Positions 1-64,000 of a stretch of DNA of 64,000 nucleotides are shown here, piece by piece. The position numbers and the translations under genes are program-made. The notes beneath the pieces were generated by a model. It searched no databases, was not told the DNA's origin, and worked only from the letters and a program-made list of their open reading frames with translations. Source of the stretch: Phycomyces blakesleeanus NRRL 1555(-). Taxonomy: Eukaryota; Mucoromycota; Mucoromycetes; Mucorales; Phycomycetaceae. Position 1 is the stretch's first letter. Each line of letters starts with the position of its first letter. The stretch covers positions 921,223 through 985,222 of the forward strand of contig NW_017265135.1 of assembly GCF_001638985.1 (NCBI RefSeq), in the 5' to 3' direction.

Positions 1-3
1 AGA

Positions 4-253
4 TGTTTTAGATGATAAATATACTTGTAGAAGATAATACTGGATAACTAGCATCTAAGACATATTAATGCAGCTATTCTTTTAGCCAGAAATTAAGTAT
101 CAATTCGTATAAATAGTCAAGAAATATATTTAATAAAAAGTATTTTTATTCTTATTTAAAAACTATTCTTAAAAACTTAATGATCCCCAGTGGTATTGAT
201 TCTGTAACTTAGTTACAAGTGCCAGAAAAGAAATACCAGATCGAGACTTGACA
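4..253 (+). repeat. Solo LTR, family R1, copy 1
   Basis: This 250-bp unit begins TGTTTTAGATG and ends GACTTGACA, the TG...CA form of an LTR. It matches the reverse complement of 45072-45330 over its whole length with scattered substitutions and small indels. No internal retrotransposon sequence adjoins it, so it is read as a solo LTR. The left flank is too short to test for a target-site duplication. The internal region of the parent element is not in this window. Confidence 0.75.
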
Positions 254-315
254 AAAGCTTGACCAATTCGGCTATGTTTACAGTGAATTTGAAGATAGCC
301 AAAATCAGAAACGAC

Positions 316-358
316 AAAAAGGAAGATCAACCCAGATCAAAAACAACAAAATCCGACA
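316..358 (+). repeat. LTR2 terminal footprint beside tRNA-His
   Basis: Positions 316-348 match the terminal ~32 bp of the second Ty3 family's LTR (element sense: AAAAGGAAGA..AACAACA; compare the reverse complement of 48079-48111). This is followed directly by AAATCCGACA, which matches the other LTR terminus on the opposite strand. Only the terminal snippets remain. It ends 18 bp from the 3' end of tRNA-His. An equivalent snippet lies beside tRNA-Asp at 28166-28196. Confidence 0.6.
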
Positions 359-375
359 CAAAAGCAAAAATTGAA

Positions 376-446
376 TGCCATGACCTGGAATCGAACCAGG
401 GTCAGCGCGGCCACAACGCGACGTACTGCCACTATACTATCATGGC
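376..446 (-). tRNA. tRNA-His (GTG)
   Basis: On the minus strand a 7-bp acceptor stem GCCATGA/TCATGGC is followed by discriminator A. The T arm is CCTGG-TTCGATT-CCAGG. The anticodon loop is TTGTGGC with anticodon GTG, closed by CGCG/CGCG. The D loop (GTGGCAGTAC) is one base shorter than the usual GTGGTTAGTAC, so mild degeneration is possible. Eukaryotic tRNA-His receives its G-1 after transcription, consistent with its absence here. Confidence 0.88.
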
Positions 447-495
447 TAATGATGTTATTGATATGTGTGTTATAAACAGATCCGGCATTTAGCCA

Positions 496-1354
496 TGTCG
501 TAGTGTCCGGTACCAGAAGGTCAGTCTGCTCAGTGGGTTTGTCTGATAGTTTGTCTGATGGTTTGTTGTAACATGTCGTCCCGGTTATGAGAGGCTGACC
601 TCAACGGTTTGTTGATGTGGTGCTGTGCCCTCGGTGGTAAGAGGAGAATTTTTCTGTGCACAAGAAAAATGTTGTTTCCTTTCTCTGTTCCTTCTATATA
701 CAATACTTTTTCCTTTTCTCTTGTTAATATATTCATTCACATTTTACTCATTCGAAATCATGGTCACCCATGCTAGTAACATTCCTCTTTTACAATATAC
801 ACAATTCATCTTGCCGACATCTCCACACAACATCACTACTTTTATTATTATATTTTTATCGTATCTTTATTTATATATTTTATTCTTGGCTTATCGATTA
901 CTCATTATTTTATTTTTACTATATTTATTTTTCCAAACTTCTATTATCAATTCTAAATCTTGTTGACTATAAAAAAGAAGCAATTTTATTCAATAAAATA
1001 TCATCCATATTCTTCAATCAGTTTCAGTAATTTTTTCTTGTTTTCTTCTCTTTGTGGTTTATACCATTTTATAACATAACTCATTGGTTCCTTGATTTTA
1101 GGAAGGTTGTTTGTCAGTTTTGGTCTTCTCATTGGTTATTACTTTTCTGTTTCATCATTCTTTTTTCATACATCTTTCTCTTTCTCTCACTTTTAACAAC
1201 AATTCTATTGGTAGTTCTCTCTTTTCTTATTTGTCAACTATTGCTGCTTGCCACCTTTTACTGTATTCATCTTCTGTTCTATTCAATAATCATTGTATTT
1301 TATTTGTTAAGTGATCCATTACAATCTACAACAAATCTAATATATCACACATCA
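496..1354 (+). repeat. R3 LTR-like repeat, copy 1
   Basis: An ~859-bp unit beginning TGTCGTAGTG and ending near CACACATCA. It is collinear with the interrupted copy at 53609-58341. It contains a pyrimidine-rich stretch, a TATAAAAAA box (~968) and AATAAAAT-like signals, as expected of an LTR with promoter and processing sites. Frames here encode only low-complexity hydrophobic peptides that I regard as chance. The 5' edge is 50 bp upstream of tRNA-His. The LTR interpretation is inferred; no R3 internal coding region is seen in this window. Confidence 0.65.
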
Positions 1355-2161
1355 ATTGTGATATAGAGTATTGTAAAAATAATCAGCTCTCAATAAAATT
1401 TTGATTGTTTGGCAGTGCAATGATGTTGCAAAATTCTTTGTAATGGTAGAAAAATTATATTCTATTTTTTTAATTTTCTAATAGCAGTCGAGGCTAGATA
1501 GAAAGCAATTTTTCTATTTGTAAAGCAAAACATTAATAAGTACAACAAAAAAGCATTATCTTATCAACAACAACTTCATGCAACCACATCTCGCATCTTA
1601 TTTTCTTACTATATTTAACTAAATAAATCAGCTGGAATTAACATTATTTTTATTATATTTTCTTTACAGACATAATTATCTTCATGATTATGACTTAATA
1701 ATTATTTTATTTTATTTGTACTTAATAATAGTAAAGAACAAATCATATTTAATAGATCTTCAATTATCTAACTTTTTATTAGATTTTTCAATAATTTTAT
1801 TTATTTAATTATTCAACAAGTCAATTGCAAAACTATATATATCACAATACTTGCATTTAATATATATTAATTTTTTTTCATCTTATTTTCTGACAGCTAG
1901 TTCTCTTAATATTTAACACTATTGATATTTTACTTGTTTGATTATCCAAGTATATTAAGTCAAGTCTATTGAGATTGATCAATAGTACTGTTTTTTTATT
2001 ATTGATTTTATTATCTTTAATTCTATATTATCTTTTGAGTTTATCTTTTTCTCTCTTGTGGAAAAGAGAGATTATTTCAATCTACAAGCTCATACAAATC
2101 TCAAAAACAGTGATACTATATCACCTGTCAATGTTTATTATAAATACAAGCATAATACAAC
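1355..2161. other. AT-rich spacer, no gene seen
   Basis: Between the R3 repeat and the left end of element E the sequence is strongly AT-rich with homopolymer runs and no coding signal, tRNA or recognisable terminal repeat. A 70-codon frame at 1969-2181 is low complexity and considered spurious. Confidence 0.5.
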
Positions 2162-2559
2162 TACTACAGTGGGATGAATGACAGTTGGGCCGAAAGTAGG
2201 CACATAACTGCCATTTTTTTGGTTGGAACATAATAAAATCTCTACTATTTGTTGTAAGATGGTAATGTCATTTGTAGCAATTTAAAAAAGTAACATGAAA
2301 ACACTTTTTTGTTGCTGTACAATATTGAAAATATTGTAAAAAATGTTTGTAAGTTGTGATAACTACTTTGAGTATTGAAATATATGTTTTATTGAATATC
2401 AAAGATGTTAACAATTATTAAGATTAATAATTTTTGGAATGTGTGAACAAAATGGTAACTTAACTGCTATTTTTTATTTTTTAAACTATGTTCTTTTTTT
2501 TTAGATATTCTTTTTATCTTGATGAATTGGCAATTTGATTTTATTTAAATCACGTAATG

Positions 2560-2790
2560 ATGTATAGAGCATATAGAGAATGAAGAGAAAAGCATAAGGT
2601 GTATAGAGAATAGAAAAAAAACTGGAGTATATAAAGAAGAAAAGAAAGATGGGACATATAGAGATTAAAAAAACATAAGAAAAAGAGAAAATTAAAAAAA
2701 GAATATAAGATACAAGGATGATATAAAAATTATAAAAGATATAAGGATATAGAGCATATAGAAAAATAAGATAAAAATAAAAAGGATTAC
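2560..2790. repeat. Purine-rich degenerate repeat tract
   Basis: The plus strand is almost entirely A and G with recurring CATATAGAGA/GTATAGAGA-like words and no coding signal. It lies in the subterminal region of element E, between its left end and the transposase stop codon, where CACTA elements often carry repetitive sequence. Confidence 0.45.
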
Positions 2791-5700
2791 AGAATGGAAA
2801 GATTGCCTTTAGTAATGCACATATTGTTGTTAAAGATATAATAGGGTGTGATTACATAAAACTTGTTTCCATTCAGTGGGTATTGGACGAGACCAACTTG
2901 ATAACAAATGTCATTTACACTTATAACTGCATAAGTCGGTTGCATTTGGTGGCCTAGTGTATGGGTACTTTGTGACTGTTGTTTGACAATAGGTACTGAT
3001 GAGTCATGGCCAGCCGCGTCATGTTCCTTCATGACTTCCACGAAAGCAAGAAAGTGTGGGAAGCCATGGAAATCTACATGCTGAAAGTAGAACTGTACTG
3101 TACTAATGAGCCAGCTGTGAACATTTACATTACGGTTGCTAAAATAAATAAATAAATAGAATGTAAGCAACTTTTGATTGTATATCAAAAAATATTATAC
3201 TTACTTTCTATAGGGGCAAGTAAACATCACATAATGGTTGCCACGGCTGGTCTCGTTTTTCTTTCTTCAGTATATGCATGAGGAATATATAGTCGAGTCC
3301 ATCCACAGACGTGCAGCTACAATAACAACAGAGTCACCAAACTCATGGCCATTCAAGCCTGTTGTTCTCTGGTAATATTTCAATAAAGCTTCCTTCACAC
3401 TAGGGCCGCCTACACCTTCCACTGAATCATTATTCAAATTAACAAACTGATGAAATGGCTTCCACAACTGCACACCACTAGGATCATTAGGATGGTCCAT
3501 GTAGCTCTCTCTTCCATATGGCTTTGGCCGAATGAGGTTGACTTCATCACAGATGCTGATTGCCATGCTAGTATAATTGTGAATTGCAAATTGCTCGACA
3601 AGAAAACTGGCGTTTTGGCCACCCTTTGATTTGGACTTTATCAATTTCAAGAAGACGCCAATTACTCTCTCCATTGAGCAAGTGGAGTAGCATTGCAGGG
3701 GGTCTTGCTGCTTGATGATATACGGTATATGGACCAAGTAATGTTGCACTGGTTGGAAAACACTATGAGACAGAGTATTATTCTGGACTTGTTGATATAA
3801 AAACGAGTGCCAGTGCTTGAAGTATCTATTATTAATATTTAAAAAATGGTAACAATCAGCTATTTGTAATGATAATATATGAGATGTATAATAACTTATG
3901 ACTCCATCTCATCAAGCAATTCTGATGTCAACGTCTATTGCAAGGCAAGCATGCAACCTTTCACGAGAGATAATAAAGCTGTTTTGACAGCTCTATTTGG
4001 TAAATAAGACATGACCAAAGTGGGGACAAGGTATAAGAGAAAGTCAAGTCAGTCAACTGCGCGAGTATCATTGATCTTGGCAAATACATTGTCAAAACTG
4101 CCTTGAAATGAGGTGGGTATATATTTTTGTGAGCTGGTGATACAGTTTCCAATTGTTACAAGATCTGCTCTTGGTATATGAAAAGGGTATTTGGTGGTAT
4201 TGAGGGTACTGTCTGGATGGGTATAATAAAATTTGGTTTCCTTTATGAGGGTGATGGTAATCAGGTTATACACAAGCTTTCCAATTCCTCTTGCAATTAA
4301 ATGAAGTTCATCTAATACAAAAAATGATGATCCAGAGAAGGTTGAGAGTTGGGTATATATGCTTGGCTGGTATATGTTCTTCAACTATTACAAGCCGTTA
4401 TTTAGTATGAAAAAAAGATGGCTAATTTAACATTTGTATACTTACAGGGTTGCCTACTTTGAAGTCTTCCAAAGGTCTTAACTGGGCAGAAATGTCATCA
4501 AAGTACATGCCATGCCATCTGTTAGTAGGGCATTTGCCTTTGGTCTCACAAAAACGGCAACCAAATAAACTTGTATGGGAACCAATGTGGGCCATATCAG
4601 CTACAGCTGGAATATTACCAGAAGCAAGCAGCAGATAGACCTTGAATCTGCAAAGCTCCACTCCATTGTGCTTGACAACCAAGTCATGTGCCTCAAGATC
4701 TTGCAATTCATTGATGATGGATATAAGAAAGGAGTCCAAATGAGTTGGCTTCTTGGGGCCAGGCAAGATTGCCAGTTGCAAAAGGTATTTGTTGGTATAT
4801 CTAAGTATTTTATTAGTAACTTTTTTTTAAAAAAATGTAATAATAATAATAAATAGTAATAAATTAATTAATTACCTGATGGATGGATCTAGGTTGAATA
4901 TTATGCAATGGATGATGATATATGAGTTTTTGCCTTTATTTTGATTGACAAACCCATTGGTAAAAGCCTAATGGCAATATCATTGGGATTGGAGAACAGG
5001 CCCTGCTGCACCAACTGCTTGTAATTGTCACCATCAAAAATGTCGGTTAGCTGACCAGCTACAGATTTCTGGTTTGCTCTGTAACAGAGGAGTTCTCTTG
5101 TGGCTGGATCTGCCAACATTTGAGAAAGCATATTCCCGACTGACATAAGTTTCATACTGGCAGCTGGTATCTGACTTTAATCAGGATCAGTCTTGTATCA
5201 CGGTTTGCCGCAGTCAACACAAGATTCCTGGTCGTCATTAATACCATACAATTGACAACCACTAGAGCAGACATCATACTCATGGCCCTTGACACTTGAC
5301 TTTGACTTGAGCAAAGCATCAACAGTTTTGCCATGGCTGATTTTAGCTCCAGGTTCTAAAAAAAAATGATATCACTACATGTTAGTGATCTGGAATAAAA
5401 GTACAAGGTAACAGAAAATATAATATTTTACCTATCATTATATCGTCATGGTCTTGGATGACAGTGTTTATAAATTGAACAATGTCTCTATATACTGCTC
5501 TAGCAATTCTATGCTGTAGCATCAATTGAGACAGATGAATACTCATCAACTCGGCCTTGATAAAAGTATTTGTACTGATTTGGCTGCTGTCGTAAATGTG
5601 AGCTTCACCCTCACTGTCCTCAAAATTACATGCGCACTTATATGAAATAGTATTATTAAGCTTCATAGACTCCATAGTATATTCTGTAATACATTATTTA

Positions 5701-5975
5701 GTAATTGAAAAATAAATAATACAATTACAGCTCTTTTCATTACCTGAATTGCTAACAGATTCATTTTCATTGCTAGTATCATTTTTGTCATGGTACATGT
5801 CAACATCATCCAGAATAGACTGATCAATTTCAGTCATTGTTGCTGAATCTCCTCTGTGAATTCTCTTGTGGTTTTGCAGCTTCTGGTAGTTATCAAAAAA
5901 CAAGACACATTGATCACAATGATATTGCTGTGTAGATATTCTATCTCTCTGCTGACTGGCGTTGAAAGAAGACAT
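2787..5975 (-). pseudogene. Tnp2-type CACTA transposase of element E (decayed)
   Basis: Multi-exon gene. Exons I can place on the minus strand are 5975-5744, 5683-5432, 5355-4876, 4800-4446 and 4384 onward, with GT..AG borders. The N-terminus has a C2H2-like finger (YHCDQC...QNHKRIH). Exon 3 has a Cys-rich motif (CSSGC..CVDCGK). Exon 4 carries the Tnp2 signature LAILPGPKKP and ASGNIPAV...HIGSHT followed by CRFCE. Exon 5 has FSGSSFFVLDELH and AVDWLDFLLYLVPTLV. The C-terminal part includes GDSVVIVAARLW. It aligns throughout with element F's transposase. A frameshift near 4960 and stops, including TGA at 3267, break it. It lies ~620 bp from the left terminus and is transcribed toward it. In the family this enzyme cuts the terminal inverted repeats; activity here is unlikely. 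Confidence 0.75.
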
Positions 5976-7412
5976 ATTGGTTAGGTTGGTGCATATGTAA
6001 TATATAAAATAAAACTGCGAAAAGGATTTTGGTGCTATTCATTAAATGTAAAAGACATCTTTATATACTTTATTTTTTAACCAAAATGCTTGCGGCTCTT
6101 TTTCTTTTTCTCTCTCATAGTGATAATATAGCAATGATTACAGTAATGTCAATGCTAGGTAAAACACCTGTCAGTAAATAATTCCTGTGGTTGGAAAGAT
6201 TCTTCTTCATTAATAATTATGATGTAAGTTAAAATACTTCTTGGTTGACAAGGGGGTACCATTAAAAGAGCATCAGTGAAACAGACATGTACTCTTTACT
6301 TGTGAGCAATTAGATATTCTTTGGGCTTTATAAAGAGGTATATGTATATTTAGGATAATTAACAACCAAATAATTTATATTTTTTTTTAAATAAATTATC
6401 AATTACTCTCTAATACCAAAGGCAAAGAAAAACAGCCTTCTAATAATTAACAGTTAAAAAAAAGTAGTACTGTCTAAACATATTGGTAGAAAAGACATAT
6501 TTATATTATCTGTGTTGTACTAATAGTATTTTTGAGATAGTGAATATATATTTAGCTAATAGCATTATTTTCTTGTTTATGTATAAAACTTAAAGAAATA
6601 GATATAGATAATGAGGACTATAGTTTGATACTCTTTTACTGACATCATCAAGATAAGCACTACTGATTGAAAGGGGTGTTAATTGAAAATGCCAATGTGA
6701 GTTAAAGCACACCTTTTTCAAAAATGTACGTTTTCAGTCAAAAATGCCCCTTGGTAAATAATAGTAATGACAGTTAAAATTATTTTTATCTTTGATGACA
6801 GTATCAATTAAAACGCGTTTTAGTTAATAATAATAATAAGTATGATATGGACTTGAGTATCATAACATTTACTTTAATGTTGATAAAAAGGGACTAATTA
6901 ACTATATGATGTTCAGATGTTATATAGCTACTGTAGAGTATATTTAAAGTTATAATTTTAACTGGTACAGAGTTTTGTCATTGAGAACTTTAACCAAATT
7001 TCATGCTATATCTGCAATATGTATAGAGTTATATTATTATATCATATACTTTAAAACGTTTAATATGTAGATGGTGCAAAGTATGAACATTTATATATAT
7101 AATATTGATTTAAAGTCTAATTCATTTTATCTTTATATTTCTTATAGTTTTGTTTTATTGACACAAAAATAGACTGTATCATGTTCACATGAGCTACTGC
7201 AGACAGGTGCAGACAGGTGCATACAAGTGCATAAGCATCCCTTCTTTTATATGTTTTGTTTGTACATCTGTCTGTATTTTTTTCATATAAATAGCTATCA
7301 ATTGCTTGTAATAAATTGTTGCCTTTCTCAAACTCAAATCGCTCTTATTCTACTTGTCTAAACTATCATCTTTTCTTTTCAACTCACTGCTTATAGCTAA
7401 AAAAACTTAAAC
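5976..7412. promoter_or_regulatory. Divergent intergenic region of element E
   Basis: This 1.4-kb AT-rich stretch separates the start codons of two divergent genes, transposase to the left and companion to the right, so it should hold both promoters. I see no ORF, tRNA or strong box. TATATAAAAT sits just upstream of the transposase start (~5999-6010). A short direct repeat, GCAGACAGGTGCAGACAGGTGC, occurs at ~7199. Confidence 0.4.
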
Positions 7413-8389
7413 ATGTCCAATATTAACACAACTCTCCTCAACTCAATCCAAAATATTGAGGTTGATCTGGCTGAAATCAAGCAAGCATTGCGCAAGCTTC
7501 AAAGGCAATTCAGCAATCAATTTGCACCAGCAGTCAGTGCGAAAGATTTAACTATAATGCAATAAAGTATTATTGAGCAGAGTTGTAAGTCATATATATT
7601 CTGTGCTTAGATGTTTATTTACTTTATTAATATTGTTATACATTTTTTGTAGCTCTTGAGTGCATTGCTGAGTCTGTAAAAAGAGCCCAGCTCACAGAGT
7701 ACCCTGATCAGCTCGGTAAGCAAGTAATCAATACTGGCGGCAAGTTTAAAGGAAAAAACAAAGCACAAAAATATAATCTGTTGCTTCAGATTCTTCACGA
7801 GCAGGACTGGAAGGCGCGCTGCAAAGAAGTTCCACAAGGGTAGTCTTTGCCCCCATTAGTCCCTCTTTCAGACCATGATTTGACAGTAAAAAGACTGCAT
7901 CTCAAAACATTAGGCCGTACAGTAAAGCATGATATCATTGATAAAGACTATCATGTGGCCTCAAAAGAATGGAAGAATATCTCAGAGAAAAACAGGGAAT
8001 ACTATATGATACATTTGGAGAGGTTGGCAAAGAATGGTGGATTGCACATCCACTAATGTAAAAGAATGTAATGTGTAAGAAGCCTTCTTCAGGAAAGCTT
8101 CAAGAGTAACAACCAGACACACAAGAGAAGAATGGCAGAGAAGAACAAAGTAAGTTTATCAATTAACAAATCTATATATTGTAAACTTTAATTAACATTA
8201 TTTTCTTTTATTATGCTATTGATACAGCAAGACATAAGTGATTCTTCGCTTTATTCTCCTGATATGTCAGAAACTAGTGATGTTGAGTCACCCATAATGG
8301 CAGATGTGCTGTAAGTTACCATTGTTGCTTTTTCTCATGCACTGTTAATACAAAACTAATATAAACTTCTTACTCTTTTATGTAGGTCT

Positions 8390-8932
8390 TGTGGTGATCC
8401 AGACACTCAGATGTTGGATTTATCACATATAAGAACATATTCATATTGGGATAGTGTAGTAGCTATCATCTTGTTAGTATAAAATATATATAAACGATTA
8501 AGTAATCAGCCCAATAATTATTACAGTTAGTACTGTAGATAATATCTTAAAGATTGTTAAGATAATTATATCATACTGCCAGGTAAACTGTGTCAGATCG
8601 ATATGGAGCTAATTTAGTAGGAAGTCCTAAAGCTCTAGTATAAAAGAGAAAAGAATAGCTAAGAGCTAAAGAAGTACGATTTATGACTTGATGTCATAAT
8701 TGTAACACCAACACTAGTTAAGCAGTAAATACACTCTAATAACCAAATATAGTAAAGGAAGAAAGCCTTAAGAAACTAAGACGTAATGACAAGAGCAGAT
8801 TGTGTTTTCTTATAAAAAGGGACACTTTTTATTTATGAATAAAAAAAATGGATATACAGTCTCAAAGTATTTCTATATGTCTCTATTATCAAATATTTTA
8901 TTTTTCTATTGTTTCGTACCTGAAATACCACA
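8390..8932 (+). repeat. 5' LTR of Ty3-1
   Basis: Starts TGTGGTGATCC and ends TACCACA. A TATAAAAAGGG box near 8813 is the likely TATA element. It is equal in length to the 3' LTR at 13975-14517 and preceded by the TSD GGTCT. A diverged solo copy of the same family lies at 57722-58143 in reverse. Confidence 0.95.
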
Positions 8933-8954
8933 TTTTTTACTTTCAATTCTCGAA

Positions 8955-11306
8955 ATGTCTCAACAATCTGCTGTCAACTCTACTATCGTTTCTGGTGAAG
9001 AAACCACCCGTGTCAACTCTGGTGTCATTCCACCTCCTTCTGCTGCTGGTTCTGCCGACCACGATGGTGATACCGTGATGACTCCCTTGTGTTCTGAGGA
9101 CGGTGCCTTTGATTCTGAAGAAGGTTCTTCTGGTTCTGATGCTGGCCGTTCTGGTTATGAGGGTGCCAATTCTCCTCGCATCTATTTGGGTAACTCTGGA
9201 GTCAGAGTTAACAACAACCTTGCCACCATGGAGATGTTGCTAGCTTCTGCTGAGGAGGACCTCAACACTAAGAAGGGCAACTACTACGCCGCTCTAGGCC
9301 ACTACTTGGGTGTTTCCAAGAGGGATCCCACCTCTACTGCTGCCAAGTATGCTTCCAAGGGTGCCAAGGAAGCACAAGAACTGTTTGCTGAGGCTGAGCA
9401 AATCCTCAAGGACCTCAAGACTTCCACTGCTCCTGCGTCTAAGCCTCATGACAAGAGAAGCACTCTGGTTCCCAGTAACCTACCTTTTCTCCAGCTTCGT
9501 TCTGAGGGTCCTCTGGTGAAGGCCAACTGCGATGTGTTCGATTCGGTGTATGACTTCTGCCAGGAGTTTATCACAGTCCTGGAAGCACACTCTCTGTCCT
9601 TGGATTCCTGCTGGGAACGTCTGTTGCCCACTTGTTTGAACAAGGAAGAACGTTCTTGGTTTGAGGACAAGCTCAAAGGCAAGGCCTACAACTGGAAGAA
9701 GACCAAAAGTATTCTTCTGGATCACTATGACACGCCGTTCCGTAAGTTCCTGAACATGGGCCGTGTCTGGTGCATGAAACAAGGCAAAGGAGAGTCCGCT
9801 CGTTCTTTTGGTGCCAAGTTCCAAAAGTTCCGCCACCAGGCCTCGTTGGACGATGGTGTTCAATTGGTTCTCTGCTTCTGGTGGAATCTGCGTCTGGAAG
9901 TCCGGGAAGCTTGTCTCATTCCTTTGTCAGCCAACTATGGTACCAAGATGCCCTCAAAGATTGAGGACATCATCTCGTTGGTGAGTGTGTCAACAAGTGA
10001 CTCCACTGCTTTGTTACATAATCCTGCCAATGGTACTGCCGCGTCCTCCTGGAGTTCGTTTGCTGCTCACAATGGTGCGTCCTCTCTCTCTGCTGGTTCC
10101 CACAAGGGAAAGAAAAGGTCTTTCTCTTGCGAGCGTGGTTCTCAGTCTCCCAAGAAGGCATGGGACTTCAAGAAGGCGATGAAGGATGGCATCTGTTTCT
10201 CATGCAAGGCTCCCTGGGTTAAGGGACACTCCTGTCCGGAACAGGAGAAGTACTTGACAAAGGTGTCAAGGATGGCAGTCCGCTCCTCTGCTGGTAGACC
10301 AGCAAGAGCTTCCACTGTGGTTGAGGGGAGTCCCTCGTTGTCTTGGTCAGAGTACCAAGACAACACTAGTGCTCTGGCCAAGATGGCATTAGATTGTAAG
10401 TACAATCTGAAAGACATGGTTATTAAAAGAGATTTTAAGAACATGAGCACTAATATTACCTTTCCTATTTTGGCAAATAATTCTATTAGAACCATCTCCT
10501 TGTTGGACTGTGGGGCCACGTTCAGTTCGGTGGACAAGAATTTTTGCTTGAAGAATGGAATAGCCATTAGTTACATCAATCACATTAATAAAGATTTGTT
10601 GAACAAAAACAATGTTCATAAGTATTTTATTCGTTTGGCTGATAGCAATACCCAGATTAAAAGAATCGGTACTTGTGTGATCAGTGTAACTTGCAATAGT
10701 AAGACTATTCAACGCGAGTTTGAAGTGATGAATTTAACTAATAGTCATGAGTATGATTTCAGTATTGGTACTGATTATATGTCTTCTCTTGGTATTGGTA
10801 TTTATGGTTTACCTTTATCATATGATGATGCTGATTCAAGTGAGGAACGTAGAGAAGCCAATAGACGCTTCAACAGTAAGAGTGATCTTCTTGAATCCAT
10901 TGAGAGAGAAAATGAACGAAAGGAAAATAATCCGGCTGTAGGTCCCAAACAGTTTGAGGATGCTATGGATTATATTCGACCGTTCATTAAAGACAATCAA
11001 GATATTCCTAAGGGTTCATTTTGTACTATACCTGAAAGTGTTGTATGTTTGGACACCCCAGAAAATGCTACGGCGTTCAGAAGCCCTTATCCCATTCCTT
11101 ACAAGATGCAAGGTGTAGCGGATGAACAGGTGAAACAATGGCTGGACAATGGTATAATTGAAAGAGCGTCTGCAAACACACAATGGAATACGCCTTTGAC
11201 TGTTGTCAAGAAGACAAACGGTAAAGGAGAAATTACTGGATATCGCGTTTGCCATGATCCCAGATTAATTAATTGCCTGTTGAAGTCAATTGATCGTATG
11301 CCTTAG
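8955..11306 (+). pseudogene. gag-pol: Ty3-1 gag-protease-RT N-terminal part
   Basis: The ATG at 8955 is 22 bp past the 5' LTR and gives the first plausible start (MSQQSAVNST); upstream frame lies within the LTR. A low-complexity acidic N-terminus is followed by a capsid-like retrotrans_gag region (about residues 180-310). Next comes an unusual zinc knuckle, CFSCKAPWVKGHSCPE, with eight residues between the Cys pair and the His instead of four. The protease carries LLDCGATFSSVD, a DCGA variant of the usual D-S/T-G-A. The RT begins with YPIPYKM..QVKQWLDNGIIE. An in-frame TAG (11304-11306) stops translation inside the RT; the same frame resumes at 11307. Products would form capsids and reverse-transcribe the element RNA if the stop were absent. 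Confidence 0.9.
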
Positions 11307-11309
11307 CCA

Positions 11310-12125
11310 TTGATCGGTGAATTGTTTGAAGATTTAAAGGGTGCGAATATTTATTCCACTCTGGATTTGAAATCTGCGTTTAATTCTTTGAGGTTGAACC
11401 CAAAGGACACACACAAACTTAGTTTCACATGGCGTGGTGTACAGTACAAACCTATTGGTACAGTGTTTGGTATAAAGCATGTCAGTTCACAATTTCAAAG
11501 AACTATGAGTATAGCTTTGGAAGGACTATCTTTTGTACGGTTTTTTGTGGATGACATTGTTTGCGCAAGCAAAACGTTCGAGGAACACAAGGAACACTTG
11601 AAGCAAGTGATTGAGAGATTAACAAGGGTCAATTTGAAGTTGAATCCGAAAAAATGTCATTTCTTTCAGAAAGAAATTTATTTGCTTGGTTTTCATATTT
11701 CACCTGAAGGAATTACAATGGACCGCAGAAAACTTGTTAATGTTCTTGAATTTCCTCAACCAAAGACGGGTAAAGATATCCAAAGTTATTGTGGGTTGAG
11801 CAACTATTTTAGAACGTTGATTCCGAATGTATCTTCCATTATGTCGCCACTAGATTCATTGAGAAATGAAAAGTCGATTACCCATTTATGGACAGATAAG
11901 CATCAAACTGCATTTAATAACTTGAAAAAAGCACTTTTGAGTGATCTGGTGTTGTCGTACCCAGATATGAACTCTCCTTTTAGTATCAGCTGTGATTCAT
12001 CTCTTATTGGTATTGGTGCAGTGTTGTATCAAGTCAAGGATGGCAAAAAAAATATATTTCTTTCGTGGCTAAGAGCTTATCCCAAAGTGAAAGAAAGTAT
12101 TCTGCGACCAAAAGAGAATTACTAG
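11310..12125 (+). pseudogene. pol: Ty3-1 RT and start of RNase H
   Basis: Continues the RT in the same frame after the TAG at 11304. The RT fingers/palm include LKGANIYSTLDLKSAFNSL and the catalytic FFVDD motif (usually YLDD/YVDD in Ty3 elements). QKEIYLLGFHIS and a thumb/connection region follow. RNase H begins with DSSLIGIGAVLYQ. Frame is lost at an A8 run (12046-12053), after which the last ~24 codons are out of frame; the true continuation is the next reading frame. Residue order and spacing match Ty3/gypsy pol. Confidence 0.9.
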
Positions 12126-13852
12126 CGTTAGTATTTGCACTCAAGCGTTTTCACAAGTATGTCTATGATTCTCACTTTACCTTGTACACGGATCACAAGG
12201 CATTGACATATCTTCACACCCAACGTGTTGCGAATCTGATGATGATCGCATGGATGGACACGATTTTACAGTATGACTTTAAGATCGTTCATTTGCCTGG
12301 TGTTTCGAATGTGCTTCCTGATGCGTTGTCACGTTTATCTGAAGAGACTGAAACATTATCAAATGAACTGGGTGGGGATAGTGTGGTTAGATCCATCATG
12401 AGAAATAGTGCTGTCACTATGGAACCGCTACCAGACATCTTGAGTGGTGAGTACTTTACTCCTCCCACAGAAAATGAAAGGAATAAGTTATTAGTTGAAG
12501 AACATTTGAAAGGTCATTTTGGTGTAGAAGCTATACTACATGCCTTAAAGAGAAAAGGTATCTATTGGACCAGCTTGAAGAGTCAAGCAAATGATCTTAT
12601 ACAATCGTGTATACAGTGTCAACGTCATAATATCACAAGAAAAGGTTACAATCCTTTAAGACCTGTGACTGCAACACTTCCTGGTGACAGTTGGGGAATA
12701 GATCTGGCTGGGCCATTTACAACGTCGACTAGAGGAAATGAGTACTTGTTAGTGATGATAGACATCGCAAGCAAATTTTATGTATTGCATACCATACCTG
12801 ATAAAAGGGCAGCTACGATTGCGTTACAAGTACTGGACGTCATTAGTACATGGGGTCCGATGAGAAAGTTGCAGAGTGATTTTGGATGGGAGTTTGTGAA
12901 CTCGCTGATGACATGTATAAAAGAGAATGTTGGTTTTGAACATGCATTGATTTCGCAGTACCATCCTAGAGCTAATGGTGCAAGTGAAAGAGCTGTCCAG
13001 TCGGCAGTGAACACCATTAAAAAACAAATAGTTGGTAATGTCGCTGATTGGGATCAGAAGGTGCCATCTGCGCAGTTGTTTTTGAATAGCAAGTATAATG
13101 CTAGGACTAAGAGTACGCCATTCTCGTTAATGTTTGGAAGGAATCCAAATGACTTTGTCGATTTTAGTAAAGAAAAGGATAGTGCAACTGCTGAACAGAT
13201 TCAGAAAGAGTTGCAAGAAAAAATTAAAAGAATGACTGAGATAGTCTACCCTGCCGTGTTTGAACACGTAAAGCATGTCACAGAAAAGCAAAAGGAACGC
13301 TTTGATGGAAGTCACAAAATGATAGATCTGGTTCCAGGAACCACGGTAATGATTTTGGTGACAGAAAAACAGAATAAATTAGATCCGAAGTATAAGGGAT
13401 TCTACACTGTTGTTAGAAAGACTGCTGCCAATACTTATGTATTGAAAAATGAAAAGGGATTTTTAGAACCAAGGAATTATCCTCCTTCTTTATTGAAAAA
13501 AGTTTCTGACAAGGTATTAGAGCAAAAGAATGACTTTTTTGAAGTCGAAGCAATTATTGGGCACATAAAAGATGACAAGAACAATTATTTGTATAGATGC
13601 AAATGGTTGGATTATGATGAGTCTCACGATACCTGGGAGCCAGAGGATCATTTTACCGATCCTAAGTTCATAAAGGAATACTGGCAAAGAATTGGTGAAG
13701 CTCCAGAAGGTATCAAAGACATCAATAAGGCCAATAAGAAATTATTAAAGGATATGAAAGTTGCATATTCCGCACCTAAAGAAAATTCAGGTACTAAAAG
13801 GAAGAATTATGCAAAGACAGCTTATCAAAAGAAGAAACACAGTAAGGTCTAA
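12065..13852 (+). pseudogene. pol: Ty3-1 RNase H, integrase and chromodomain
   Basis: Continues pol in the shifted frame. RNase H has YSATKRELLALVFALKRF and LYTDHKAL. The integrase H2C2 zinc domain is HLKGHFG...IQSCIQCQRH. The integrase core shows GIDLAGPF, LQSDFGWEF and ASERAV, supplying the D, D, E residues. The C-terminal chromodomain, about residues 495-555 here, reads VEAIIGHIKDD..YRCKWLDYD.SHDTWEPEDHF, with the aromatic and WEP features of chromovirus integrases. These domains steer integration to modified histones in related elements. A Lys-rich tail ends at TAA 13850. The element was probably once one gag-pol ORF; the A-run frameshift makes it a pseudogene unless it is a sequencing error. 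Confidence 0.92.
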
Positions 13853-13961
13853 ATAAAGAGTTATTTAAGTACCACAGTACTCGTTTAAAATAAAAAAAAA
13901 AAAAAGAATAAGCTGATCAGAAGAATTGCATAGAGTACTTGAACGGTATTTAGTTAATACC

Positions 13962-13974
13962 TGGGTGGGGATAA
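13962..13974 (+). other. Polypurine tract of Ty3-1
   Basis: TGGGTGGGGATAA directly abuts the 3' LTR start at 13975. Position and purine bias fit the plus-strand primer of LTR retrotransposons. Confidence 0.7.
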
Positions 13975-14517
13975 TGTGGTGATCCAGACACTCGGATGTT
14001 GGATTTATCACATATAAGAACATATTCATATTGGAATAGCGTAGTAGCTATCATCTTGTCAGTATAAAATATATATAAACGATTAAGTAATCAGCCCAAT
14101 AATTATTACAGTTAGTACTGTAGATAATATCTTAAAGATTGTTAAGATAATTATATCATACTTCCAGATAAACTGTGTCAGATCGATATGGAGCTAATTT
14201 AGTAGGAAGTCCTAAAGCTCTAGTATAAAAGAAAAAAGAATAGCTAAGAGCTAAAGAAGTACGATTTATGACTTGATGTCATAATTGTAACATTGACACT
14301 AGTTAAGCAATAAATACACTCTAATAACCAAATATAGTAAAGGAAGAAAGCCTTAAGAAACTAAGACGTAATGACAAGAGCAGATTGTGTTTTCTTATAA
14401 AAAGGGACACTTTTTATTTATGAATAAGGACAACTTATAGACAGTCTCAAAGTATTTCTATACATCTCTATTATCAAATATTTTATTTTTCTATTGTTTC
14501 GTATCTGAAATACCACA
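13975..14517 (+). repeat. 3' LTR of Ty3-1
   Basis: A 543-bp copy of 8390-8932, with ends TGTGGTG and TACCACA, followed by TSD GGTCT (14518-14522). Differences from the 5' LTR cluster near 14425-14440, where the 5' copy has an A-run. Confidence 0.95.
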
Positions 14518-14576
14518 GGTCTCCTCCACTCACAGCAAGTGTCAAGCCTGCTCGCAAGAGAAGCCAAAAATCATAG

Positions 14577-15707
14577 TTTGGCTGCTGTGATTGGCTGAGT
14601 TTGATTTTTTTAGTCTGTCTTTAGTGCATTTTTTTTTCTTATCTCGTCATTTTTCTTTTTATGTTTTTTATTCCTTTTTTCTTTTATATAAAAAATTTAT
14701 TGACCTCTTTCATATGATTGCTAATGTTGTGATTACAAGAATTTGAGGCTAATGTACAGCATCTATAATTCTGCTACATTCAAATATAAAAGAAAATAGT
14801 ATATAGCCTTTTTTTTGAGAGAAAAATTAATAGTAATATTTTTGTACTGATATATTATATTTGGAAATTGTTCTATTATATGTAAGTATATTGAGTAGAA
14901 TAAACACTTTGAGCTTTCTAATAAGATGCTCATTCCAGTTGTATCAATCAGATTCAAATTAGCTTTATATTACATGACTTGAATCTTTGCTCAAGTTTTT
15001 CTTCTTCTACAATAACAACTTTCTATAGTGCTTATGTTTTATTGCTTTTCTTATATATAGATCTTAAATATTAATACATTCTTTAATATATATATATTCT
15101 TAGAATAAATGTTTATTTTACTGAACAAGTAAGCATATTATATAAAGGTAAGCATTATAATAATATTATATGTATTTATTTATTTTAAGTTTTTTCTCTG
15201 ATATTAGTATATTTGTAGAAATCAGTAAAAAATAATAAGTACTATCTAAGATATATTAGAATATCCAAAGTATATGAAATAAAATTTGAATAGTAATGTT
15301 TTACTGCATACATTTTTCAGTAGCTAAAGAGAACTATTTTTTATTGCAAGTGACCAATAGAATTGTTTTTTCATTATTACTATTATTATTATTATTTTTA
15401 TTTAAAAAAACATACATTGAAATAAAGATTCAATTCAATTAAACCTGATCCAATACTGTATAATAAAAAACAGACCATTCTGTTAAAGCTGCAAAGGAAA
15501 AACAAGATGTTGTACTAGAATTGAAAGCAATAGAACAAAAGAAAGAATGTAATAGAGAAAAGGAAGGACACTTGATTTTTTTTGAAAAAACAGTAACAGT
15601 GCCTGTTTTGGCCTTATACAGAGTCATAACTGCCATTTTTTATTAAGTAAAAAATGGTAGTTATGTTATCAAAGTGGTAATATGTTACCATTTTCTCTGC
15701 GGTAGTG
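14577..15707. other. Right subterminal region of element E
   Basis: A non-coding AT-rich stretch between the companion gene stop and the right terminus. The motif TAACTGCCATTTTTT and its reverse recur near the end, including a hairpin at 15625-15665. The same motif lies near the left end (~2204), as expected for the subterminal transposase-binding repeats of CACTA elements. Confidence 0.5.
15625..15665. repeat. 18-bp inverted repeat hairpin
   Basis: CATAACTGCCATTTTTTA pairs with TAAAAAATGGTAGTTATG across a 5-nt loop, with one mismatch. It is built from E's subterminal motif in opposite orientations. Confidence 0.7.
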
Positions 15708-15779
15708 AGCGAGATATAATTAGGGATTTGAGTATAAGGGGTATTAGAAACGAGATTTTCTAAGAAACCTGGGGGACTA

Positions 15780-15906
15780 CTCCTGTCTCTCGAAACATGT
15801 CATCTGGTCGACTCACCATTGATATCAATATCCACAAGTACAGTACCACCTGTCATGGCTAACTGCTGGACCAAACTACCAAAGAGACCCACTGTCTGGT
15901 GCCTTT
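15780..15906 (-). repeat. R3 5'-end fragment upstream of tRNA-Ser
   Basis: The reverse complement matches 58385-58501, the start of a second R3 copy. The peptide-level match is TVGLFGSLVQQLAMTGG against TVGSFSGLVQQ.AMTGG. The segment also resembles the beginning of R3 at 53609 (VSLFGEFLQQFVM). Its R3-start edge is 55 bp upstream of tRNA-Ser, the same geometry as the R3 copies next to tRNA-His and tRNA-Glu. It is cut off on its inner side near element E's terminus. Confidence 0.6.
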
Positions 15907-15961
15907 CACCAAAAATAAGCTTATGTAATATTATTTTACAATATTTGTAGCAGATCAAGAA

Positions 15962-16043
15962 GTCGCTTTGGCGGAGTGGTTAACGCGGTGCCCTGCTAAG
16001 GCATTGTCCTTTGGACGCGCAGGTTCGAATCCTGCAGGCGACG
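15962..16043 (+). tRNA. tRNA-Ser (GCT)
   Basis: Acceptor stem GTCGCTT/AGGCGAC with one G-T pair, anticodon loop CTGCTAA (anticodon GCT), a long variable arm typical of tRNA-Ser, and T arm CAGG-TTCGAAT-CCTG. The 82-nt length fits a class II tRNA. No intron is seen. Confidence 0.93.
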
Positions 16044-16049
16044 TTTTTT
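16044..16049 (+). terminator. Pol III terminator of tRNA-Ser
   Basis: Six T residues immediately follow the discriminator base, the normal RNA polymerase III stop signal. Confidence 0.8.
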
Positions 16050-16103
16050 ACACACGAATTATATGTGTTGTGCTTAATTTTGGTGATACAGGATTTGTCA
16101 TGC

Positions 16104-16353
16104 TGTCGTTCCCAATCTGGGTTGGTATTCCTTTTACTAAAAGTCAAAAGGTCAAACCCACTGGGAATCAAGGAGTATATGTAAAATCAAAGAGAGGATA
16201 AAAGATATTTTTTATTGATATGCATTGAATTGTCTTATATGGTTTTCTAAACTAATACTGTGGTTAATGCTCAGGAAGATATTACTGCCCATAAAGAAGT
16301 ACTGCAGTTAATTATTTTCAGATTTTATAAATTCATCAAAATAATGTCTGACA
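16104..16353 (-). repeat. Solo LTR2 downstream of tRNA-Ser
   Basis: The 250-bp unit runs from TGTCGTTCCC to ATGTCTGACA. It matches the LTRs of Ty3-2 at 48079-48440 and 53124-53459, with an internal deletion. No internal sequence adjoins it and no clear TSD remains. It starts 61 bp past the tRNA 3' end. Confidence 0.8.
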
Positions 16354-16784
16354 ATAATTGCCATACCCAAATTTTTGTCAACTAATCAGAATGATGATTA
16401 TACAGAATTCTCTTTTGAGAATAACAACCAAAGTGATTTCCTTTTGCTTACACACTATGGGAAAAAACTTGGGATTTTCGAATTTGTGACTTTCTTTTCG
16501 GTCTATAATAATTAAAAAATCATCAAAAATTCAAAATGAAACAAGAAAGTCTCTGTTTTTTGAAAAGGTTGACAAAAGGCAAATTGAATATCAAAAATTA
16601 AATCTCCTGATAGACAAAAGTACATTTTAACTACAGATTTTATATTTTTAGTAGATATAGATTGCAACTGATGACTATTAAAAGTCAGAGGTAAAAGAGA
16701 GAAAAATATCTAAACATATTTTATCCTCCCAGCAAAAAGTTAAGACAATTCGAAAAAAAAATGTATTACACAAAACAAACCAAA

Positions 16785-19594
16785 TTATATGTCTATATGA
16801 TAACCAAGCAACAATTTTGGCCCATGGTTCAGTTCCAGCCAGATAATATACTGTCCATTAGTGGCTGTAGACATCACCAAGCCAATCAGCTCTTTTACAT
16901 CAACCAAATGAACAATCTTTGGCTTTGTGAGTACATTTGTCACAACAGGAATTCCATTTGTTTCATGGATGACATATATCTGAACAAGAGCAAGCAGCCA
17001 CCTCTTGTTGTTGAGCTTGTGCTCAAAGAAAACGACGACCTTCCCAAAGAAATCCTTATAGATTAGAGAGTAGCTCTGCCCAATGTTGCAGTTCTCATCA
17101 ACCTGAATCTGTAATCTAATGTTATGTGCCTCCCTTACACAATTTTGGTTGAGTGCAGAGTCAATCACACAACCATTGTCAAATGCCTTGCAGCTAGTTT
17201 GTATAGCTGGTTCAATCATGCTACACTCTTCCCCCTTTGATTTGTAAAAGTCTTCAAGAAGTTTTGAAAGATATGAAATGCCTTCAAAACTATCTCAAAT
17301 CGTTCTATTCCTCAAAGGCCCCCAGAACTCAATATAAGACCCAGCACCAACACGTTCACCTTCACCTGTCATTGGCCAACCAGCAGAGGAATCTTTGTAT
17401 GCAAGAAGTCTTGCTGCTATCTTTGCCTTTGTGCGCTCTACCTGTCTGGTCTGTGTCAAGCCAAGCATGATATTGCCAGTATTGGTTCCAGTGGCAGAGT
17501 TACTCTTAATGACATTAGAGTACTTGCTGATTGCTCTTTCTACTGATCTAGTACTGTATGATCTTGGCAGGCCAAATGATTTGATCATATCTGGGTAGTT
17601 TTGTAAGAGGTGCTGGTTAATGGTGAAAACCTTAAGATCGATCTTGTTCTTGGCAAGCAGAGTCTCAAGATACACATTCCATTCAACAAGTTCTCTAAGA
17701 TAGAAGTTAGTATATATTTTTAAAAAAGAATAACAAATAATGATATTTAATATATCTTTTTATTGAGGCTTGTTCCTCTGCTGATAACTCCCAGCTCATG
17801 AGTAAATTGCACACTTGTACAAGGCCAAGCAATGTCTTCTGTGCAGGTATATTTCTTATCTGCTCTGCTACTAGAGTCGGAACAATGAACAGAAAGAAGT
17901 CTGCCCAGTCTACTGCCTTAAAGTATCTTGCATTCTTTGATATATCTCTCCAAGCACCATAGAATGATGTTGGGATTGTTTTCCTTGTCAATGCCATTGC
18001 TGCACCTATCTCTTTCTGAACTTCAACAGAGAGAACAAGCAGATGCTTTTTTCTGTACTTGCCAGTGACGAGCCCCCAGACCTGTTTTGCTACACCATGG
18101 CAAATACTGTGCATTTCATCCAAGACGAAGAAATATGGCCCAGAGAATGCATCCAATGTTGCAAGTGGTGATTGCCATGTAAGTCCTCTTTGGCTGGACT
18201 CATCTGTCTCACGGAAATCATGGGAGCTCCCCAGTATATGTATGGCAGTGGCTGGTGACATATGGAAATACTGACTGTGGCCAGGAGATTAACCAACAAC
18301 ATGACAGATTCTGCAGCCATCTTTGCTCATGTGGCCAACATGACATGCTAGCTTTGTCAGAGCTGGGATATCACCCGTTGCCATTAACACATAGACCTTA
18401 GCCTTGATAGTTTCTGTGGCTGTTTTGACAACCATTCCTTTGGACTGCCACACACAGAGATCTCTGACAATTGGTCTCATAAATGACCAGAAGTCAGTGT
18501 GTGCCTTGGGCCCAGGAATCATGGCAAGCTGTACCATTCTTTTTCTTTTGTACCAGATCATTGGATTCAAGTTCAAGATGGTGGCATGGACAATTGTTAC
18601 TGATCCGGGAACATTGTGAGGAGCAAACCCATCCACAGACAGCAAAATTGCAATGTTATCAATTCCCGAGAAGAGATGCTTCTTAGACTGGTAGGCCTGA
18701 CCATCAAATACATCAGACTTTGTGCCATCTTGACTTGGCTCGTGGTGGTAACAGCAGCACATCTCTGTTCTGGTGCTATCATTGGCCAAACAGAGAGCAA
18801 GTTGTCTGCCCAGAGGAAGTTGAACCATGATTCTTGCAGGAACCAACATACCATTGTCTTGGGCACTCTTGTAGCAATCTTCATTGCAATGCAAGCACTC
18901 GGTTTTATTTGCATCAAACAATATACAGCCATTGCAGCAAATGTCATATTTCTTCTACTTTATTCTGGAGAAACACTTAAGAAGCTTTTTACCGAGATAA
19001 GATATGCATGCTCTATATGTGCTTGTAGAGCTAGCAAGAATCTTGTTGAAGTGGCTGGCAATCTTTTCATAGGCATTACAAGAAATGCCAAACTCCTTGA
19101 CAATTTGAATAAATTCCAGGTTCTTTACATCATTGGTACTGGGAGTGGGGAGAGGTTGGCTGATGTCAAACACCAAAGGTGCAGTTGCATCTTCGATTTC
19201 TTTCATGGCAGTTGATTCCTTCATGGTATTATCATGTTCCATATCAGCATCATACTTTAATAAGGTAAATAGTAATCAGTATAATGACTTTATACTATAT
19301 ATATCTATAACTTACCATGGGCTCATCATTTTCTATTCTGTCAACAATATCTATATTTTCATCACTGATCATATTAATCTCTCCACTGTTTTTTTACCAA
19401 AGTATCCAGATAATTAATATATTATCTATCTTTTTGTATTTTAGTTTTTAATAAGTTTACTCAACAATCAAACTTGGGGCTGGTGCTGGTATAGACTGAA
19501 TTTCAACAGAGAGAGAAACGTCTTGGATGAAAGATCCATTGATAGCTGCATCTACCAGCTTTTTAAGACATCTATTTTGATATTTAATAGCATT
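16785..19594 (-). pseudogene. Tnp2-type CACTA transposase of element F, main part
   Basis: Homologous along its length to element E's transposase. In order it shows a Cys-rich motif CCNGC...CLHCNEDC, DVFDGQAYQ, LSVDGFAPHNVPGS, the Tnp2 core AMIPGPKAHTDF and ATGDIPALTKLACHVGHMSKDGCRICH, then FSGPYFFVLDEMHSICHGVAK, AVDWADFFLFIVPTLV and a C-terminal domain ending at 16785. Acidic residues in these blocks are candidates for the DDE triad but I cannot assign them firmly. In-frame stops are TAG 18955, TAA 18289 and TGA 17295. The N-terminal finger continues on the far side of element A at 26273-26344. The enzyme would mobilise CACTATGGG-ended elements; this copy is dead. Confidence 0.78.
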
Positions 19595-19765
19595 CACTAG
19601 AAAAACATACGGGAATTACCATGTACAAAGTTATATTATAACAATAGAAAATCTGGGGTATTTTTTCATTTCAGCTTTTTTTGTGTGTTCAAGATGAAAA
19701 CACTGTTTTCCGGTTTTCTATTGGCTTGGATACAACAGGCAAAAATATTATTTATTATTATTATT

Positions 19766-19840
19766 ATAAAGACATAACAATTCATTATAAAGACATAACA
19801 ATTCATTATAAAGACATAACAATTCATTATAAAGACATAG
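19766..19840 (+). repeat. 21-bp tandem repeat upstream of transposase A
   Basis: Three and a half copies of ATAAAGACATAACAATTCATT lie between A's left terminus and its transposase start (19909). Placement in the promoter/subterminal region suggests binding sites, but this is inference. Confidence 0.85.
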
Positions 19841-19908
19841 TAAATTTAGTAAACGTTGTATTTGTTTCCTTTTTCTCTTAACACTTCAAAGTAAAAATAA
19901 ATAAACAT

Positions 19909-22900
19909 TATGTCCACAATTCCTGAACTCTACAACAAAAAGTGCCATTGTGCTGGATGTAGTCAGAACGATCTCGGCTATAGTTTTGTTGCCAGAAGAA
20001 CTGCTCAACATCATAACAAAAGGGCAAGACTAAATGCCATAAGATGTGAAAGGGGTACAATATTTGAATTTATTTAATTGTATTGTAATCCATGAAATAA
20101 TGTGTTGTAATAGACATGTCTACCCAAAGAAATATGATGGAGGTCGATGATGAACGTAAGATTTATTTAATTCAGATACTGTTAGATATTAACCAAGTGT
20201 TATATTCTAAATGTAGCTATCTTAACCCATCAACTCGGGGCCCTGAAAGAATTGTACACTCAGACAAACTCACCCATTTGGGAAGGAGCTTCAATGTCTG
20301 ACACTGAAGACGTTTTCATTACTAATGACGCAATCAGCAATGGTGACAATGATGACAGTGGAAGCAACAACAATGAAATCAGTGAAGACAAAAGCAAAGA
20401 CAATGTTATTGAGCTCGACAACAATGAATTGAATAGTGAAGGTCAGTTAGTGTTAAAAATTTTAAAAAAAAAGCGTTAATTTTTTTTTTATAATAGACCC
20501 TTTTGCCACCCCCGATATGCCCCAGAACCCAGTGCACAGGTTCATTGCTACTTTTGTGGTGATGTTCGCTTCCCACTATGTGGTTGACAAGGGCGCCATT
20601 GTCTTGATCGAGTTCATCAACAAGCTTTTGACAATTTATGAGCAGGATTTCCAACTGCCCTTGAGCCTTCCTGGTCTTCAGCGCATGACAGGTTTCTCAG
20701 CCATGACCAAAGGCATAAAGAAATTTGTTGTGTGTCAGGATTGTCACAAGGTGTACGAAGAAAGTGCATCTGTCCCGTCTCATTGCGATTTTGTAAAGCT
20801 TGGTGCACACTCTTCTTGCAACTGTCAATTGACGAAAACATCAGCATTGAGTGCTTTGGTGGCTAAGCATTCATACTTGTACCAGTCCGTCGTTAATACT
20901 TTACAAATGTTTTTTCTTTGTCCAGGATTTGAGGATAAAATTAGATATTGGAATCATAAGCTGAAGATGGTGGATACGATATGTGACATATATGACAGTG
21001 CCATGTGGAAGGAGCTCAAAGACAAAGATGGCATGCAATTCACAAAGGATTTGCATTCATTAATGTTGACTCTCAACATTGACTGGTTTCAACCTTTTGA
21101 TAACGTCACACACTCGACTGGTGCCATATACCTGGTAGTAAACAATCTGCCTTGCAATGAAAGATACAAGCCAGAGAACACACTTCTTGTAGAATTGATG
21201 CCTGGCCCGAAGGAACCCAAATCTGAAGAGATAAACCATTATCTCCAGCCTATGGTAGATGATCTGATAAGATTGTATGAGGGACTGGCAATCCCAACTT
21301 TTGAGTGTCCTAGTGGTGTCCGCGTCTGTGCTGCATTGATGATGGTGGCCTGTGACATCCCGGCAGCAGGAAAGACAAGTGGGTTCACCTTGCACAACAG
21401 TACATGCACATGTTACAAGTGCAACAGACATTTCCCTCGCTTGGAAAACGGTGTCAATGTTGACTTTCGTGGGTTTGACTTCTCTCGGTGGGTGCTTCGT
21501 GACGGTGTAGAGAACAGGTTGCATGCTGAGGAGTGGGAAAGTGCTAGTACCCCCTCAGAAAGGCATTGGCTGGAGGTCGAAAATGGTGTTCGATGGTTGC
21601 AGTTGCATTGCCTTGGATACCTTGATCTAGTACGTGGAACGATCATCGATCCCATGCATAATTTATTCCTGGGAATGCCTAAAAGATTGATGGATTGTTG
21701 GATCAAAGACGAAGACATTCAAGATGGCAATTTTGCAGCAATGCAGAAGACTGCAGAAACGATGATTGTGCCTGGTGGATACACCTCTTTGAACTCGAAA
21801 ATAGGAAAGCAGTTTTTGTATATGAAGGCAGACGAGTAGAAGTCATGGGTGCTTGTATACTCGCCAGTTCTGTTGAAAGATGTTCTTGCAAAAGGCAGAT
21901 TCAAAAACTGGATTAACTTTGTTGATGCATGCCGCCTGTTGATCAAGCCAATGATCACGTTCGATGAAGTCAACACTGCCCATCAGTTCCTTCAAACTTT
22001 TTGCACCAGATGTGACAAGCTGTACAACACCGAAATCCTCACCTGTAATATGCACCTACACTTCCATCTTCGAGATACAATTTGTGATTTTGGACCAGTG
22101 TACGGTTATTAACTATTCAGGTTTGAGCGGTTTAACAGGTTGTTGAAAAATTTGAAGACAAACAGGAAGATCGGGTTTGAAGAAACATTTATGAAGAAAT
22201 TTATTGAAGATGTGCACAAAGACGATCTTGTCAACAGTTTCCTTCAGAGTACCCGCCAGACATCTGCATTTCCTCTCCTTACCAAACTCACTTCTTCCTT
22301 TACACCCGCCACCATTCCATCCATCTGTCAACGTACCTTCCGCATACAGTCATTTGTCAAGGCTTCTGAAGATCCAAATGTACTTGTAAAAGGCAACGAA
22401 CCTCTTCCTCCTTCTGCATTCCCTCTATCATTAAAATCCGCTACCACAATGAGTGACATTCACTATGTTCATCTCTTACAATACTACAAAGTTGCGTACA
22501 ACAATGAACAATTAGTTCACTTTCAACAAGCGTTGGAATCACCATACTTTGTCAACAATACAATCACCCTGTTGAAATACATCAACATCCTTGGGCAGGT
22601 CTACAAGGGTAAAGGTGAATCTGGAAGTCGTGGCTCTCTTGTACAAGCAAAGTTCATTGGAAGTACTGGTGAGTATATCATCACATACACGGGTCAAATA
22701 CAGTATATTTTCACTCATTCTTTCACTCCTCCACCCACCTCTTTATCCCTTACTCCCTTGCTCCGCACCCATCACCACCCAACGCAACTTCTTCACAATT
22801 CTCAACATACTTTTGCATTTATCAAATGGTACACACCCAAAAATGATAAATCGTGAGAGTACAAACATGTTGAAATCTGCTTTCCAACATTTTCTCCTGA

Positions 22901-23042
22901 AGATTTTCAATGTGTATTGTCAGTGCATAGAATTATGTTAGAAGTAGCAACTGCTGAGCATACAACACGCAGAAAAATAAAAAAGATGCTGGTTATTCCT
23001 TTGCCAAAAAAAACAATATATTTAAAAAATAATAAAATATAA
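19909..23042 (+). pseudogene. Family-1 Tnp2-type transposase of element A
   Basis: Four exons: 19909-20054, 20114-20155, 20217-20441 and 20497-23042, all with GT..AG introns. Exon 1 has the N-terminal cluster CHCAGC..ARRTAQHHNKR. An acidic linker is encoded by exon 3. Exon 4 carries the Tnp2 core: LTLNIDWFQPFD, GPKEPKSEEINHYLQP, MVACDIPAAGKTSGF..HNSTCTCYKCNR, TIIDPMHNLFLGMPKR and FERFN. Stops are TAG 21837 (DEW in relatives), TAA 22110 (YWLF in relatives) and TGA 22854. The conserved C-terminus continues to LVIPLPKK and TAA at 23040. Close relatives are B (intact), C and D. It is transcribed toward the companion gene, about 120 bp tail to tail. Confidence 0.85.
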
Positions 23043-23159
23043 CTCCCTTTTTTAAAGGCACACAGAAAAGAATAATCATAGTGTTTGTATTTATTGATAT
23101 ATTTATTATTGTCAGATGGAGGATGTGGAGGATGTAGAGGATAAGAAAACAAAATTTAT

Positions 23160-24437
23160 TGAAACTCATCTCTAAAAGCCCAGTGAGGGAGAAGGGACGT
23201 CAATCTAGGCAGGACTGCTAAAACAGCATCTCTACCAAAGGACTTCTTCAACATCTGGCGAATTGAAGTCTATCCAATTACGCATAAAATCATCAACAAC
23301 CATAAGAAAGTGATTGTACTAAATACAAATAAGTGATTAATCAAAGTTCTGTTTCATTTAAATCCATAAAAAAACAAAAAAAGCTATATACAATAATGTA
23401 AACAAAAGAAACTACCTCATCGCTTCTCCAACTTAGACGCACTGTATGAACCGCACGGTTGCTCGAGACTCCAGACATATTGTCTTCAGATTCACCCTCA
23501 GACATTGCTTCTTTCTGTACGAGTCCATCATAGCTCTTACCCACCTTCACATCAATTTCAGCCTTGAATTTATGGTAGGTCAGCTTGCGACAGTCAAAAT
23601 TCTAGATTATAAATGTATTAATATGAATACATTTAATTTGCAATCAAAATATACTTCTAACATACATCGGTCTCTCGACCTGCTTTTCTTGACTGAGAAT
23701 TTGTCTTTTTGCACACTTCATAGGATTCCTTGACTTGGCGTCTCGTTCCACAAAAGTTTGTGTAGATACAATTGCTAATATTGGCCTGTCAAACACTAGT
23801 CCCAACAACCTTTGGAGCCAGGTATGCATGAAGGTCATGCATCAGCTGTCTGTTGGGTGGAAGTCTGTAATCAACTTTAACATCCCAACTGCACTTGCTG
23901 TTGTTAGCTGCAACTAGTTCTGGCTTATTTGATTTGAAGTTGTGTTTCTTCAACTCTCCTCGGATAAGAGCCTATACTTAGTGTGAGATATTATGTTGAT
24001 GAACTACTGTACATCTCAACACTTACTAAAACTCTAGTGCAATCCTGTTTACTAAGTTCACCAGCGTTTGCACCAGTAAGAACCACTGGACTAACAGAAG
24101 GAGCAACAGAAGGAGCAACAGAAGGAGCAGCAGAAGAGATACCAAAAAAAGCCTCAGAAGGTGTTGTATACCAATCCAGAGTAGAACCAATGGAAGAAGC
24201 TGCGAAAGAGACAGAAGCAGAAGCAGGTATAGTAGTAGGAGCAATAACTGCAAGAAGTTCTCCAGAGGCATCGGCAACGCTATCAAGTATTTCCAATGAA
24301 TCTTTGTTCCCCTTGATGACAATGCCAATGTTTGAATCCATGGTCTTGAGACTTTCCTCCATAGCGGTGCGCCTTCTTAAAAGCTCAGTATATTCCGGGG
24401 ATGGAGCTGGGACAATTGACTGACGATTGTTAACCAT
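23160..24437 (-). pseudogene. Companion gene of element A (family-1 accessory ORF)
   Basis: Convergent with transposase A. I do not recognise its family. Exon 1 runs from the ATG at 24437 (MVNNRQSIVPAPSPEY) to donor GTAAGT at 24026 and includes repeats SVAPSVAPSV. Exon 2 starts at 23971 (ALIRGELKKHNFKSNK) and aligns with NLINRRMWARNFRSND of element B. It is disrupted by TGA after VVGTSV. A later exon has MSEGESED...VRLSWRSDEV ending at an intron donor near 23416, the motif shared with B and C. The final exon region (~23160-23320) is poorly conserved. Role unknown; in plant CACTA elements the second gene (TnpA) binds subterminal repeats, a possible analogy only. Confidence 0.6.
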
Positions 24438-24470
24438 GGTCTGAAAGCTATCTAATAAAATGTTATACAT

Positions 24471-26272
24471 GAGTTGATTGTTAATTATATTTGTTTTATA
24501 TATCTATTCATTGTATATATAGAGTGTTATTAACATACAAAAGAAGTTAGGTGTTAAGCAAAAGAATAAAGTGTAGTTAATGGAAAGATGGTAAAAGTAA
24601 AAGCAAGAACCCATTTATTATATTACACTTGTTGCTGTAAATACTCAGAATTTCTTTAATACATGTATCTCTATTAATACTTTCTGGAATTAACAGGGTG
24701 CAAATCGGCTTTGAACATGCTTTTTTCAACTCAATCCAATATATGATTTCTGTCTTTTGGCCTTTTGGCCCTTTGGTCTTTTGTTCTTTTTGTTTTTTTT
24801 TTTTCATTTACAAGTTTTCTCTTTTTTCTCTCTTTCCAACATTTATTATATTCACAGATTTTCTTGGTAAGATATCTTATTCTTTAATATTATATATATA
24901 TATATATAACTAAAATGATAATAATTGTTTTCTATTACTACAGACACTTGCGTTTTGTTACCTTCTGATGCATCCCCTTCACAATGTTCATCCAGATTAG
25001 CTAAAGTTAGTAAATATATTTTATGCCGTCATCCTATAAAATTATTCTGACTTTTTCCTTTCTTTTGTATAGGTCATATCGCTGAAATTACTCTCTACTA
25101 TTAAACACAGTTATGAACATGGTAATATTTTATTTTATTTCAATCTATCTCTTTTTAATAAGCACACGGCTTAACCTAATTTCTATTATAGATGAACCTT
25201 CCTCTCATGAGCACATTGCGAATCAAGAACTTTTATTTTATACGAGTGTCATTGACATGATAATTTTTTTTTGTACATATAACAATATTATTTATTTTGT
25301 ATATTAATTGTATATCATTTACTGAAGACAATATTAGCATCTCCTATGTACTCTCTTGGTCTGCAAATAAATCCTTTTGCTTTGGGTAGGTAAATGAAAT
25401 ATTCTACCACACAGTTCACAAAAAATAATTTTTTTTCAGCATTTTTATAGCCAAATAAAGTATATTGAGTACTATGGTTCGCATTCATGACGCCTTTTCT
25501 TTTTGTCTCTGGTAAGCTACTATATTGCAAGCATAATTACATATATATATATATTCTTAATATCCACGATTTCTTGTTCAAACAGCTAACACTTTTCTAA
25601 TTTCATAGAACAACCGTTTACAAGCAAGCAACACACAACTGGGCTTTTCTCTGAGAGATATTGTTTGGAGAATACTTGTTTTATCAGAAAATTAGCCATT
25701 TCAAATTGTATGAAGGATAGAACACTAGCCAGAATGTTCCTAAATATTAAATATAACCACTGTACTATAAATCTAAGAATATTCTTTTCTTTCTAATAAA
25801 AACAAAATAAACCAATAATTATTATAAATAAATTAAAGATTGGAGAAGTGTATGGAAGCAAACAGTACAAGAAGAAGTCTCTAAGATTGGATAAAATAAA
25901 TTCAAATACAACAAAACCCTGTAAAAACTGGCATATCCATAAATTAAACAATGTAAAAACTGGCATATCCGTATAACCAATCTTTCATTTATCGTTCTTT
26001 TAATTAGAAAGCGGTGGGATATATTACAACAAAACGTAATTCTGAGTTGCCGTTTTAGTGCATGTGGTAAAAACCCATATACAGAAAATGCAAACACATC
26101 CTACTATCCTGCTGTTCTGACCTTTTCCTATGTTCGAAAGTTGGTCTTACCACCTATGAGTAAGCCAGCTTCATACACTTGTAAAAACTATCTGATCGCA
26201 TCGTAAAACCTGGTCTTTTCACATAATTAATTACAGTTTTATACATAAGAAAACTGCACCTCTTTTCCAGTG
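24471..26272. other. Right subterminal region of element A
   Basis: 1.8 kb of AT-rich non-coding sequence between the companion gene start and the right terminus. B and C have similar spacers of 1.7-2.0 kb. It contains a duplicated TGTAAAAACTGGCATATCC (~25920 and ~25952). I see no gene. Confidence 0.5.
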
Positions 26273-26344
26273 ATTTGAAGAGCTATTGTAAGGCAAATGA
26301 CAGGAACTGCATTCATGAGAGGAGATCTTTGTAATTCGAACCAT
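26273..26344 (-). pseudogene. Transposase F, first exon cut off by element A
   Basis: The minus-strand ATG at 26344 opens MVRITKISSHECSSCHLPYN... When element A and one copy of the ATT duplication are ignored, this frame runs straight into 19594 downward, completing a Cys-Cys motif followed by YQNRCLKKL. That segment corresponds to the YHCDQC..YQKLQNHK finger of element E. The divergent companion gene starts 338 bp away at 26682. Confidence 0.72.
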
Positions 26345-26681
26345 ATTTTGGAGTAAGTAAAGAAAAATAAAAAGAACTTTTGTTATATAAGTGATTGTAG
26401 AAGTAATTGCTTTCTGAATGAATATGTTTATACTTTATTATATCAATGTAATGATGGCATAGATAATTCGAATGTACGCTTGTAATATTAAAAGGGTAAC
26501 TCTATACCATCATTCTAAAATTACTAGATCAATAATTCTTCAAGAGTAGCCAATAGATTTGGACAAATAATTTGAAACTAAGAATTTGGAGCTAATAATT
26601 TGAAACTAATAATAGTTTTAGGGAAAAAATTTCCTCTTTCTTTCTTTTTCTATAACAAACTCATTAATTTTTTTTACTATT

Positions 26682-27330
26682 ATGAATAATATAGATAATT
26701 CAGTGATTCAGTTGTTGCAAGGCATTCAAGACGCGCTTATTTCTCTAAAGAATGGTCAAGAAGCATTGGAGAAAAAACAAGATATAATACAACTCGAAAT
26801 AACAAGTCTTTGCAATGAATTGAAAGATTGAAAACTTCCGGATAATACTATTGTAGCTTCTATCAATGTAAATAAATACTATAATAATTAAAGCCTTGTC
26901 AATTAATATCAGCTACAATAGATATCTACTGACTCTATCCCAAGACCAGTACCAAACATCTGTAATATAAATTCCAATCATGTATTACATATGATTAAGC
27001 AAGACCTAGGAATAAGTCCAACCGCAGAAGTCAAGGGGGCTATCAACACTTGCACCAAGCATATTTGTGATCAGCTTGCTGCTCTTTTGTCTGTTTAGAT
27101 TCTCGGGCCCAATCCAAGCTGGACATCTATCCTTCAAGAGGAACGGACCAGAATGTGTATCAGTCATTCACACGCGCTCAAGAATTATGGAATTGATTTC
27201 ACCAGATGTCATAAAAACTGGGCATCAATCACAAAGGTTAGTCAGTTATAGAGAAGTCATAGAAAGCAACACCTCTCTGGTAAGTTTATATCAGGTAGGT
27301 ATAATAAACTTTATACTAAATATGAAAATA
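26682..27330 (+). pseudogene. Companion gene of element F (family-2 accessory ORF)
   Basis: Starts MNNIDNSVIQLLQGIQDALI at 26682, resembling the start of E's companion (7413), a probable coiled coil; TGA at 26829. An intron (GTAAATAAAT..AATATCAG) leads to a block encoding ISPTAEVKGAINTCTKHICDQLA, TAG, and then GPNPSWTSILQEE..ALKNYGIDFTRCHKNWASI. A diverged copy of the region ~27100-27540 lies in reverse in element H at about 38780-39250. It is transcribed away from the transposase. Function unknown. Confidence 0.5.
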
Positions 27331-27868
27331 TGAAATTATTCAAATGATATTTAGCCAATACAATTAATGAATAAAGAATTGTTCTTTTTATAACAACCAA
27401 TAAAAACATTTTTAAATAAAAATCCTCTATGATATAAAACTTTTTTGCCCAATTAAAACTGTGAACAAATCTGAATATATATAAATGAGAGCCATTTAAG
27501 AGAATGTTTTTGTTGAAATGACCAATACAATTTAAGCATATACTATGATAGAATGTATTTTATCCAATTAAAATAATTATAAAAACCAAAATAATATTTT
27601 ATTACCAATTAAAAAACTTTTTTCTTTCATTCATACCAATAGAAACCTTTTTCTATTCTTTTACTATCAATTAAAATAAGGGTATAGCAGATGGGTAAAT
27701 ATAGCGGGATATGAATAAAACCTAACATCAATAAGCTAACAGCAATTAAAATATATTACATAAAAAGAAACTAGAGATTCCACTGTGATTCGCAAGAATC
27801 ACCAGCTCAATTCCAAGCTGAATCTCCAGCTTAATCTCCAGCTGAATCCCCACATTTTTCCTATAGTG
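27331..27868. other. Right subterminal region of element F
   Basis: Non-coding. CCAATTAAAA/ACCAATA-like words recur from 27350 to 27680. Near the terminus, three copies of an ~15-bp motif (CAGCTGAATCTC and variants) lie at 27805-27850, just inside the TIR. These are plausible subterminal transposase-binding repeats. Confidence 0.5.
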
Positions 27869-27994
27869 ACAAAAGAATTAGAAAGCATGTAGCTTAACAA
27901 AAGTAGAATAGAAACCGAAACAGACATTTATAATGGCTGAGTAGGTTTAGAAAAGATATAAAAGAGGGCATTATTTCATTCAATAAAAGTTATT

Positions 27995-28165
27995 TATCTT
28001 TCTAAACTAATACTGCGCATTATTGGCAGTAGTTATTATTTATATTTAATTAAAGAAATAGTCATTATACTGCGGTTAATGCTCAGGAAGATATTACTGT
28101 GCATAAAGAAGTACTGCGGTTAACTATCTTCAGATTTTACGGATTCATCAAAATAATGTCCGACA
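27995..28165 (-). repeat. Partial LTR2 near tRNA-Asp
   Basis: Matches the 3' half (plus-strand sense) of the Ty3-2 LTR, from TTCTAAACTAATACTGCGC to ATGTCCGACA. The other half has diverged or is missing. The terminus at 28165 is joined directly to an inverted LTR2 end snippet. Confidence 0.7.
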
Positions 28166-28196
28166 AAAGGAAGACCAACTCAGATCGGGAACGACA
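28166..28196 (+). repeat. LTR2 terminal footprint beside tRNA-Asp
   Basis: Thirty-one bases, AAAGGAAGAC..GGGAACGACA, match the element-sense 3' end of LTR2, in opposite orientation to the adjoining partial LTR. It lies 27 bp from the tRNA-Asp 3' end. A similar snippet adjoins tRNA-His at 316-348. Confidence 0.65.
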
Positions 28197-28223
28197 CGAC
28201 AGTAACATAATTAAGTAAAACTA

Positions 28224-28295
28224 CTCTCCGACCGGGAATTGAACCCGGGTCTCCCGCGTGACAGGCGGGGATACTCACCACTATACTATCGAAGA
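28224..28295 (-). tRNA. tRNA-Asp (GTC)
   Basis: Minus-strand acceptor stem TCTTCGA/TCGGAGA with one T-G pair. D arm TAGTATAGTGGTGAGTAT, anticodon stem CCCGC/GCGGG with loop CTGTCAC (anticodon GTC), and T arm CCGGG-TTCAATT-CCCGG. All arms fold; 72 nt. Confidence 0.93.
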
Positions 28296-28949
28296 ACATG
28301 TTTACTTATTAGATTGCGCTAAACAAACAAATCCATAGCCATACAATATAAAAACAGGCAAAGAAGTATACTTGATAATAAAGAAGTATCACTATGACAA
28401 ATAGGGGCGGTTTTTTGCATTTGTGACTTTGTTTTTGGCCTATAATAATTAAAAAATCACCAAAAATTCAAAATAAAACAAGAAAATCTATGTTTTTTGA
28501 AAAGGTTGATGTTGTGGGAAGAAAATAAAGCAAAATATAATATACACAAAAGAATTTGTGAGAACTTGTGTAGGTTGTTTATTTCAAAAGAAAAGTAAAG
28601 AATAATAAAATTCGATTGTTTTTCTACACGGAACTATCCACTAATATTTATATGTTTTTCTAATTTATAATTCAGTGTGTGCTTAAGTAATCTTTATCAC
28701 GATGAGTCATCTTCCAAGAGTATTGTTCTTCTGGAAAGATCCAGAAAGACCAATTGATATGATACTTCTCCAGTCAGATCAGTCCAAGAGTTTTGGTAAA
28801 GAAGAGCATTTATGCTATTGGTAATATTTTAGTATTCCGACCCAGATACTCAGGTAATGTTTCATAATATTAAATAGTTGTAGTTGTAGTCTCTCAATTA
28901 ACACTGCAAAAAAATGGCCGATTCCCATACGTGATAGGATGTAAAATTC

Positions 28950-30588
28950 TGTGTGATTTTTGAAATACATTCCGAATATTATACAACAATTCTCAGAATG
29001 ATAGGAAAACTAGCTACTAAATATTAAACACCTAGATTCTATGGATAGAATGGGTCTGTGCGCGGTCATAGAGTTCTGTTATATCTCATTATATCCGAAA
29101 CCTTAATTGAATTCCAAGTTTTTTTTTTCTAGTAAAACGTTACATTTATTTTGTGTATTGCCTATTTATTTTTGTTTCGGACTCATTCAAGAAGGTGTAT
29201 ATTTCAACAATCTTCTGATGATAGCTCAACTATCTTCTGGCAAGTATCAATCTTATTGGACGGGTACTCCATTTACAATTTGAATTTCATTATTTGATTG
29301 ATCAAAAAATATACTTCTTGTACTTTTATTTAAAAATAGTTCACGGGAAATAGTTTACAAATGGGTTTTTATTTTATTTTATTAAAAAAATCTCAAAATA
29401 GGTTCTCTAATAATCGGCCTTGGATAGTTGGCATTTGGTCTGGGCATTTGATCCAGACATTTGACATTGGGTCTTTGTTTTGCATTCTCGGTTTTGGGTT
29501 CTTGATTTTGGGTACTGCGATTCTACCTTGATCATTAATAATATCTCTTACCTTTCGGGATAAATAAATGGGAATACTGCAATACCTCTTTGAATATTAA
29601 GGGAAGGGGCAGAATCTTGGGATGACCAAAATCGATTTTGTCATTTTCAAAACATGTGTGTACAGACCAGATTTATTCTTTGGAAATAGAGGATCATATT
29701 GCTACGGATAGCATTTATATAATTGTTGGTGTACTCCAAGTATTCCTAATAGAAAGGGAAAAAAATATGATTAGTATGAGAGAATAATAATTATAAAGTC
29801 TTGCTTACCAGAAAAAGTGATTCTTTGGCATCCTTTTAATGCGTGCGTGCAAAAGAGAGATAGAGAAAATCTAATAAATTCAAAATGATAATGAAGAAAG
29901 TATAACGTTAATATAAGTGATTAGAAGATATTCTATTAAAGCTTACCATGTTTATTTCCATCATTAGCTTTTGATGGTTGTCATGATCATCGTTTTGCAT
30001 CTAAAGATTAATAAGCTGATGATTAGCATCGCGCAATAAAAGTTGTTTGCTTTCTTATTCACCTTTGTAAGCCAGTGTGTTATGTTAACTCGTGCAGGAA
30101 GCCCTACATAATAAAGACAATAGAAGTTTTTTAGTGTTAATAATCATGTAAAATAAAGTAAAAAGAAAATATTAAGTATTTACCATAGTGTAGAAAAAGA
30201 AGCAAAAGTAAACAGTATAAGAGAAAGAGAGAGAACAAAAAAAAAGAAAATAAAAAAAAAGAAAAATAAAAAAACAAATTGTAAGAGTAGTGAATAAGCT
30301 CATTCTGTTCTCAGAATTTATTAGGGTCTATTATAATTTAAAATGTGTGTCCCTATAATTTTTTCTTTTGTTGCTGTACACCCAAGAAGTATTGGGACAT
30401 ATAAATACTACTTCTATTTGCCAGATTATTATATCTTCCCTCACATTTTATTAGAAACCTCACATACTATTACTGTGCTTTACCATGTATGTTTGTATAA
30501 TTAAAATAATATTTCATAATATTCTTCTATATATGCTTTATTTATTTATATTTATTTATTTTTTAAAAAATATGTAAATATCTGTAGC
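28950..30588. other. Left subterminal region of element B
   Basis: Non-coding, AT-rich. It includes a G/T-rich stretch of repeated TTTGG(G/T)(T/C)CT words (29410-29515) and a purine-only tract (30190-30290). No gene is seen. Confidence 0.45.
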
Positions 30589-31867
30589 ATGCCTTCCAAT
30601 GCCACTAGAAAATCAGGACGCAAAGGCAAACAGAATGCCCAAGGAACACTTAGCTGTGTTGCTGCCGGCCGGATTGAGCAACGTGAGATTGCTCCAAGAG
30701 TATCGCCACTTGCAGCTGGTCCAAGTGGGGCAGAGGCTCCTGGAATGACTGTCGAGTCCCTAACGCAGGTTATGGCAGCCATCAACATGATGTACGATCG
30801 TACTGTCGAAGCCAACACTGGAATTCGTTTTCTGGTCGATGCTCACAACCAAGCCATTGCCCAGCAAGCTCTTGTTGCATCTTCTGTAACTCAGGGAGTA
30901 ACTGCCGCCAATGTGTCTACAAATAGACACACCAAAGGCGAAATGCATGCAATTGTTCTGGTATGATTTTTTCTGACTTCATGATTTAACACACTACCTA
31001 AATAATAATAATAATAATCATATAGAATCTCATCAATAGGAGAATGTGGGCGAGAAACTTCCGTTCGAATGATTCTGAGCTTGTTGCTGAAAACAAAAGC
31101 CGCAGGCGATGGAACACGGATGAGAGGATCGATCATCCTGACAATGTTGAGGTGATTAATTACCTCCGACAGTATATCGTTGCCCAGCCTCGCACAGCTG
31201 GGTTCTGGGAGGATATGATAGTGCAGAAAATAAAAAACAATTACAAGACATGTTTTCGTGCTGTCAACGCAACCCCCGAGCAAGCGTCTTCCAAAAGGCG
31301 CAATAATCATATCAACAGCCGTCGCATTGAGGTAAAATTACAAACAAAAAAAAGAAATTAAATATTTTGCATTCTGTTCTAATCATTTTAAAATATATCT
31401 AGATTCACTTGCGTCATGTTGATACCTACATTAACAATTGGCTAGCAAGACACTAAGATGGGATACAAGCCAGGTAACCCTGATGAGATGGCATACTTGC
31501 ATCTCCTCGAGAAGAGTGTGATGTCTGATGGTGAATCGGAAGATGAGGACGTCACTCCTATAATCTGTGTGCAGGTTTTGCAGGTTGCTCGTCCTAGTTG
31601 GAGAAGTGCTGAGGTAATTTTTTTTAAAGGTGTACACTATAATATATTTCTATAAAAAGATGACTGTACAGAAATAAACTAACTAATTATACATAGCTGA
31701 ATAGGCTTATTCAGTTCATTGATTTCTTGGCAGCAGAGAATGACAAGAAGATTGCAACACCACAATCAAAGCAAAGAATGCTCAGATACCTAAAAACCAT
31801 TGCGGTCACTCCTGTCCCCGGTCACCTGACCGCGATCCTTCCTGTCTGGACAATTCAAAACCAATAA
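30589..31867 (+). pseudogene. Companion gene of element B, four exons, one frameshift
   Basis: Exons 30589-30960, 31026-31331, 31403-31613 and 31697-31867, all with GT..AG borders and phase-0 junctions. Exon 1 starts MPSNATRKSGRKGKQNAQ, basic, then helical. Exon 2 is basic and carries RNFRSND and NNYKTCFRAVNA. Exon 3 has the family motif MSDGESEDED...VARPSWRSAE at its 3' end. Exon 4 has LIQFIDFLAAEND and ends VWTIQNQ. Exon 3 is 211 nt, one more than a multiple of three, and reads TAA near 31454; a single-base insertion at ~31440-31457 explains both. It is convergent with transposase B (91 bp between stops). I do not recognise the family. It is probably a DNA-binding accessory protein (inference). 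Confidence 0.72.
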
Positions 31868-31958
31868 AAACAAACAATTTGCTCTCTTTTTTTTTCACTG
31901 TCATATTAAAAAAATTGAATAATATTATTAGAAAGAAAAGAAGGGATAATTATATATT

Positions 31959-34900
31959 TTAAAAGTAAAGTTTTCTAGGCAAAGGAACAATAAGTTTTTT
32001 GCTGATATTTCGTAATGTTGTATGGTCAACAATTGCAACAGGAAGGAGAATTCGGTGCACTGGCAAGATGCTTTGAAAGTCAGGCAAAGAAAACGCAACA
32101 TCCCATATTTCTACGCCTGCAATTTTTCTACTTGTCTCCCTGGAAGCCTTGTACCATTTTACATAAGCAAATGTATGTTGGCTACTTTGGGGTGTTCTGT
32201 GATGTGGAGTAGAAACAAGTGGACTAAATGAATGAACAAATAGGTATTGAATCTCTCCGACATACGCATACTTTGCTCCGTTTCGACCTTCTATGAACAT
32301 TGCTTGTATATATGATCCTCTTCCATTCGTACCTCTACTTCCCTTGAATGTCTGGCCAAGGAGGTTGACGGATTTGAGCATTTCGATCCAGTCATTGACG
32401 AAAGCTGTATCTTGAATCACGTCTTTGCAACTGGAGATAGTGGGATTGTTGTAAACAGCTTGGTAATATCCTACCAAACAATCATACTCCTGTCTTGGCA
32501 TCATCTCATATGCTTTTTTTTGCAAGGGCAGCGCTGATGGCGGCAAAGGCTCGTTACCACGAATTGACAAGTTCGGATTTTCAGCAGCATCAAGAAAGTC
32601 TGGTAGAGAGAACCAATTGTACAAGGCGGTGCTAGTTGTAGAATCAGCAGGTCTATAACCAGTTACCAATTTATCGAAGATGCCGGAGAAATTGAATGGA
32701 CCAGATGTCTTCAAGAAATTGTGAACAAAATCGCCTTTACGGGTATCTTCAATGAATGTTTTCATGTATGTCATTTCAAAGCCGCTCCTTCTGTTGGTAT
32801 TGATATTCTTTAGGACGCTGTTGTATCGCTCGAAACTAAAGAGCCAGTACCCATAAACAGGCCCAAAGTCCTTGATTGTGTCGCGAAGATGAAGATGGAG
32901 ATGCATGTTTGGAGATAACAGATCCTTGCTATACAGCCTTTCACAACCTTTACCGAACTTCTCAAGTGCTATGTGTGCTGACTGTACATCATCTTCGGAA
33001 ACATTTGGCTTGGTAAGGAAACGGCAGGCATTCACAAAAAACATCCAATTCTCAAACTTTTGCTTTGGTAATACACCTTGTAGAGCCACTGGAGAGTATA
33101 CCAGACACCACGATTTCCACTCGTCTGCCTTCATAAAGGGAAATCCCTTTGAAATCTTTGATCTTAGCATGGTGTAATCAGGCGGCAATGTCATGTTTTC
33201 AACGATTTTCTGCATGGCAACGAGTTTTTTATTGTCAATTAGACCATCTGCAACCCATTTCTCTATCATCCTCTTGGCTGTGCCTAAGAAGAGATTGTGC
33301 ATTGGATCAATGATCGTGCAGCGGACAATGTCAAAGTACTGGAGACGATGCAGTTCGGACCAGCGAACACCATTTTCAACTTCAAGACGATGTCTCTCAG
33401 CTTCAGTGGTTGCATTCCTCCAGACCTCAGCATCCTTACAATTATCATTCTTAGTGCGAAGGAGCCACTTTGAGAAATCAAATCCAGAATAATCGACAGA
33501 GCTCGTTCCAGCTAATCGGGAGAATTGGCGATTACATTTGTGGCATGCGTTTGTACTGGTATGGGACGTGAATCCACACACTTTTCGGGCAGCAGGGATG
33601 TCGCAGGCAACCATAAACAGAGCAGCGTGGATGGTGGTACCATTTGGGCATTGATATGTCTGGACTCTGACTCCCTTGTACAACTTTTCTAATTCGTCAA
33701 CCAGAGGTCTGAGGTACGAATTTATCTCGGATGTTTTTGCTTCTTTCGGACCTGGCATTAACCCAACGAGAATGACATTTTCTTTCTTGAATCTTACACT
33801 TCGAGGAAGATTGTTTACAGCCAGGTAAATTGCACCACACGAATATGTCACACCGTCAAATGGCTGGAACCAGTCAATGTTTAAGGTCAACATCAGTGAG
33901 CGGTTGCCATGAACAAAGGGAATTCCATTGGTGTCTTTCAAATCCTTCCACATCAAGCCATCGTACACATCGAACATAGTATTCTCAGCCTTCGGGCTAC
34001 GGTTCCACGAGTCGATTTGGGTTTCAAAATCAGGCCGAGAAAAGAGAGCTTTGATCGAATTCTGAACAGAGTGATACACATATGTTCTTTTTGGAATGGA
34101 CGACTGATTTCCCGACTTGAACAAACTATTACCGCACATTGAGTTATTCCCAAATTTATCAAAGATACAGAAGTGGGGTGTTGATTCATTGTTCTCATAT
34201 ATGCTGTGACATTCGCTACAAGAAACATATTTCTTTATACCATCTGTAAAGGTATTGAATCCTGCCATGCTTTTGAGACCAGGGATGCTAACTGGGAGAT
34301 GGAATGGATCTCTGAAAAGCTTCAGTATTTTGTTCATGATGGCAATAAGACGAATGGCACCTTCATTGACGACATACAAGGATACAAAGAGTGCAAGGAC
34401 CTGTACAATAAAACGATAGATGAAACTCAATTCTGAGTTGAATTCAGGAAAGTTGTCTTTTTTAAAAAAAAATTAATTTCTATTATTTTATACAGCAGAA
34501 CCCAATATCCATTATGAAAGTGTGCAAACCTTCACTATCAAGCATGTCATTCTCACTGGAATTGTCTTTGCAACCGCCAGAATCAAGATCAGAGTTAAAC
34601 TCTTCATTCTCATAACCAAAGACAGCATCGGATTCTGAGAGAGGTAAGACTCGAATAGGCTCTTGTGTCTCCATGTCTACTTCTATACTGGTGTCCATTT
34701 CTACCGGAACCATAAAAGAAGTTAGAGCAAATAAAAATAAAAATAAAAATATATATTTTTACCATCAAAGTCATAATCCATATCATAATTATTGTCTATG
34801 GCCACCGAGTTCTGTTCATCATTGTTGATAACTTCAGGAACATAGCTTACAGTAGTTTCGACTGATCTCTTAATAATCACTACATTACATATGTTATTAA

Positions 34901-35102
34901 ATCGAAAATATAAATATAAATATAATTAAAACATAAAAGAAAATTCCCTACCTCTATTACGAAAGATGTTCATTCCAGCATCGTCTCTTCTTTTATGAAA
35001 ATTAAATGTCTGTACAGACACTGTATCTGATCCTCCACATCTTGTCTTGCAAACAGAACATTTGCATTCTTTTGTTTTGTTTGATTTACGGGTTGGTGCC
35101 AT
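31959..35102 (-). CDS. Intact family-1 Tnp2-type CACTA transposase (element B)
   Basis: Four exons on the minus strand: 35102-34952, 34879-34763, 34700-34530 and 34456-31959. All introns are GT..AG and the phases join to one 978-codon frame. Exon 1 has a Cys cluster ECKCSVCKTRCGG and FNFHKRRDD. Exons 2-3 are acidic. Exon 4 carries CSECHSIY, LTLNIDWFQPFD, LMPGPKEAKTSEINSYLRPLVDEL, MVACDIPAARKVCGF..HKCNRQF (a C2HC-like cluster), TIIDPMHNLFLGTAKRM, MKADEWKSWC and GYWLFSFERYN. It ends VPLPRKLYF. In the family this protein binds the CACTG ends and cuts and rejoins DNA through a DDE site; the conserved D and E residues in the listed blocks are candidates. It could act in trans on A, C and D. Confidence 0.9.
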
Positions 35103-35361
35103 TGCTTAATAATTATTAAAATAATATTATTTTTTAAACAGTAAAGAAGATAAATATATATTCAGGTACAGTTTATTTCATTCAATTTAAGTTTATTATT
35201 GTATTTTTTTATGCTACTCGGTGCTCTATGACCAATAGAATCGTTTTAAAAAAATTGCAATGCTTATTCTACAAAAAAAATCCTGCACTACAAATTTGGG
35301 TTTTCTGTCCACCGAATTTTATATCCTATCACGTATGGGAATTGGGCATTTTTTTGCAGCG

Positions 35362-36538
35362 ATATAGTTTATTTTTATAGACTTTCCTATTTTAATATCA
35401 GAGTCTACATCGTAGATAGAAGTCCTTAAATCAGGTATCCAATTGGTAATCCCTTTTAACATATCTCCTTAATGTTATACTGATTGGTTCCCATTTTTGT
35501 CAACCATGTCATATTATATCTCTTTCTATAAATGTAAAACCAATATATTCGAACAAAATGTTTCAGTTTTATATTTTCTTTTAAAAATTTTATATATATA
35601 CAGAATATCTGCAAAATAAAACCCCATTTATCTATGTCTTTATATATTTACAATTCTATAACCACAATAGCATTTACAAAAATTACAAAAGTCAAAGTAA
35701 TAAAAGCATATAATTAAACTTCTTTTTATAGTCTTTAAAATATAATCGGTCTAATATTAATATCAAAGTAAAAGTTTTTTTTTATTGGTTGGCGACATGG
35801 CAAGACACTGATCAAAATAAATGTTGGAAGGCATAGCATATGCTATATCCAATTGAATTGGCCTAATTAAATTGTCGCCCCCAAAAATAAAAAACCCTGT
35901 GGAGTTGAAATATTATCAAAATTAGAGAAGTTTGTGGAGTCACTTTTTCAAAGAAAATTTCCTTTTAAAATCAAACTCAGTGATTTAAATAAGAAAATAA
36001 TATAACAATACAAAAATAATTTTGAAAAAGTTTTTGAAATTTTCAGATTTTCTGAAAAAGTGAGAGAACTTTTTCAACCTCTAATATCTTTCTATTTTTT
36101 ATTCTAAGCTAACGTTATGAAAATAGTAGAAATATATGAAACAATATAAAGTTTTGAATATAAATCAGCAACAATATAGACAAGATCATTTTACTCATTT
36201 TTATTCACGTTTATCAACTTATCTATTTAATAAAAATTATCTAAGCAAAGCTAGCTATAGAAGCCTTAATGAGAAATTTAATATAAGGCTATTTTATCAT
36301 CAAAAGAAAAAAATTTTCTAGTTGAATTTATTGAATGTTGTATTTGGAAGTTTAGTAAATATAAAATACAATGAGTAAATTAAGTAATAAGCAACCCATT
36401 TATAAATTTGTTAAAAAAGTTTAAATGCTTGGAAGAGTTACCCTATTTGGCCTTGTGCTCTGCACAACTTTGAAAAAGTTATTCCACGAACTTCTCTTTT
36501 CCCTTTGATTCAACCGAAGTTTCTCAAGGGAAAATCAT
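35362..36538. other. H-internal non-coding stretch
   Basis: AT-rich with no convincing gene. Short palindromes occur near 35838-35868 (TAGCATATGCTA and CCAATTGAATTGG). A 61-codon frame at 36136-36321 has no recognisable features. Confidence 0.4.
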
Positions 36539-37031
36539 ATAATTTTTATAGTACAATATATTGTTTTGTGAAGGAGAGGTCAATTGACAATGCTTGTGTG
36601 AGCACAACACAATCCTGGGCAGCTTCAACTCTTAGTCTTGAAGCAGCAGCTAAATAGAAAAATAAATATAGTAGAAAAAATGATTAGAATTTTTGCTGAA
36701 TATTAATCAATTACACTATATTTATTTACCTCGACTACTCTCTGCATGATATTGGGCAGCACAGGAGAGAGCAATGATTTCTGCTATAGTGAGCACCACA
36801 CAACTCTGAACAGCTTCAACTCTTGGTTTCGATGTCATAGCTAAATGCAGAAATATATAGAGTAAAAACAATTATTAGGATTTTTGCTGAATATTAATCA
36901 ATTATACTTTATTGATTTTCCTCAACTACTCTCTGCAGGATATTGGGCAACATGGGAGAGAGCATTAATTTAAGTCACAGTAATTACCACAGGATTCTGA
37001 ACAGCTTCAACCCTTGGTCTCAAAGCACCAG
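36539..37031 (-). pseudogene. Three tandem 111-bp exons separated by 80-bp introns
   Basis: Minus-strand blocks 37031-36921, 36840-36730 and 36649-36539 are each 111 nt and align with one another. They encode variants of A.TS.PRVEAVQ.CVVLT...I.ALS.AAQY.AESSR. The 80-bp spacers carry a TTTAG acceptor before each block, and a GTAAAT donor is intact after the middle one. The first block has TAA and TGA stops and a lost donor (GAAAAT); the third ends in TAA. All blocks start with CT, completing a split GCT codon, so exons are phase-symmetric. Unit length is 191 bp. This looks like a decayed repeat-protein gene built by exon duplication. Family unknown. Confidence 0.6.
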
Positions 37032-37121
37032 CTAAATAAACATATAAATGCAGATGAAAGCAAATAAGTTAGAAACTATTGACACAGTGTGTATTCTTTT
37101 GGTTCTGCTCAGACCACGAAT

Positions 37122-37194
37122 ATTCTGCAAAGAAGTATGACACTCTTTGCAGAATTTCCTTCGATCCCCTTGCACAAGGCATATCTTTGTGCAA
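37122..37194. repeat. Two adjacent hairpins
   Basis: ATTCTGCAAAGA (37122-37133) pairs perfectly with 37144-37155 across 10 nt. TTGCACAA (37170-37177) pairs with 37187-37194 across 9 nt. They may be an RNA structure or subterminal palindromes of element H. Confidence 0.6.
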
Positions 37195-37199
37195 TATAT

Positions 37200-38327
37200 T
37201 TCATCATTGATACTGCTTTAATATAGCTTTATAACAAATTAGTATAGATTTTTCACATATAAAAGTCTTCAAATGAAGCAATAATAAAACAGAATCCTTA
37301 TCTATCTTTATTTTATTGATCAAATCCGTTATTTTACTTTCTGTTTATATATTTATTTCATTGTCACTGACTTAAAACAACTATTTGTGATAGTTATAAG
37401 CATACTTCTTGTTATATTCATTCTTTCTATACACATTTTACTACATTTACTTACTGTTGGATAGATCTGAGCATTATCACAGTAATTCATCTCTATCTCT
37501 CTATATATTTGCCTTCTGAATTCATTGACAACTCTATTTTTATTTATTATTTTTCTGACAATGTTGTATCACATCAACTCAACACTTGTCACTATGCAAG
37601 GCGATCTGATGAATAAAAGTAATCTGTTTTAATGTTACTTCTAATTCTCTCTGCGTGATATTCTTCTTGAGCAGAGATATTATTGCTGGTTCTCTTTTGA
37701 GGGATCAAGAGAGTCCAGTTTTTTTTGTTCATAGGATAGAGCTTACTGTTGATCCATTTATGAGTAGACAGCTTACATACAGCACAGACGTTTTGAGTTG
37801 GAAACATTTTTTTCTTTTTCTTTTTAAATTGCATATATAAAGAAAAAAGATAAATGAGTTGCAGTTTTCAAAGATATGAGAGAAAGATAGGGTAGTTGTT
37901 TGTAATAAATATGTTTTTCTTTGATTTGAATTGATAGGCTTTTATAGCATTTCTGTTTTTTATTTTTTAACTCAAATAAAGAAATAAAGACATCTTGTCA
38001 TAATTTAAAATAGATTTGAATCATATGTAAATCAATAACGTGCTGAATTAATAAGATAATTAGAATAAACTCAAGAGAATATCTTCTTCAAGTAATATTG
38101 AATAATAGAGTAAAATCCATATGTCAAGACGCAGTAAGATGTCTTCTTCAAGTAATAGTAGCTAAATCAAGTAGAATATAACTGTAAAAGTTTATTAGAG
38201 TGTCTTGTTAAAGTAATGAAAGTAAGATGACAAAAAGAACAGTCAGTTGTCAAAGTAGTGTGAGTTAACCTTTTGAAATTACTATGTATATCAAATTACA
38301 AATGCTGCAGAAAGTGCATGGTTCAAT
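37200..38327. other. H-internal AT-rich stretch, no gene seen
   Basis: Frames here are short and low complexity. Around 38060-38240 a loose repeat of AAGTAATA/TCTTCTTCAAGTAATA words recurs. No tRNA, TIR or protein family signal is visible. Confidence 0.4.
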
Positions 38328-38606
38328 ATGACTTCTTGGAGTAACACTATATATAAAGTCTTGAATATCCAATTGTCAATGAACAATCATATGTTTCATT
38401 TTACTTTATTAGTTATTCTTATAAAATGTAATATATATCATGGAAAAAAAAGTGGTCTTTTTGGTGGTCTTTTAGGTAGTATTTTAGGTGGTCTTTTAGG
38501 TGGTATTTTAGGTGGTCTTTTGGGTGGCAGTTTTGGTAAAACCAGCAAAAAGACTACCCCTATTTTTGGAAATATAATTAGATCTCCATTGACCAACGGA
38601 TGTTAG
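38328..38606 (+). CDS. Small glycine-zipper-like peptide ORF
   Basis: A 92-codon frame. A hydrophobic segment (MFHFTLLVILI, about residues 22-32) precedes a repeat, GLFGGLLGSILGGLLGGILGG, continuing to GGSFGK and a basic tail. The DNA underlying it is a GGTGGTCTTTTAGGTAGTATTTTA-type minisatellite (38453-38535), so the protein may be a by-product of repeat expansion. If translated, it would be membrane-active or self-associating by its Gly spacing. No TATA or neighbouring gene supports expression. It could be spurious. Confidence 0.25.
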   Translation: MTSWSNTIYKVLNIQLSMNNHMFHFTLLVILIKCNIYHGKKSGLFGGLLGSILGGLLGGILGGLLGGSFGKTSKKTTPIFGNIIRSPLTNGC

Positions 38607-38779
38607 ATTCTATTCAAAAACCAATATTTTAGTTTATATATTATTTTCTCTTATTATATTGGTAGAAATAGCATAAAAAGAGTTTTCTATTGTTAGCAAT
38701 AAGAGATATTTCTTTTTATATGGGCACTCAGGAAATACTTTGATCATATTATTATTTTTAATTGAATAATTGAGACTTT

Positions 38780-39250
38780 ATTACAGTATAGAAATTGATA
38801 TTATTGGTTATTTCAACAAAAGCATTATTTCAATTAACCCCCATTTATATATATTCTGTTTCATTTAGAGCTTTAATTAGGCAAAAAGATTTTATTTCAT
38901 AGAAGATTGATATTTAAAAATGTTTTTATTGGTTGTTATAATAATAAAAGTCTTCTCTAAATATCATTAGCTAAATATCATTCAGATTATTTCATATCTT
39001 CATATATAATACATAATTCATTGAACTTACCAAACATAAACTTATCAGAAGGTTGTTGTTTCATATGGTTTTTCTATGTATGACTGACTTTTCGAAGAGA
39101 TGTCCAGATTTTGTGACATCTGGTAAGGCCAACATCACTTCATTTGAGAGAGCATATATGTTTGGTACATATCAAGTCCTTCTCATTTTGAGAGATAGGC
39201 ATCCTATCTGGATTTGCTCCTAAAGCTTATACAAAAAGACTTCCAGTCAT
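38780..39250 (-). pseudogene. Family-2 companion-gene remnant in element H
   Basis: The reverse complement aligns with 27100-27540 of element F. Shared blocks include CACCAGATGTCA(T/C)AAAA, (T/G)CTGG(G/A)CATC and GTAAGTTTAT/ATAAGTTTAT, then ACCAATAAAAACATTTTTAA. No long open frame remains. It is evidence that H derives from an F-like element that lost its transposase. Confidence 0.55.
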
Positions 39251-40123
39251 TTTATCACATACAAGACATGTGCAAGGGTTAATAATTGCTTTGTTTTTTT
39301 CTTGTTAAGTTAAGCCTTAAAATTCTTACTCATTATGCTAAAGTTATATTTTAAAGTTATAGTTTTAATACAGACAATGGTCCTGGAATTGGGACAGCAA
39401 GAGCCTGTAGTGCTGTATATTAGTTTATATGTCTTTTTTTGTTTTATTATTTCTTATATTACAGTCTGAGGTTGGCCCCTCCCATGTGCGTCCATTTGTG
39501 ACATTACATAGTTTGGTAATCTTCAGTTATAGAATCACTTGTTTCTTTTGTAGTGCTTCTTTGATTTTCTGCAAAATATGAAGCGTCTCTTGCGTATCTT
39601 TAAGTTACTGGATGATTTTTGTACCTGTATTATTCATAATGGTGATAATAAAACCAGATGTAAGGGTTAGTTATGAAGAAAGGGAAAAGAAAGAGAAAAA
39701 TTCACAAGTCATTATTAGTGTCATATATTTTCTACAAATGTATTGGTTGGTTCTTGATATGAAATATCAATATAGTAATTTTATAATGATGACATATGGT
39801 TCATCATTTTTTTTTAGTGTGCCTTTGAATTGTCTTTACAAATTTTATTCAAGTAACAAAAGCTTAGATATTTTTTTCCTTTTTATGTCTGACATCAAAT
39901 ATTTCTCAACTGCTCTATATACTTACCATAAATGTAATATCTATAGTTAAAATAGATATTTGTCTCTTCTGAGATCTAAATTTTGGTAGTTCACTTGCTT
40001 TTTATAACCAATTCAAAGAACAGAGATTTTCTTGTTTCAACTTAGATTTTTGATGATTTTTTGATTATTATAGGCCAGAGATGAAGTCACAAATTTGAAA
40101 AAGTCTACCTTTTTCCCATAGTA
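39251..40123. other. Right subterminal region of element H
   Basis: No gene is supported; a 112-codon frame at 39612-39950 is AT-rich and featureless. The last ~120 bp is the TIR and subterminal sequence shared with 16453-16590 and 28390-28510. Confidence 0.45.
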
Positions 40124-42073
40124 ATATAATATTGATGATCTTTGCTTTTAAATTAAAAAGTAGTAATAGCCAACATGTTTTTCTTTCTGTTGTTGTTAAT
40201 TAATCCAAATCCAGATATCAGACTGCAGCACAATTGTAACATACAAATGAATTATTATTATTATTTTATTTTTATTTATTATTTATATTGAATAGCTTTT
40301 GGTGATAGCTAAAATGATATATACATATATTTTCTTTATTCTTTAGATCAATATATTGTTATTACAATTACTATACAATTAAAAATGATCTGATTTTTAT
40401 TTATTTATGTCTCAAAATCTGATATATGATATATAATATATAAGTATAATAATAATTCTTGATAGTAATATAAATATACTCAAAGAGTTTTGAACAATCA
40501 CAGAGTTAATAGTATAGGTATTCCATTTTTTTACTGCATAAGATTATATTGTTTTTATCTACATGACAATTAAACATTTACCTATATAATGAGATGTTAC
40601 ATTGGAAATAAATAACTCAATCAATACTTTTTTTTATATATATAACAGAATATGTTTAATAATTTTAAAACAGTGTATATACTTTATATATCAATGATAT
40701 TATGTAATAGAAGATATCACTTTATCATATGACTTAGTAACTCTCTTATTTTTTATATCATGTGACTTAGTAACTTGCTAGTATTTTATATAAAAAAAAA
40801 GCTTTACGCTGATTGGCTCACTATATCATATGATATACAGAGCCAGTTGATTTTAATAATATGTATGATGATGATGATGATGATAGATATATTAATGTTT
40901 TCATTAAATGTCTCAATTATAGTAATATTGTCTATAAAACATAATAACTTTTGTTAATATGACGCAAAGTAAATAAGATAATAGTTTGCTTACCAGACAG
41001 TTCAGAAAACAGAAGAGTTAGCAAACAGAAAATACAATGACATTTTCTATAAAATATAATTCTTTTATTACAATGAAATAAAGAGTATCAGACTATTTTT
41101 TGCTAACTAATTATTTAATACAGCAGAAGATGTGGCATACAGAAAATAGAGATATTATCTATAGAATAATTTCTTTTCACTAGAATTACATACAAAGAAA
41201 TAGAATGACTATTTACTAACTTGTCTGTCTGTAGAGAATAAGAGTTGGTGTATAAACAAAAAAAGAGGACTGAGAAAAAGATCAGTGATTATAGAGTATA
41301 TGTTATATATAAGAATAATAATAAATATATGTTGTATCTTGAAGATGTATGTTGATTTTTTATACAATATATCATTTTATAAACACTCCCAAGATATATG
41401 TCTTTGTTAATGGGCCAGAAAAATCTAAGCAGAATAATTAATATATTTATTGTGAATAGATATTCAAGTATATTTTTATTATCTTTTTATTATTATTTTT
41501 GAGGCAGTTAAGAAGAACTTTGTGTCTTAAAGCATAGAGTATTATGCTAGAATAAAAGCAACAAAATGATTAGATCTTGAAACTTAGATGTGAGTTGATG
41601 CTTCTTATGTCAGACATTAAGAAAGAAGTAAAGAAGAAGAAGGAAAAAAAATGGGGGAAAATTCAAAATTATAATTTTATGACTGTTGACTCTGAGAAAC
41701 TGATAGAATCAATTTAGCAAATTGAAAATCATTCAACACATCCCAATTGAGACAAGACATTATATACTAAGCCATAATCTCTCACATCTTTGTAATGGAT
41801 GTAAGCTATTACAAATGCCTTTCCAAGTCAACTTATAAAGAAAAGTATAATATAGAGATCAAAATGCTATAAAGAGCATTATCAGAAAAATAATCTTTGG
41901 TATCTTACTTTCCATCTTTACATATGTTTTGATTTATTTTATTTTATTTATTATTTTAAAGAAACCCGACTCCAACTATTAAAGTATTTACATTGTTTCA
42001 ATTTCTTCCTTTAGCACAGAATATCTAAATTCATGTCTTCTAATATGCAGCAAACCAAAAAAAAACAAACAAG
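40124..42073. other. AT-rich spacer with GAT microsatellite
   Basis: Very AT-rich. ATGATGATGATGATGATGAT occurs at 40865-40884. Direct repeats of TTTTATATCATGTGACTTAGTAACT-like sequence lie at ~40725-40775. CACTAGAATTACATAC at 41178 resembles element A's left terminus and may be the left end of element D. No gene is seen. Confidence 0.4.
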
Positions 42074-42366
42074 ATGACTACAAAAAAGTCTGCTAAACAA
42101 ACTGCTGGGACAGCAGCAAGCACAAGTCAATAGGAAATTCTTCTCAGCTTGACAGTTAGTGCAGAGCTGGATGATACTGTTCTGTTCACTTTGTCTACCA
42201 TAAGCATACAACTGAATGAATCCCATTCACTTCTGGAGAAGGTCTACCACAACATGGAAGCAACCAATGGCCAGAATAACAATTTGAACCATAGTCCCAT
42301 TAGTCAGACTCTTACTACAGAAGAATATATAAAGTACCACCTTTCAACAGTGTTGTATCCAACATA
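42074..42366 (+). pseudogene. Companion-gene remnant of element D
   Basis: Starts MTTKKSAKQTAGTAASTSQ, with TAG at 42131. It continues EILLSLTVSAELDDTVLFTL...LNESHSLLEKVYHNMEAT, a helical segment, to a stop at 42364. Position and basic start match the first exons of the B and C companions, although sequence similarity is weak. The remaining exons are absent. Confidence 0.4.
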
Positions 42367-42739
42367 ATTGTAGATTCAAATAGAGCACACAGACAATAAG
42401 ACAAAGACATATTGAATAAGCGACCAGTATCAATTATACATTATTTCTCACACTATCATTAAATAAAGAATATACCAATAACAATATCACACACCTTATT
42501 CAACATCACTAATCACTCAAACAAGAGCGTGGGTAATAACTTAACAATATATTATCTATGATATAAGAAAACAGAAATCACATGATATACTCATATCATT
42601 ATTCTAAATACACACGCAATGTCTATATAAACTCACATAGCAAATAGCAATAGAAGATCATCTCTCTTTTTATTAATAAACAAAGTATCACTGTACTTCT
42701 TCTCTGTACTTTGTTTTTCTTTCTTTTTTAAAAAATATA

Positions 42740-44179
42740 GCACACTGACAGCATTTGGGAAGTCATGTATAGGAATTCGCATGTCAATATACAGCTGCTT
42801 CAAATCATTTACCAAGGGCTCCAAGTAACCATTGATCTTGTTAGTTTTTGGCTGCTTTGGACCAAGCATAAAACCAACAAGGATAATGTTCTCTGACTTG
42901 AATCTTTTATCACAGAGCAAGTTGTTGATGGCCAGATAGATAGCACCAGATGAGTGAGTGACACCATCAAAGAGCTGGAACCAGTCAATGTTAAGTGTTA
43001 ACATTAGTGAGCATGGGTCCGACATAAATAATACAACATCCTTGTTCTTCAACTCTTCTATATTGCACCATCATAGACATTGTACAGAGTATCTACTCTC
43101 TTTAACTTCTTATTTCATTGATGAATCTTGGCTTCCAAACTAGGGCGACAGAAGAAAACCCTCAATGTATTTTTAATGGATTGATAGACATATTCACACT
43201 TTGCAACCAAGGCACCAGAAGATATGGATTTTGTCAAATTACAGCTGCATGCAAACCTGGCACCAAGTTTTGAGGAAACACATTGAGGAGGAGCAGATAC
43301 ATTATCCTGATATGCTGTATGACAGTCTTGACATACCACAAATTTCTTGATGCCTTTTGTAATAACAGAAAATCTTGTCATTTTTTGTAAACCAGCAAGA
43401 CTGATTGGTAATTGAAAATCTTGGTTGTAGACTCTCAGCAAATTGTTAATAAACTCAATTTAGACAGCAGCACTCTTATCAACAACACGACATGAAGCAA
43501 ACAGTACCGTAAAGGTGACTGTAAATTGATAGACTTCATTTTTGGGCATATAATAAGCAGCAGAAAGGTCTGTAAAAAATTAAAAAAAAATTAGCACTTG
43601 ATTTTTCTTTTATTCTCTTTTTCTTTTAGTTTCCTTTATGTATCTCACACTGACCTTCACTGCTGAAGTTCTCAATCTCGATCTCATTAACTTTATCTTC
43701 AGCATTGTCATCAAAATCATTGTCATCTCTGTCATTGTCAAACATTGAGATGACATCCAAAAAAGGTGAGTTGGTCTGACCGTCCATTACTTCTACAGAA
43801 TTGGATTGAGAAGTCAGGATTACTACAAATAAGGAATATAGTAGTTTATTAGTTTTTTTTTCTGCATTCAAATAAAAAAATTCTTACCCTCAGTATCTAC
43901 ATCCATGTTTCTCATTGCGGCTATGTTTCATTAAAAGTTTAAAAATAAAAAACATAAATAAAAAATAAAAAATAAAAAATTAAAATGATTATTATGCAGC
44001 AAACAAAAAACCAACACTGAATATATTATACTATTCTCAAATATTCTGGTACCTTCAACTCTAGCTCTCTTATTACAATGAGTCTCAGTACGCTTTGCAG
44101 TATAAGAAAATTTCTTATGACTGTTGTGACATTTAATGCAGTGACAGTCTAAGGTATGGGTTTGGGTAGAGGGAAACAT
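42740..44179 (-). pseudogene. Family-1 transposase of element D, 3'-truncated
   Basis: The ATG at 44179 opens exon 1 with DCHCIKCHNS and AKRTETHCNKRAR, the N-terminal cluster shared with A. An acidic exon follows (43871-43675). The main exon shows VVDKSAAV, TAG, IEFINNLLRVYNQDFQLPISLAGLQKM, CQDCHTAY, then LTLNIDWFQLFDGVTHSSGAIYLAINNL and GFMLGPKQPKTNKINGYLEPLV. Homology ends abruptly near 42740, before the ACDIPA block, so the catalytic C-terminal half is missing. Additional stops and frameshifts occur near 43050-43120. Confidence 0.75.
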
Positions 44180-44396
44180 ATTGTGTATAGCTTGAATTAT
44201 AAAATAAAAAAGGAAACAAGTACTACAAATACTTTATTTGATATGAATTTTTTATTGTCCATCTAAACCAATAGAATACATCGAAAATACACCCCCAACT
44301 TAAATTAAAAAAACGGCTGAGCCGAAAAAAAAACCTGACATTTCCACTACCTTTCTCATTACTTAAAGCTATAGTATTTTTTTTATTTTTCCAGTG

Positions 44397-45071
44397 TTGT
44401 CTGCGTTGTCTTTCAGCAGAAAGTACTGCAGCCAATCAATCGATCACAACTCATCTTTACCACCATCTGGCTTCATCCAGGATTGTGACTGATTATCATC
44501 TTCATAATAAGAAACAAACTCAATAGCGCTGGGAGTGGACATACTTTTATTATAATAGTTTAATGTAAGATACAGGCGATACAAGAAGATAATTTTTTTA
44601 TAAAAAAAAAGACAAAAAGAATGGAGTTAAAATGAAGGTAGATGAGTATTGATTATTATTTATAGCTTTATAAGAGTAATATATACTGACAAGCTATTTT
44701 GACTAAAATGTTATACCTGTAATAAATGGGTTTGTAAAAAAAGTGGTGTAGATAATTAGATTATGAGATGAAGAGATGTTTGAGCTCAAGAAGAATGATT
44801 TTTATTGATGAGAATTGTTAAGAGTTCTTGTACTGATTGGGAGGACTTTTAGAGACAGAAAATATCATTTGCATACGTATGCTTTGATGATATGCAGATA
44901 CAGATTCAAGCAGGGAGAGATTCTGAAGAGTTATAATTGGATAATATAAACAAATTCGTTTTTATCCACAACAAAACAGACTTCTTTATGTTGATGTATT
45001 TGAATATTAAACATTGACTATGTTTGCTGACAGTGACGGCATTATGAGCATAGCATTACCTAATATGTATT
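44397..45071. other. Spacer between D and R1 LTR, no gene seen
   Basis: No open frame over 70 codons, no tRNA and no terminal-repeat pair was found. Composition is like the surrounding spacers. Confidence 0.4.
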
Positions 45072-45330
45072 TGTCAAGTCTCAATCTGATATTTCTTTTC
45101 TGGCACTTGTAACTAAGTTGCAGAATCAATACCACTGGGGATCGTCAATTTTTAAGAATAGTTTTTTCAATAAGAATAAAGATGCTTTTTATTAATTATA
45201 TTTCTTGACTATTTATACAAAATGATATTTGATTTCTGGCTAAAAGAATAGCTACAATAGTATGTCTTAGATACTTGTTGTCCAGTAATATCTTCTACAA
45301 GTATATTTACTATCTTCAACATCTAAAACA
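45072..45330 (-). repeat. Solo LTR, family R1, copy 2
   Basis: 259 bp, TGTCAAGTCTC...CATCTAAAACA, the inverted counterpart of 4-253. Identity is high at both ends and in the middle (GATCCCCAGTGGTATTGATTCTG). No TSD is evident (GTATT/TATAC). Confidence 0.75.
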
Positions 45331-45478
45331 TATACAAGAGACCAATCAGCATTGTCAAGATCTTTTATTCTAAAAAGTCAACCATTACTGTTTGCTTGCA
45401 ATTCCCAATTTTAAACACCAATGTCAACTCTGACATATTTTGAACTAATTTTGAACTTTTTTTAAAAAAGGTGTGAAC

Positions 45479-47999
45479 GCACCGCCTTATTTTCTGTTGG
45501 TTTAAATTTGAGACAAAAAGATTCAAAGGAATGAGTGACCGCTTTTTCTTTTGTTTTTTTTTTTAAAAATAACAGTATTTGTTTATGAAAAAAAAAACAG
45601 TGTTTGTTTATGAAAAAAAAACACTTCTTTATAAAATACAAAATAATACATGTGTAACGGTTTTTTTATTGACATTGGGTATTTATATTTCTAAAACTAT
45701 TTATATTTCTATTTCTAATATTATCTATTCTATCTAACAATTCTTTAACACAACGAGTCATATCATTTATCTCAGACACATCAATGTCAGAAATAGTTTG
45801 CATGTGTTTGAGATCAAGTCTTTGATGATGAAGTAAGATGGTGTGAGTGATAAGGTCTGTAATAGACGTGTCAACATCATTTTGAGCACCCACAACATCT
45901 TCTCTACCATCTTCTTCGTCAACAATCACAACTTCTTCTTCTTCAGCTAACACTGCTGGTCTTTGCATTGCCAAATGATTGGCATCTCTTTGAATTGTAT
46001 ATAAGATGTTAATCTTACGGTATCTTTTGAGAAGAAATAAATGCTTGCAAGGCACTTGTTGGGAGATGTATCTGGGCCATGAACAGCATTCGATTAAATC
46101 ATTTACAACAGTGATAGAATACCATGTTGTATCATTTGTAAAAGACTTGATTTGCCACTCGCCATCAGAGTCATCCATACTAGTACTAATCACATTTAAT
46201 GGACTGATGATCATAGAAGGGAGTATGTCATCTTCTATCTTGGATGCAGCAAATTCATTTCTTGCAAGTTCGTTTTCTACCGGCCCCATCTTTCCATTGT
46301 TTAAGTGAATACGATTCACTTCTTGTTTGTAGAAATACTCTACATCGTTTGTAAGAATAAACACAAGGCAATCCAGTCTTCTGATTCTAGTACGGCCAAA
46401 GTAGATAGTCTTAAGCTGGTTATACCATGACTCAATATAGTTATTTGTCAAATATCTTCTATGCAAGTCATCGAAATAAGGGCGCCCCCATCTTTTCAGC
46501 AATACTTTGCTTCCAGTCCATTGTGTTTCGAAGTATCTCAAGAAGTGTAACTGGTCGGGTATATCGCGTTTGAAGTCAAGGATTCTTGTCAAAAATACTT
46601 CTTTGTTTGACTCCATCAAGATATACTTCAGCTTGTTCTTTAACTTCTGCTTGTATGCTGCCAGCTGGGCTGATGTAAATGACGCAGCAAGTCTTACTTT
46701 ATTGTCGAGGTTTGTTTGCCAAGCATGAAGAATATGAAATTCACAATAGTGAATTGCAACATGAGGAAATGCAGATGTAATCGCATTAACTTTGGGAATA
46801 CTACAGTCAATGGTGATATTCAAAGGACAGAAGTAGCTTCTCTCACGAAGATGCATAAGCTATTGGCTGATTGGCCTGACTGTCTGGTCATTTGTAACCA
46901 TGTAAGCAACAGGAGACCATTTTCCAGTTACATTGTGTTGAGTCACTAAAGAGTACATGACCTTTCCACTTCTTGCTGATATGCCATGAGTAGCGTCAAG
47001 ACAGAATGATGTAGCTATTCTCATAACTCTCACTTGGGCAGGGGATTGAAAGCCAAAGACGAAAAGATTGCTTTCAATGTTGTTAACACGAAGGTCTCCA
47101 GTAAAAACGCAATTTGTTTCTGGCAATTTCTCATTCATCCAGATAGCAATAGATGTCTTCTCATCAGAGTTGAATATATACAACAAATTTGTCATCTATT
47201 TTATTTCATTTTACCAAAACTGTTAAATACGAACTTCTTTTTATCTTTTTTTAACACATCTTCTTCATTCTATTGTATATCTCTTCATAGTTTGGCTTTC
47301 TAACACCAACACCCCAGCTGTCAATCTGTTGAAGGACAGATATTCTTGTGCTTCTACAGCTGCTTCCACTTCTCAGTTGATCTTCAATCAACTTAATAGC
47401 TTCAAAAGGCAAGGGCAAAGTTCTAATCTCTGATCTGTCTCCAGGAACATGATTGTTATGGTCCCTTGTCATACAGAACGTAACAATAGTAGGAGACTTT
47501 TTGAACTGCTTTATTTTCAAAGCTCCATTACATCCACATGCCTTTGATTCTTTTTGTGCAGGGCGTGAATCTCGCTCTGGTATATATATGTCTGCGCGAT
47601 GACACTGACGTGTTTCTCCAAAAATATATTCTTTTGAATCAAGACATCTTTTTTTATTCCATTTCGTTGAACAAAGAGTATTGATTTGGTCAAGACAACG
47701 TCTCCATTCACTAACTTTTACAGGTATGACTACTTTAAAAGGAAGCATCTTAATCCCCTCCAAAGACGAGTTGACTAAAACATTTTGAATGTTTGAAATA
47801 TCGTAAATAATTGGGTTGGACATGTTGAGATTGGTGTTTAATTTGTATTCGAAATAAAGAGAAGGAAAAGAGAAGGAAAAGGGAAGGAATAAAGAAATCC
47901 CCAATAGAAAATTAACTTTTTCAAAAAGCCACTTGCAAAGCCTCTGACAGAAAAAAAGCCTCAATTTCAAATTTGAACCAGCAGAAAATAAGGCAGTGC
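45479..47999 (-). mobile_element. Mutator-like (MULE) element G
   Basis: 33-bp TIRs: GCACCGCCTTATTTTCTG... at 45479-45511 and its inverted partner at 47967-47999, with 3 mismatches. Inside is a FAR1/MULE-type transposase pseudogene. Flanking sequences GTGTGAAC and AAGTGGAC match at 5 of 8 bases, only a weak hint of the 8-9-bp duplication typical of the superfamily. Confidence 0.8.
45666..47823 (-). pseudogene. MULE/FAR1-like transposase (element G)
   Basis: The start is the ATG at 47823 (MSNPIIYDISNIQNVL). The N-terminal part has a FAR1/FLYWCH-like DNA-binding region (RQCHRADIYI, KACGCNGALKIKQF, TRDHNNHVPG). The MULE core follows: CLDATHG (first D), ITIDCS (second D), CEFHILHAW, and NNYIESWYNQLK (E). 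A SWIM-type zinc finger is present as CCSWPRY..VPCKHLF, with adjacent Cys rather than C-x-C. The C-terminus is acidic (ending 45666). Frame is lost between 47251 and 47195 (indel or intron), and TAG at 46860 replaces what is probably tryptophan in PISQ-W-LMHL. The family cuts and pastes DNA between such TIRs. Likely inactive. Confidence 0.85.
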
Positions 48000-48078
48000 A
48001 AGTGGACAGTCACAATTAAAGCTGATTGCCTAAGTTCAAGATGGACTTGTTTTATCTTTTTTTTGCCCTTTTTTTGAA

Positions 48079-48440
48079 TGTTGTTCCCAATCTGGGTTGG
48101 TCTTCCTTTTACTATAACAAAGTCAAAAGGTCAAACCCACTGGGGATCAAGGAGTATATGTAAAATCAAAGAGAGAATAAAAGATACCTTTTATTAATAT
48201 GAATTGAATTGTCTTATATAGTTTTCTAAACTAATACTGCGCATTATCCGCAGTAAACTATTATACTCTATTTAATTACAAGAGAAGTCCTTTTACTGCG
48301 GTTGATGCTCAGAAGATGTTACTGTGGTTAATCTTTACAAGACATTACTGCAGTTCGTTATCTATGAGGTATCTTTGACATATAGAACTGCTGCGGTCAA
48401 TTATCCCGATTTCTCGGATTCATCAAAATAATATCCAACA
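48079..48440 (-). repeat. 3' LTR of Ty3-2
   Basis: TGTTGTTCCC...ATCCAACA on the plus strand. It retains CTTTACAAGACATTACTGCAG (~48333), lost from the 5' copy. Confidence 0.9.
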
Positions 48441-51400
48441 TCACCCCCTCTCGAAACTGTTGATCGTCCTCGGTCAACTCTGGTAGACTCTATCATCGAG
48501 AACAGCAAGGTGGAAGAGGAATCGATGGCTAGATCACGTCGCATATTGTTACGAGCAGCGGTTGGGTGATACCAGATGCAGTCAAAATCGTCGGATTTGG
48601 CTATTTTGAGGCGATCAGCATGAACCCAAGAAGTATAAGGGACACCTTCCATTGTTGTGAGCTTGTATATATTCTTATCAAAATTTTTATCTACTACAAT
48701 ATATGGGCCCATCCAGTTATATTCTAGTCCAAATTTGTTTTCATGCCACAACAACAAATGTTCACCAATTGCGAACTGATGAGGTTTCATGATCCAATCC
48801 CATCGTTCCTTGTCTTGTTGGCTGTTGGCGGTTACTCGAGCATCAGCATTTTTGCGAGCCTGTTGGAGATTATGAAGAAAAGGGATAGCGCCATCGGATA
48901 CGAGGGTCGGGTCGTCAGGGATAGATGTATCCATAAATGGACGTAGGGGATCGCCAGGAATACGAGGTTTGCAGCCATAAGTCAAGAAAAATGGACTGAA
49001 CCCAGTTGTATGATGCTTTCTGATTTGGCAAGCCCAAAGTGCTGTTTCCAGATATTCGTTCCACCGGTGAATGACACTATGTACATATTTACGTAACATC
49101 TGTTTAAGAACACCATTTAACCTTTCACATTTTCCATTAGTACGTGGGTGAAATGCTGAGGTTAATTTATGATGGAGCTTAATTTTCTTAATGTAAAAGC
49201 TCAAAATATGTGACATAAAGTTTGCACCACGATCTGTCAGAATTTCGTCTGGGCAACCAAAATGCATGACTATTTCTTTGTACAAAAAGTTGGCGATAGC
49301 TTCGCCCGTAGCAGCAGGAACAGCACGTGCAATTGGCCAATTCGTAGCATAGTCGACGGCAACCAAAATCCATCGATTTCCATTGATTGTAGTGGGAAGT
49401 TCTCCAATGAAATCGAGATGCCAACGAGAGAAAGCAGGGGGGATATCCAATGGTTCCAAAGGGGCATGGTGTATGTTGCGTTCTGCGTTTGAGGCCAATT
49501 GACATTGAGGACATTTCGATAACCATTCTCGAATTTAACTTCTCATGGCTGGCCACCACCAATGCTTCTTCATTAAATTATACACCGTTGTTTCTCCAGC
49601 ATGTCCGAAACCATTGTGGAAATTATTTACTAAGTCTGCATGCTTGGCAAACAGTGCAAAACGAATTTCTTGTACCGTGTCACCTATTTTAACGAGACGG
49701 AAAACCTTTTGGTTGTGGACCACAAACTTATTGCGTTGCCAATGAAGTAATTCTTTTATGTCTTCTGGCCATTCATCTTCTTTTCGTGCATAAAATTTTG
49801 GCCAGTCGGACGTTTGTGAGTCTGGTATGGTGTACAGGTATTCTGGTTCCATTGATTTAATTAATGTTGCATCGTATTCTGGGCCATCGAGACGAGAGAG
49901 CACATCAGGGACACCATTGTCTTTGCCCGGTTTGTATTGAATTATCGGGTCGTACAGCTCGAATTCAGAAATCCACCTTATCAGGCGAGGCGTGGGCTTA
50001 ACCTGACTGCGAAAATACTTGAGTGGTAAGTGATCGGTGAATACAGTGAACGGTTTTCCTTCGATCATGCAGCGCCAAGTACGCAAGGCATGTAGAATAC
50101 CAAGTAACTCGCGCTCTTGAGCAGAATACGATCTTTCGGCAGGGGAGAGTTTTTTCGATTCGAACGCTAATGGTTTCCAACTTCCGTTTTCGTCTTCTTG
50201 CATTAATACGGCACCAACACCAAAATCTGAAGCATCTGTTTCAATGCGGAATGGTTTATCCATGTCTGGTGCAAGTAATACAGGTGCAGTACTCATTTTC
50301 TCTTTTAGTAAATCGAAACTTTCCTGGCATGTCTCCGTCCAAACGATAGGCCGTCGTTTTGGTCCTGTCCCTTTAGTTAAGTCTGTTAAGGGCGCACCGA
50401 TTCCAGCAAACCCAGGGATGAAGCGGTGGTAGTGCTGTGCAAGGCCAATAAATTGTCTAACTTCTTGTACATTTGTTGGCGGTGTCCATTCTTTTATAGT
50501 CTTTACTTTGTCTGGCGATGGTAAGATGCCTTGCGCAGATACGTTGAATCCAAGGAAAGTTAGTTCGTTTTTGTTAAATTCGCATTTTTTAAGGTTGGCA
50601 ATTAATTTCGCTTCACGTAGTCGGTTTAACACATGTTGTACATGTTCTTCGTGTTCTTCTGGTGTCGTGCTAAAGATTAGGATATCATCCAAATAGACTA
50701 AGGCAAACTTATCCAAACAATCTCCAAGAACTTTGTTCATAAGATGCTGAAACGTCGGTGGGGCATTGGTGAGACCAAAGGGAAGAACCAGAAACTCGTA
50801 TTGGCCATATCGGGTGTTAAAGGCGGTTTTTGGCACATCTGAGTCTTGAATTCTCACTTGATGGTAACCGCTTTTGAGGTCCAAACTGGTGAAATGGTTT
50901 GCTCCACGAAGGCGTTCCAAACACTCATCGATGCGTGGCAATGGATGGTTATTGCGGATAGTAACTTTGTTCCGGGGCTCTGTAATCAACACACATGCGC
51001 ATCTCACCATTTTTCTTTTTAACAAATAAAATTGGAGCACCCCATGGCGAAGAACTCGGACGAATTAAGCCGAGGTCTAGAAGTTCCTTTAGTTGTTGCT
51101 GTAATTCGTCGAGTTCTCGAGGGCTCATTTTGAATGGCGGTTTATTGACAGGGTAGGCATCTCCAGTGTTTATAACGTGTTGGACGTCACGGTTCGGCGG
51201 TAATCCAGGTAAACCGTCTTGGAAAACGTCCTCGAATTCTTTTACTAATTTCATCCAGTGTTCATCATTATGTATTTCTTTTTCTGTCTTAATGTGCAAC
51301 AAAAAGCATTCGGCCTCCTCTCTCCTAGAGAGTTTCTCAATTTGTTTTGCAGATATCAGATAGTTTAGGTGAGGTTTAGTAGGACGGGGCCCATGAGGAC

Positions 51401-51962
51401 GCAAAATAAATTCTTGTTCATCACAATGTAAAGACCAGCTATCGACATGCCAATCTGGGACGGGTTTAGCCATTTGCAACCAAGTGCGGCCAAGAATCAA
51501 GTCGAATTTAGTGGGAAATACAAAAGCATCAATGGTGTCAGTGTATCTATTTAAAGAGAGGTTTAATGTTGCCTTCTGATGGATCTTAATGCTGTGTCCT
51601 CCTGCAGTTTCGACTGATTGTCCGGGTATATCCAAAATGTGTGTGGCCAAATGGGCGATCTGGGGTGATACATAGTTTGCACTAGCACCACTATCAATTA
51701 ACACCAGGATTTGTTGTCTGTCAAGTATAGCGGCGTATAAGGGCAAGTCTGTGTCCATGGCAGCATGGAGATCTTCTAAGAAATGTTGGTCAGCGGTGAG
51801 ACAAGGGTCACAATTTTCTTCAGACATAGTCTCAGGCTCTTCATTGGTAACATTTGTATACTGTTCAGACACGTCTTTATTAATTTCTGGTTTGCTAGTT
51901 TCGCTAATATTATTAGCCTGTGGGGAGGATTTTTCTTCCATTGAACACAACCGACCTCCCAT
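48401..51962 (-). pseudogene. pol: Ty3-2 pol (protease-RT-RNase H-integrase)
   Basis: The ATG at 51962 overlaps the gag stop (TAATG). Protease has [16 protein letters not shown] has GVDV-type entry [24 protein letters not shown] and catalytic YLDDILIFS. RNase H has IETDASDFGVGAVLMQ, AQERELLGILHAL and VFTDHLPL. Integrase has the zinc domain (HNGFGH...CPQCQ) and core DFIGELP, LTDRGANF and GKCERLNG, giving D, D, E. The C-terminal GPY/F-type motif is WMGPYIVVD. A frameshift near 50975, just after CVDYRA, and a TAA at 49535 (PAMRS-stop-IREWL) inactivate it. The frame runs to 48401, inside the LTR. The gene copies the element and inserts it; here it is a relic. Confidence 0.9.
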
Positions 51963-53083
51963 TACAGTTGTGTTTCACGAAAACCCTGCTTCTTGCTACG
52001 TGCCTCATCTAACTGTCTAATCGCTGCTAATCGATCCCTACAGTTCCTCTTGAAGTGACCAACTTTGCCGCACCAATGGCAAGTAGCCACATTACATTTC
52101 TGAGGGGGGCAAGATCGGTAGTTATTACGGCGACCTTGAATCGCATCCAGGTCCATGGGCTCGGGACCACTGTACTGCTGTTGGTATGGCTGTTGGTACG
52201 TCTGTTGGTATGGTTGGGGGATGGGTGCGTAGTTGTTCTGTTGCCCCAAGTGGAGGCCACTGGCATATGCCAAAGTGATGTTGCAGGCATTGTCAACGTC
52301 GACAGGTTGGGCGGCAAGAACATTTCCTCATATGGTGGGGTGAAGTCCGCGGACAAACTTGTCAAGGGCTTCTTCATCGTTCATTCCAGGTAACTCCAAC
52401 TGGATGTCGTGGAACGCGTCGATGTACTCTGCGACTGTTCCTGTTTGGTATAGTCGAGCAAGGCGGTCCCTGGACGTCTGTAGTGAGTAGACTAGACGAA
52501 ATTCTCCCGACAGAGCCATCTTGAACTCATCCCAGGTTGTTGGATGTTTGTCCTTTACTTCCATGCGTCTCCACCATGTGTCTGTTCTGTCACACAACAG
52601 ATTCACTGCAAATTCACAGGCTTTTGTTGCAGAAAAATTGTAGTATCTGGTGTAACGTTCGACTGCGCGCAGCCAACCATCCACTACTGTGGCAGAACGT
52701 TCTCCATGAAAGCAATCAGGTTGCTTGATTCGTTCAGCACGGGCCTCCTGCTGCACCATGATTGCTTTCATTGCTTCGGCAACGGCAGCAGCAATTGCTT
52801 CGGCTGTTAGAGTGGCAGTTTGGGGGGCCATTATTTCTTCTTGTTCTTGTTTGTTCTTTCCTGTTAAGGTTGCGGCTAGTTTTGTAGCTAGTTTGGTCCA
52901 CTTCTGTTCTCGGGCAGGGGTCTTCTTAATATGCTGTTCTTCAGGGATATGAGGAACACGCCGATTCTTCTTGTAGTCGTTTACTAATTCGCTGGGTAAC
53001 AAGTCCTGGACTCGTTCTTCAATCTCGAATTGGCTAAGGGTCTTCTTATCAAATATGTCTTGGTGTCTTTCAACCGGATTCAT
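51962..53083 (-). pseudogene. gag: Ty3-2 gag
   Basis: The start is taken as the ATG at 53083 (MNPVERHQDIFDKK); the frame is open upstream into the primer region without an ATG. Features are an Ala-rich helix (LTAEAIAAAVAEAMKAIM), a capsid-like retrotrans_gag domain (QPDCFHGE...FVRGLHPTI), and a canonical CCHC knuckle CHWCGKVGHFKRNC preceded by Gln/Tyr repeats (QQPYQQQYSGPEPMDLDAI). A TGA at 52328 interrupts HPTI-stop-GNVLAAQP, probably a former TGG. The TAA at 51962-51964 overlaps the pol ATG by one base. Confidence 0.87.
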
Positions 53084-53123
53084 CAAAGGTCTTGTTAGAG
53101 GAAAAATAGCTTCAGCTACCAAT

Positions 53124-53459
53124 TGTCGTTCCTGATCTGGGATGGTCTTCCTTTTACTATAGCAAAGTCAAAAGGTCAAACCCACTGGAGATCAAGGAGT
53201 ATACGTAAAATCAAAGAGAAGATAAAAGATGTTTTTTATTGATAGGAATTGAATTGTCTTATATAGTTTTCTAAACTAATACTGCGCATTATCCGCAGTA
53301 AACTATTATACTCTATTTAATTACAAGAGAAGTCCTTTTACTGCGGTTGATGCTCAGAAGATGTTACTGTGGTTCATTATCTATGAGGTATCTTTGACAT
53401 ACAGAACTGCTGCGGTCAATTATCCCGATTTCTCGGATTCATCAAAATAATGTCCGACA
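53124..53459 (-). repeat. 5' LTR of Ty3-2
   Basis: TGTCGTTCCTG...GTCCGACA. Same family as 48079-48440, 16104-16353 and 27995-28165. Confidence 0.9.
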
Positions 53460-53488
53460 CTGTTCACACCAATTGTGTGTGTAAAAGT

Positions 53489-53560
53489 TTCCCCAACGGG
53501 GAATCGAACCCCGGTCACGACGGTGAAAGCGACGGATCATAACCACTAGACCATTGAGGA
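53489..53560 (-). tRNA. tRNA-Glu (TTC)
   Basis: Minus-strand acceptor stem TCCTCAA/TTGGGGA with a T-G pair. D arm TGGTCTAGTGGTTATGATC, anticodon loop CTTTCAC (anticodon TTC), and T arm CGGGG-TTCGATT-CCCCG with discriminator A. 72 nt with all arms formed. Confidence 0.92.
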
Positions 53561-54231
53561 AGTCATACTTATGCCACGTGTGTAGTAAATAAGTCTGACG
53601 TTTGGCCATGTCGTGGTGTCCGGTACTGGAAGGTCAGTCTGTTTGGTGAGTTTCTCCAGCAGTTTGTCATGATGTGTCATCCCGGTTATGAGAGGCTGAC
53701 GTCAACGGTTTGTTGATGTGGTGCTGTGCCCTTGGTGATAAGAGGAGAATTTTTCTGTGTACAGGAAAAGTCTCGTTTCCATTCTCTGTTCTTTCTATAC
53801 ACAATACTTTTTTCTTTTCCCTTGTTAACATATTTGTCTACATTGTACTCATTCAAAATCATGGTCTCCCATGCTAGTAACATTTCTCTTCTACAATGCA
53901 CATAATTAATCTTGCTGACATCTCCACGCAACATCAGTACCTTTAAGATGCTCTTCAGCGGTCTCGATATAATTCAAAATTATGTAATAAAGAAAAATTT
54001 TATCTAAATATAGTAATTATACACCAAAAAATCATGAATTACTTTCCAAAAAATGTTAATTCTATCAAGTAGTTTTACGCGCAAATTTGCAAGGGAAACT
54101 ACTCAGTATAACTCGAAGTGGTGCTAAAATCATAAAAATAATTTTAAACTACATTTTTACTAAAACGTCCCCATATTTTTTTTATATACATTTTACTCTT
54201 TTTACTACCTTTATCTTACAAAATATTTAAA

Positions 54232-55858
54232 ATGAACATCAACACTAACCTTACAGAAACTGAGATCTTGGCTGTATACAGTCTTCAATTTTCATTTCAA
54301 AAAACTATTGCATCTGACAATGATGAAGATTATGAAGAAGTAGAAACTAAAATGAGATGTTTACAGCATATGAGAGAGCATCTGTTGAACATGCACAAGA
54401 CATTGATTCAAATGTATAATGATATAATACTTGCTGAAAATAATTATATGACAGATGATTTCCAAACCGTTTGCTACCTTAGTTCTCCTATGCATATCAC
54501 TGTAGAACGTATAATATGCACCAACTTAGATGGAAGCAATATATATTGGTAGACAGTTTGCCACCCACATTTACACAATAGAGTTAGAATCAACAGCTTC
54601 TGTGATCATTATAGAATCAATAGAAAAACATTTAACTGTATGGTCAATGTTTTATTCAGAGACTCTGAGTTCAAAGCATCAATGAAAGAGGAAATACTAG
54701 TCATCCCATATGAAAACAGGTGGCTATTGTTCTCTGGCACCTGAGTAACACCCATCTGAAATACAAAATGATATCAGGGATTTTTGATATCAGCCAGACA
54801 GCTTACTACCAGTTCATTGAAAGATTCCTGAAAGCTATGATCTGCTGCTTTTTGAATGACACAATCAAGTAGTCATTGACTATTAGAGAAAGTCGCAGAG
54901 TAATGTCAGGGTTTGCTAAAGTATCACATGGAACAGAGAATCTTTATTTAAAAAGCTGTATTGGTGCAATTGATGGTAAACTTGTGGTAGTTCAGAAATC
55001 ATCTTCATTTGGAAATAGCTGGCTTGACTGACATGGTAATGTCTCAATGTCTCTTATGACTATATGTGATCACAAAATGATGTTCACAAAGATCAAGGTT
55101 GAACATCCAGGTAAATGACATTGATAAACAATAAAGATGTTACTCTTTCTAAAATATTCTATAATTAGGTAGTCAAAATGATACATATAGCTTTACAACA
55201 AGTTATCTTTATAATGATATAGTTCACAATCCCCAAGCACTCTTTCCTGATCCAAGATCATATATAGTAGGAAATATGTTTTTATAAATACATAATTATT
55301 TACACTATATCTAAACTTGTACATCTGTAATGATATCAGATTCAGCATATCCAATTCTTAAGCATTGCATGATCTTATATAGCCATTCAACAAATGTTCA
55401 ATGTGAAAAGCACTTCAACAAGATACAATCATCTATCAGATTTGCTATTGAGAATGCATTCAGATTGCTTGTAATCAGGTAGCAGTTTATGTTTAAGCAT
55501 CTGTATGTTCTTACCACAGAAAGAATGTGTGAAGTTATAACAGTATGTTGTATCTTGTATAATTTGTATATTATGTATGGAGACAGCCAAGAGTATCTTA
55601 ATGATATGTTGTGACAAGACATTGACGATTCACAATATGAAGAACCCGCAATATATGGATTTGCTCGTACTAATAAGATGGATGGTACAACTTTAGACAT
55701 CATAAACAATAATAATAATGACGATGACAGCTCTGACAATGACAATGATGATACTACCATTACGCCAGTACTCTCTTCACAATCAAGAGCTAGACTTAGT
55801 ACAGAGAGAAAACTTAGAAGAGATGAAGAGAAAGATTCTTTATATATTGTCTTATAAA
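54232..55858 (+). pseudogene. PIF/Harbinger DDE transposase (decayed)
   Basis: The ATG at 54232 (MNINTNLTETEILAVYSL) opens a frame to 54550. Further blocks in changing frames show a helical domain (RINSFCDHYRINRKTF) and the DDE_Tnp_4 motifs GAIDGKLVVVQ (first D), SDSAYPILKHCM (second D) and FNKIQSSIRFAIENAFRLLV (E), spaced as in PIF/Harbinger nucleases. An acidic Asn/Asp tail ends at 55858. At least one intron-like GT..AG gap and several stops (e.g. after GNSWLD) occur. It pairs with the helper protein to cut at TTA-flanked TIRs; this copy cannot be functional. Confidence 0.75.
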
Positions 55859-56009
55859 ACATTTATACATTTTCTTTAAAATAGGTTTTAAATTGGACCA
55901 AAATGATTTGAAAAGCTATGCTTTTATATTGTTAATGAGATAAATAAGGGGTAATTAATGATGAATATATTATTATATAAGAAAAAGCAAAAAAAAATAG
56001 ATGATTTTA

Positions 56010-57064
56010 TTAATTTAACTCATTTATACGAGTGAGAGAAGATAATGGACTTCTTGATCTTTTACATCTAGAAAGTATTTCCAATAGAGACCTTCTTGAC
56101 TCTTCCTCTCTCTCATCAGCTATAACTCGTCTATTATATTCACGTGTTGCAATCAGCTCTCTACTCTCCCAATCCAAATGTCTTGCTTCATGAGATGCTA
56201 TCACATCCAGTCTATACTGCTGAAGAGTATCTTCATATAGCTCTTCAAGTCTTTGATACCTGATAGTAAGAAGTTTGTGCATAGATGCCATGATGTCAGT
56301 TTGGCTTCTTGAGTTTTCCAGGAAGGCTTGCTGGAGCTCAGATGGCATGGTTCTTCTGGTCCTGGATATCAACACTAGTTCCATACCTTGTTTTGGTGAT
56401 GGGACAGGATTGGGAGTACTGTAAGACCACTGGCTTATCTCAGACCGTCCCTCCAAAACAAAAGAAGAGGTTGTCAATTGGGTATTCTTGTAAGTAACAT
56501 CATTATCTTGGCAGATACTGATCACAGCTTCAGCAACAACTTCGTCAACAACACGGCCTGTCTACATCAACATCGATGGGAAGAAACTGGGGTCACTCAA
56601 GATAATCTCCTTCATATCATCAAAGTGGATATAGCTTTCTTGAGGAGGAGGTCCACCGGATCCAGTTCTTCTGATTTCCGCAGTAATCTTTCAGAAATCC
56701 TTCTTGATCGACTGGAACTTGTCTTTTATATATTTGACAGCTCCATATTTACTAGTGAACCCGGCATTGAGAGGAGATGCTGCATAACAGACAACATCCG
56801 GATGATTACAGAAATCATTGTGAAGTTTCTGCCATAGTCTTGTCTTTCCAGAGTTATTCAAGATGGCATGCTTTGCATAAAACTCAGTGTCAATTATCAG
56901 GCAAAGAAGGACCTTAATAATATCATTGTTCCAGGCAGATGGACGACCAACAGTTTAGGTTTTTCTGATTGAGAAACTTCTTGGAAAATGGTTATTTCTT
57001 GCAAAAGAACTATATTCAACACATTTTGATGAATAGAGTTGGTATTGGTAAAGGTAGGGTTCAT
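56010..57064 (-). pseudogene. Myb/SANT-like helper of PIF/Harbinger element
   Basis: The ATG is at 57064 (MNPTFTNTNS). After an indel near 56945 the frame reads RPSAWNNDIIKVLLCLIID, NSGKTRLWQKLHNDF and YGAVKYIKDKFQSIKKDF, then a TGA at a probable Trp position. GSGGPPPQESY, EIILSDPSFFPS and a C-terminal coiled coil (LEELYEDTLQQYRLDVIASHEARHL) ending at 56010 follow. This matches the trihelix/Myb_DNA-bind architecture of Harbinger ORF1 proteins, which bind TIRs and carry the nuclease into the nucleus. Confidence 0.68.
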
Positions 57065-57721
57065 TGTTGATAGGATATTTGTTTTAAAAAAGAGTGTTGT
57101 TATGTAAATATTACAGGAACAAAGGCAAAAGACATATTAAAATATTTGAAAGCGAGCAGGTATTTCAGTAAACTATAATTGGTTCTATTGCTTCCATTTA
57201 TATCAACGCCCCTTGAATATAGTTTTGCCAAGTAGTTTCCCAAGGTTTTGCACCAATTAAATTAGATGTTTCACATTAGTTTTTGGAGTGAAATCTATGA
57301 CTGTGTATCATGATTACTATAAAAAGCAGTCTCTCTACTTTATTTGTAATTTCCTGTTTTTTTCTTATAGCCAAAATAATTATACCAAGATTGCTGAAGA
57401 GCACCTTTATTATTATATTTTTACCGTATTTTTATTCATATATTTTGTCCTTGCTGTATCAATTATTCATCATTCTATTTTTACTATCTATATTTTTCTG
57501 AACTTCTATTATCAACTTAAAATCTTGTCAACTATAAAAAGAGAAGCAAAATTCAACTCAATCAATCAATCCTTGGTTCAGTTTCAGTATCTTTTTCTTG
57601 TTTTCTTCTCTTTGTGGTCTATACCATCTTGCGACATAACATATTAGTTCCTTGGTTTTAGGAAGGTTGTTTGTCGGTTTTGGTCTCCTCATTGGTTATT
57701 ACTTTTCTGTTTTGTCATTCT

Positions 57722-58143
57722 TGTAAAGTTTTATAGAATAAAATCAACAGTAAAAAAGATTGAGACATATATAAGAATACTTTGAGACTGTATATAGGTT
57801 GTCTTTATTAAAGAATACAAAGTTGTCCTTTTTATATCAAAACATGATCTGCTTTGTCAGTCACATCTTAATTTCTTAAGTCTGAGTTCATTTAGATATT
57901 AGAGAGCTGGTACTACTATGTTTATAATTTAATCTAATTGCAGTGTCCTCATATTAACTCAGTGCTTACTGAGCTGTTATAATTACAGTACTTACTGTAA
58001 TTAATTATTGGTCTTATTGATTTACCATAAGTAAAATAAATAAATTATTCATTTGTTCTTGTAATGATAGCTGTTTTACTATAATAATAGGAATATGTTC
58101 TTAGATGTAATAAATCCAACAACCAAGTGTCTGGATCACCACA
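57722..58143 (-). repeat. Solo LTR of Ty3-1 family
   Basis: The reverse complement starts TGTGGTGATCCAGACAC like 8390 and contains TATAAAAAGGACAAC and CAGTCTCAAAGTAT; it ends TTTACA. It is 422 bp and well diverged from the full-length copy. Flanks ATTCT (57717-57721) and ACTCT (58144-58148) are a probable 5-bp duplication with one change. It interrupts R3. Confidence 0.8.
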
Positions 58144-58384
58144 ACTCTCTTTTCATATACCTTTCTCTCTCTCTTGATTTTAACAACGATTCTATCAGTT
58201 GCTCTCTCTTTTCTTACCTGTCAACTATTGCTGCTTGCCGCCTTTTGCTGTATCCATCTTCTGTTCTATTCTATTATTATTGCATTTTATTTGCCAAGTG
58301 ATCCATTACAATCTACAACAAACCTAACATATCACGCGTCACTTATCACATGTGTTGTAGGTATCTCTAGCTTTGGCTAGTTTC

Positions 58385-58501
58385 TGGTGATGGACACCGG
58401 ACAGTGGGTTCCTTCAGTGGTTTGGTCCAGCAGTGAGCCATGACGGGTGGTACTAGACTTGTGGACATTGATGTCGATGGTGAGTTGGCCGAGTGATGTG
58501 T
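58385..58501 (+). repeat. Start of another R3 copy, cut by element C
   Basis: GGTGATGGACACCGGACAGTGGG... resembles 53609-53725 and matches the reverse complement of 15780-15906. It stops exactly where CACTGCAAAA begins, so element C inserted into it. Confidence 0.55.
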
Positions 58502-58529
58502 CACTGCAAAAGACAACCGATTTAAGTAG

Positions 58530-60472
58530 CTTAATATTTGTTTAAATCCTCCAAAAATTGGTGGTTTATATTCAATTATAGTTTGGTATTTGTTACAAAA
58601 ATTGGTTCATTTAGTTAACCAAATGATGAGATTATAGATACTAAAAACAATAGATAAATTGAGAGTTATAATTCCCCCTTTTCTTGAAATGTTATAATTG
58701 TCTGTAATTCTGGTTATATATTCACCCATAACTTCAAACCATACCTAAACCCTACTTGTTATGGAATTGGCTTTGAACTCTCTACCTCTTAAAAAATTTT
58801 ATTTGCGTTAATTACCTGATATTATTGGATAGACCTCACTAAAATCAACCTAGAATCAGTCTGAAATCTGACAGGAACCAGCATTCAAATGAATGATTGT
58901 AAAAAAAAACTTAAATAGATCTTGTTGACATCATCAAGAGAGGACACATTTGAAATAGAATCTCATAGAAAAATAGTTTTTATTGATTTTTGAATGGTTG
59001 GAAAATACATTTAGCTATTTAATATGGACCACTAATACTTCTTTAAAAGTGTGTATCCGAATAGTACAACTTGTATACATGTTATACTTTCATTTATTAG
59101 ACGGCTTGAATACATTGAATGACCCGACTTATACTATACTTCCCTACCTTATTGGTTTCATATATTTGGCGCGTTTTTTGGTTTTACACTTCTTTAACTG
59201 AAAATGAAATCCTTGGTATTTTCTTGGAGAATACGTTTGTTTGGAACTACATTAGCTTAGAGCAAAAAAAGATACAGAAATATTAATACAGGTTTCTTTA
59301 TGAAATAAAATGAAATAACATACTTACTAAATCATTTATGGGGGTTCATAACAAATCTCGCAATAGAATAAAAATCCATTTGATTGATATTTTCTTTTAA
59401 ATAAAAAGCAAGAAATAAAATAAACAACTTTATTAATATGTACGCTTTGATTGTAAAGACACTTGAATTACTTACATATTATAAACACGCGTTTGCAAAA
59501 GGGGGCAAACCAGTATGACTTGAAAAAAAGGCGTGACATATTTATCTGAGAAGAATTGATAAGTTACATTATTTAAGTTGAGTTATATATATATTACTTT
59601 TTCATAGACTGAAAATACCAGAAAGTATATAGTGTCAAGAGCAAAACATCTTTTATTACAAAATAGGAAGAAGCCCTATCATTTTAAAAATAAAAGATAT
59701 TTAGTCAACAAGGTATTTCATTTTGGTTAGGAGATTGTTTATTACCTGTACTGCTTTGAATGCTTGTTGAGTGTATTGTTTATCTAATATATATTAAGAT
59801 GATTCTAAAAGCCAAAAGTATTAATAAAAGTTGAGATCTTAAGAGTAAGCTTACCAAGACATATAAAAAGAGACAAAACGAGAAGAGCAGGTTAAAGAAA
59901 GAGAAAATAAAAAAGAGGGGCGCAGTTATTCTATTAAATACGAATTCGGGTTTTTTTAAAAATAAATAAATCAAAAAATAATTTTTGTCTGTAACTTAGA
60001 ATTGAAAGAAAACGTAGTTGCACTATGCCAGCAGCTAATACATATGAAAAACAGAGTATAGTATAAAATCATATTATTCAAATACTAATACATAATATAA
60101 GAATAAAACATAGATTAAAAATTAAATTAAAGAAATACATAAAATACTCACAACAAGAGTGGAAACATTCAAAGCTGTTCTTGTTACGTAATAGATCATG
60201 GTGTTCTCTGAGAAAGAATAAAACTTAAAGCCCAAATTAAACATAATATAAATAGACTCTTTGGATTTAAAAAAAACAAGCTATTCTTATTATTCACAAT
60301 GTCAAGAAATCTCAATAACAATTCAGTTAACAATGCTTTTGGTGAAAAACCTTCTGTGGGAAGGTAGATTAAAACCAGGCAGTCTTCAATTTTCTTATAT
60401 TAATTTTATTTTCGTTTTTTATAAAAATCAAAAAAAAGCCCACCAAGAAATACTAATAATATAAAGACAATA
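58530..60472. other. Left subterminal region of element C
   Basis: About 1.95 kb of AT-rich non-coding sequence before the companion gene, similar in length to that of A and B. Short hydrophobic frames (58983-59201) are probably spurious. No gene is supported. Confidence 0.45.
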
Positions 60473-61532
60473 ATGTTGCAACACTCACAGGGAACAGTGA
60501 GCAATCAAAGACCACTAGCACCAAAGAGAGCTTGGTTGAATCTTGAAGGTGATTCGTCGGGTAGAACTCGTAACATCCATGATGTGTACGAGAAACTTGA
60601 TACCATGAATGGTGTCTTAAACACTGTTTTGAAGAACACATCTTCTGAGAAAGCCGAAGCCACTGCTAGTAATGCAGTTGAGCAAGACATGTCGCCTGAA
60701 CATCAATCAACATTAGATGTAAGTAATTATAATATGTTTTTATGTAGATAGAATTTAATATACATTTATATTATAGCAATTGTTGCACAATTATTTGAGT
60801 GAAGAGAAATTGTATGACCAATACAATACCAATGAAAATAAAAGCAGTGAGGGAAACAGACTCGTTCTGAAGTCTGTTACCGATTACCTTCATTGTCAAG
60901 AAGAGGGGAAAAAGGTGGACTTGTCAACTCTTTGAACTAAGATTGTGCGGCACATTGGCAACAGAAAGTTGCAAGAAAAAAAAACAGGAGAAAAGAAACA
61001 GGAAGACAATCGACGGGCCTGTCTTCATCAGCAACATGTAAAGGTAAAAATCACATGCACACAATATACTAGATGTGATATTAAATTAGAAATATTATAT
61101 ATTTATATATAGTCGTGTAAAAGAAGACAATCTGCTTTGAAAGCCAATCGGACACACTTTGTGAACAGCTTTGGAGAGAATGTTGACAGTATTCTCCATG
61201 CTGATTACATGTCAGACCTTGAGAGTGATGACGAAAGAGAAGAAGAGGAACAGGATTCGTTCTCAGAAAAGAGTTTTTTTTGGAGATTCTGCCCAAGCTG
61301 GAGAAGCGAAGAGGTATAGTACAAAAAACTATTTTTTTGGATGGTGTGTAATAATACTTACATTGACATATAGGGAGATAGGTTTGTTGATGAACTTGCT
61401 GCGAATTATAAGGCAGCTCATGATAAGAAAAATAATACCCATCCATTCAAGCATAAATTTAAAGGAATAAGAGATAAGCAGCTTAGCAAGACCAAGGCAA
61501 ACAAGCTGTCATCATGGTCAAAGAAACAATAA
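60473..61532 (+). pseudogene. Companion gene of element C, four exons with one stop
   Basis: Exons 60473-60718, 60777-61043, 61113-61313 and 61374-61532, with GT..AG introns and a phase-0 junction after exon 1. Exon 1 starts MLQHSQGTVSNQRPLAPKRA. Exon 2 has a TGA at 60933 within DLSTL-stop-TKIVRHIGNRK. Exon 3 is Lys/Arg-rich, then acidic (MSDLESDDEREEEEQD), and ends CPSWRSEE, the conserved motif of the family. Exon 4 is basic (FKHKFKGIRDKQLSKTKANKL). The stop is at 61530, 67 bp before the convergent transposase stop. Same exon layout as element B's companion. Function unknown. Confidence 0.68.
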
Positions 61533-61599
61533 GACAATAAATCAAACATTTTCTAATAAATTGATAAAAGAGTGCAAAGTGGTATTTTATTAATATTAT

Positions 61600-64000
61600 T
61601 TAAGCTTCTATTTTTTGGGGTAAAGGGATTACTAAACGTTTAAATTTACTAGTTATAGTAAACCTATATTTAGCAATTGCGATTGGTGAATATAAATGAT
61701 GTACTGGAATAATACATTCATAATTAAGTACAGAAGAAGGTTCATTCCAGAGCTCAATTCCTTCATTTAACATTGGCTGGTAACTCTCTGAAGAATAACT
61801 AGAGTACTACTCAACAAACGCAAAAGTATGGGTGATGACAGTTTTGTTGATGGTTATCAAATGTTGAAATAAATACAGTATACGGCCAGAAAACACTGCT
61901 TTATCTTCACTGTTATTCTCAAGATAATAGGCGCAGAAATAAGATCCAGAAGAGTATTCCTGTTCAAGAAGAGATATCCATTTCATTTTCTCAATTCGGT
62001 TATTGACAAAAATCTGGTTAGACTCGCAGTTTAAATAATAGCTAAAAAGATCGTGACTGCCATACGCGTGTCTGTAAAACTCCAGTAAACATTCGTAATG
62101 TCCCTTGCACATTGTAATCCTTTGGTCAAGTTTAATCGGAAACACTGAAGGGGGTAACGGCTCACAACCCAAAGCAGAATGACAAGGGTTTAACGAATAT
62201 TCAACAAAGTCAGACAGAGAAAAGGTACTGGCAGTAGAAGATGGATGCAATGCTGCTAATTGATCTTGACTATTTGAAATGCGATGCAGAAAGTCAATTG
62301 CGAGCTGGGGAAGATGGTTGATGAAAGATTGTATGAAGCTGCCAATGTATGTTCTCTCCAAAAATCTCTTTATCATTGTTGATTCGAAGCCGCCTTTTTG
62401 ATTTGTTTCAATATTCTTCAACAAACCATTGTATCTCTCAAAACTGAATAACCAGAAAGCATAAATTGGCCCAAAGTCATTAACACACTTGCCAAGATGA
62501 AGATGTAGATGCATATTTGGTGTCATGGCCGATTTTCCATACAGTGTCTGAAATCTTGTACAAAACAATTGGAGTTTACTGTGGGCTTCGTCTATTTCTT
62601 TGTCATTGATCGAAGGTTTTGTGAGTAAGCGGCATGCGTCAACAAACAAAATCCAGCTTTTGAGATTCTTGGCTGAGAGCACATGCTTCAGAACAAATGG
62701 AGAGTATATGATGCACCATGACTTCCACTCGTCAGCTTTCATGAACGAAAAACCATCAGCAATCTTCTTTGTTATACGCGCATATCCACAAGGTACAACA
62801 ATACCATTGGCAAGCTCTTGCATAGTTAACTGATTCTTTTCATTGATGTAGTTACACTCGTACCATATCTGAATCATTCTCTTTGCAGTTCCAAGATAGA
62901 GGTTATGCATCGGGTCTATAACTGTAAAGTGGACTGGGTCAAAGTAAGATAACTGATGAAGCTCTGACCACCAAGTGTTGTTTTCTTTTTCTAGGCGTGT
63001 TCGCTCAGTATTGTTCAATGTATTTGCCCAGCTGACAGTGTGTTCCAGATTTATTGTCTTCGTGCGTCTCACCCAATTGCTATACTTGAATCCAGAGTAG
63101 TCAAGCTTGCTGGTCTTCTTTATAGTCGTGAATTGTCGTTGACATTTGTGACAGGCGCATGTGCTCATGTGGCCAGTAAATCCAGAGGTTTTGCGAGTGG
63201 CAGGGATATCACAGGCAACACACATCAATGCAGCACGAACAACAATCTTTCTATTTTGTGAGTCTGTCATTTCTACACCAATGTACATCTCCAACAATTC
63301 GTCAACGAGCGGCTTCAAGTAATGATTCATGCTGTCAGTGCTTGCTTCCTTTGGCCCAGGCATCATACCAACAAGAATGACATTTTCAGACTTAAGGCGT
63401 TCACTCTGTGGGAGATTGTTGATAGAGAGATATATCGCACCACTGGAATGTGTTCGTCTATCAAATGGCTGAAACCAATCGATATTCAGAGTCAACATTA
63501 AAGATTGGCTATCATCAACAAACCGTCTGCCATTGATGTCTTTAATATCACTCCAAACTGCACCATCAAAAATATTAAGTTTGGTGTTTTCAATTATTTG
63601 ACAATTTCTCCACAAATTGATCTTGGACACGAAATCTGGCTTGGAGAATTTTTGTTGCAAGGCGTACTTCAGAGAGTTGAATGGATGTACCATTGCTGGA
63701 AGAGAACGATTTCCGGTTGACACTTTAAAGAGATTGTTGTTGCAAATGGCAGATTGAGAGAATTTCTTAAATGTACAGACTTTTTGACTTGTTTCTGGAG
63801 GATAAATCGAATGACATTGTGAGCATGCAATGTATACTGTCATTCCGTCTGTTGCCATGTTAAATCCTGTTTTATGCTTCAAGCTATTGATTGTCAGTGA
63901 AAGGGCGCCAGACATATCACAGAGAGACAGTAGAGTATTACAAAATTCAATGAGAATCGATCCACCACTTTCCACCAAAAAGATCAAGTGAAATATGACA
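61600..64000 (-). pseudogene. Family-1 Tnp2-type transposase of element C (partial)
   Basis: Continues past the right edge, so the N-terminal exons are not visible. From the edge inward: CSQCHSIYPP, FDGAVWSDI, LTLNIDWFQPFDRRTHSSGAIYL, MMPGPKEASTDSMNHYLKPLVDEL, CVACDIPATRKTSGF..HKCQRQF, TVIDPMHNLYLGTAKRM, MKADEWKSWC and FWLFSFERYN, collinear with the intact enzyme of element B. One in-frame TAG (61807-61809) lies where relatives have tryptophan (AFV-K/E-W-Y). Homology resumes afterwards to VIPLPQKIEA and the terminal TAA at 61600. With that single visible lesion it is nearly intact. Confidence 0.87.

What the first reader, a model, noticed from the sequence alone, without database searches (positions are those of the whole stretch)
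376..53560. LTR2 sequence lies just downstream of all four tRNA genes
Seen: sequence of the Ty3-2 LTR family occurs 18 bp (His, 316-358), 61 bp (Ser, 16104), 27 bp (Asp, 28166-28196) and 29 bp (Glu, 53459) past the 3' ends of the four tRNAs, on either strand. Known: yeast Ty3 integrates at Pol III start sites upstream of tRNAs, while Dictyostelium TRE3 elements choose downstream flanks. Inference: this Ty3 lineage targets the downstream side of tRNA genes, an arrangement I do not know for Ty3 elements.
Basis: partly seen in the sequence, partly recalled or inferred. Interest (0 to 1): 0.78.

Follow-up and report, generated by a model that had tools for sequence, protein, structure and literature searches.

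The report
Jumping genes landing behind tRNA genes
In this fungal genome a family of virus-like jumping genes is found mostly a few dozen bases behind transfer-RNA genes and, in our sample, never in front of them, a side reported before for such elements in social amoebae.

Summary
LTR2 termini lie 17, 60, 26 and 27 bp past the four tRNA genes of the window; the His piece is a short diverged remnant seen by eye. Of 50 tRNA genes picked without regard to repeats, 31 have LTR2 within 150 bp downstream and 0 within 1,400 bp upstream; with three related LTR families, 44 of 50 downstream and 0 of 50 upstream within 146 bp. Of 20 stretches picked by LTR2 alone, 16 hold a tRNA gene, all 16 with the LTR on its 3' side. 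First insertions start about 13-81 bp past the gene (median 42); 41 of 42 lie beyond the first T-run. Solo LTRs carry 4-bp duplications (27 of 39). The element is a Mucorales-type Ty3/gypsy element with no detectable chromodomain. Best reading: integration targeted to the downstream side of tRNA genes. Such targeting is published for dictyostelid Skipper-2, so 'unknown for Ty3 elements' is wrong in general; I saw no fungal case in the listings and passages examined. Other repeats, LINEs where coding sequence is visible, take the upstream side.

The parts
376..446 (-). tRNA-His(gtg) gene
   Evidence: ARAGORN; Rfam RF00005 61.1 bits
316..358 (+). LTR2-like head remnant (317-348) next to an opposite LTR2-like terminus (349-358), 17 bp past the 3' end of tRNA-His; strand = element sense of the head
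   Evidence: read from sequence, 27 of 32 bases; below the BLAST cut-off
1..268 (.). LTR3 (related LTR family, same side), cut by the window edge; head 107 bp past tRNA-His
548..844 (.). Repeat on the upstream side of tRNA-His, one of the upstream repeat families
15962..16043 (+). tRNA-Ser(gct) gene
16104..16353 (-). LTR2 solo LTR with internal deletion, 60 bp past tRNA-Ser; strand = element sense, opposite to the tRNA; no 4-bp duplication visible
28223..28296 (-). tRNA-Asp(gtc) gene
28165..28196 (+). 32-bp head of an LTR2, 26 bp past tRNA-Asp, followed by the next LTR2 in the other orientation; strand = element sense
27990..28165 (-). LTR2 (query bases 136-362) abutting the 32-bp head; read as a nested insertion; strand = element sense
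53487..53561 (-). tRNA-Glu(ttc) gene
53124..53459 (-). LTR2, 5' LTR of the long element, 27 bp past tRNA-Glu, element in the direction of the tRNA
52331..53122 (-). gag-like open frame (Retrotrans_gag)
50952..51962 (-). protease-region open frame (gag-asp_proteas, below the curated cut-off)
49538..51040 (-). reverse transcriptase, RNase H and start of the integrase zinc domain (the last just below its cut-off)
48404..49498 (-). integrase core, SH3-like C-terminal domain and tail; frame runs into the 3' LTR; no chromodomain match
48079..48440 (-). LTR2, 3' LTR of the same element; 88% identical to its partner; pol and gag are split over several frames, so an old, broken copy
53649..53945 (.). 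Repeat on the upstream side of tRNA-Glu, same family as 548-844

Best explanation
LTR2 belongs to a Mucorales lineage of Ty3/gypsy LTR retrotransposons whose integration is directed to about the first 100-150 bp downstream of tRNA genes. Shown by the sequence: position, one-sidedness, both orientations, 4-bp duplications, repetition at many unrelated tRNA genes, and presence at the same place of copies with nearly identical LTR pairs. Inferred: the integrase complex is tethered by something that sits asymmetrically on tRNA genes (TFIIIC on the B box, terminating or recycling Pol III, or an ordered nucleosome past the terminator). The element then integrates just past the T-run terminator, sparing gene and terminator; later insertions land in older ones and build nested stacks. 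TFIIIC or Pol III is my preferred tether; which partner is not shown. The confidence is for targeted downstream integration; for TFIIIC or Pol III as the tether I would say about 0.5.
For: tRNA-picked: LTR2 within 150 bp downstream of 31 of 50, upstream within 1,400 bp of 0 of 50; LTR2-5 families in the first 146 bp: 44 of 50 downstream, 0 of 50 upstream, all 44 with a match of 30 bp or more. LTR-picked: 16 of 20 stretches hold a tRNA gene, 16 of 16 with the LTR on the 3' side, ten isotypes; of the other four, three are LTRs about 5 kb from a partner LTR that has its tRNA, the fourth lies 10 kb from an LTR2 with one. Among 59 distinct complete LTR2 copies in all held loci (partly tRNA-picked), 46 have a tRNA within 250 bp and 46 of 46 are downstream, 21-135 bp. 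27 of 39 solo copies show exact 4-bp duplications, 21 different sequences. Among 50 loci only one pair (L051/L052) shares the first 20 bp after the tRNA at 17 or more positions, so the pairs were not copied as units. Six LTR pairs were compared: three from elements of about 5.4 kb are 99.2, 99.7 and 100% identical and their outer LTRs sit 21, 25 and 39 bp past a tRNA; two more (C5, 10 kb apart; L052, 1.5 kb apart) are 100%; the window pair is 88%. 41 of 42 first insertions lie beyond the first run of four T.
Against: No integration event was watched; all is inferred from genomic copies. Counts are samples (50 of 63 scored tRNA matches among 2,452 first-look candidates; 20 stretches for ranks 2-21 of 42 near-full-length rows among 69 matches). 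19 of 50 tRNA genes have no LTR2 within 150 bp. The LTR4 and LTR5 queries were cut from downstream flanks of two of the 50 loci, so the 44 of 50 partly rests on families chosen there. An LTR3 solo copy in the window (45072-45435, flanks TATT/TATT) has no tRNA match between 44,500 and 46,000. 12 of 39 solo copies lack the 4-bp duplication. U6 genes, also Pol III genes, gave hits of 19-22 bases in 4 of 19 flanks, which I judge noise, and none longer; a tether common to all Pol III genes is thus not supported, though most U6 copies share their flanks and are not independent.
Confidence: 0.9

Rival explanations
1. Random integration followed by selection: insertions elsewhere were purged, and the 3' flanks of tRNA genes are a harmless refuge.
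For: 41 of 42 first insertions spare the first T-run, as selection would also give; the old window element (LTRs 88% identical) is at such a site.
Against: Three elements with LTR pairs 99.2-100% identical are already at tRNA genes, which leaves little time for a sieve. The window is tens of bases wide while 0 of 50 are upstream, where other repeats lie next to the genes. Another Ty3 element of the same genome, LTR1, is not concentrated there (15 of 16 hits upstream, one 1,200 bp downstream).
Confidence: 0.05
2. Copying of whole tRNA-LTR blocks by segmental duplication.
For: One pair, L051/L052 about 7 kb apart, is such a duplicate.
Against: Only that pair among 50 loci shares the first 20 bp after the tRNA; many isotypes, different spacings, both orientations and different 4-bp duplications.
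Confidence: 0.01
3. Targeting to a nucleosome or open-chromatin feature beside highly transcribed genes in general, not to the tRNA transcription complex.
For: The insertion window (about 13-81 bp for first insertions) is broader than the 2-3 bp of yeast Ty3 (PMC8632968 passages).
Against: Strict one-sidedness (0 of 50 upstream) and no insertion longer than noise at 19 U6 genes (not independent copies).
Confidence: 0.04

Closest known systems
Skipper-2 (Ty3/gypsy) of dictyostelid social amoebae
   Same: Ty3/gypsy element on the downstream side of tRNA genes, 7-136 bp (PMC5006619, PMC5911963 passages)
   Different: Skipper-2 is a chromovirus with a diverged (group II) chromodomain; LTR2 has no detectable chromodomain. 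Most Skipper elements have a polypyrimidine stretch in place of a PBS (D. fasciculatum Skipper-2 is an exception); LTR2 has a TGG motif next to its 5' LTR. The host here is a fungus of Mucorales type
Ty3 of Saccharomyces cerevisiae
   Same: Best match among the sequences of solved structures (7q5b, E 8e-54); tRNA genes as targets
   Different: Ty3 inserts in a 2-3 bp window at the start site upstream and its vestigial chromodomain acts as a ruler (PMC8632968 passages); LTR2 lies downstream in a wider window and no such domain is predicted, in a model of modest confidence
Ty3 LTR elements of Rhizopus oryzae
   Same: Same order of fungi; LTR elements 'often co-localizing with tRNA genes' (PMC2699053 passages); nearest named RT relatives include Rhizopus
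   Different: Side and distance are not given in the passages seen; the figure was not available
TRE3 (downstream) and TRE5 (upstream) of Dictyostelium
   Same: Division of the two tRNA flanks between element families; TRE5 about 50 bp upstream (PMC5006619 passages) resembles the upstream repeats here
   Different: TRE3 is a non-LTR element; no external B box by the strict pattern here (0 of 50; a looser pattern 7 of 50, against 5 of 50 farther out)

Membership tests
Ty3/gypsy LTR retrotransposons | RT and RNase H lie before integrase in pol | tested here: met
   Order RT-RNaseH-integrase in window frames; RNaseH-integrase in L052
Ty3/gypsy LTR retrotransposons | LTRs with TG...CA ends and short target duplications | tested here: met
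   TGTC...GACA-type ends; 4-bp duplications in 27 of 39 solo copies
Ty3/gypsy LTR retrotransposons | tRNA primer binding site next to the 5' LTR | tested here: inconclusive
   ATTGGTAGCT follows the 5' LTR in several copies; primer tRNA not identified
[quoted passage not shown]
Skipper-2 | Group II chromodomain after the integrase core | tested here: not met
   No Pfam chromo match at E 0.1 in two frames nor in five relatives, while P0079, a more distant one, shows it; the model ends in a helix and a low-confidence tail
Skipper-2 | Polypyrimidine stretch replaces the PBS in most members | tested here: not met
   TGG motif present instead; one published Skipper-2 also keeps a PBS, so this is not decisive
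yeast Ty3 targeting type | Insertion at the Pol III start site upstream of the gene | tested here: not met
   0 of 50 upstream
yeast Ty3 targeting type | Vestigial chromodomain after the C-terminal domain | tested here: inconclusive
   None in the model of the window piece, but its tail has pLDDT under 50 and only 16 sequences were aligned
yeast Ty3 targeting type | Integrase binds TFIIIB | not testable with these tools
   needs protein interaction data
TRE3 | non-LTR retrotransposon | tested here: not met
   element has LTRs and an integrase

The most novel reading that the evidence does not exclude
A fungal Ty3/gypsy lineage without a chromodomain has evolved, independently of dictyostelid Skipper-2, a new tether that reads the 3' side of tRNA genes, and shares these genes with LINEs that take the 5' side, so that most tRNA genes of the genome are two-sided landing pads.
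Probability: 0.6. Interest if true: 0.75.

Novelty: new variant of a known kind. Interest (0 to 1): 0.62.

Why it matters
The 2018 review says that insertion downstream of tRNA genes is found only in dictyostelid genomes (PMC5911963 passage). A fungal example with a different integrase end would show that the downstream side can be targeted more than once and apparently without a chromodomain. Element classes splitting the two flanks of the same genes in one genome give a natural comparison for finding the tether, and the nested stacks record the order of insertions.

Tried and rejected
Chance and block duplication were considered first; speak against both. External B box downstream as in Dictyostelium: strict pattern 0 of 50 downstream and 46 of 50 inside the tRNA; looser pattern 7 of 50 downstream, 2 upstream, 5 farther downstream. 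Chromodomain in the integrase: none found. A 5-bp duplication as in Ty3 (recalled): 0 of 64 rows; the flanks show 4 bp. SRP RNA as another Pol III control: no match, and none in the control genomes, so uninformative. 5S genes were located (5 matches) but not read for want of letters. Host name: not settled. Size, contig number and G+C recall Phycomyces blakesleeanus (recall only); the nearest named RT relatives are Mucorales, apart from one frog entry, and one host protein has a single weak match in Rhizopus stolonifer (E 2.5e-5). Whether Rhizopus elements lie downstream could not be tested: no fungal genomes other than the window's own are held.

Rows dropped before counts: two artefact chains (438 and 473 bp) and copies held twice; hits not anchored at a family terminus (42 of 50 tRNAs remain) and minus-strand hits of the LTR4 and LTR5 queries, whose far ends are not true termini. 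The LTR3, LTR4 and LTR5 queries do not begin exactly at the terminus, so single distances can be off by a few bases. In one search, hits of 19-22 bases in 4 of 19 U6 flanks were judged noise; the 44 tRNA flanks each have a match of 30 bp or more.
Full report
What was checked. The window lies at C2:921223-985222 of a 53.5-Mb assembly of 60 contigs. It holds four tRNA genes. LTR2 was defined by the two LTRs of the element 48079-53459, real copies and no consensus. Three of the four claimed neighbours are found by BLAST (Ser 60 bp, Asp 26 bp, Glu 27 bp past the gene); the fourth (His, 17 bp) is a short diverged piece accepted by eye, 27 of 32 bases.

Test from the tRNA side. LTR2 occurs within 150 bp downstream of 31 of 50 and within 1,400 bp upstream of 0 of 50. 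Four more LTR queries (one from the window, three cut from downstream flanks of the set) likewise hit no upstream flank (0 of 50 each) and 23-32 downstream flanks. Using LTR2 with three of these families, the first 146 bp downstream are hit in 44 of 50 and the last 146 bp upstream in 0 of 50; each of the 44 has a match of 30 bp or more.

Test from the LTR side. A search with one LTR2 copy gave 69 matches, 42 of them nearly full length. I read 20 stretches, those of ranks 2 to 21, with about 300 bp of flank. Sixteen of 20 contain a tRNA gene and in 16 of 16 the LTR is on its 3' side; the isotypes are Leu, Thr, Asn, Cys, Val, Arg, Ala, Asp, Glu and Pro. Of the four without, three lie about 5 kb from a partner LTR that has a tRNA gene beside it; the fourth lies 10 kb from an LTR2 beside tRNA-Lys. 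Even if all 2,452 candidates were genes, 250-bp downstream windows would cover about 1.1% of the assembly (my arithmetic), so about 0.2 of 20 would be expected.

Anatomy of the insertions. Complete solo LTR2 copies have TG...CA ends and exact 4-bp flanking duplications in 27 of 39. Element direction relative to the nearest tRNA is opposite in 30 and the same in 16 of 46, at most a weak preference. First insertions start about 13-81 bp past the tRNA end, median 42 (n = 42), and 41 of 42 start after the first run of four T, the likely Pol III terminator. Behind the first one, further LTRs are often nested, several times close to base 30-32 of an older LTR2. Apart from one duplicated pair, no two of the 50 loci share the first 20 bp after the tRNA: these look like separate events. 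Of six LTR pairs compared, three from elements of about 5.4 kb are 99.2, 99.7 and 100% identical and their outer LTRs sit 21, 25 and 39 bp past a tRNA, so recent copies are there too; two further pairs (C5, L052) are 100% and the window pair is 88%.

The element. Frames for gag, RT-RNaseH and integrase are present. The best match among sequences of solved structures is yeast Ty3 Gag-Pol (7q5b, E 8e-54); the predicted fold of the window's integrase piece matches foamy virus and Ty3 integrases (mean pLDDT 67, TM-scores under 0.5). After the SH3-like domain (residues 247-299) the model has a helix and a disordered tail; no chromodomain was found in two frames or in five relatives, while a sixth, more distant protein (P0079) shows one. 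Named RT relatives near the top of the list are Mucorales fungi: Circinella, Rhizopus, Lichtheimia, Mucor, plus one frog entry.

The other side. Upstream flanks are as full of repeats (70-82% covered between 50 and 950 bp; downstream 72-85% between 50 and 400 bp, falling farther out), but of other kinds. Six repeat queries, each cut from the upstream flank of one of the loci, hit 34 of 50 upstream flanks (the six sources included) with the near edge 0-49 bp from the gene; for five of six all hits have one orientation. Their four hits on a downstream flank (L042, L014, L044, L026) lie just upstream of a neighbouring tRNA gene by the coordinates. In two of these loci, frames 2.2-4 kb upstream code for LINE proteins: endonuclease and reverse transcriptase in L053, reverse transcriptase in L055, with the 5' end towards the tRNA; that the near repeats are the ends of these LINEs is inferred. 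LTR1, a chromodomain Ty3 element of the window, gives 15 of 16 hits upstream, 76-1,182 bp away, at 12 loci.

Mechanism. Targeting is the reading that fits one-sidedness, repetition and youth together. The tether is inferred. TFIIIC on the B box, or Pol III at termination, is preferred because the window begins just past the terminator; U6 genes lack such insertions (hits of 19-22 bases in 4 of 19, judged noise), which points to tRNA-type promoters, but weakly, since most U6 copies share flanks. Yeast Ty3 reads TFIIIB upstream with a vestigial chromodomain as ruler (PMC8632968 passages); the lack of such a domain here would suit the broader window.

Comparison and novelty. Skipper-2 is the published precedent for a Ty3/gypsy element downstream of tRNA genes (PMC5006619, PMC5911963; passages). 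In Rhizopus oryzae co-localisation with tRNA genes is stated without side in the passages seen (PMC2699053). Searches of the held library brought up no paper whose listing, or whose passages where I read them, reports a fungal downstream case; most listed papers were seen as listings only, and subscription papers are missing. I therefore call this a new variant of a known kind.

Noticed in passing
window 548-1364, 53649-53945; L053:2-1768, L055:2-790: Repeats with the near edge 0-49 bp upstream of tRNA genes, one orientation for five of six queries, several families; LINE endonuclease/RT frames farther upstream in L053 and an RT frame in L055. TRE5-like arrangement in a fungus.
   Followed up: partly
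window 8390-14274: LTR1, a chromodomain Ty3 element with LTRs 98% identical; its LTR gives 15 of 16 hits upstream of tRNA genes among 50 loci, a possible third preference.
   Followed up: partly
window 45072-45435: LTR3 solo copy with TATT on both sides and no tRNA match in 44,500-46,000: an exception to the rule for its family.
   Followed up: partly
L007, L061, L004, L012, L049, window 28165: Later LTRs repeatedly land near base 30-32 of an older LTR2; hotspot or plain geometry of a fixed window is open.
   Followed up: partly
G000: C2, C4, C5, C6, C10, C11, C13, C19, C40: 19 equally scoring U6 gene copies (114 bp), most with similar downstream flanks: an amplified U6 family.
   Followed up: no
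window 20517-21836, 31962-34430, 61810-63987: Three tnp2-type transposase frames (one also matching Plavaka below its cut-off) in one window.
   Followed up: no
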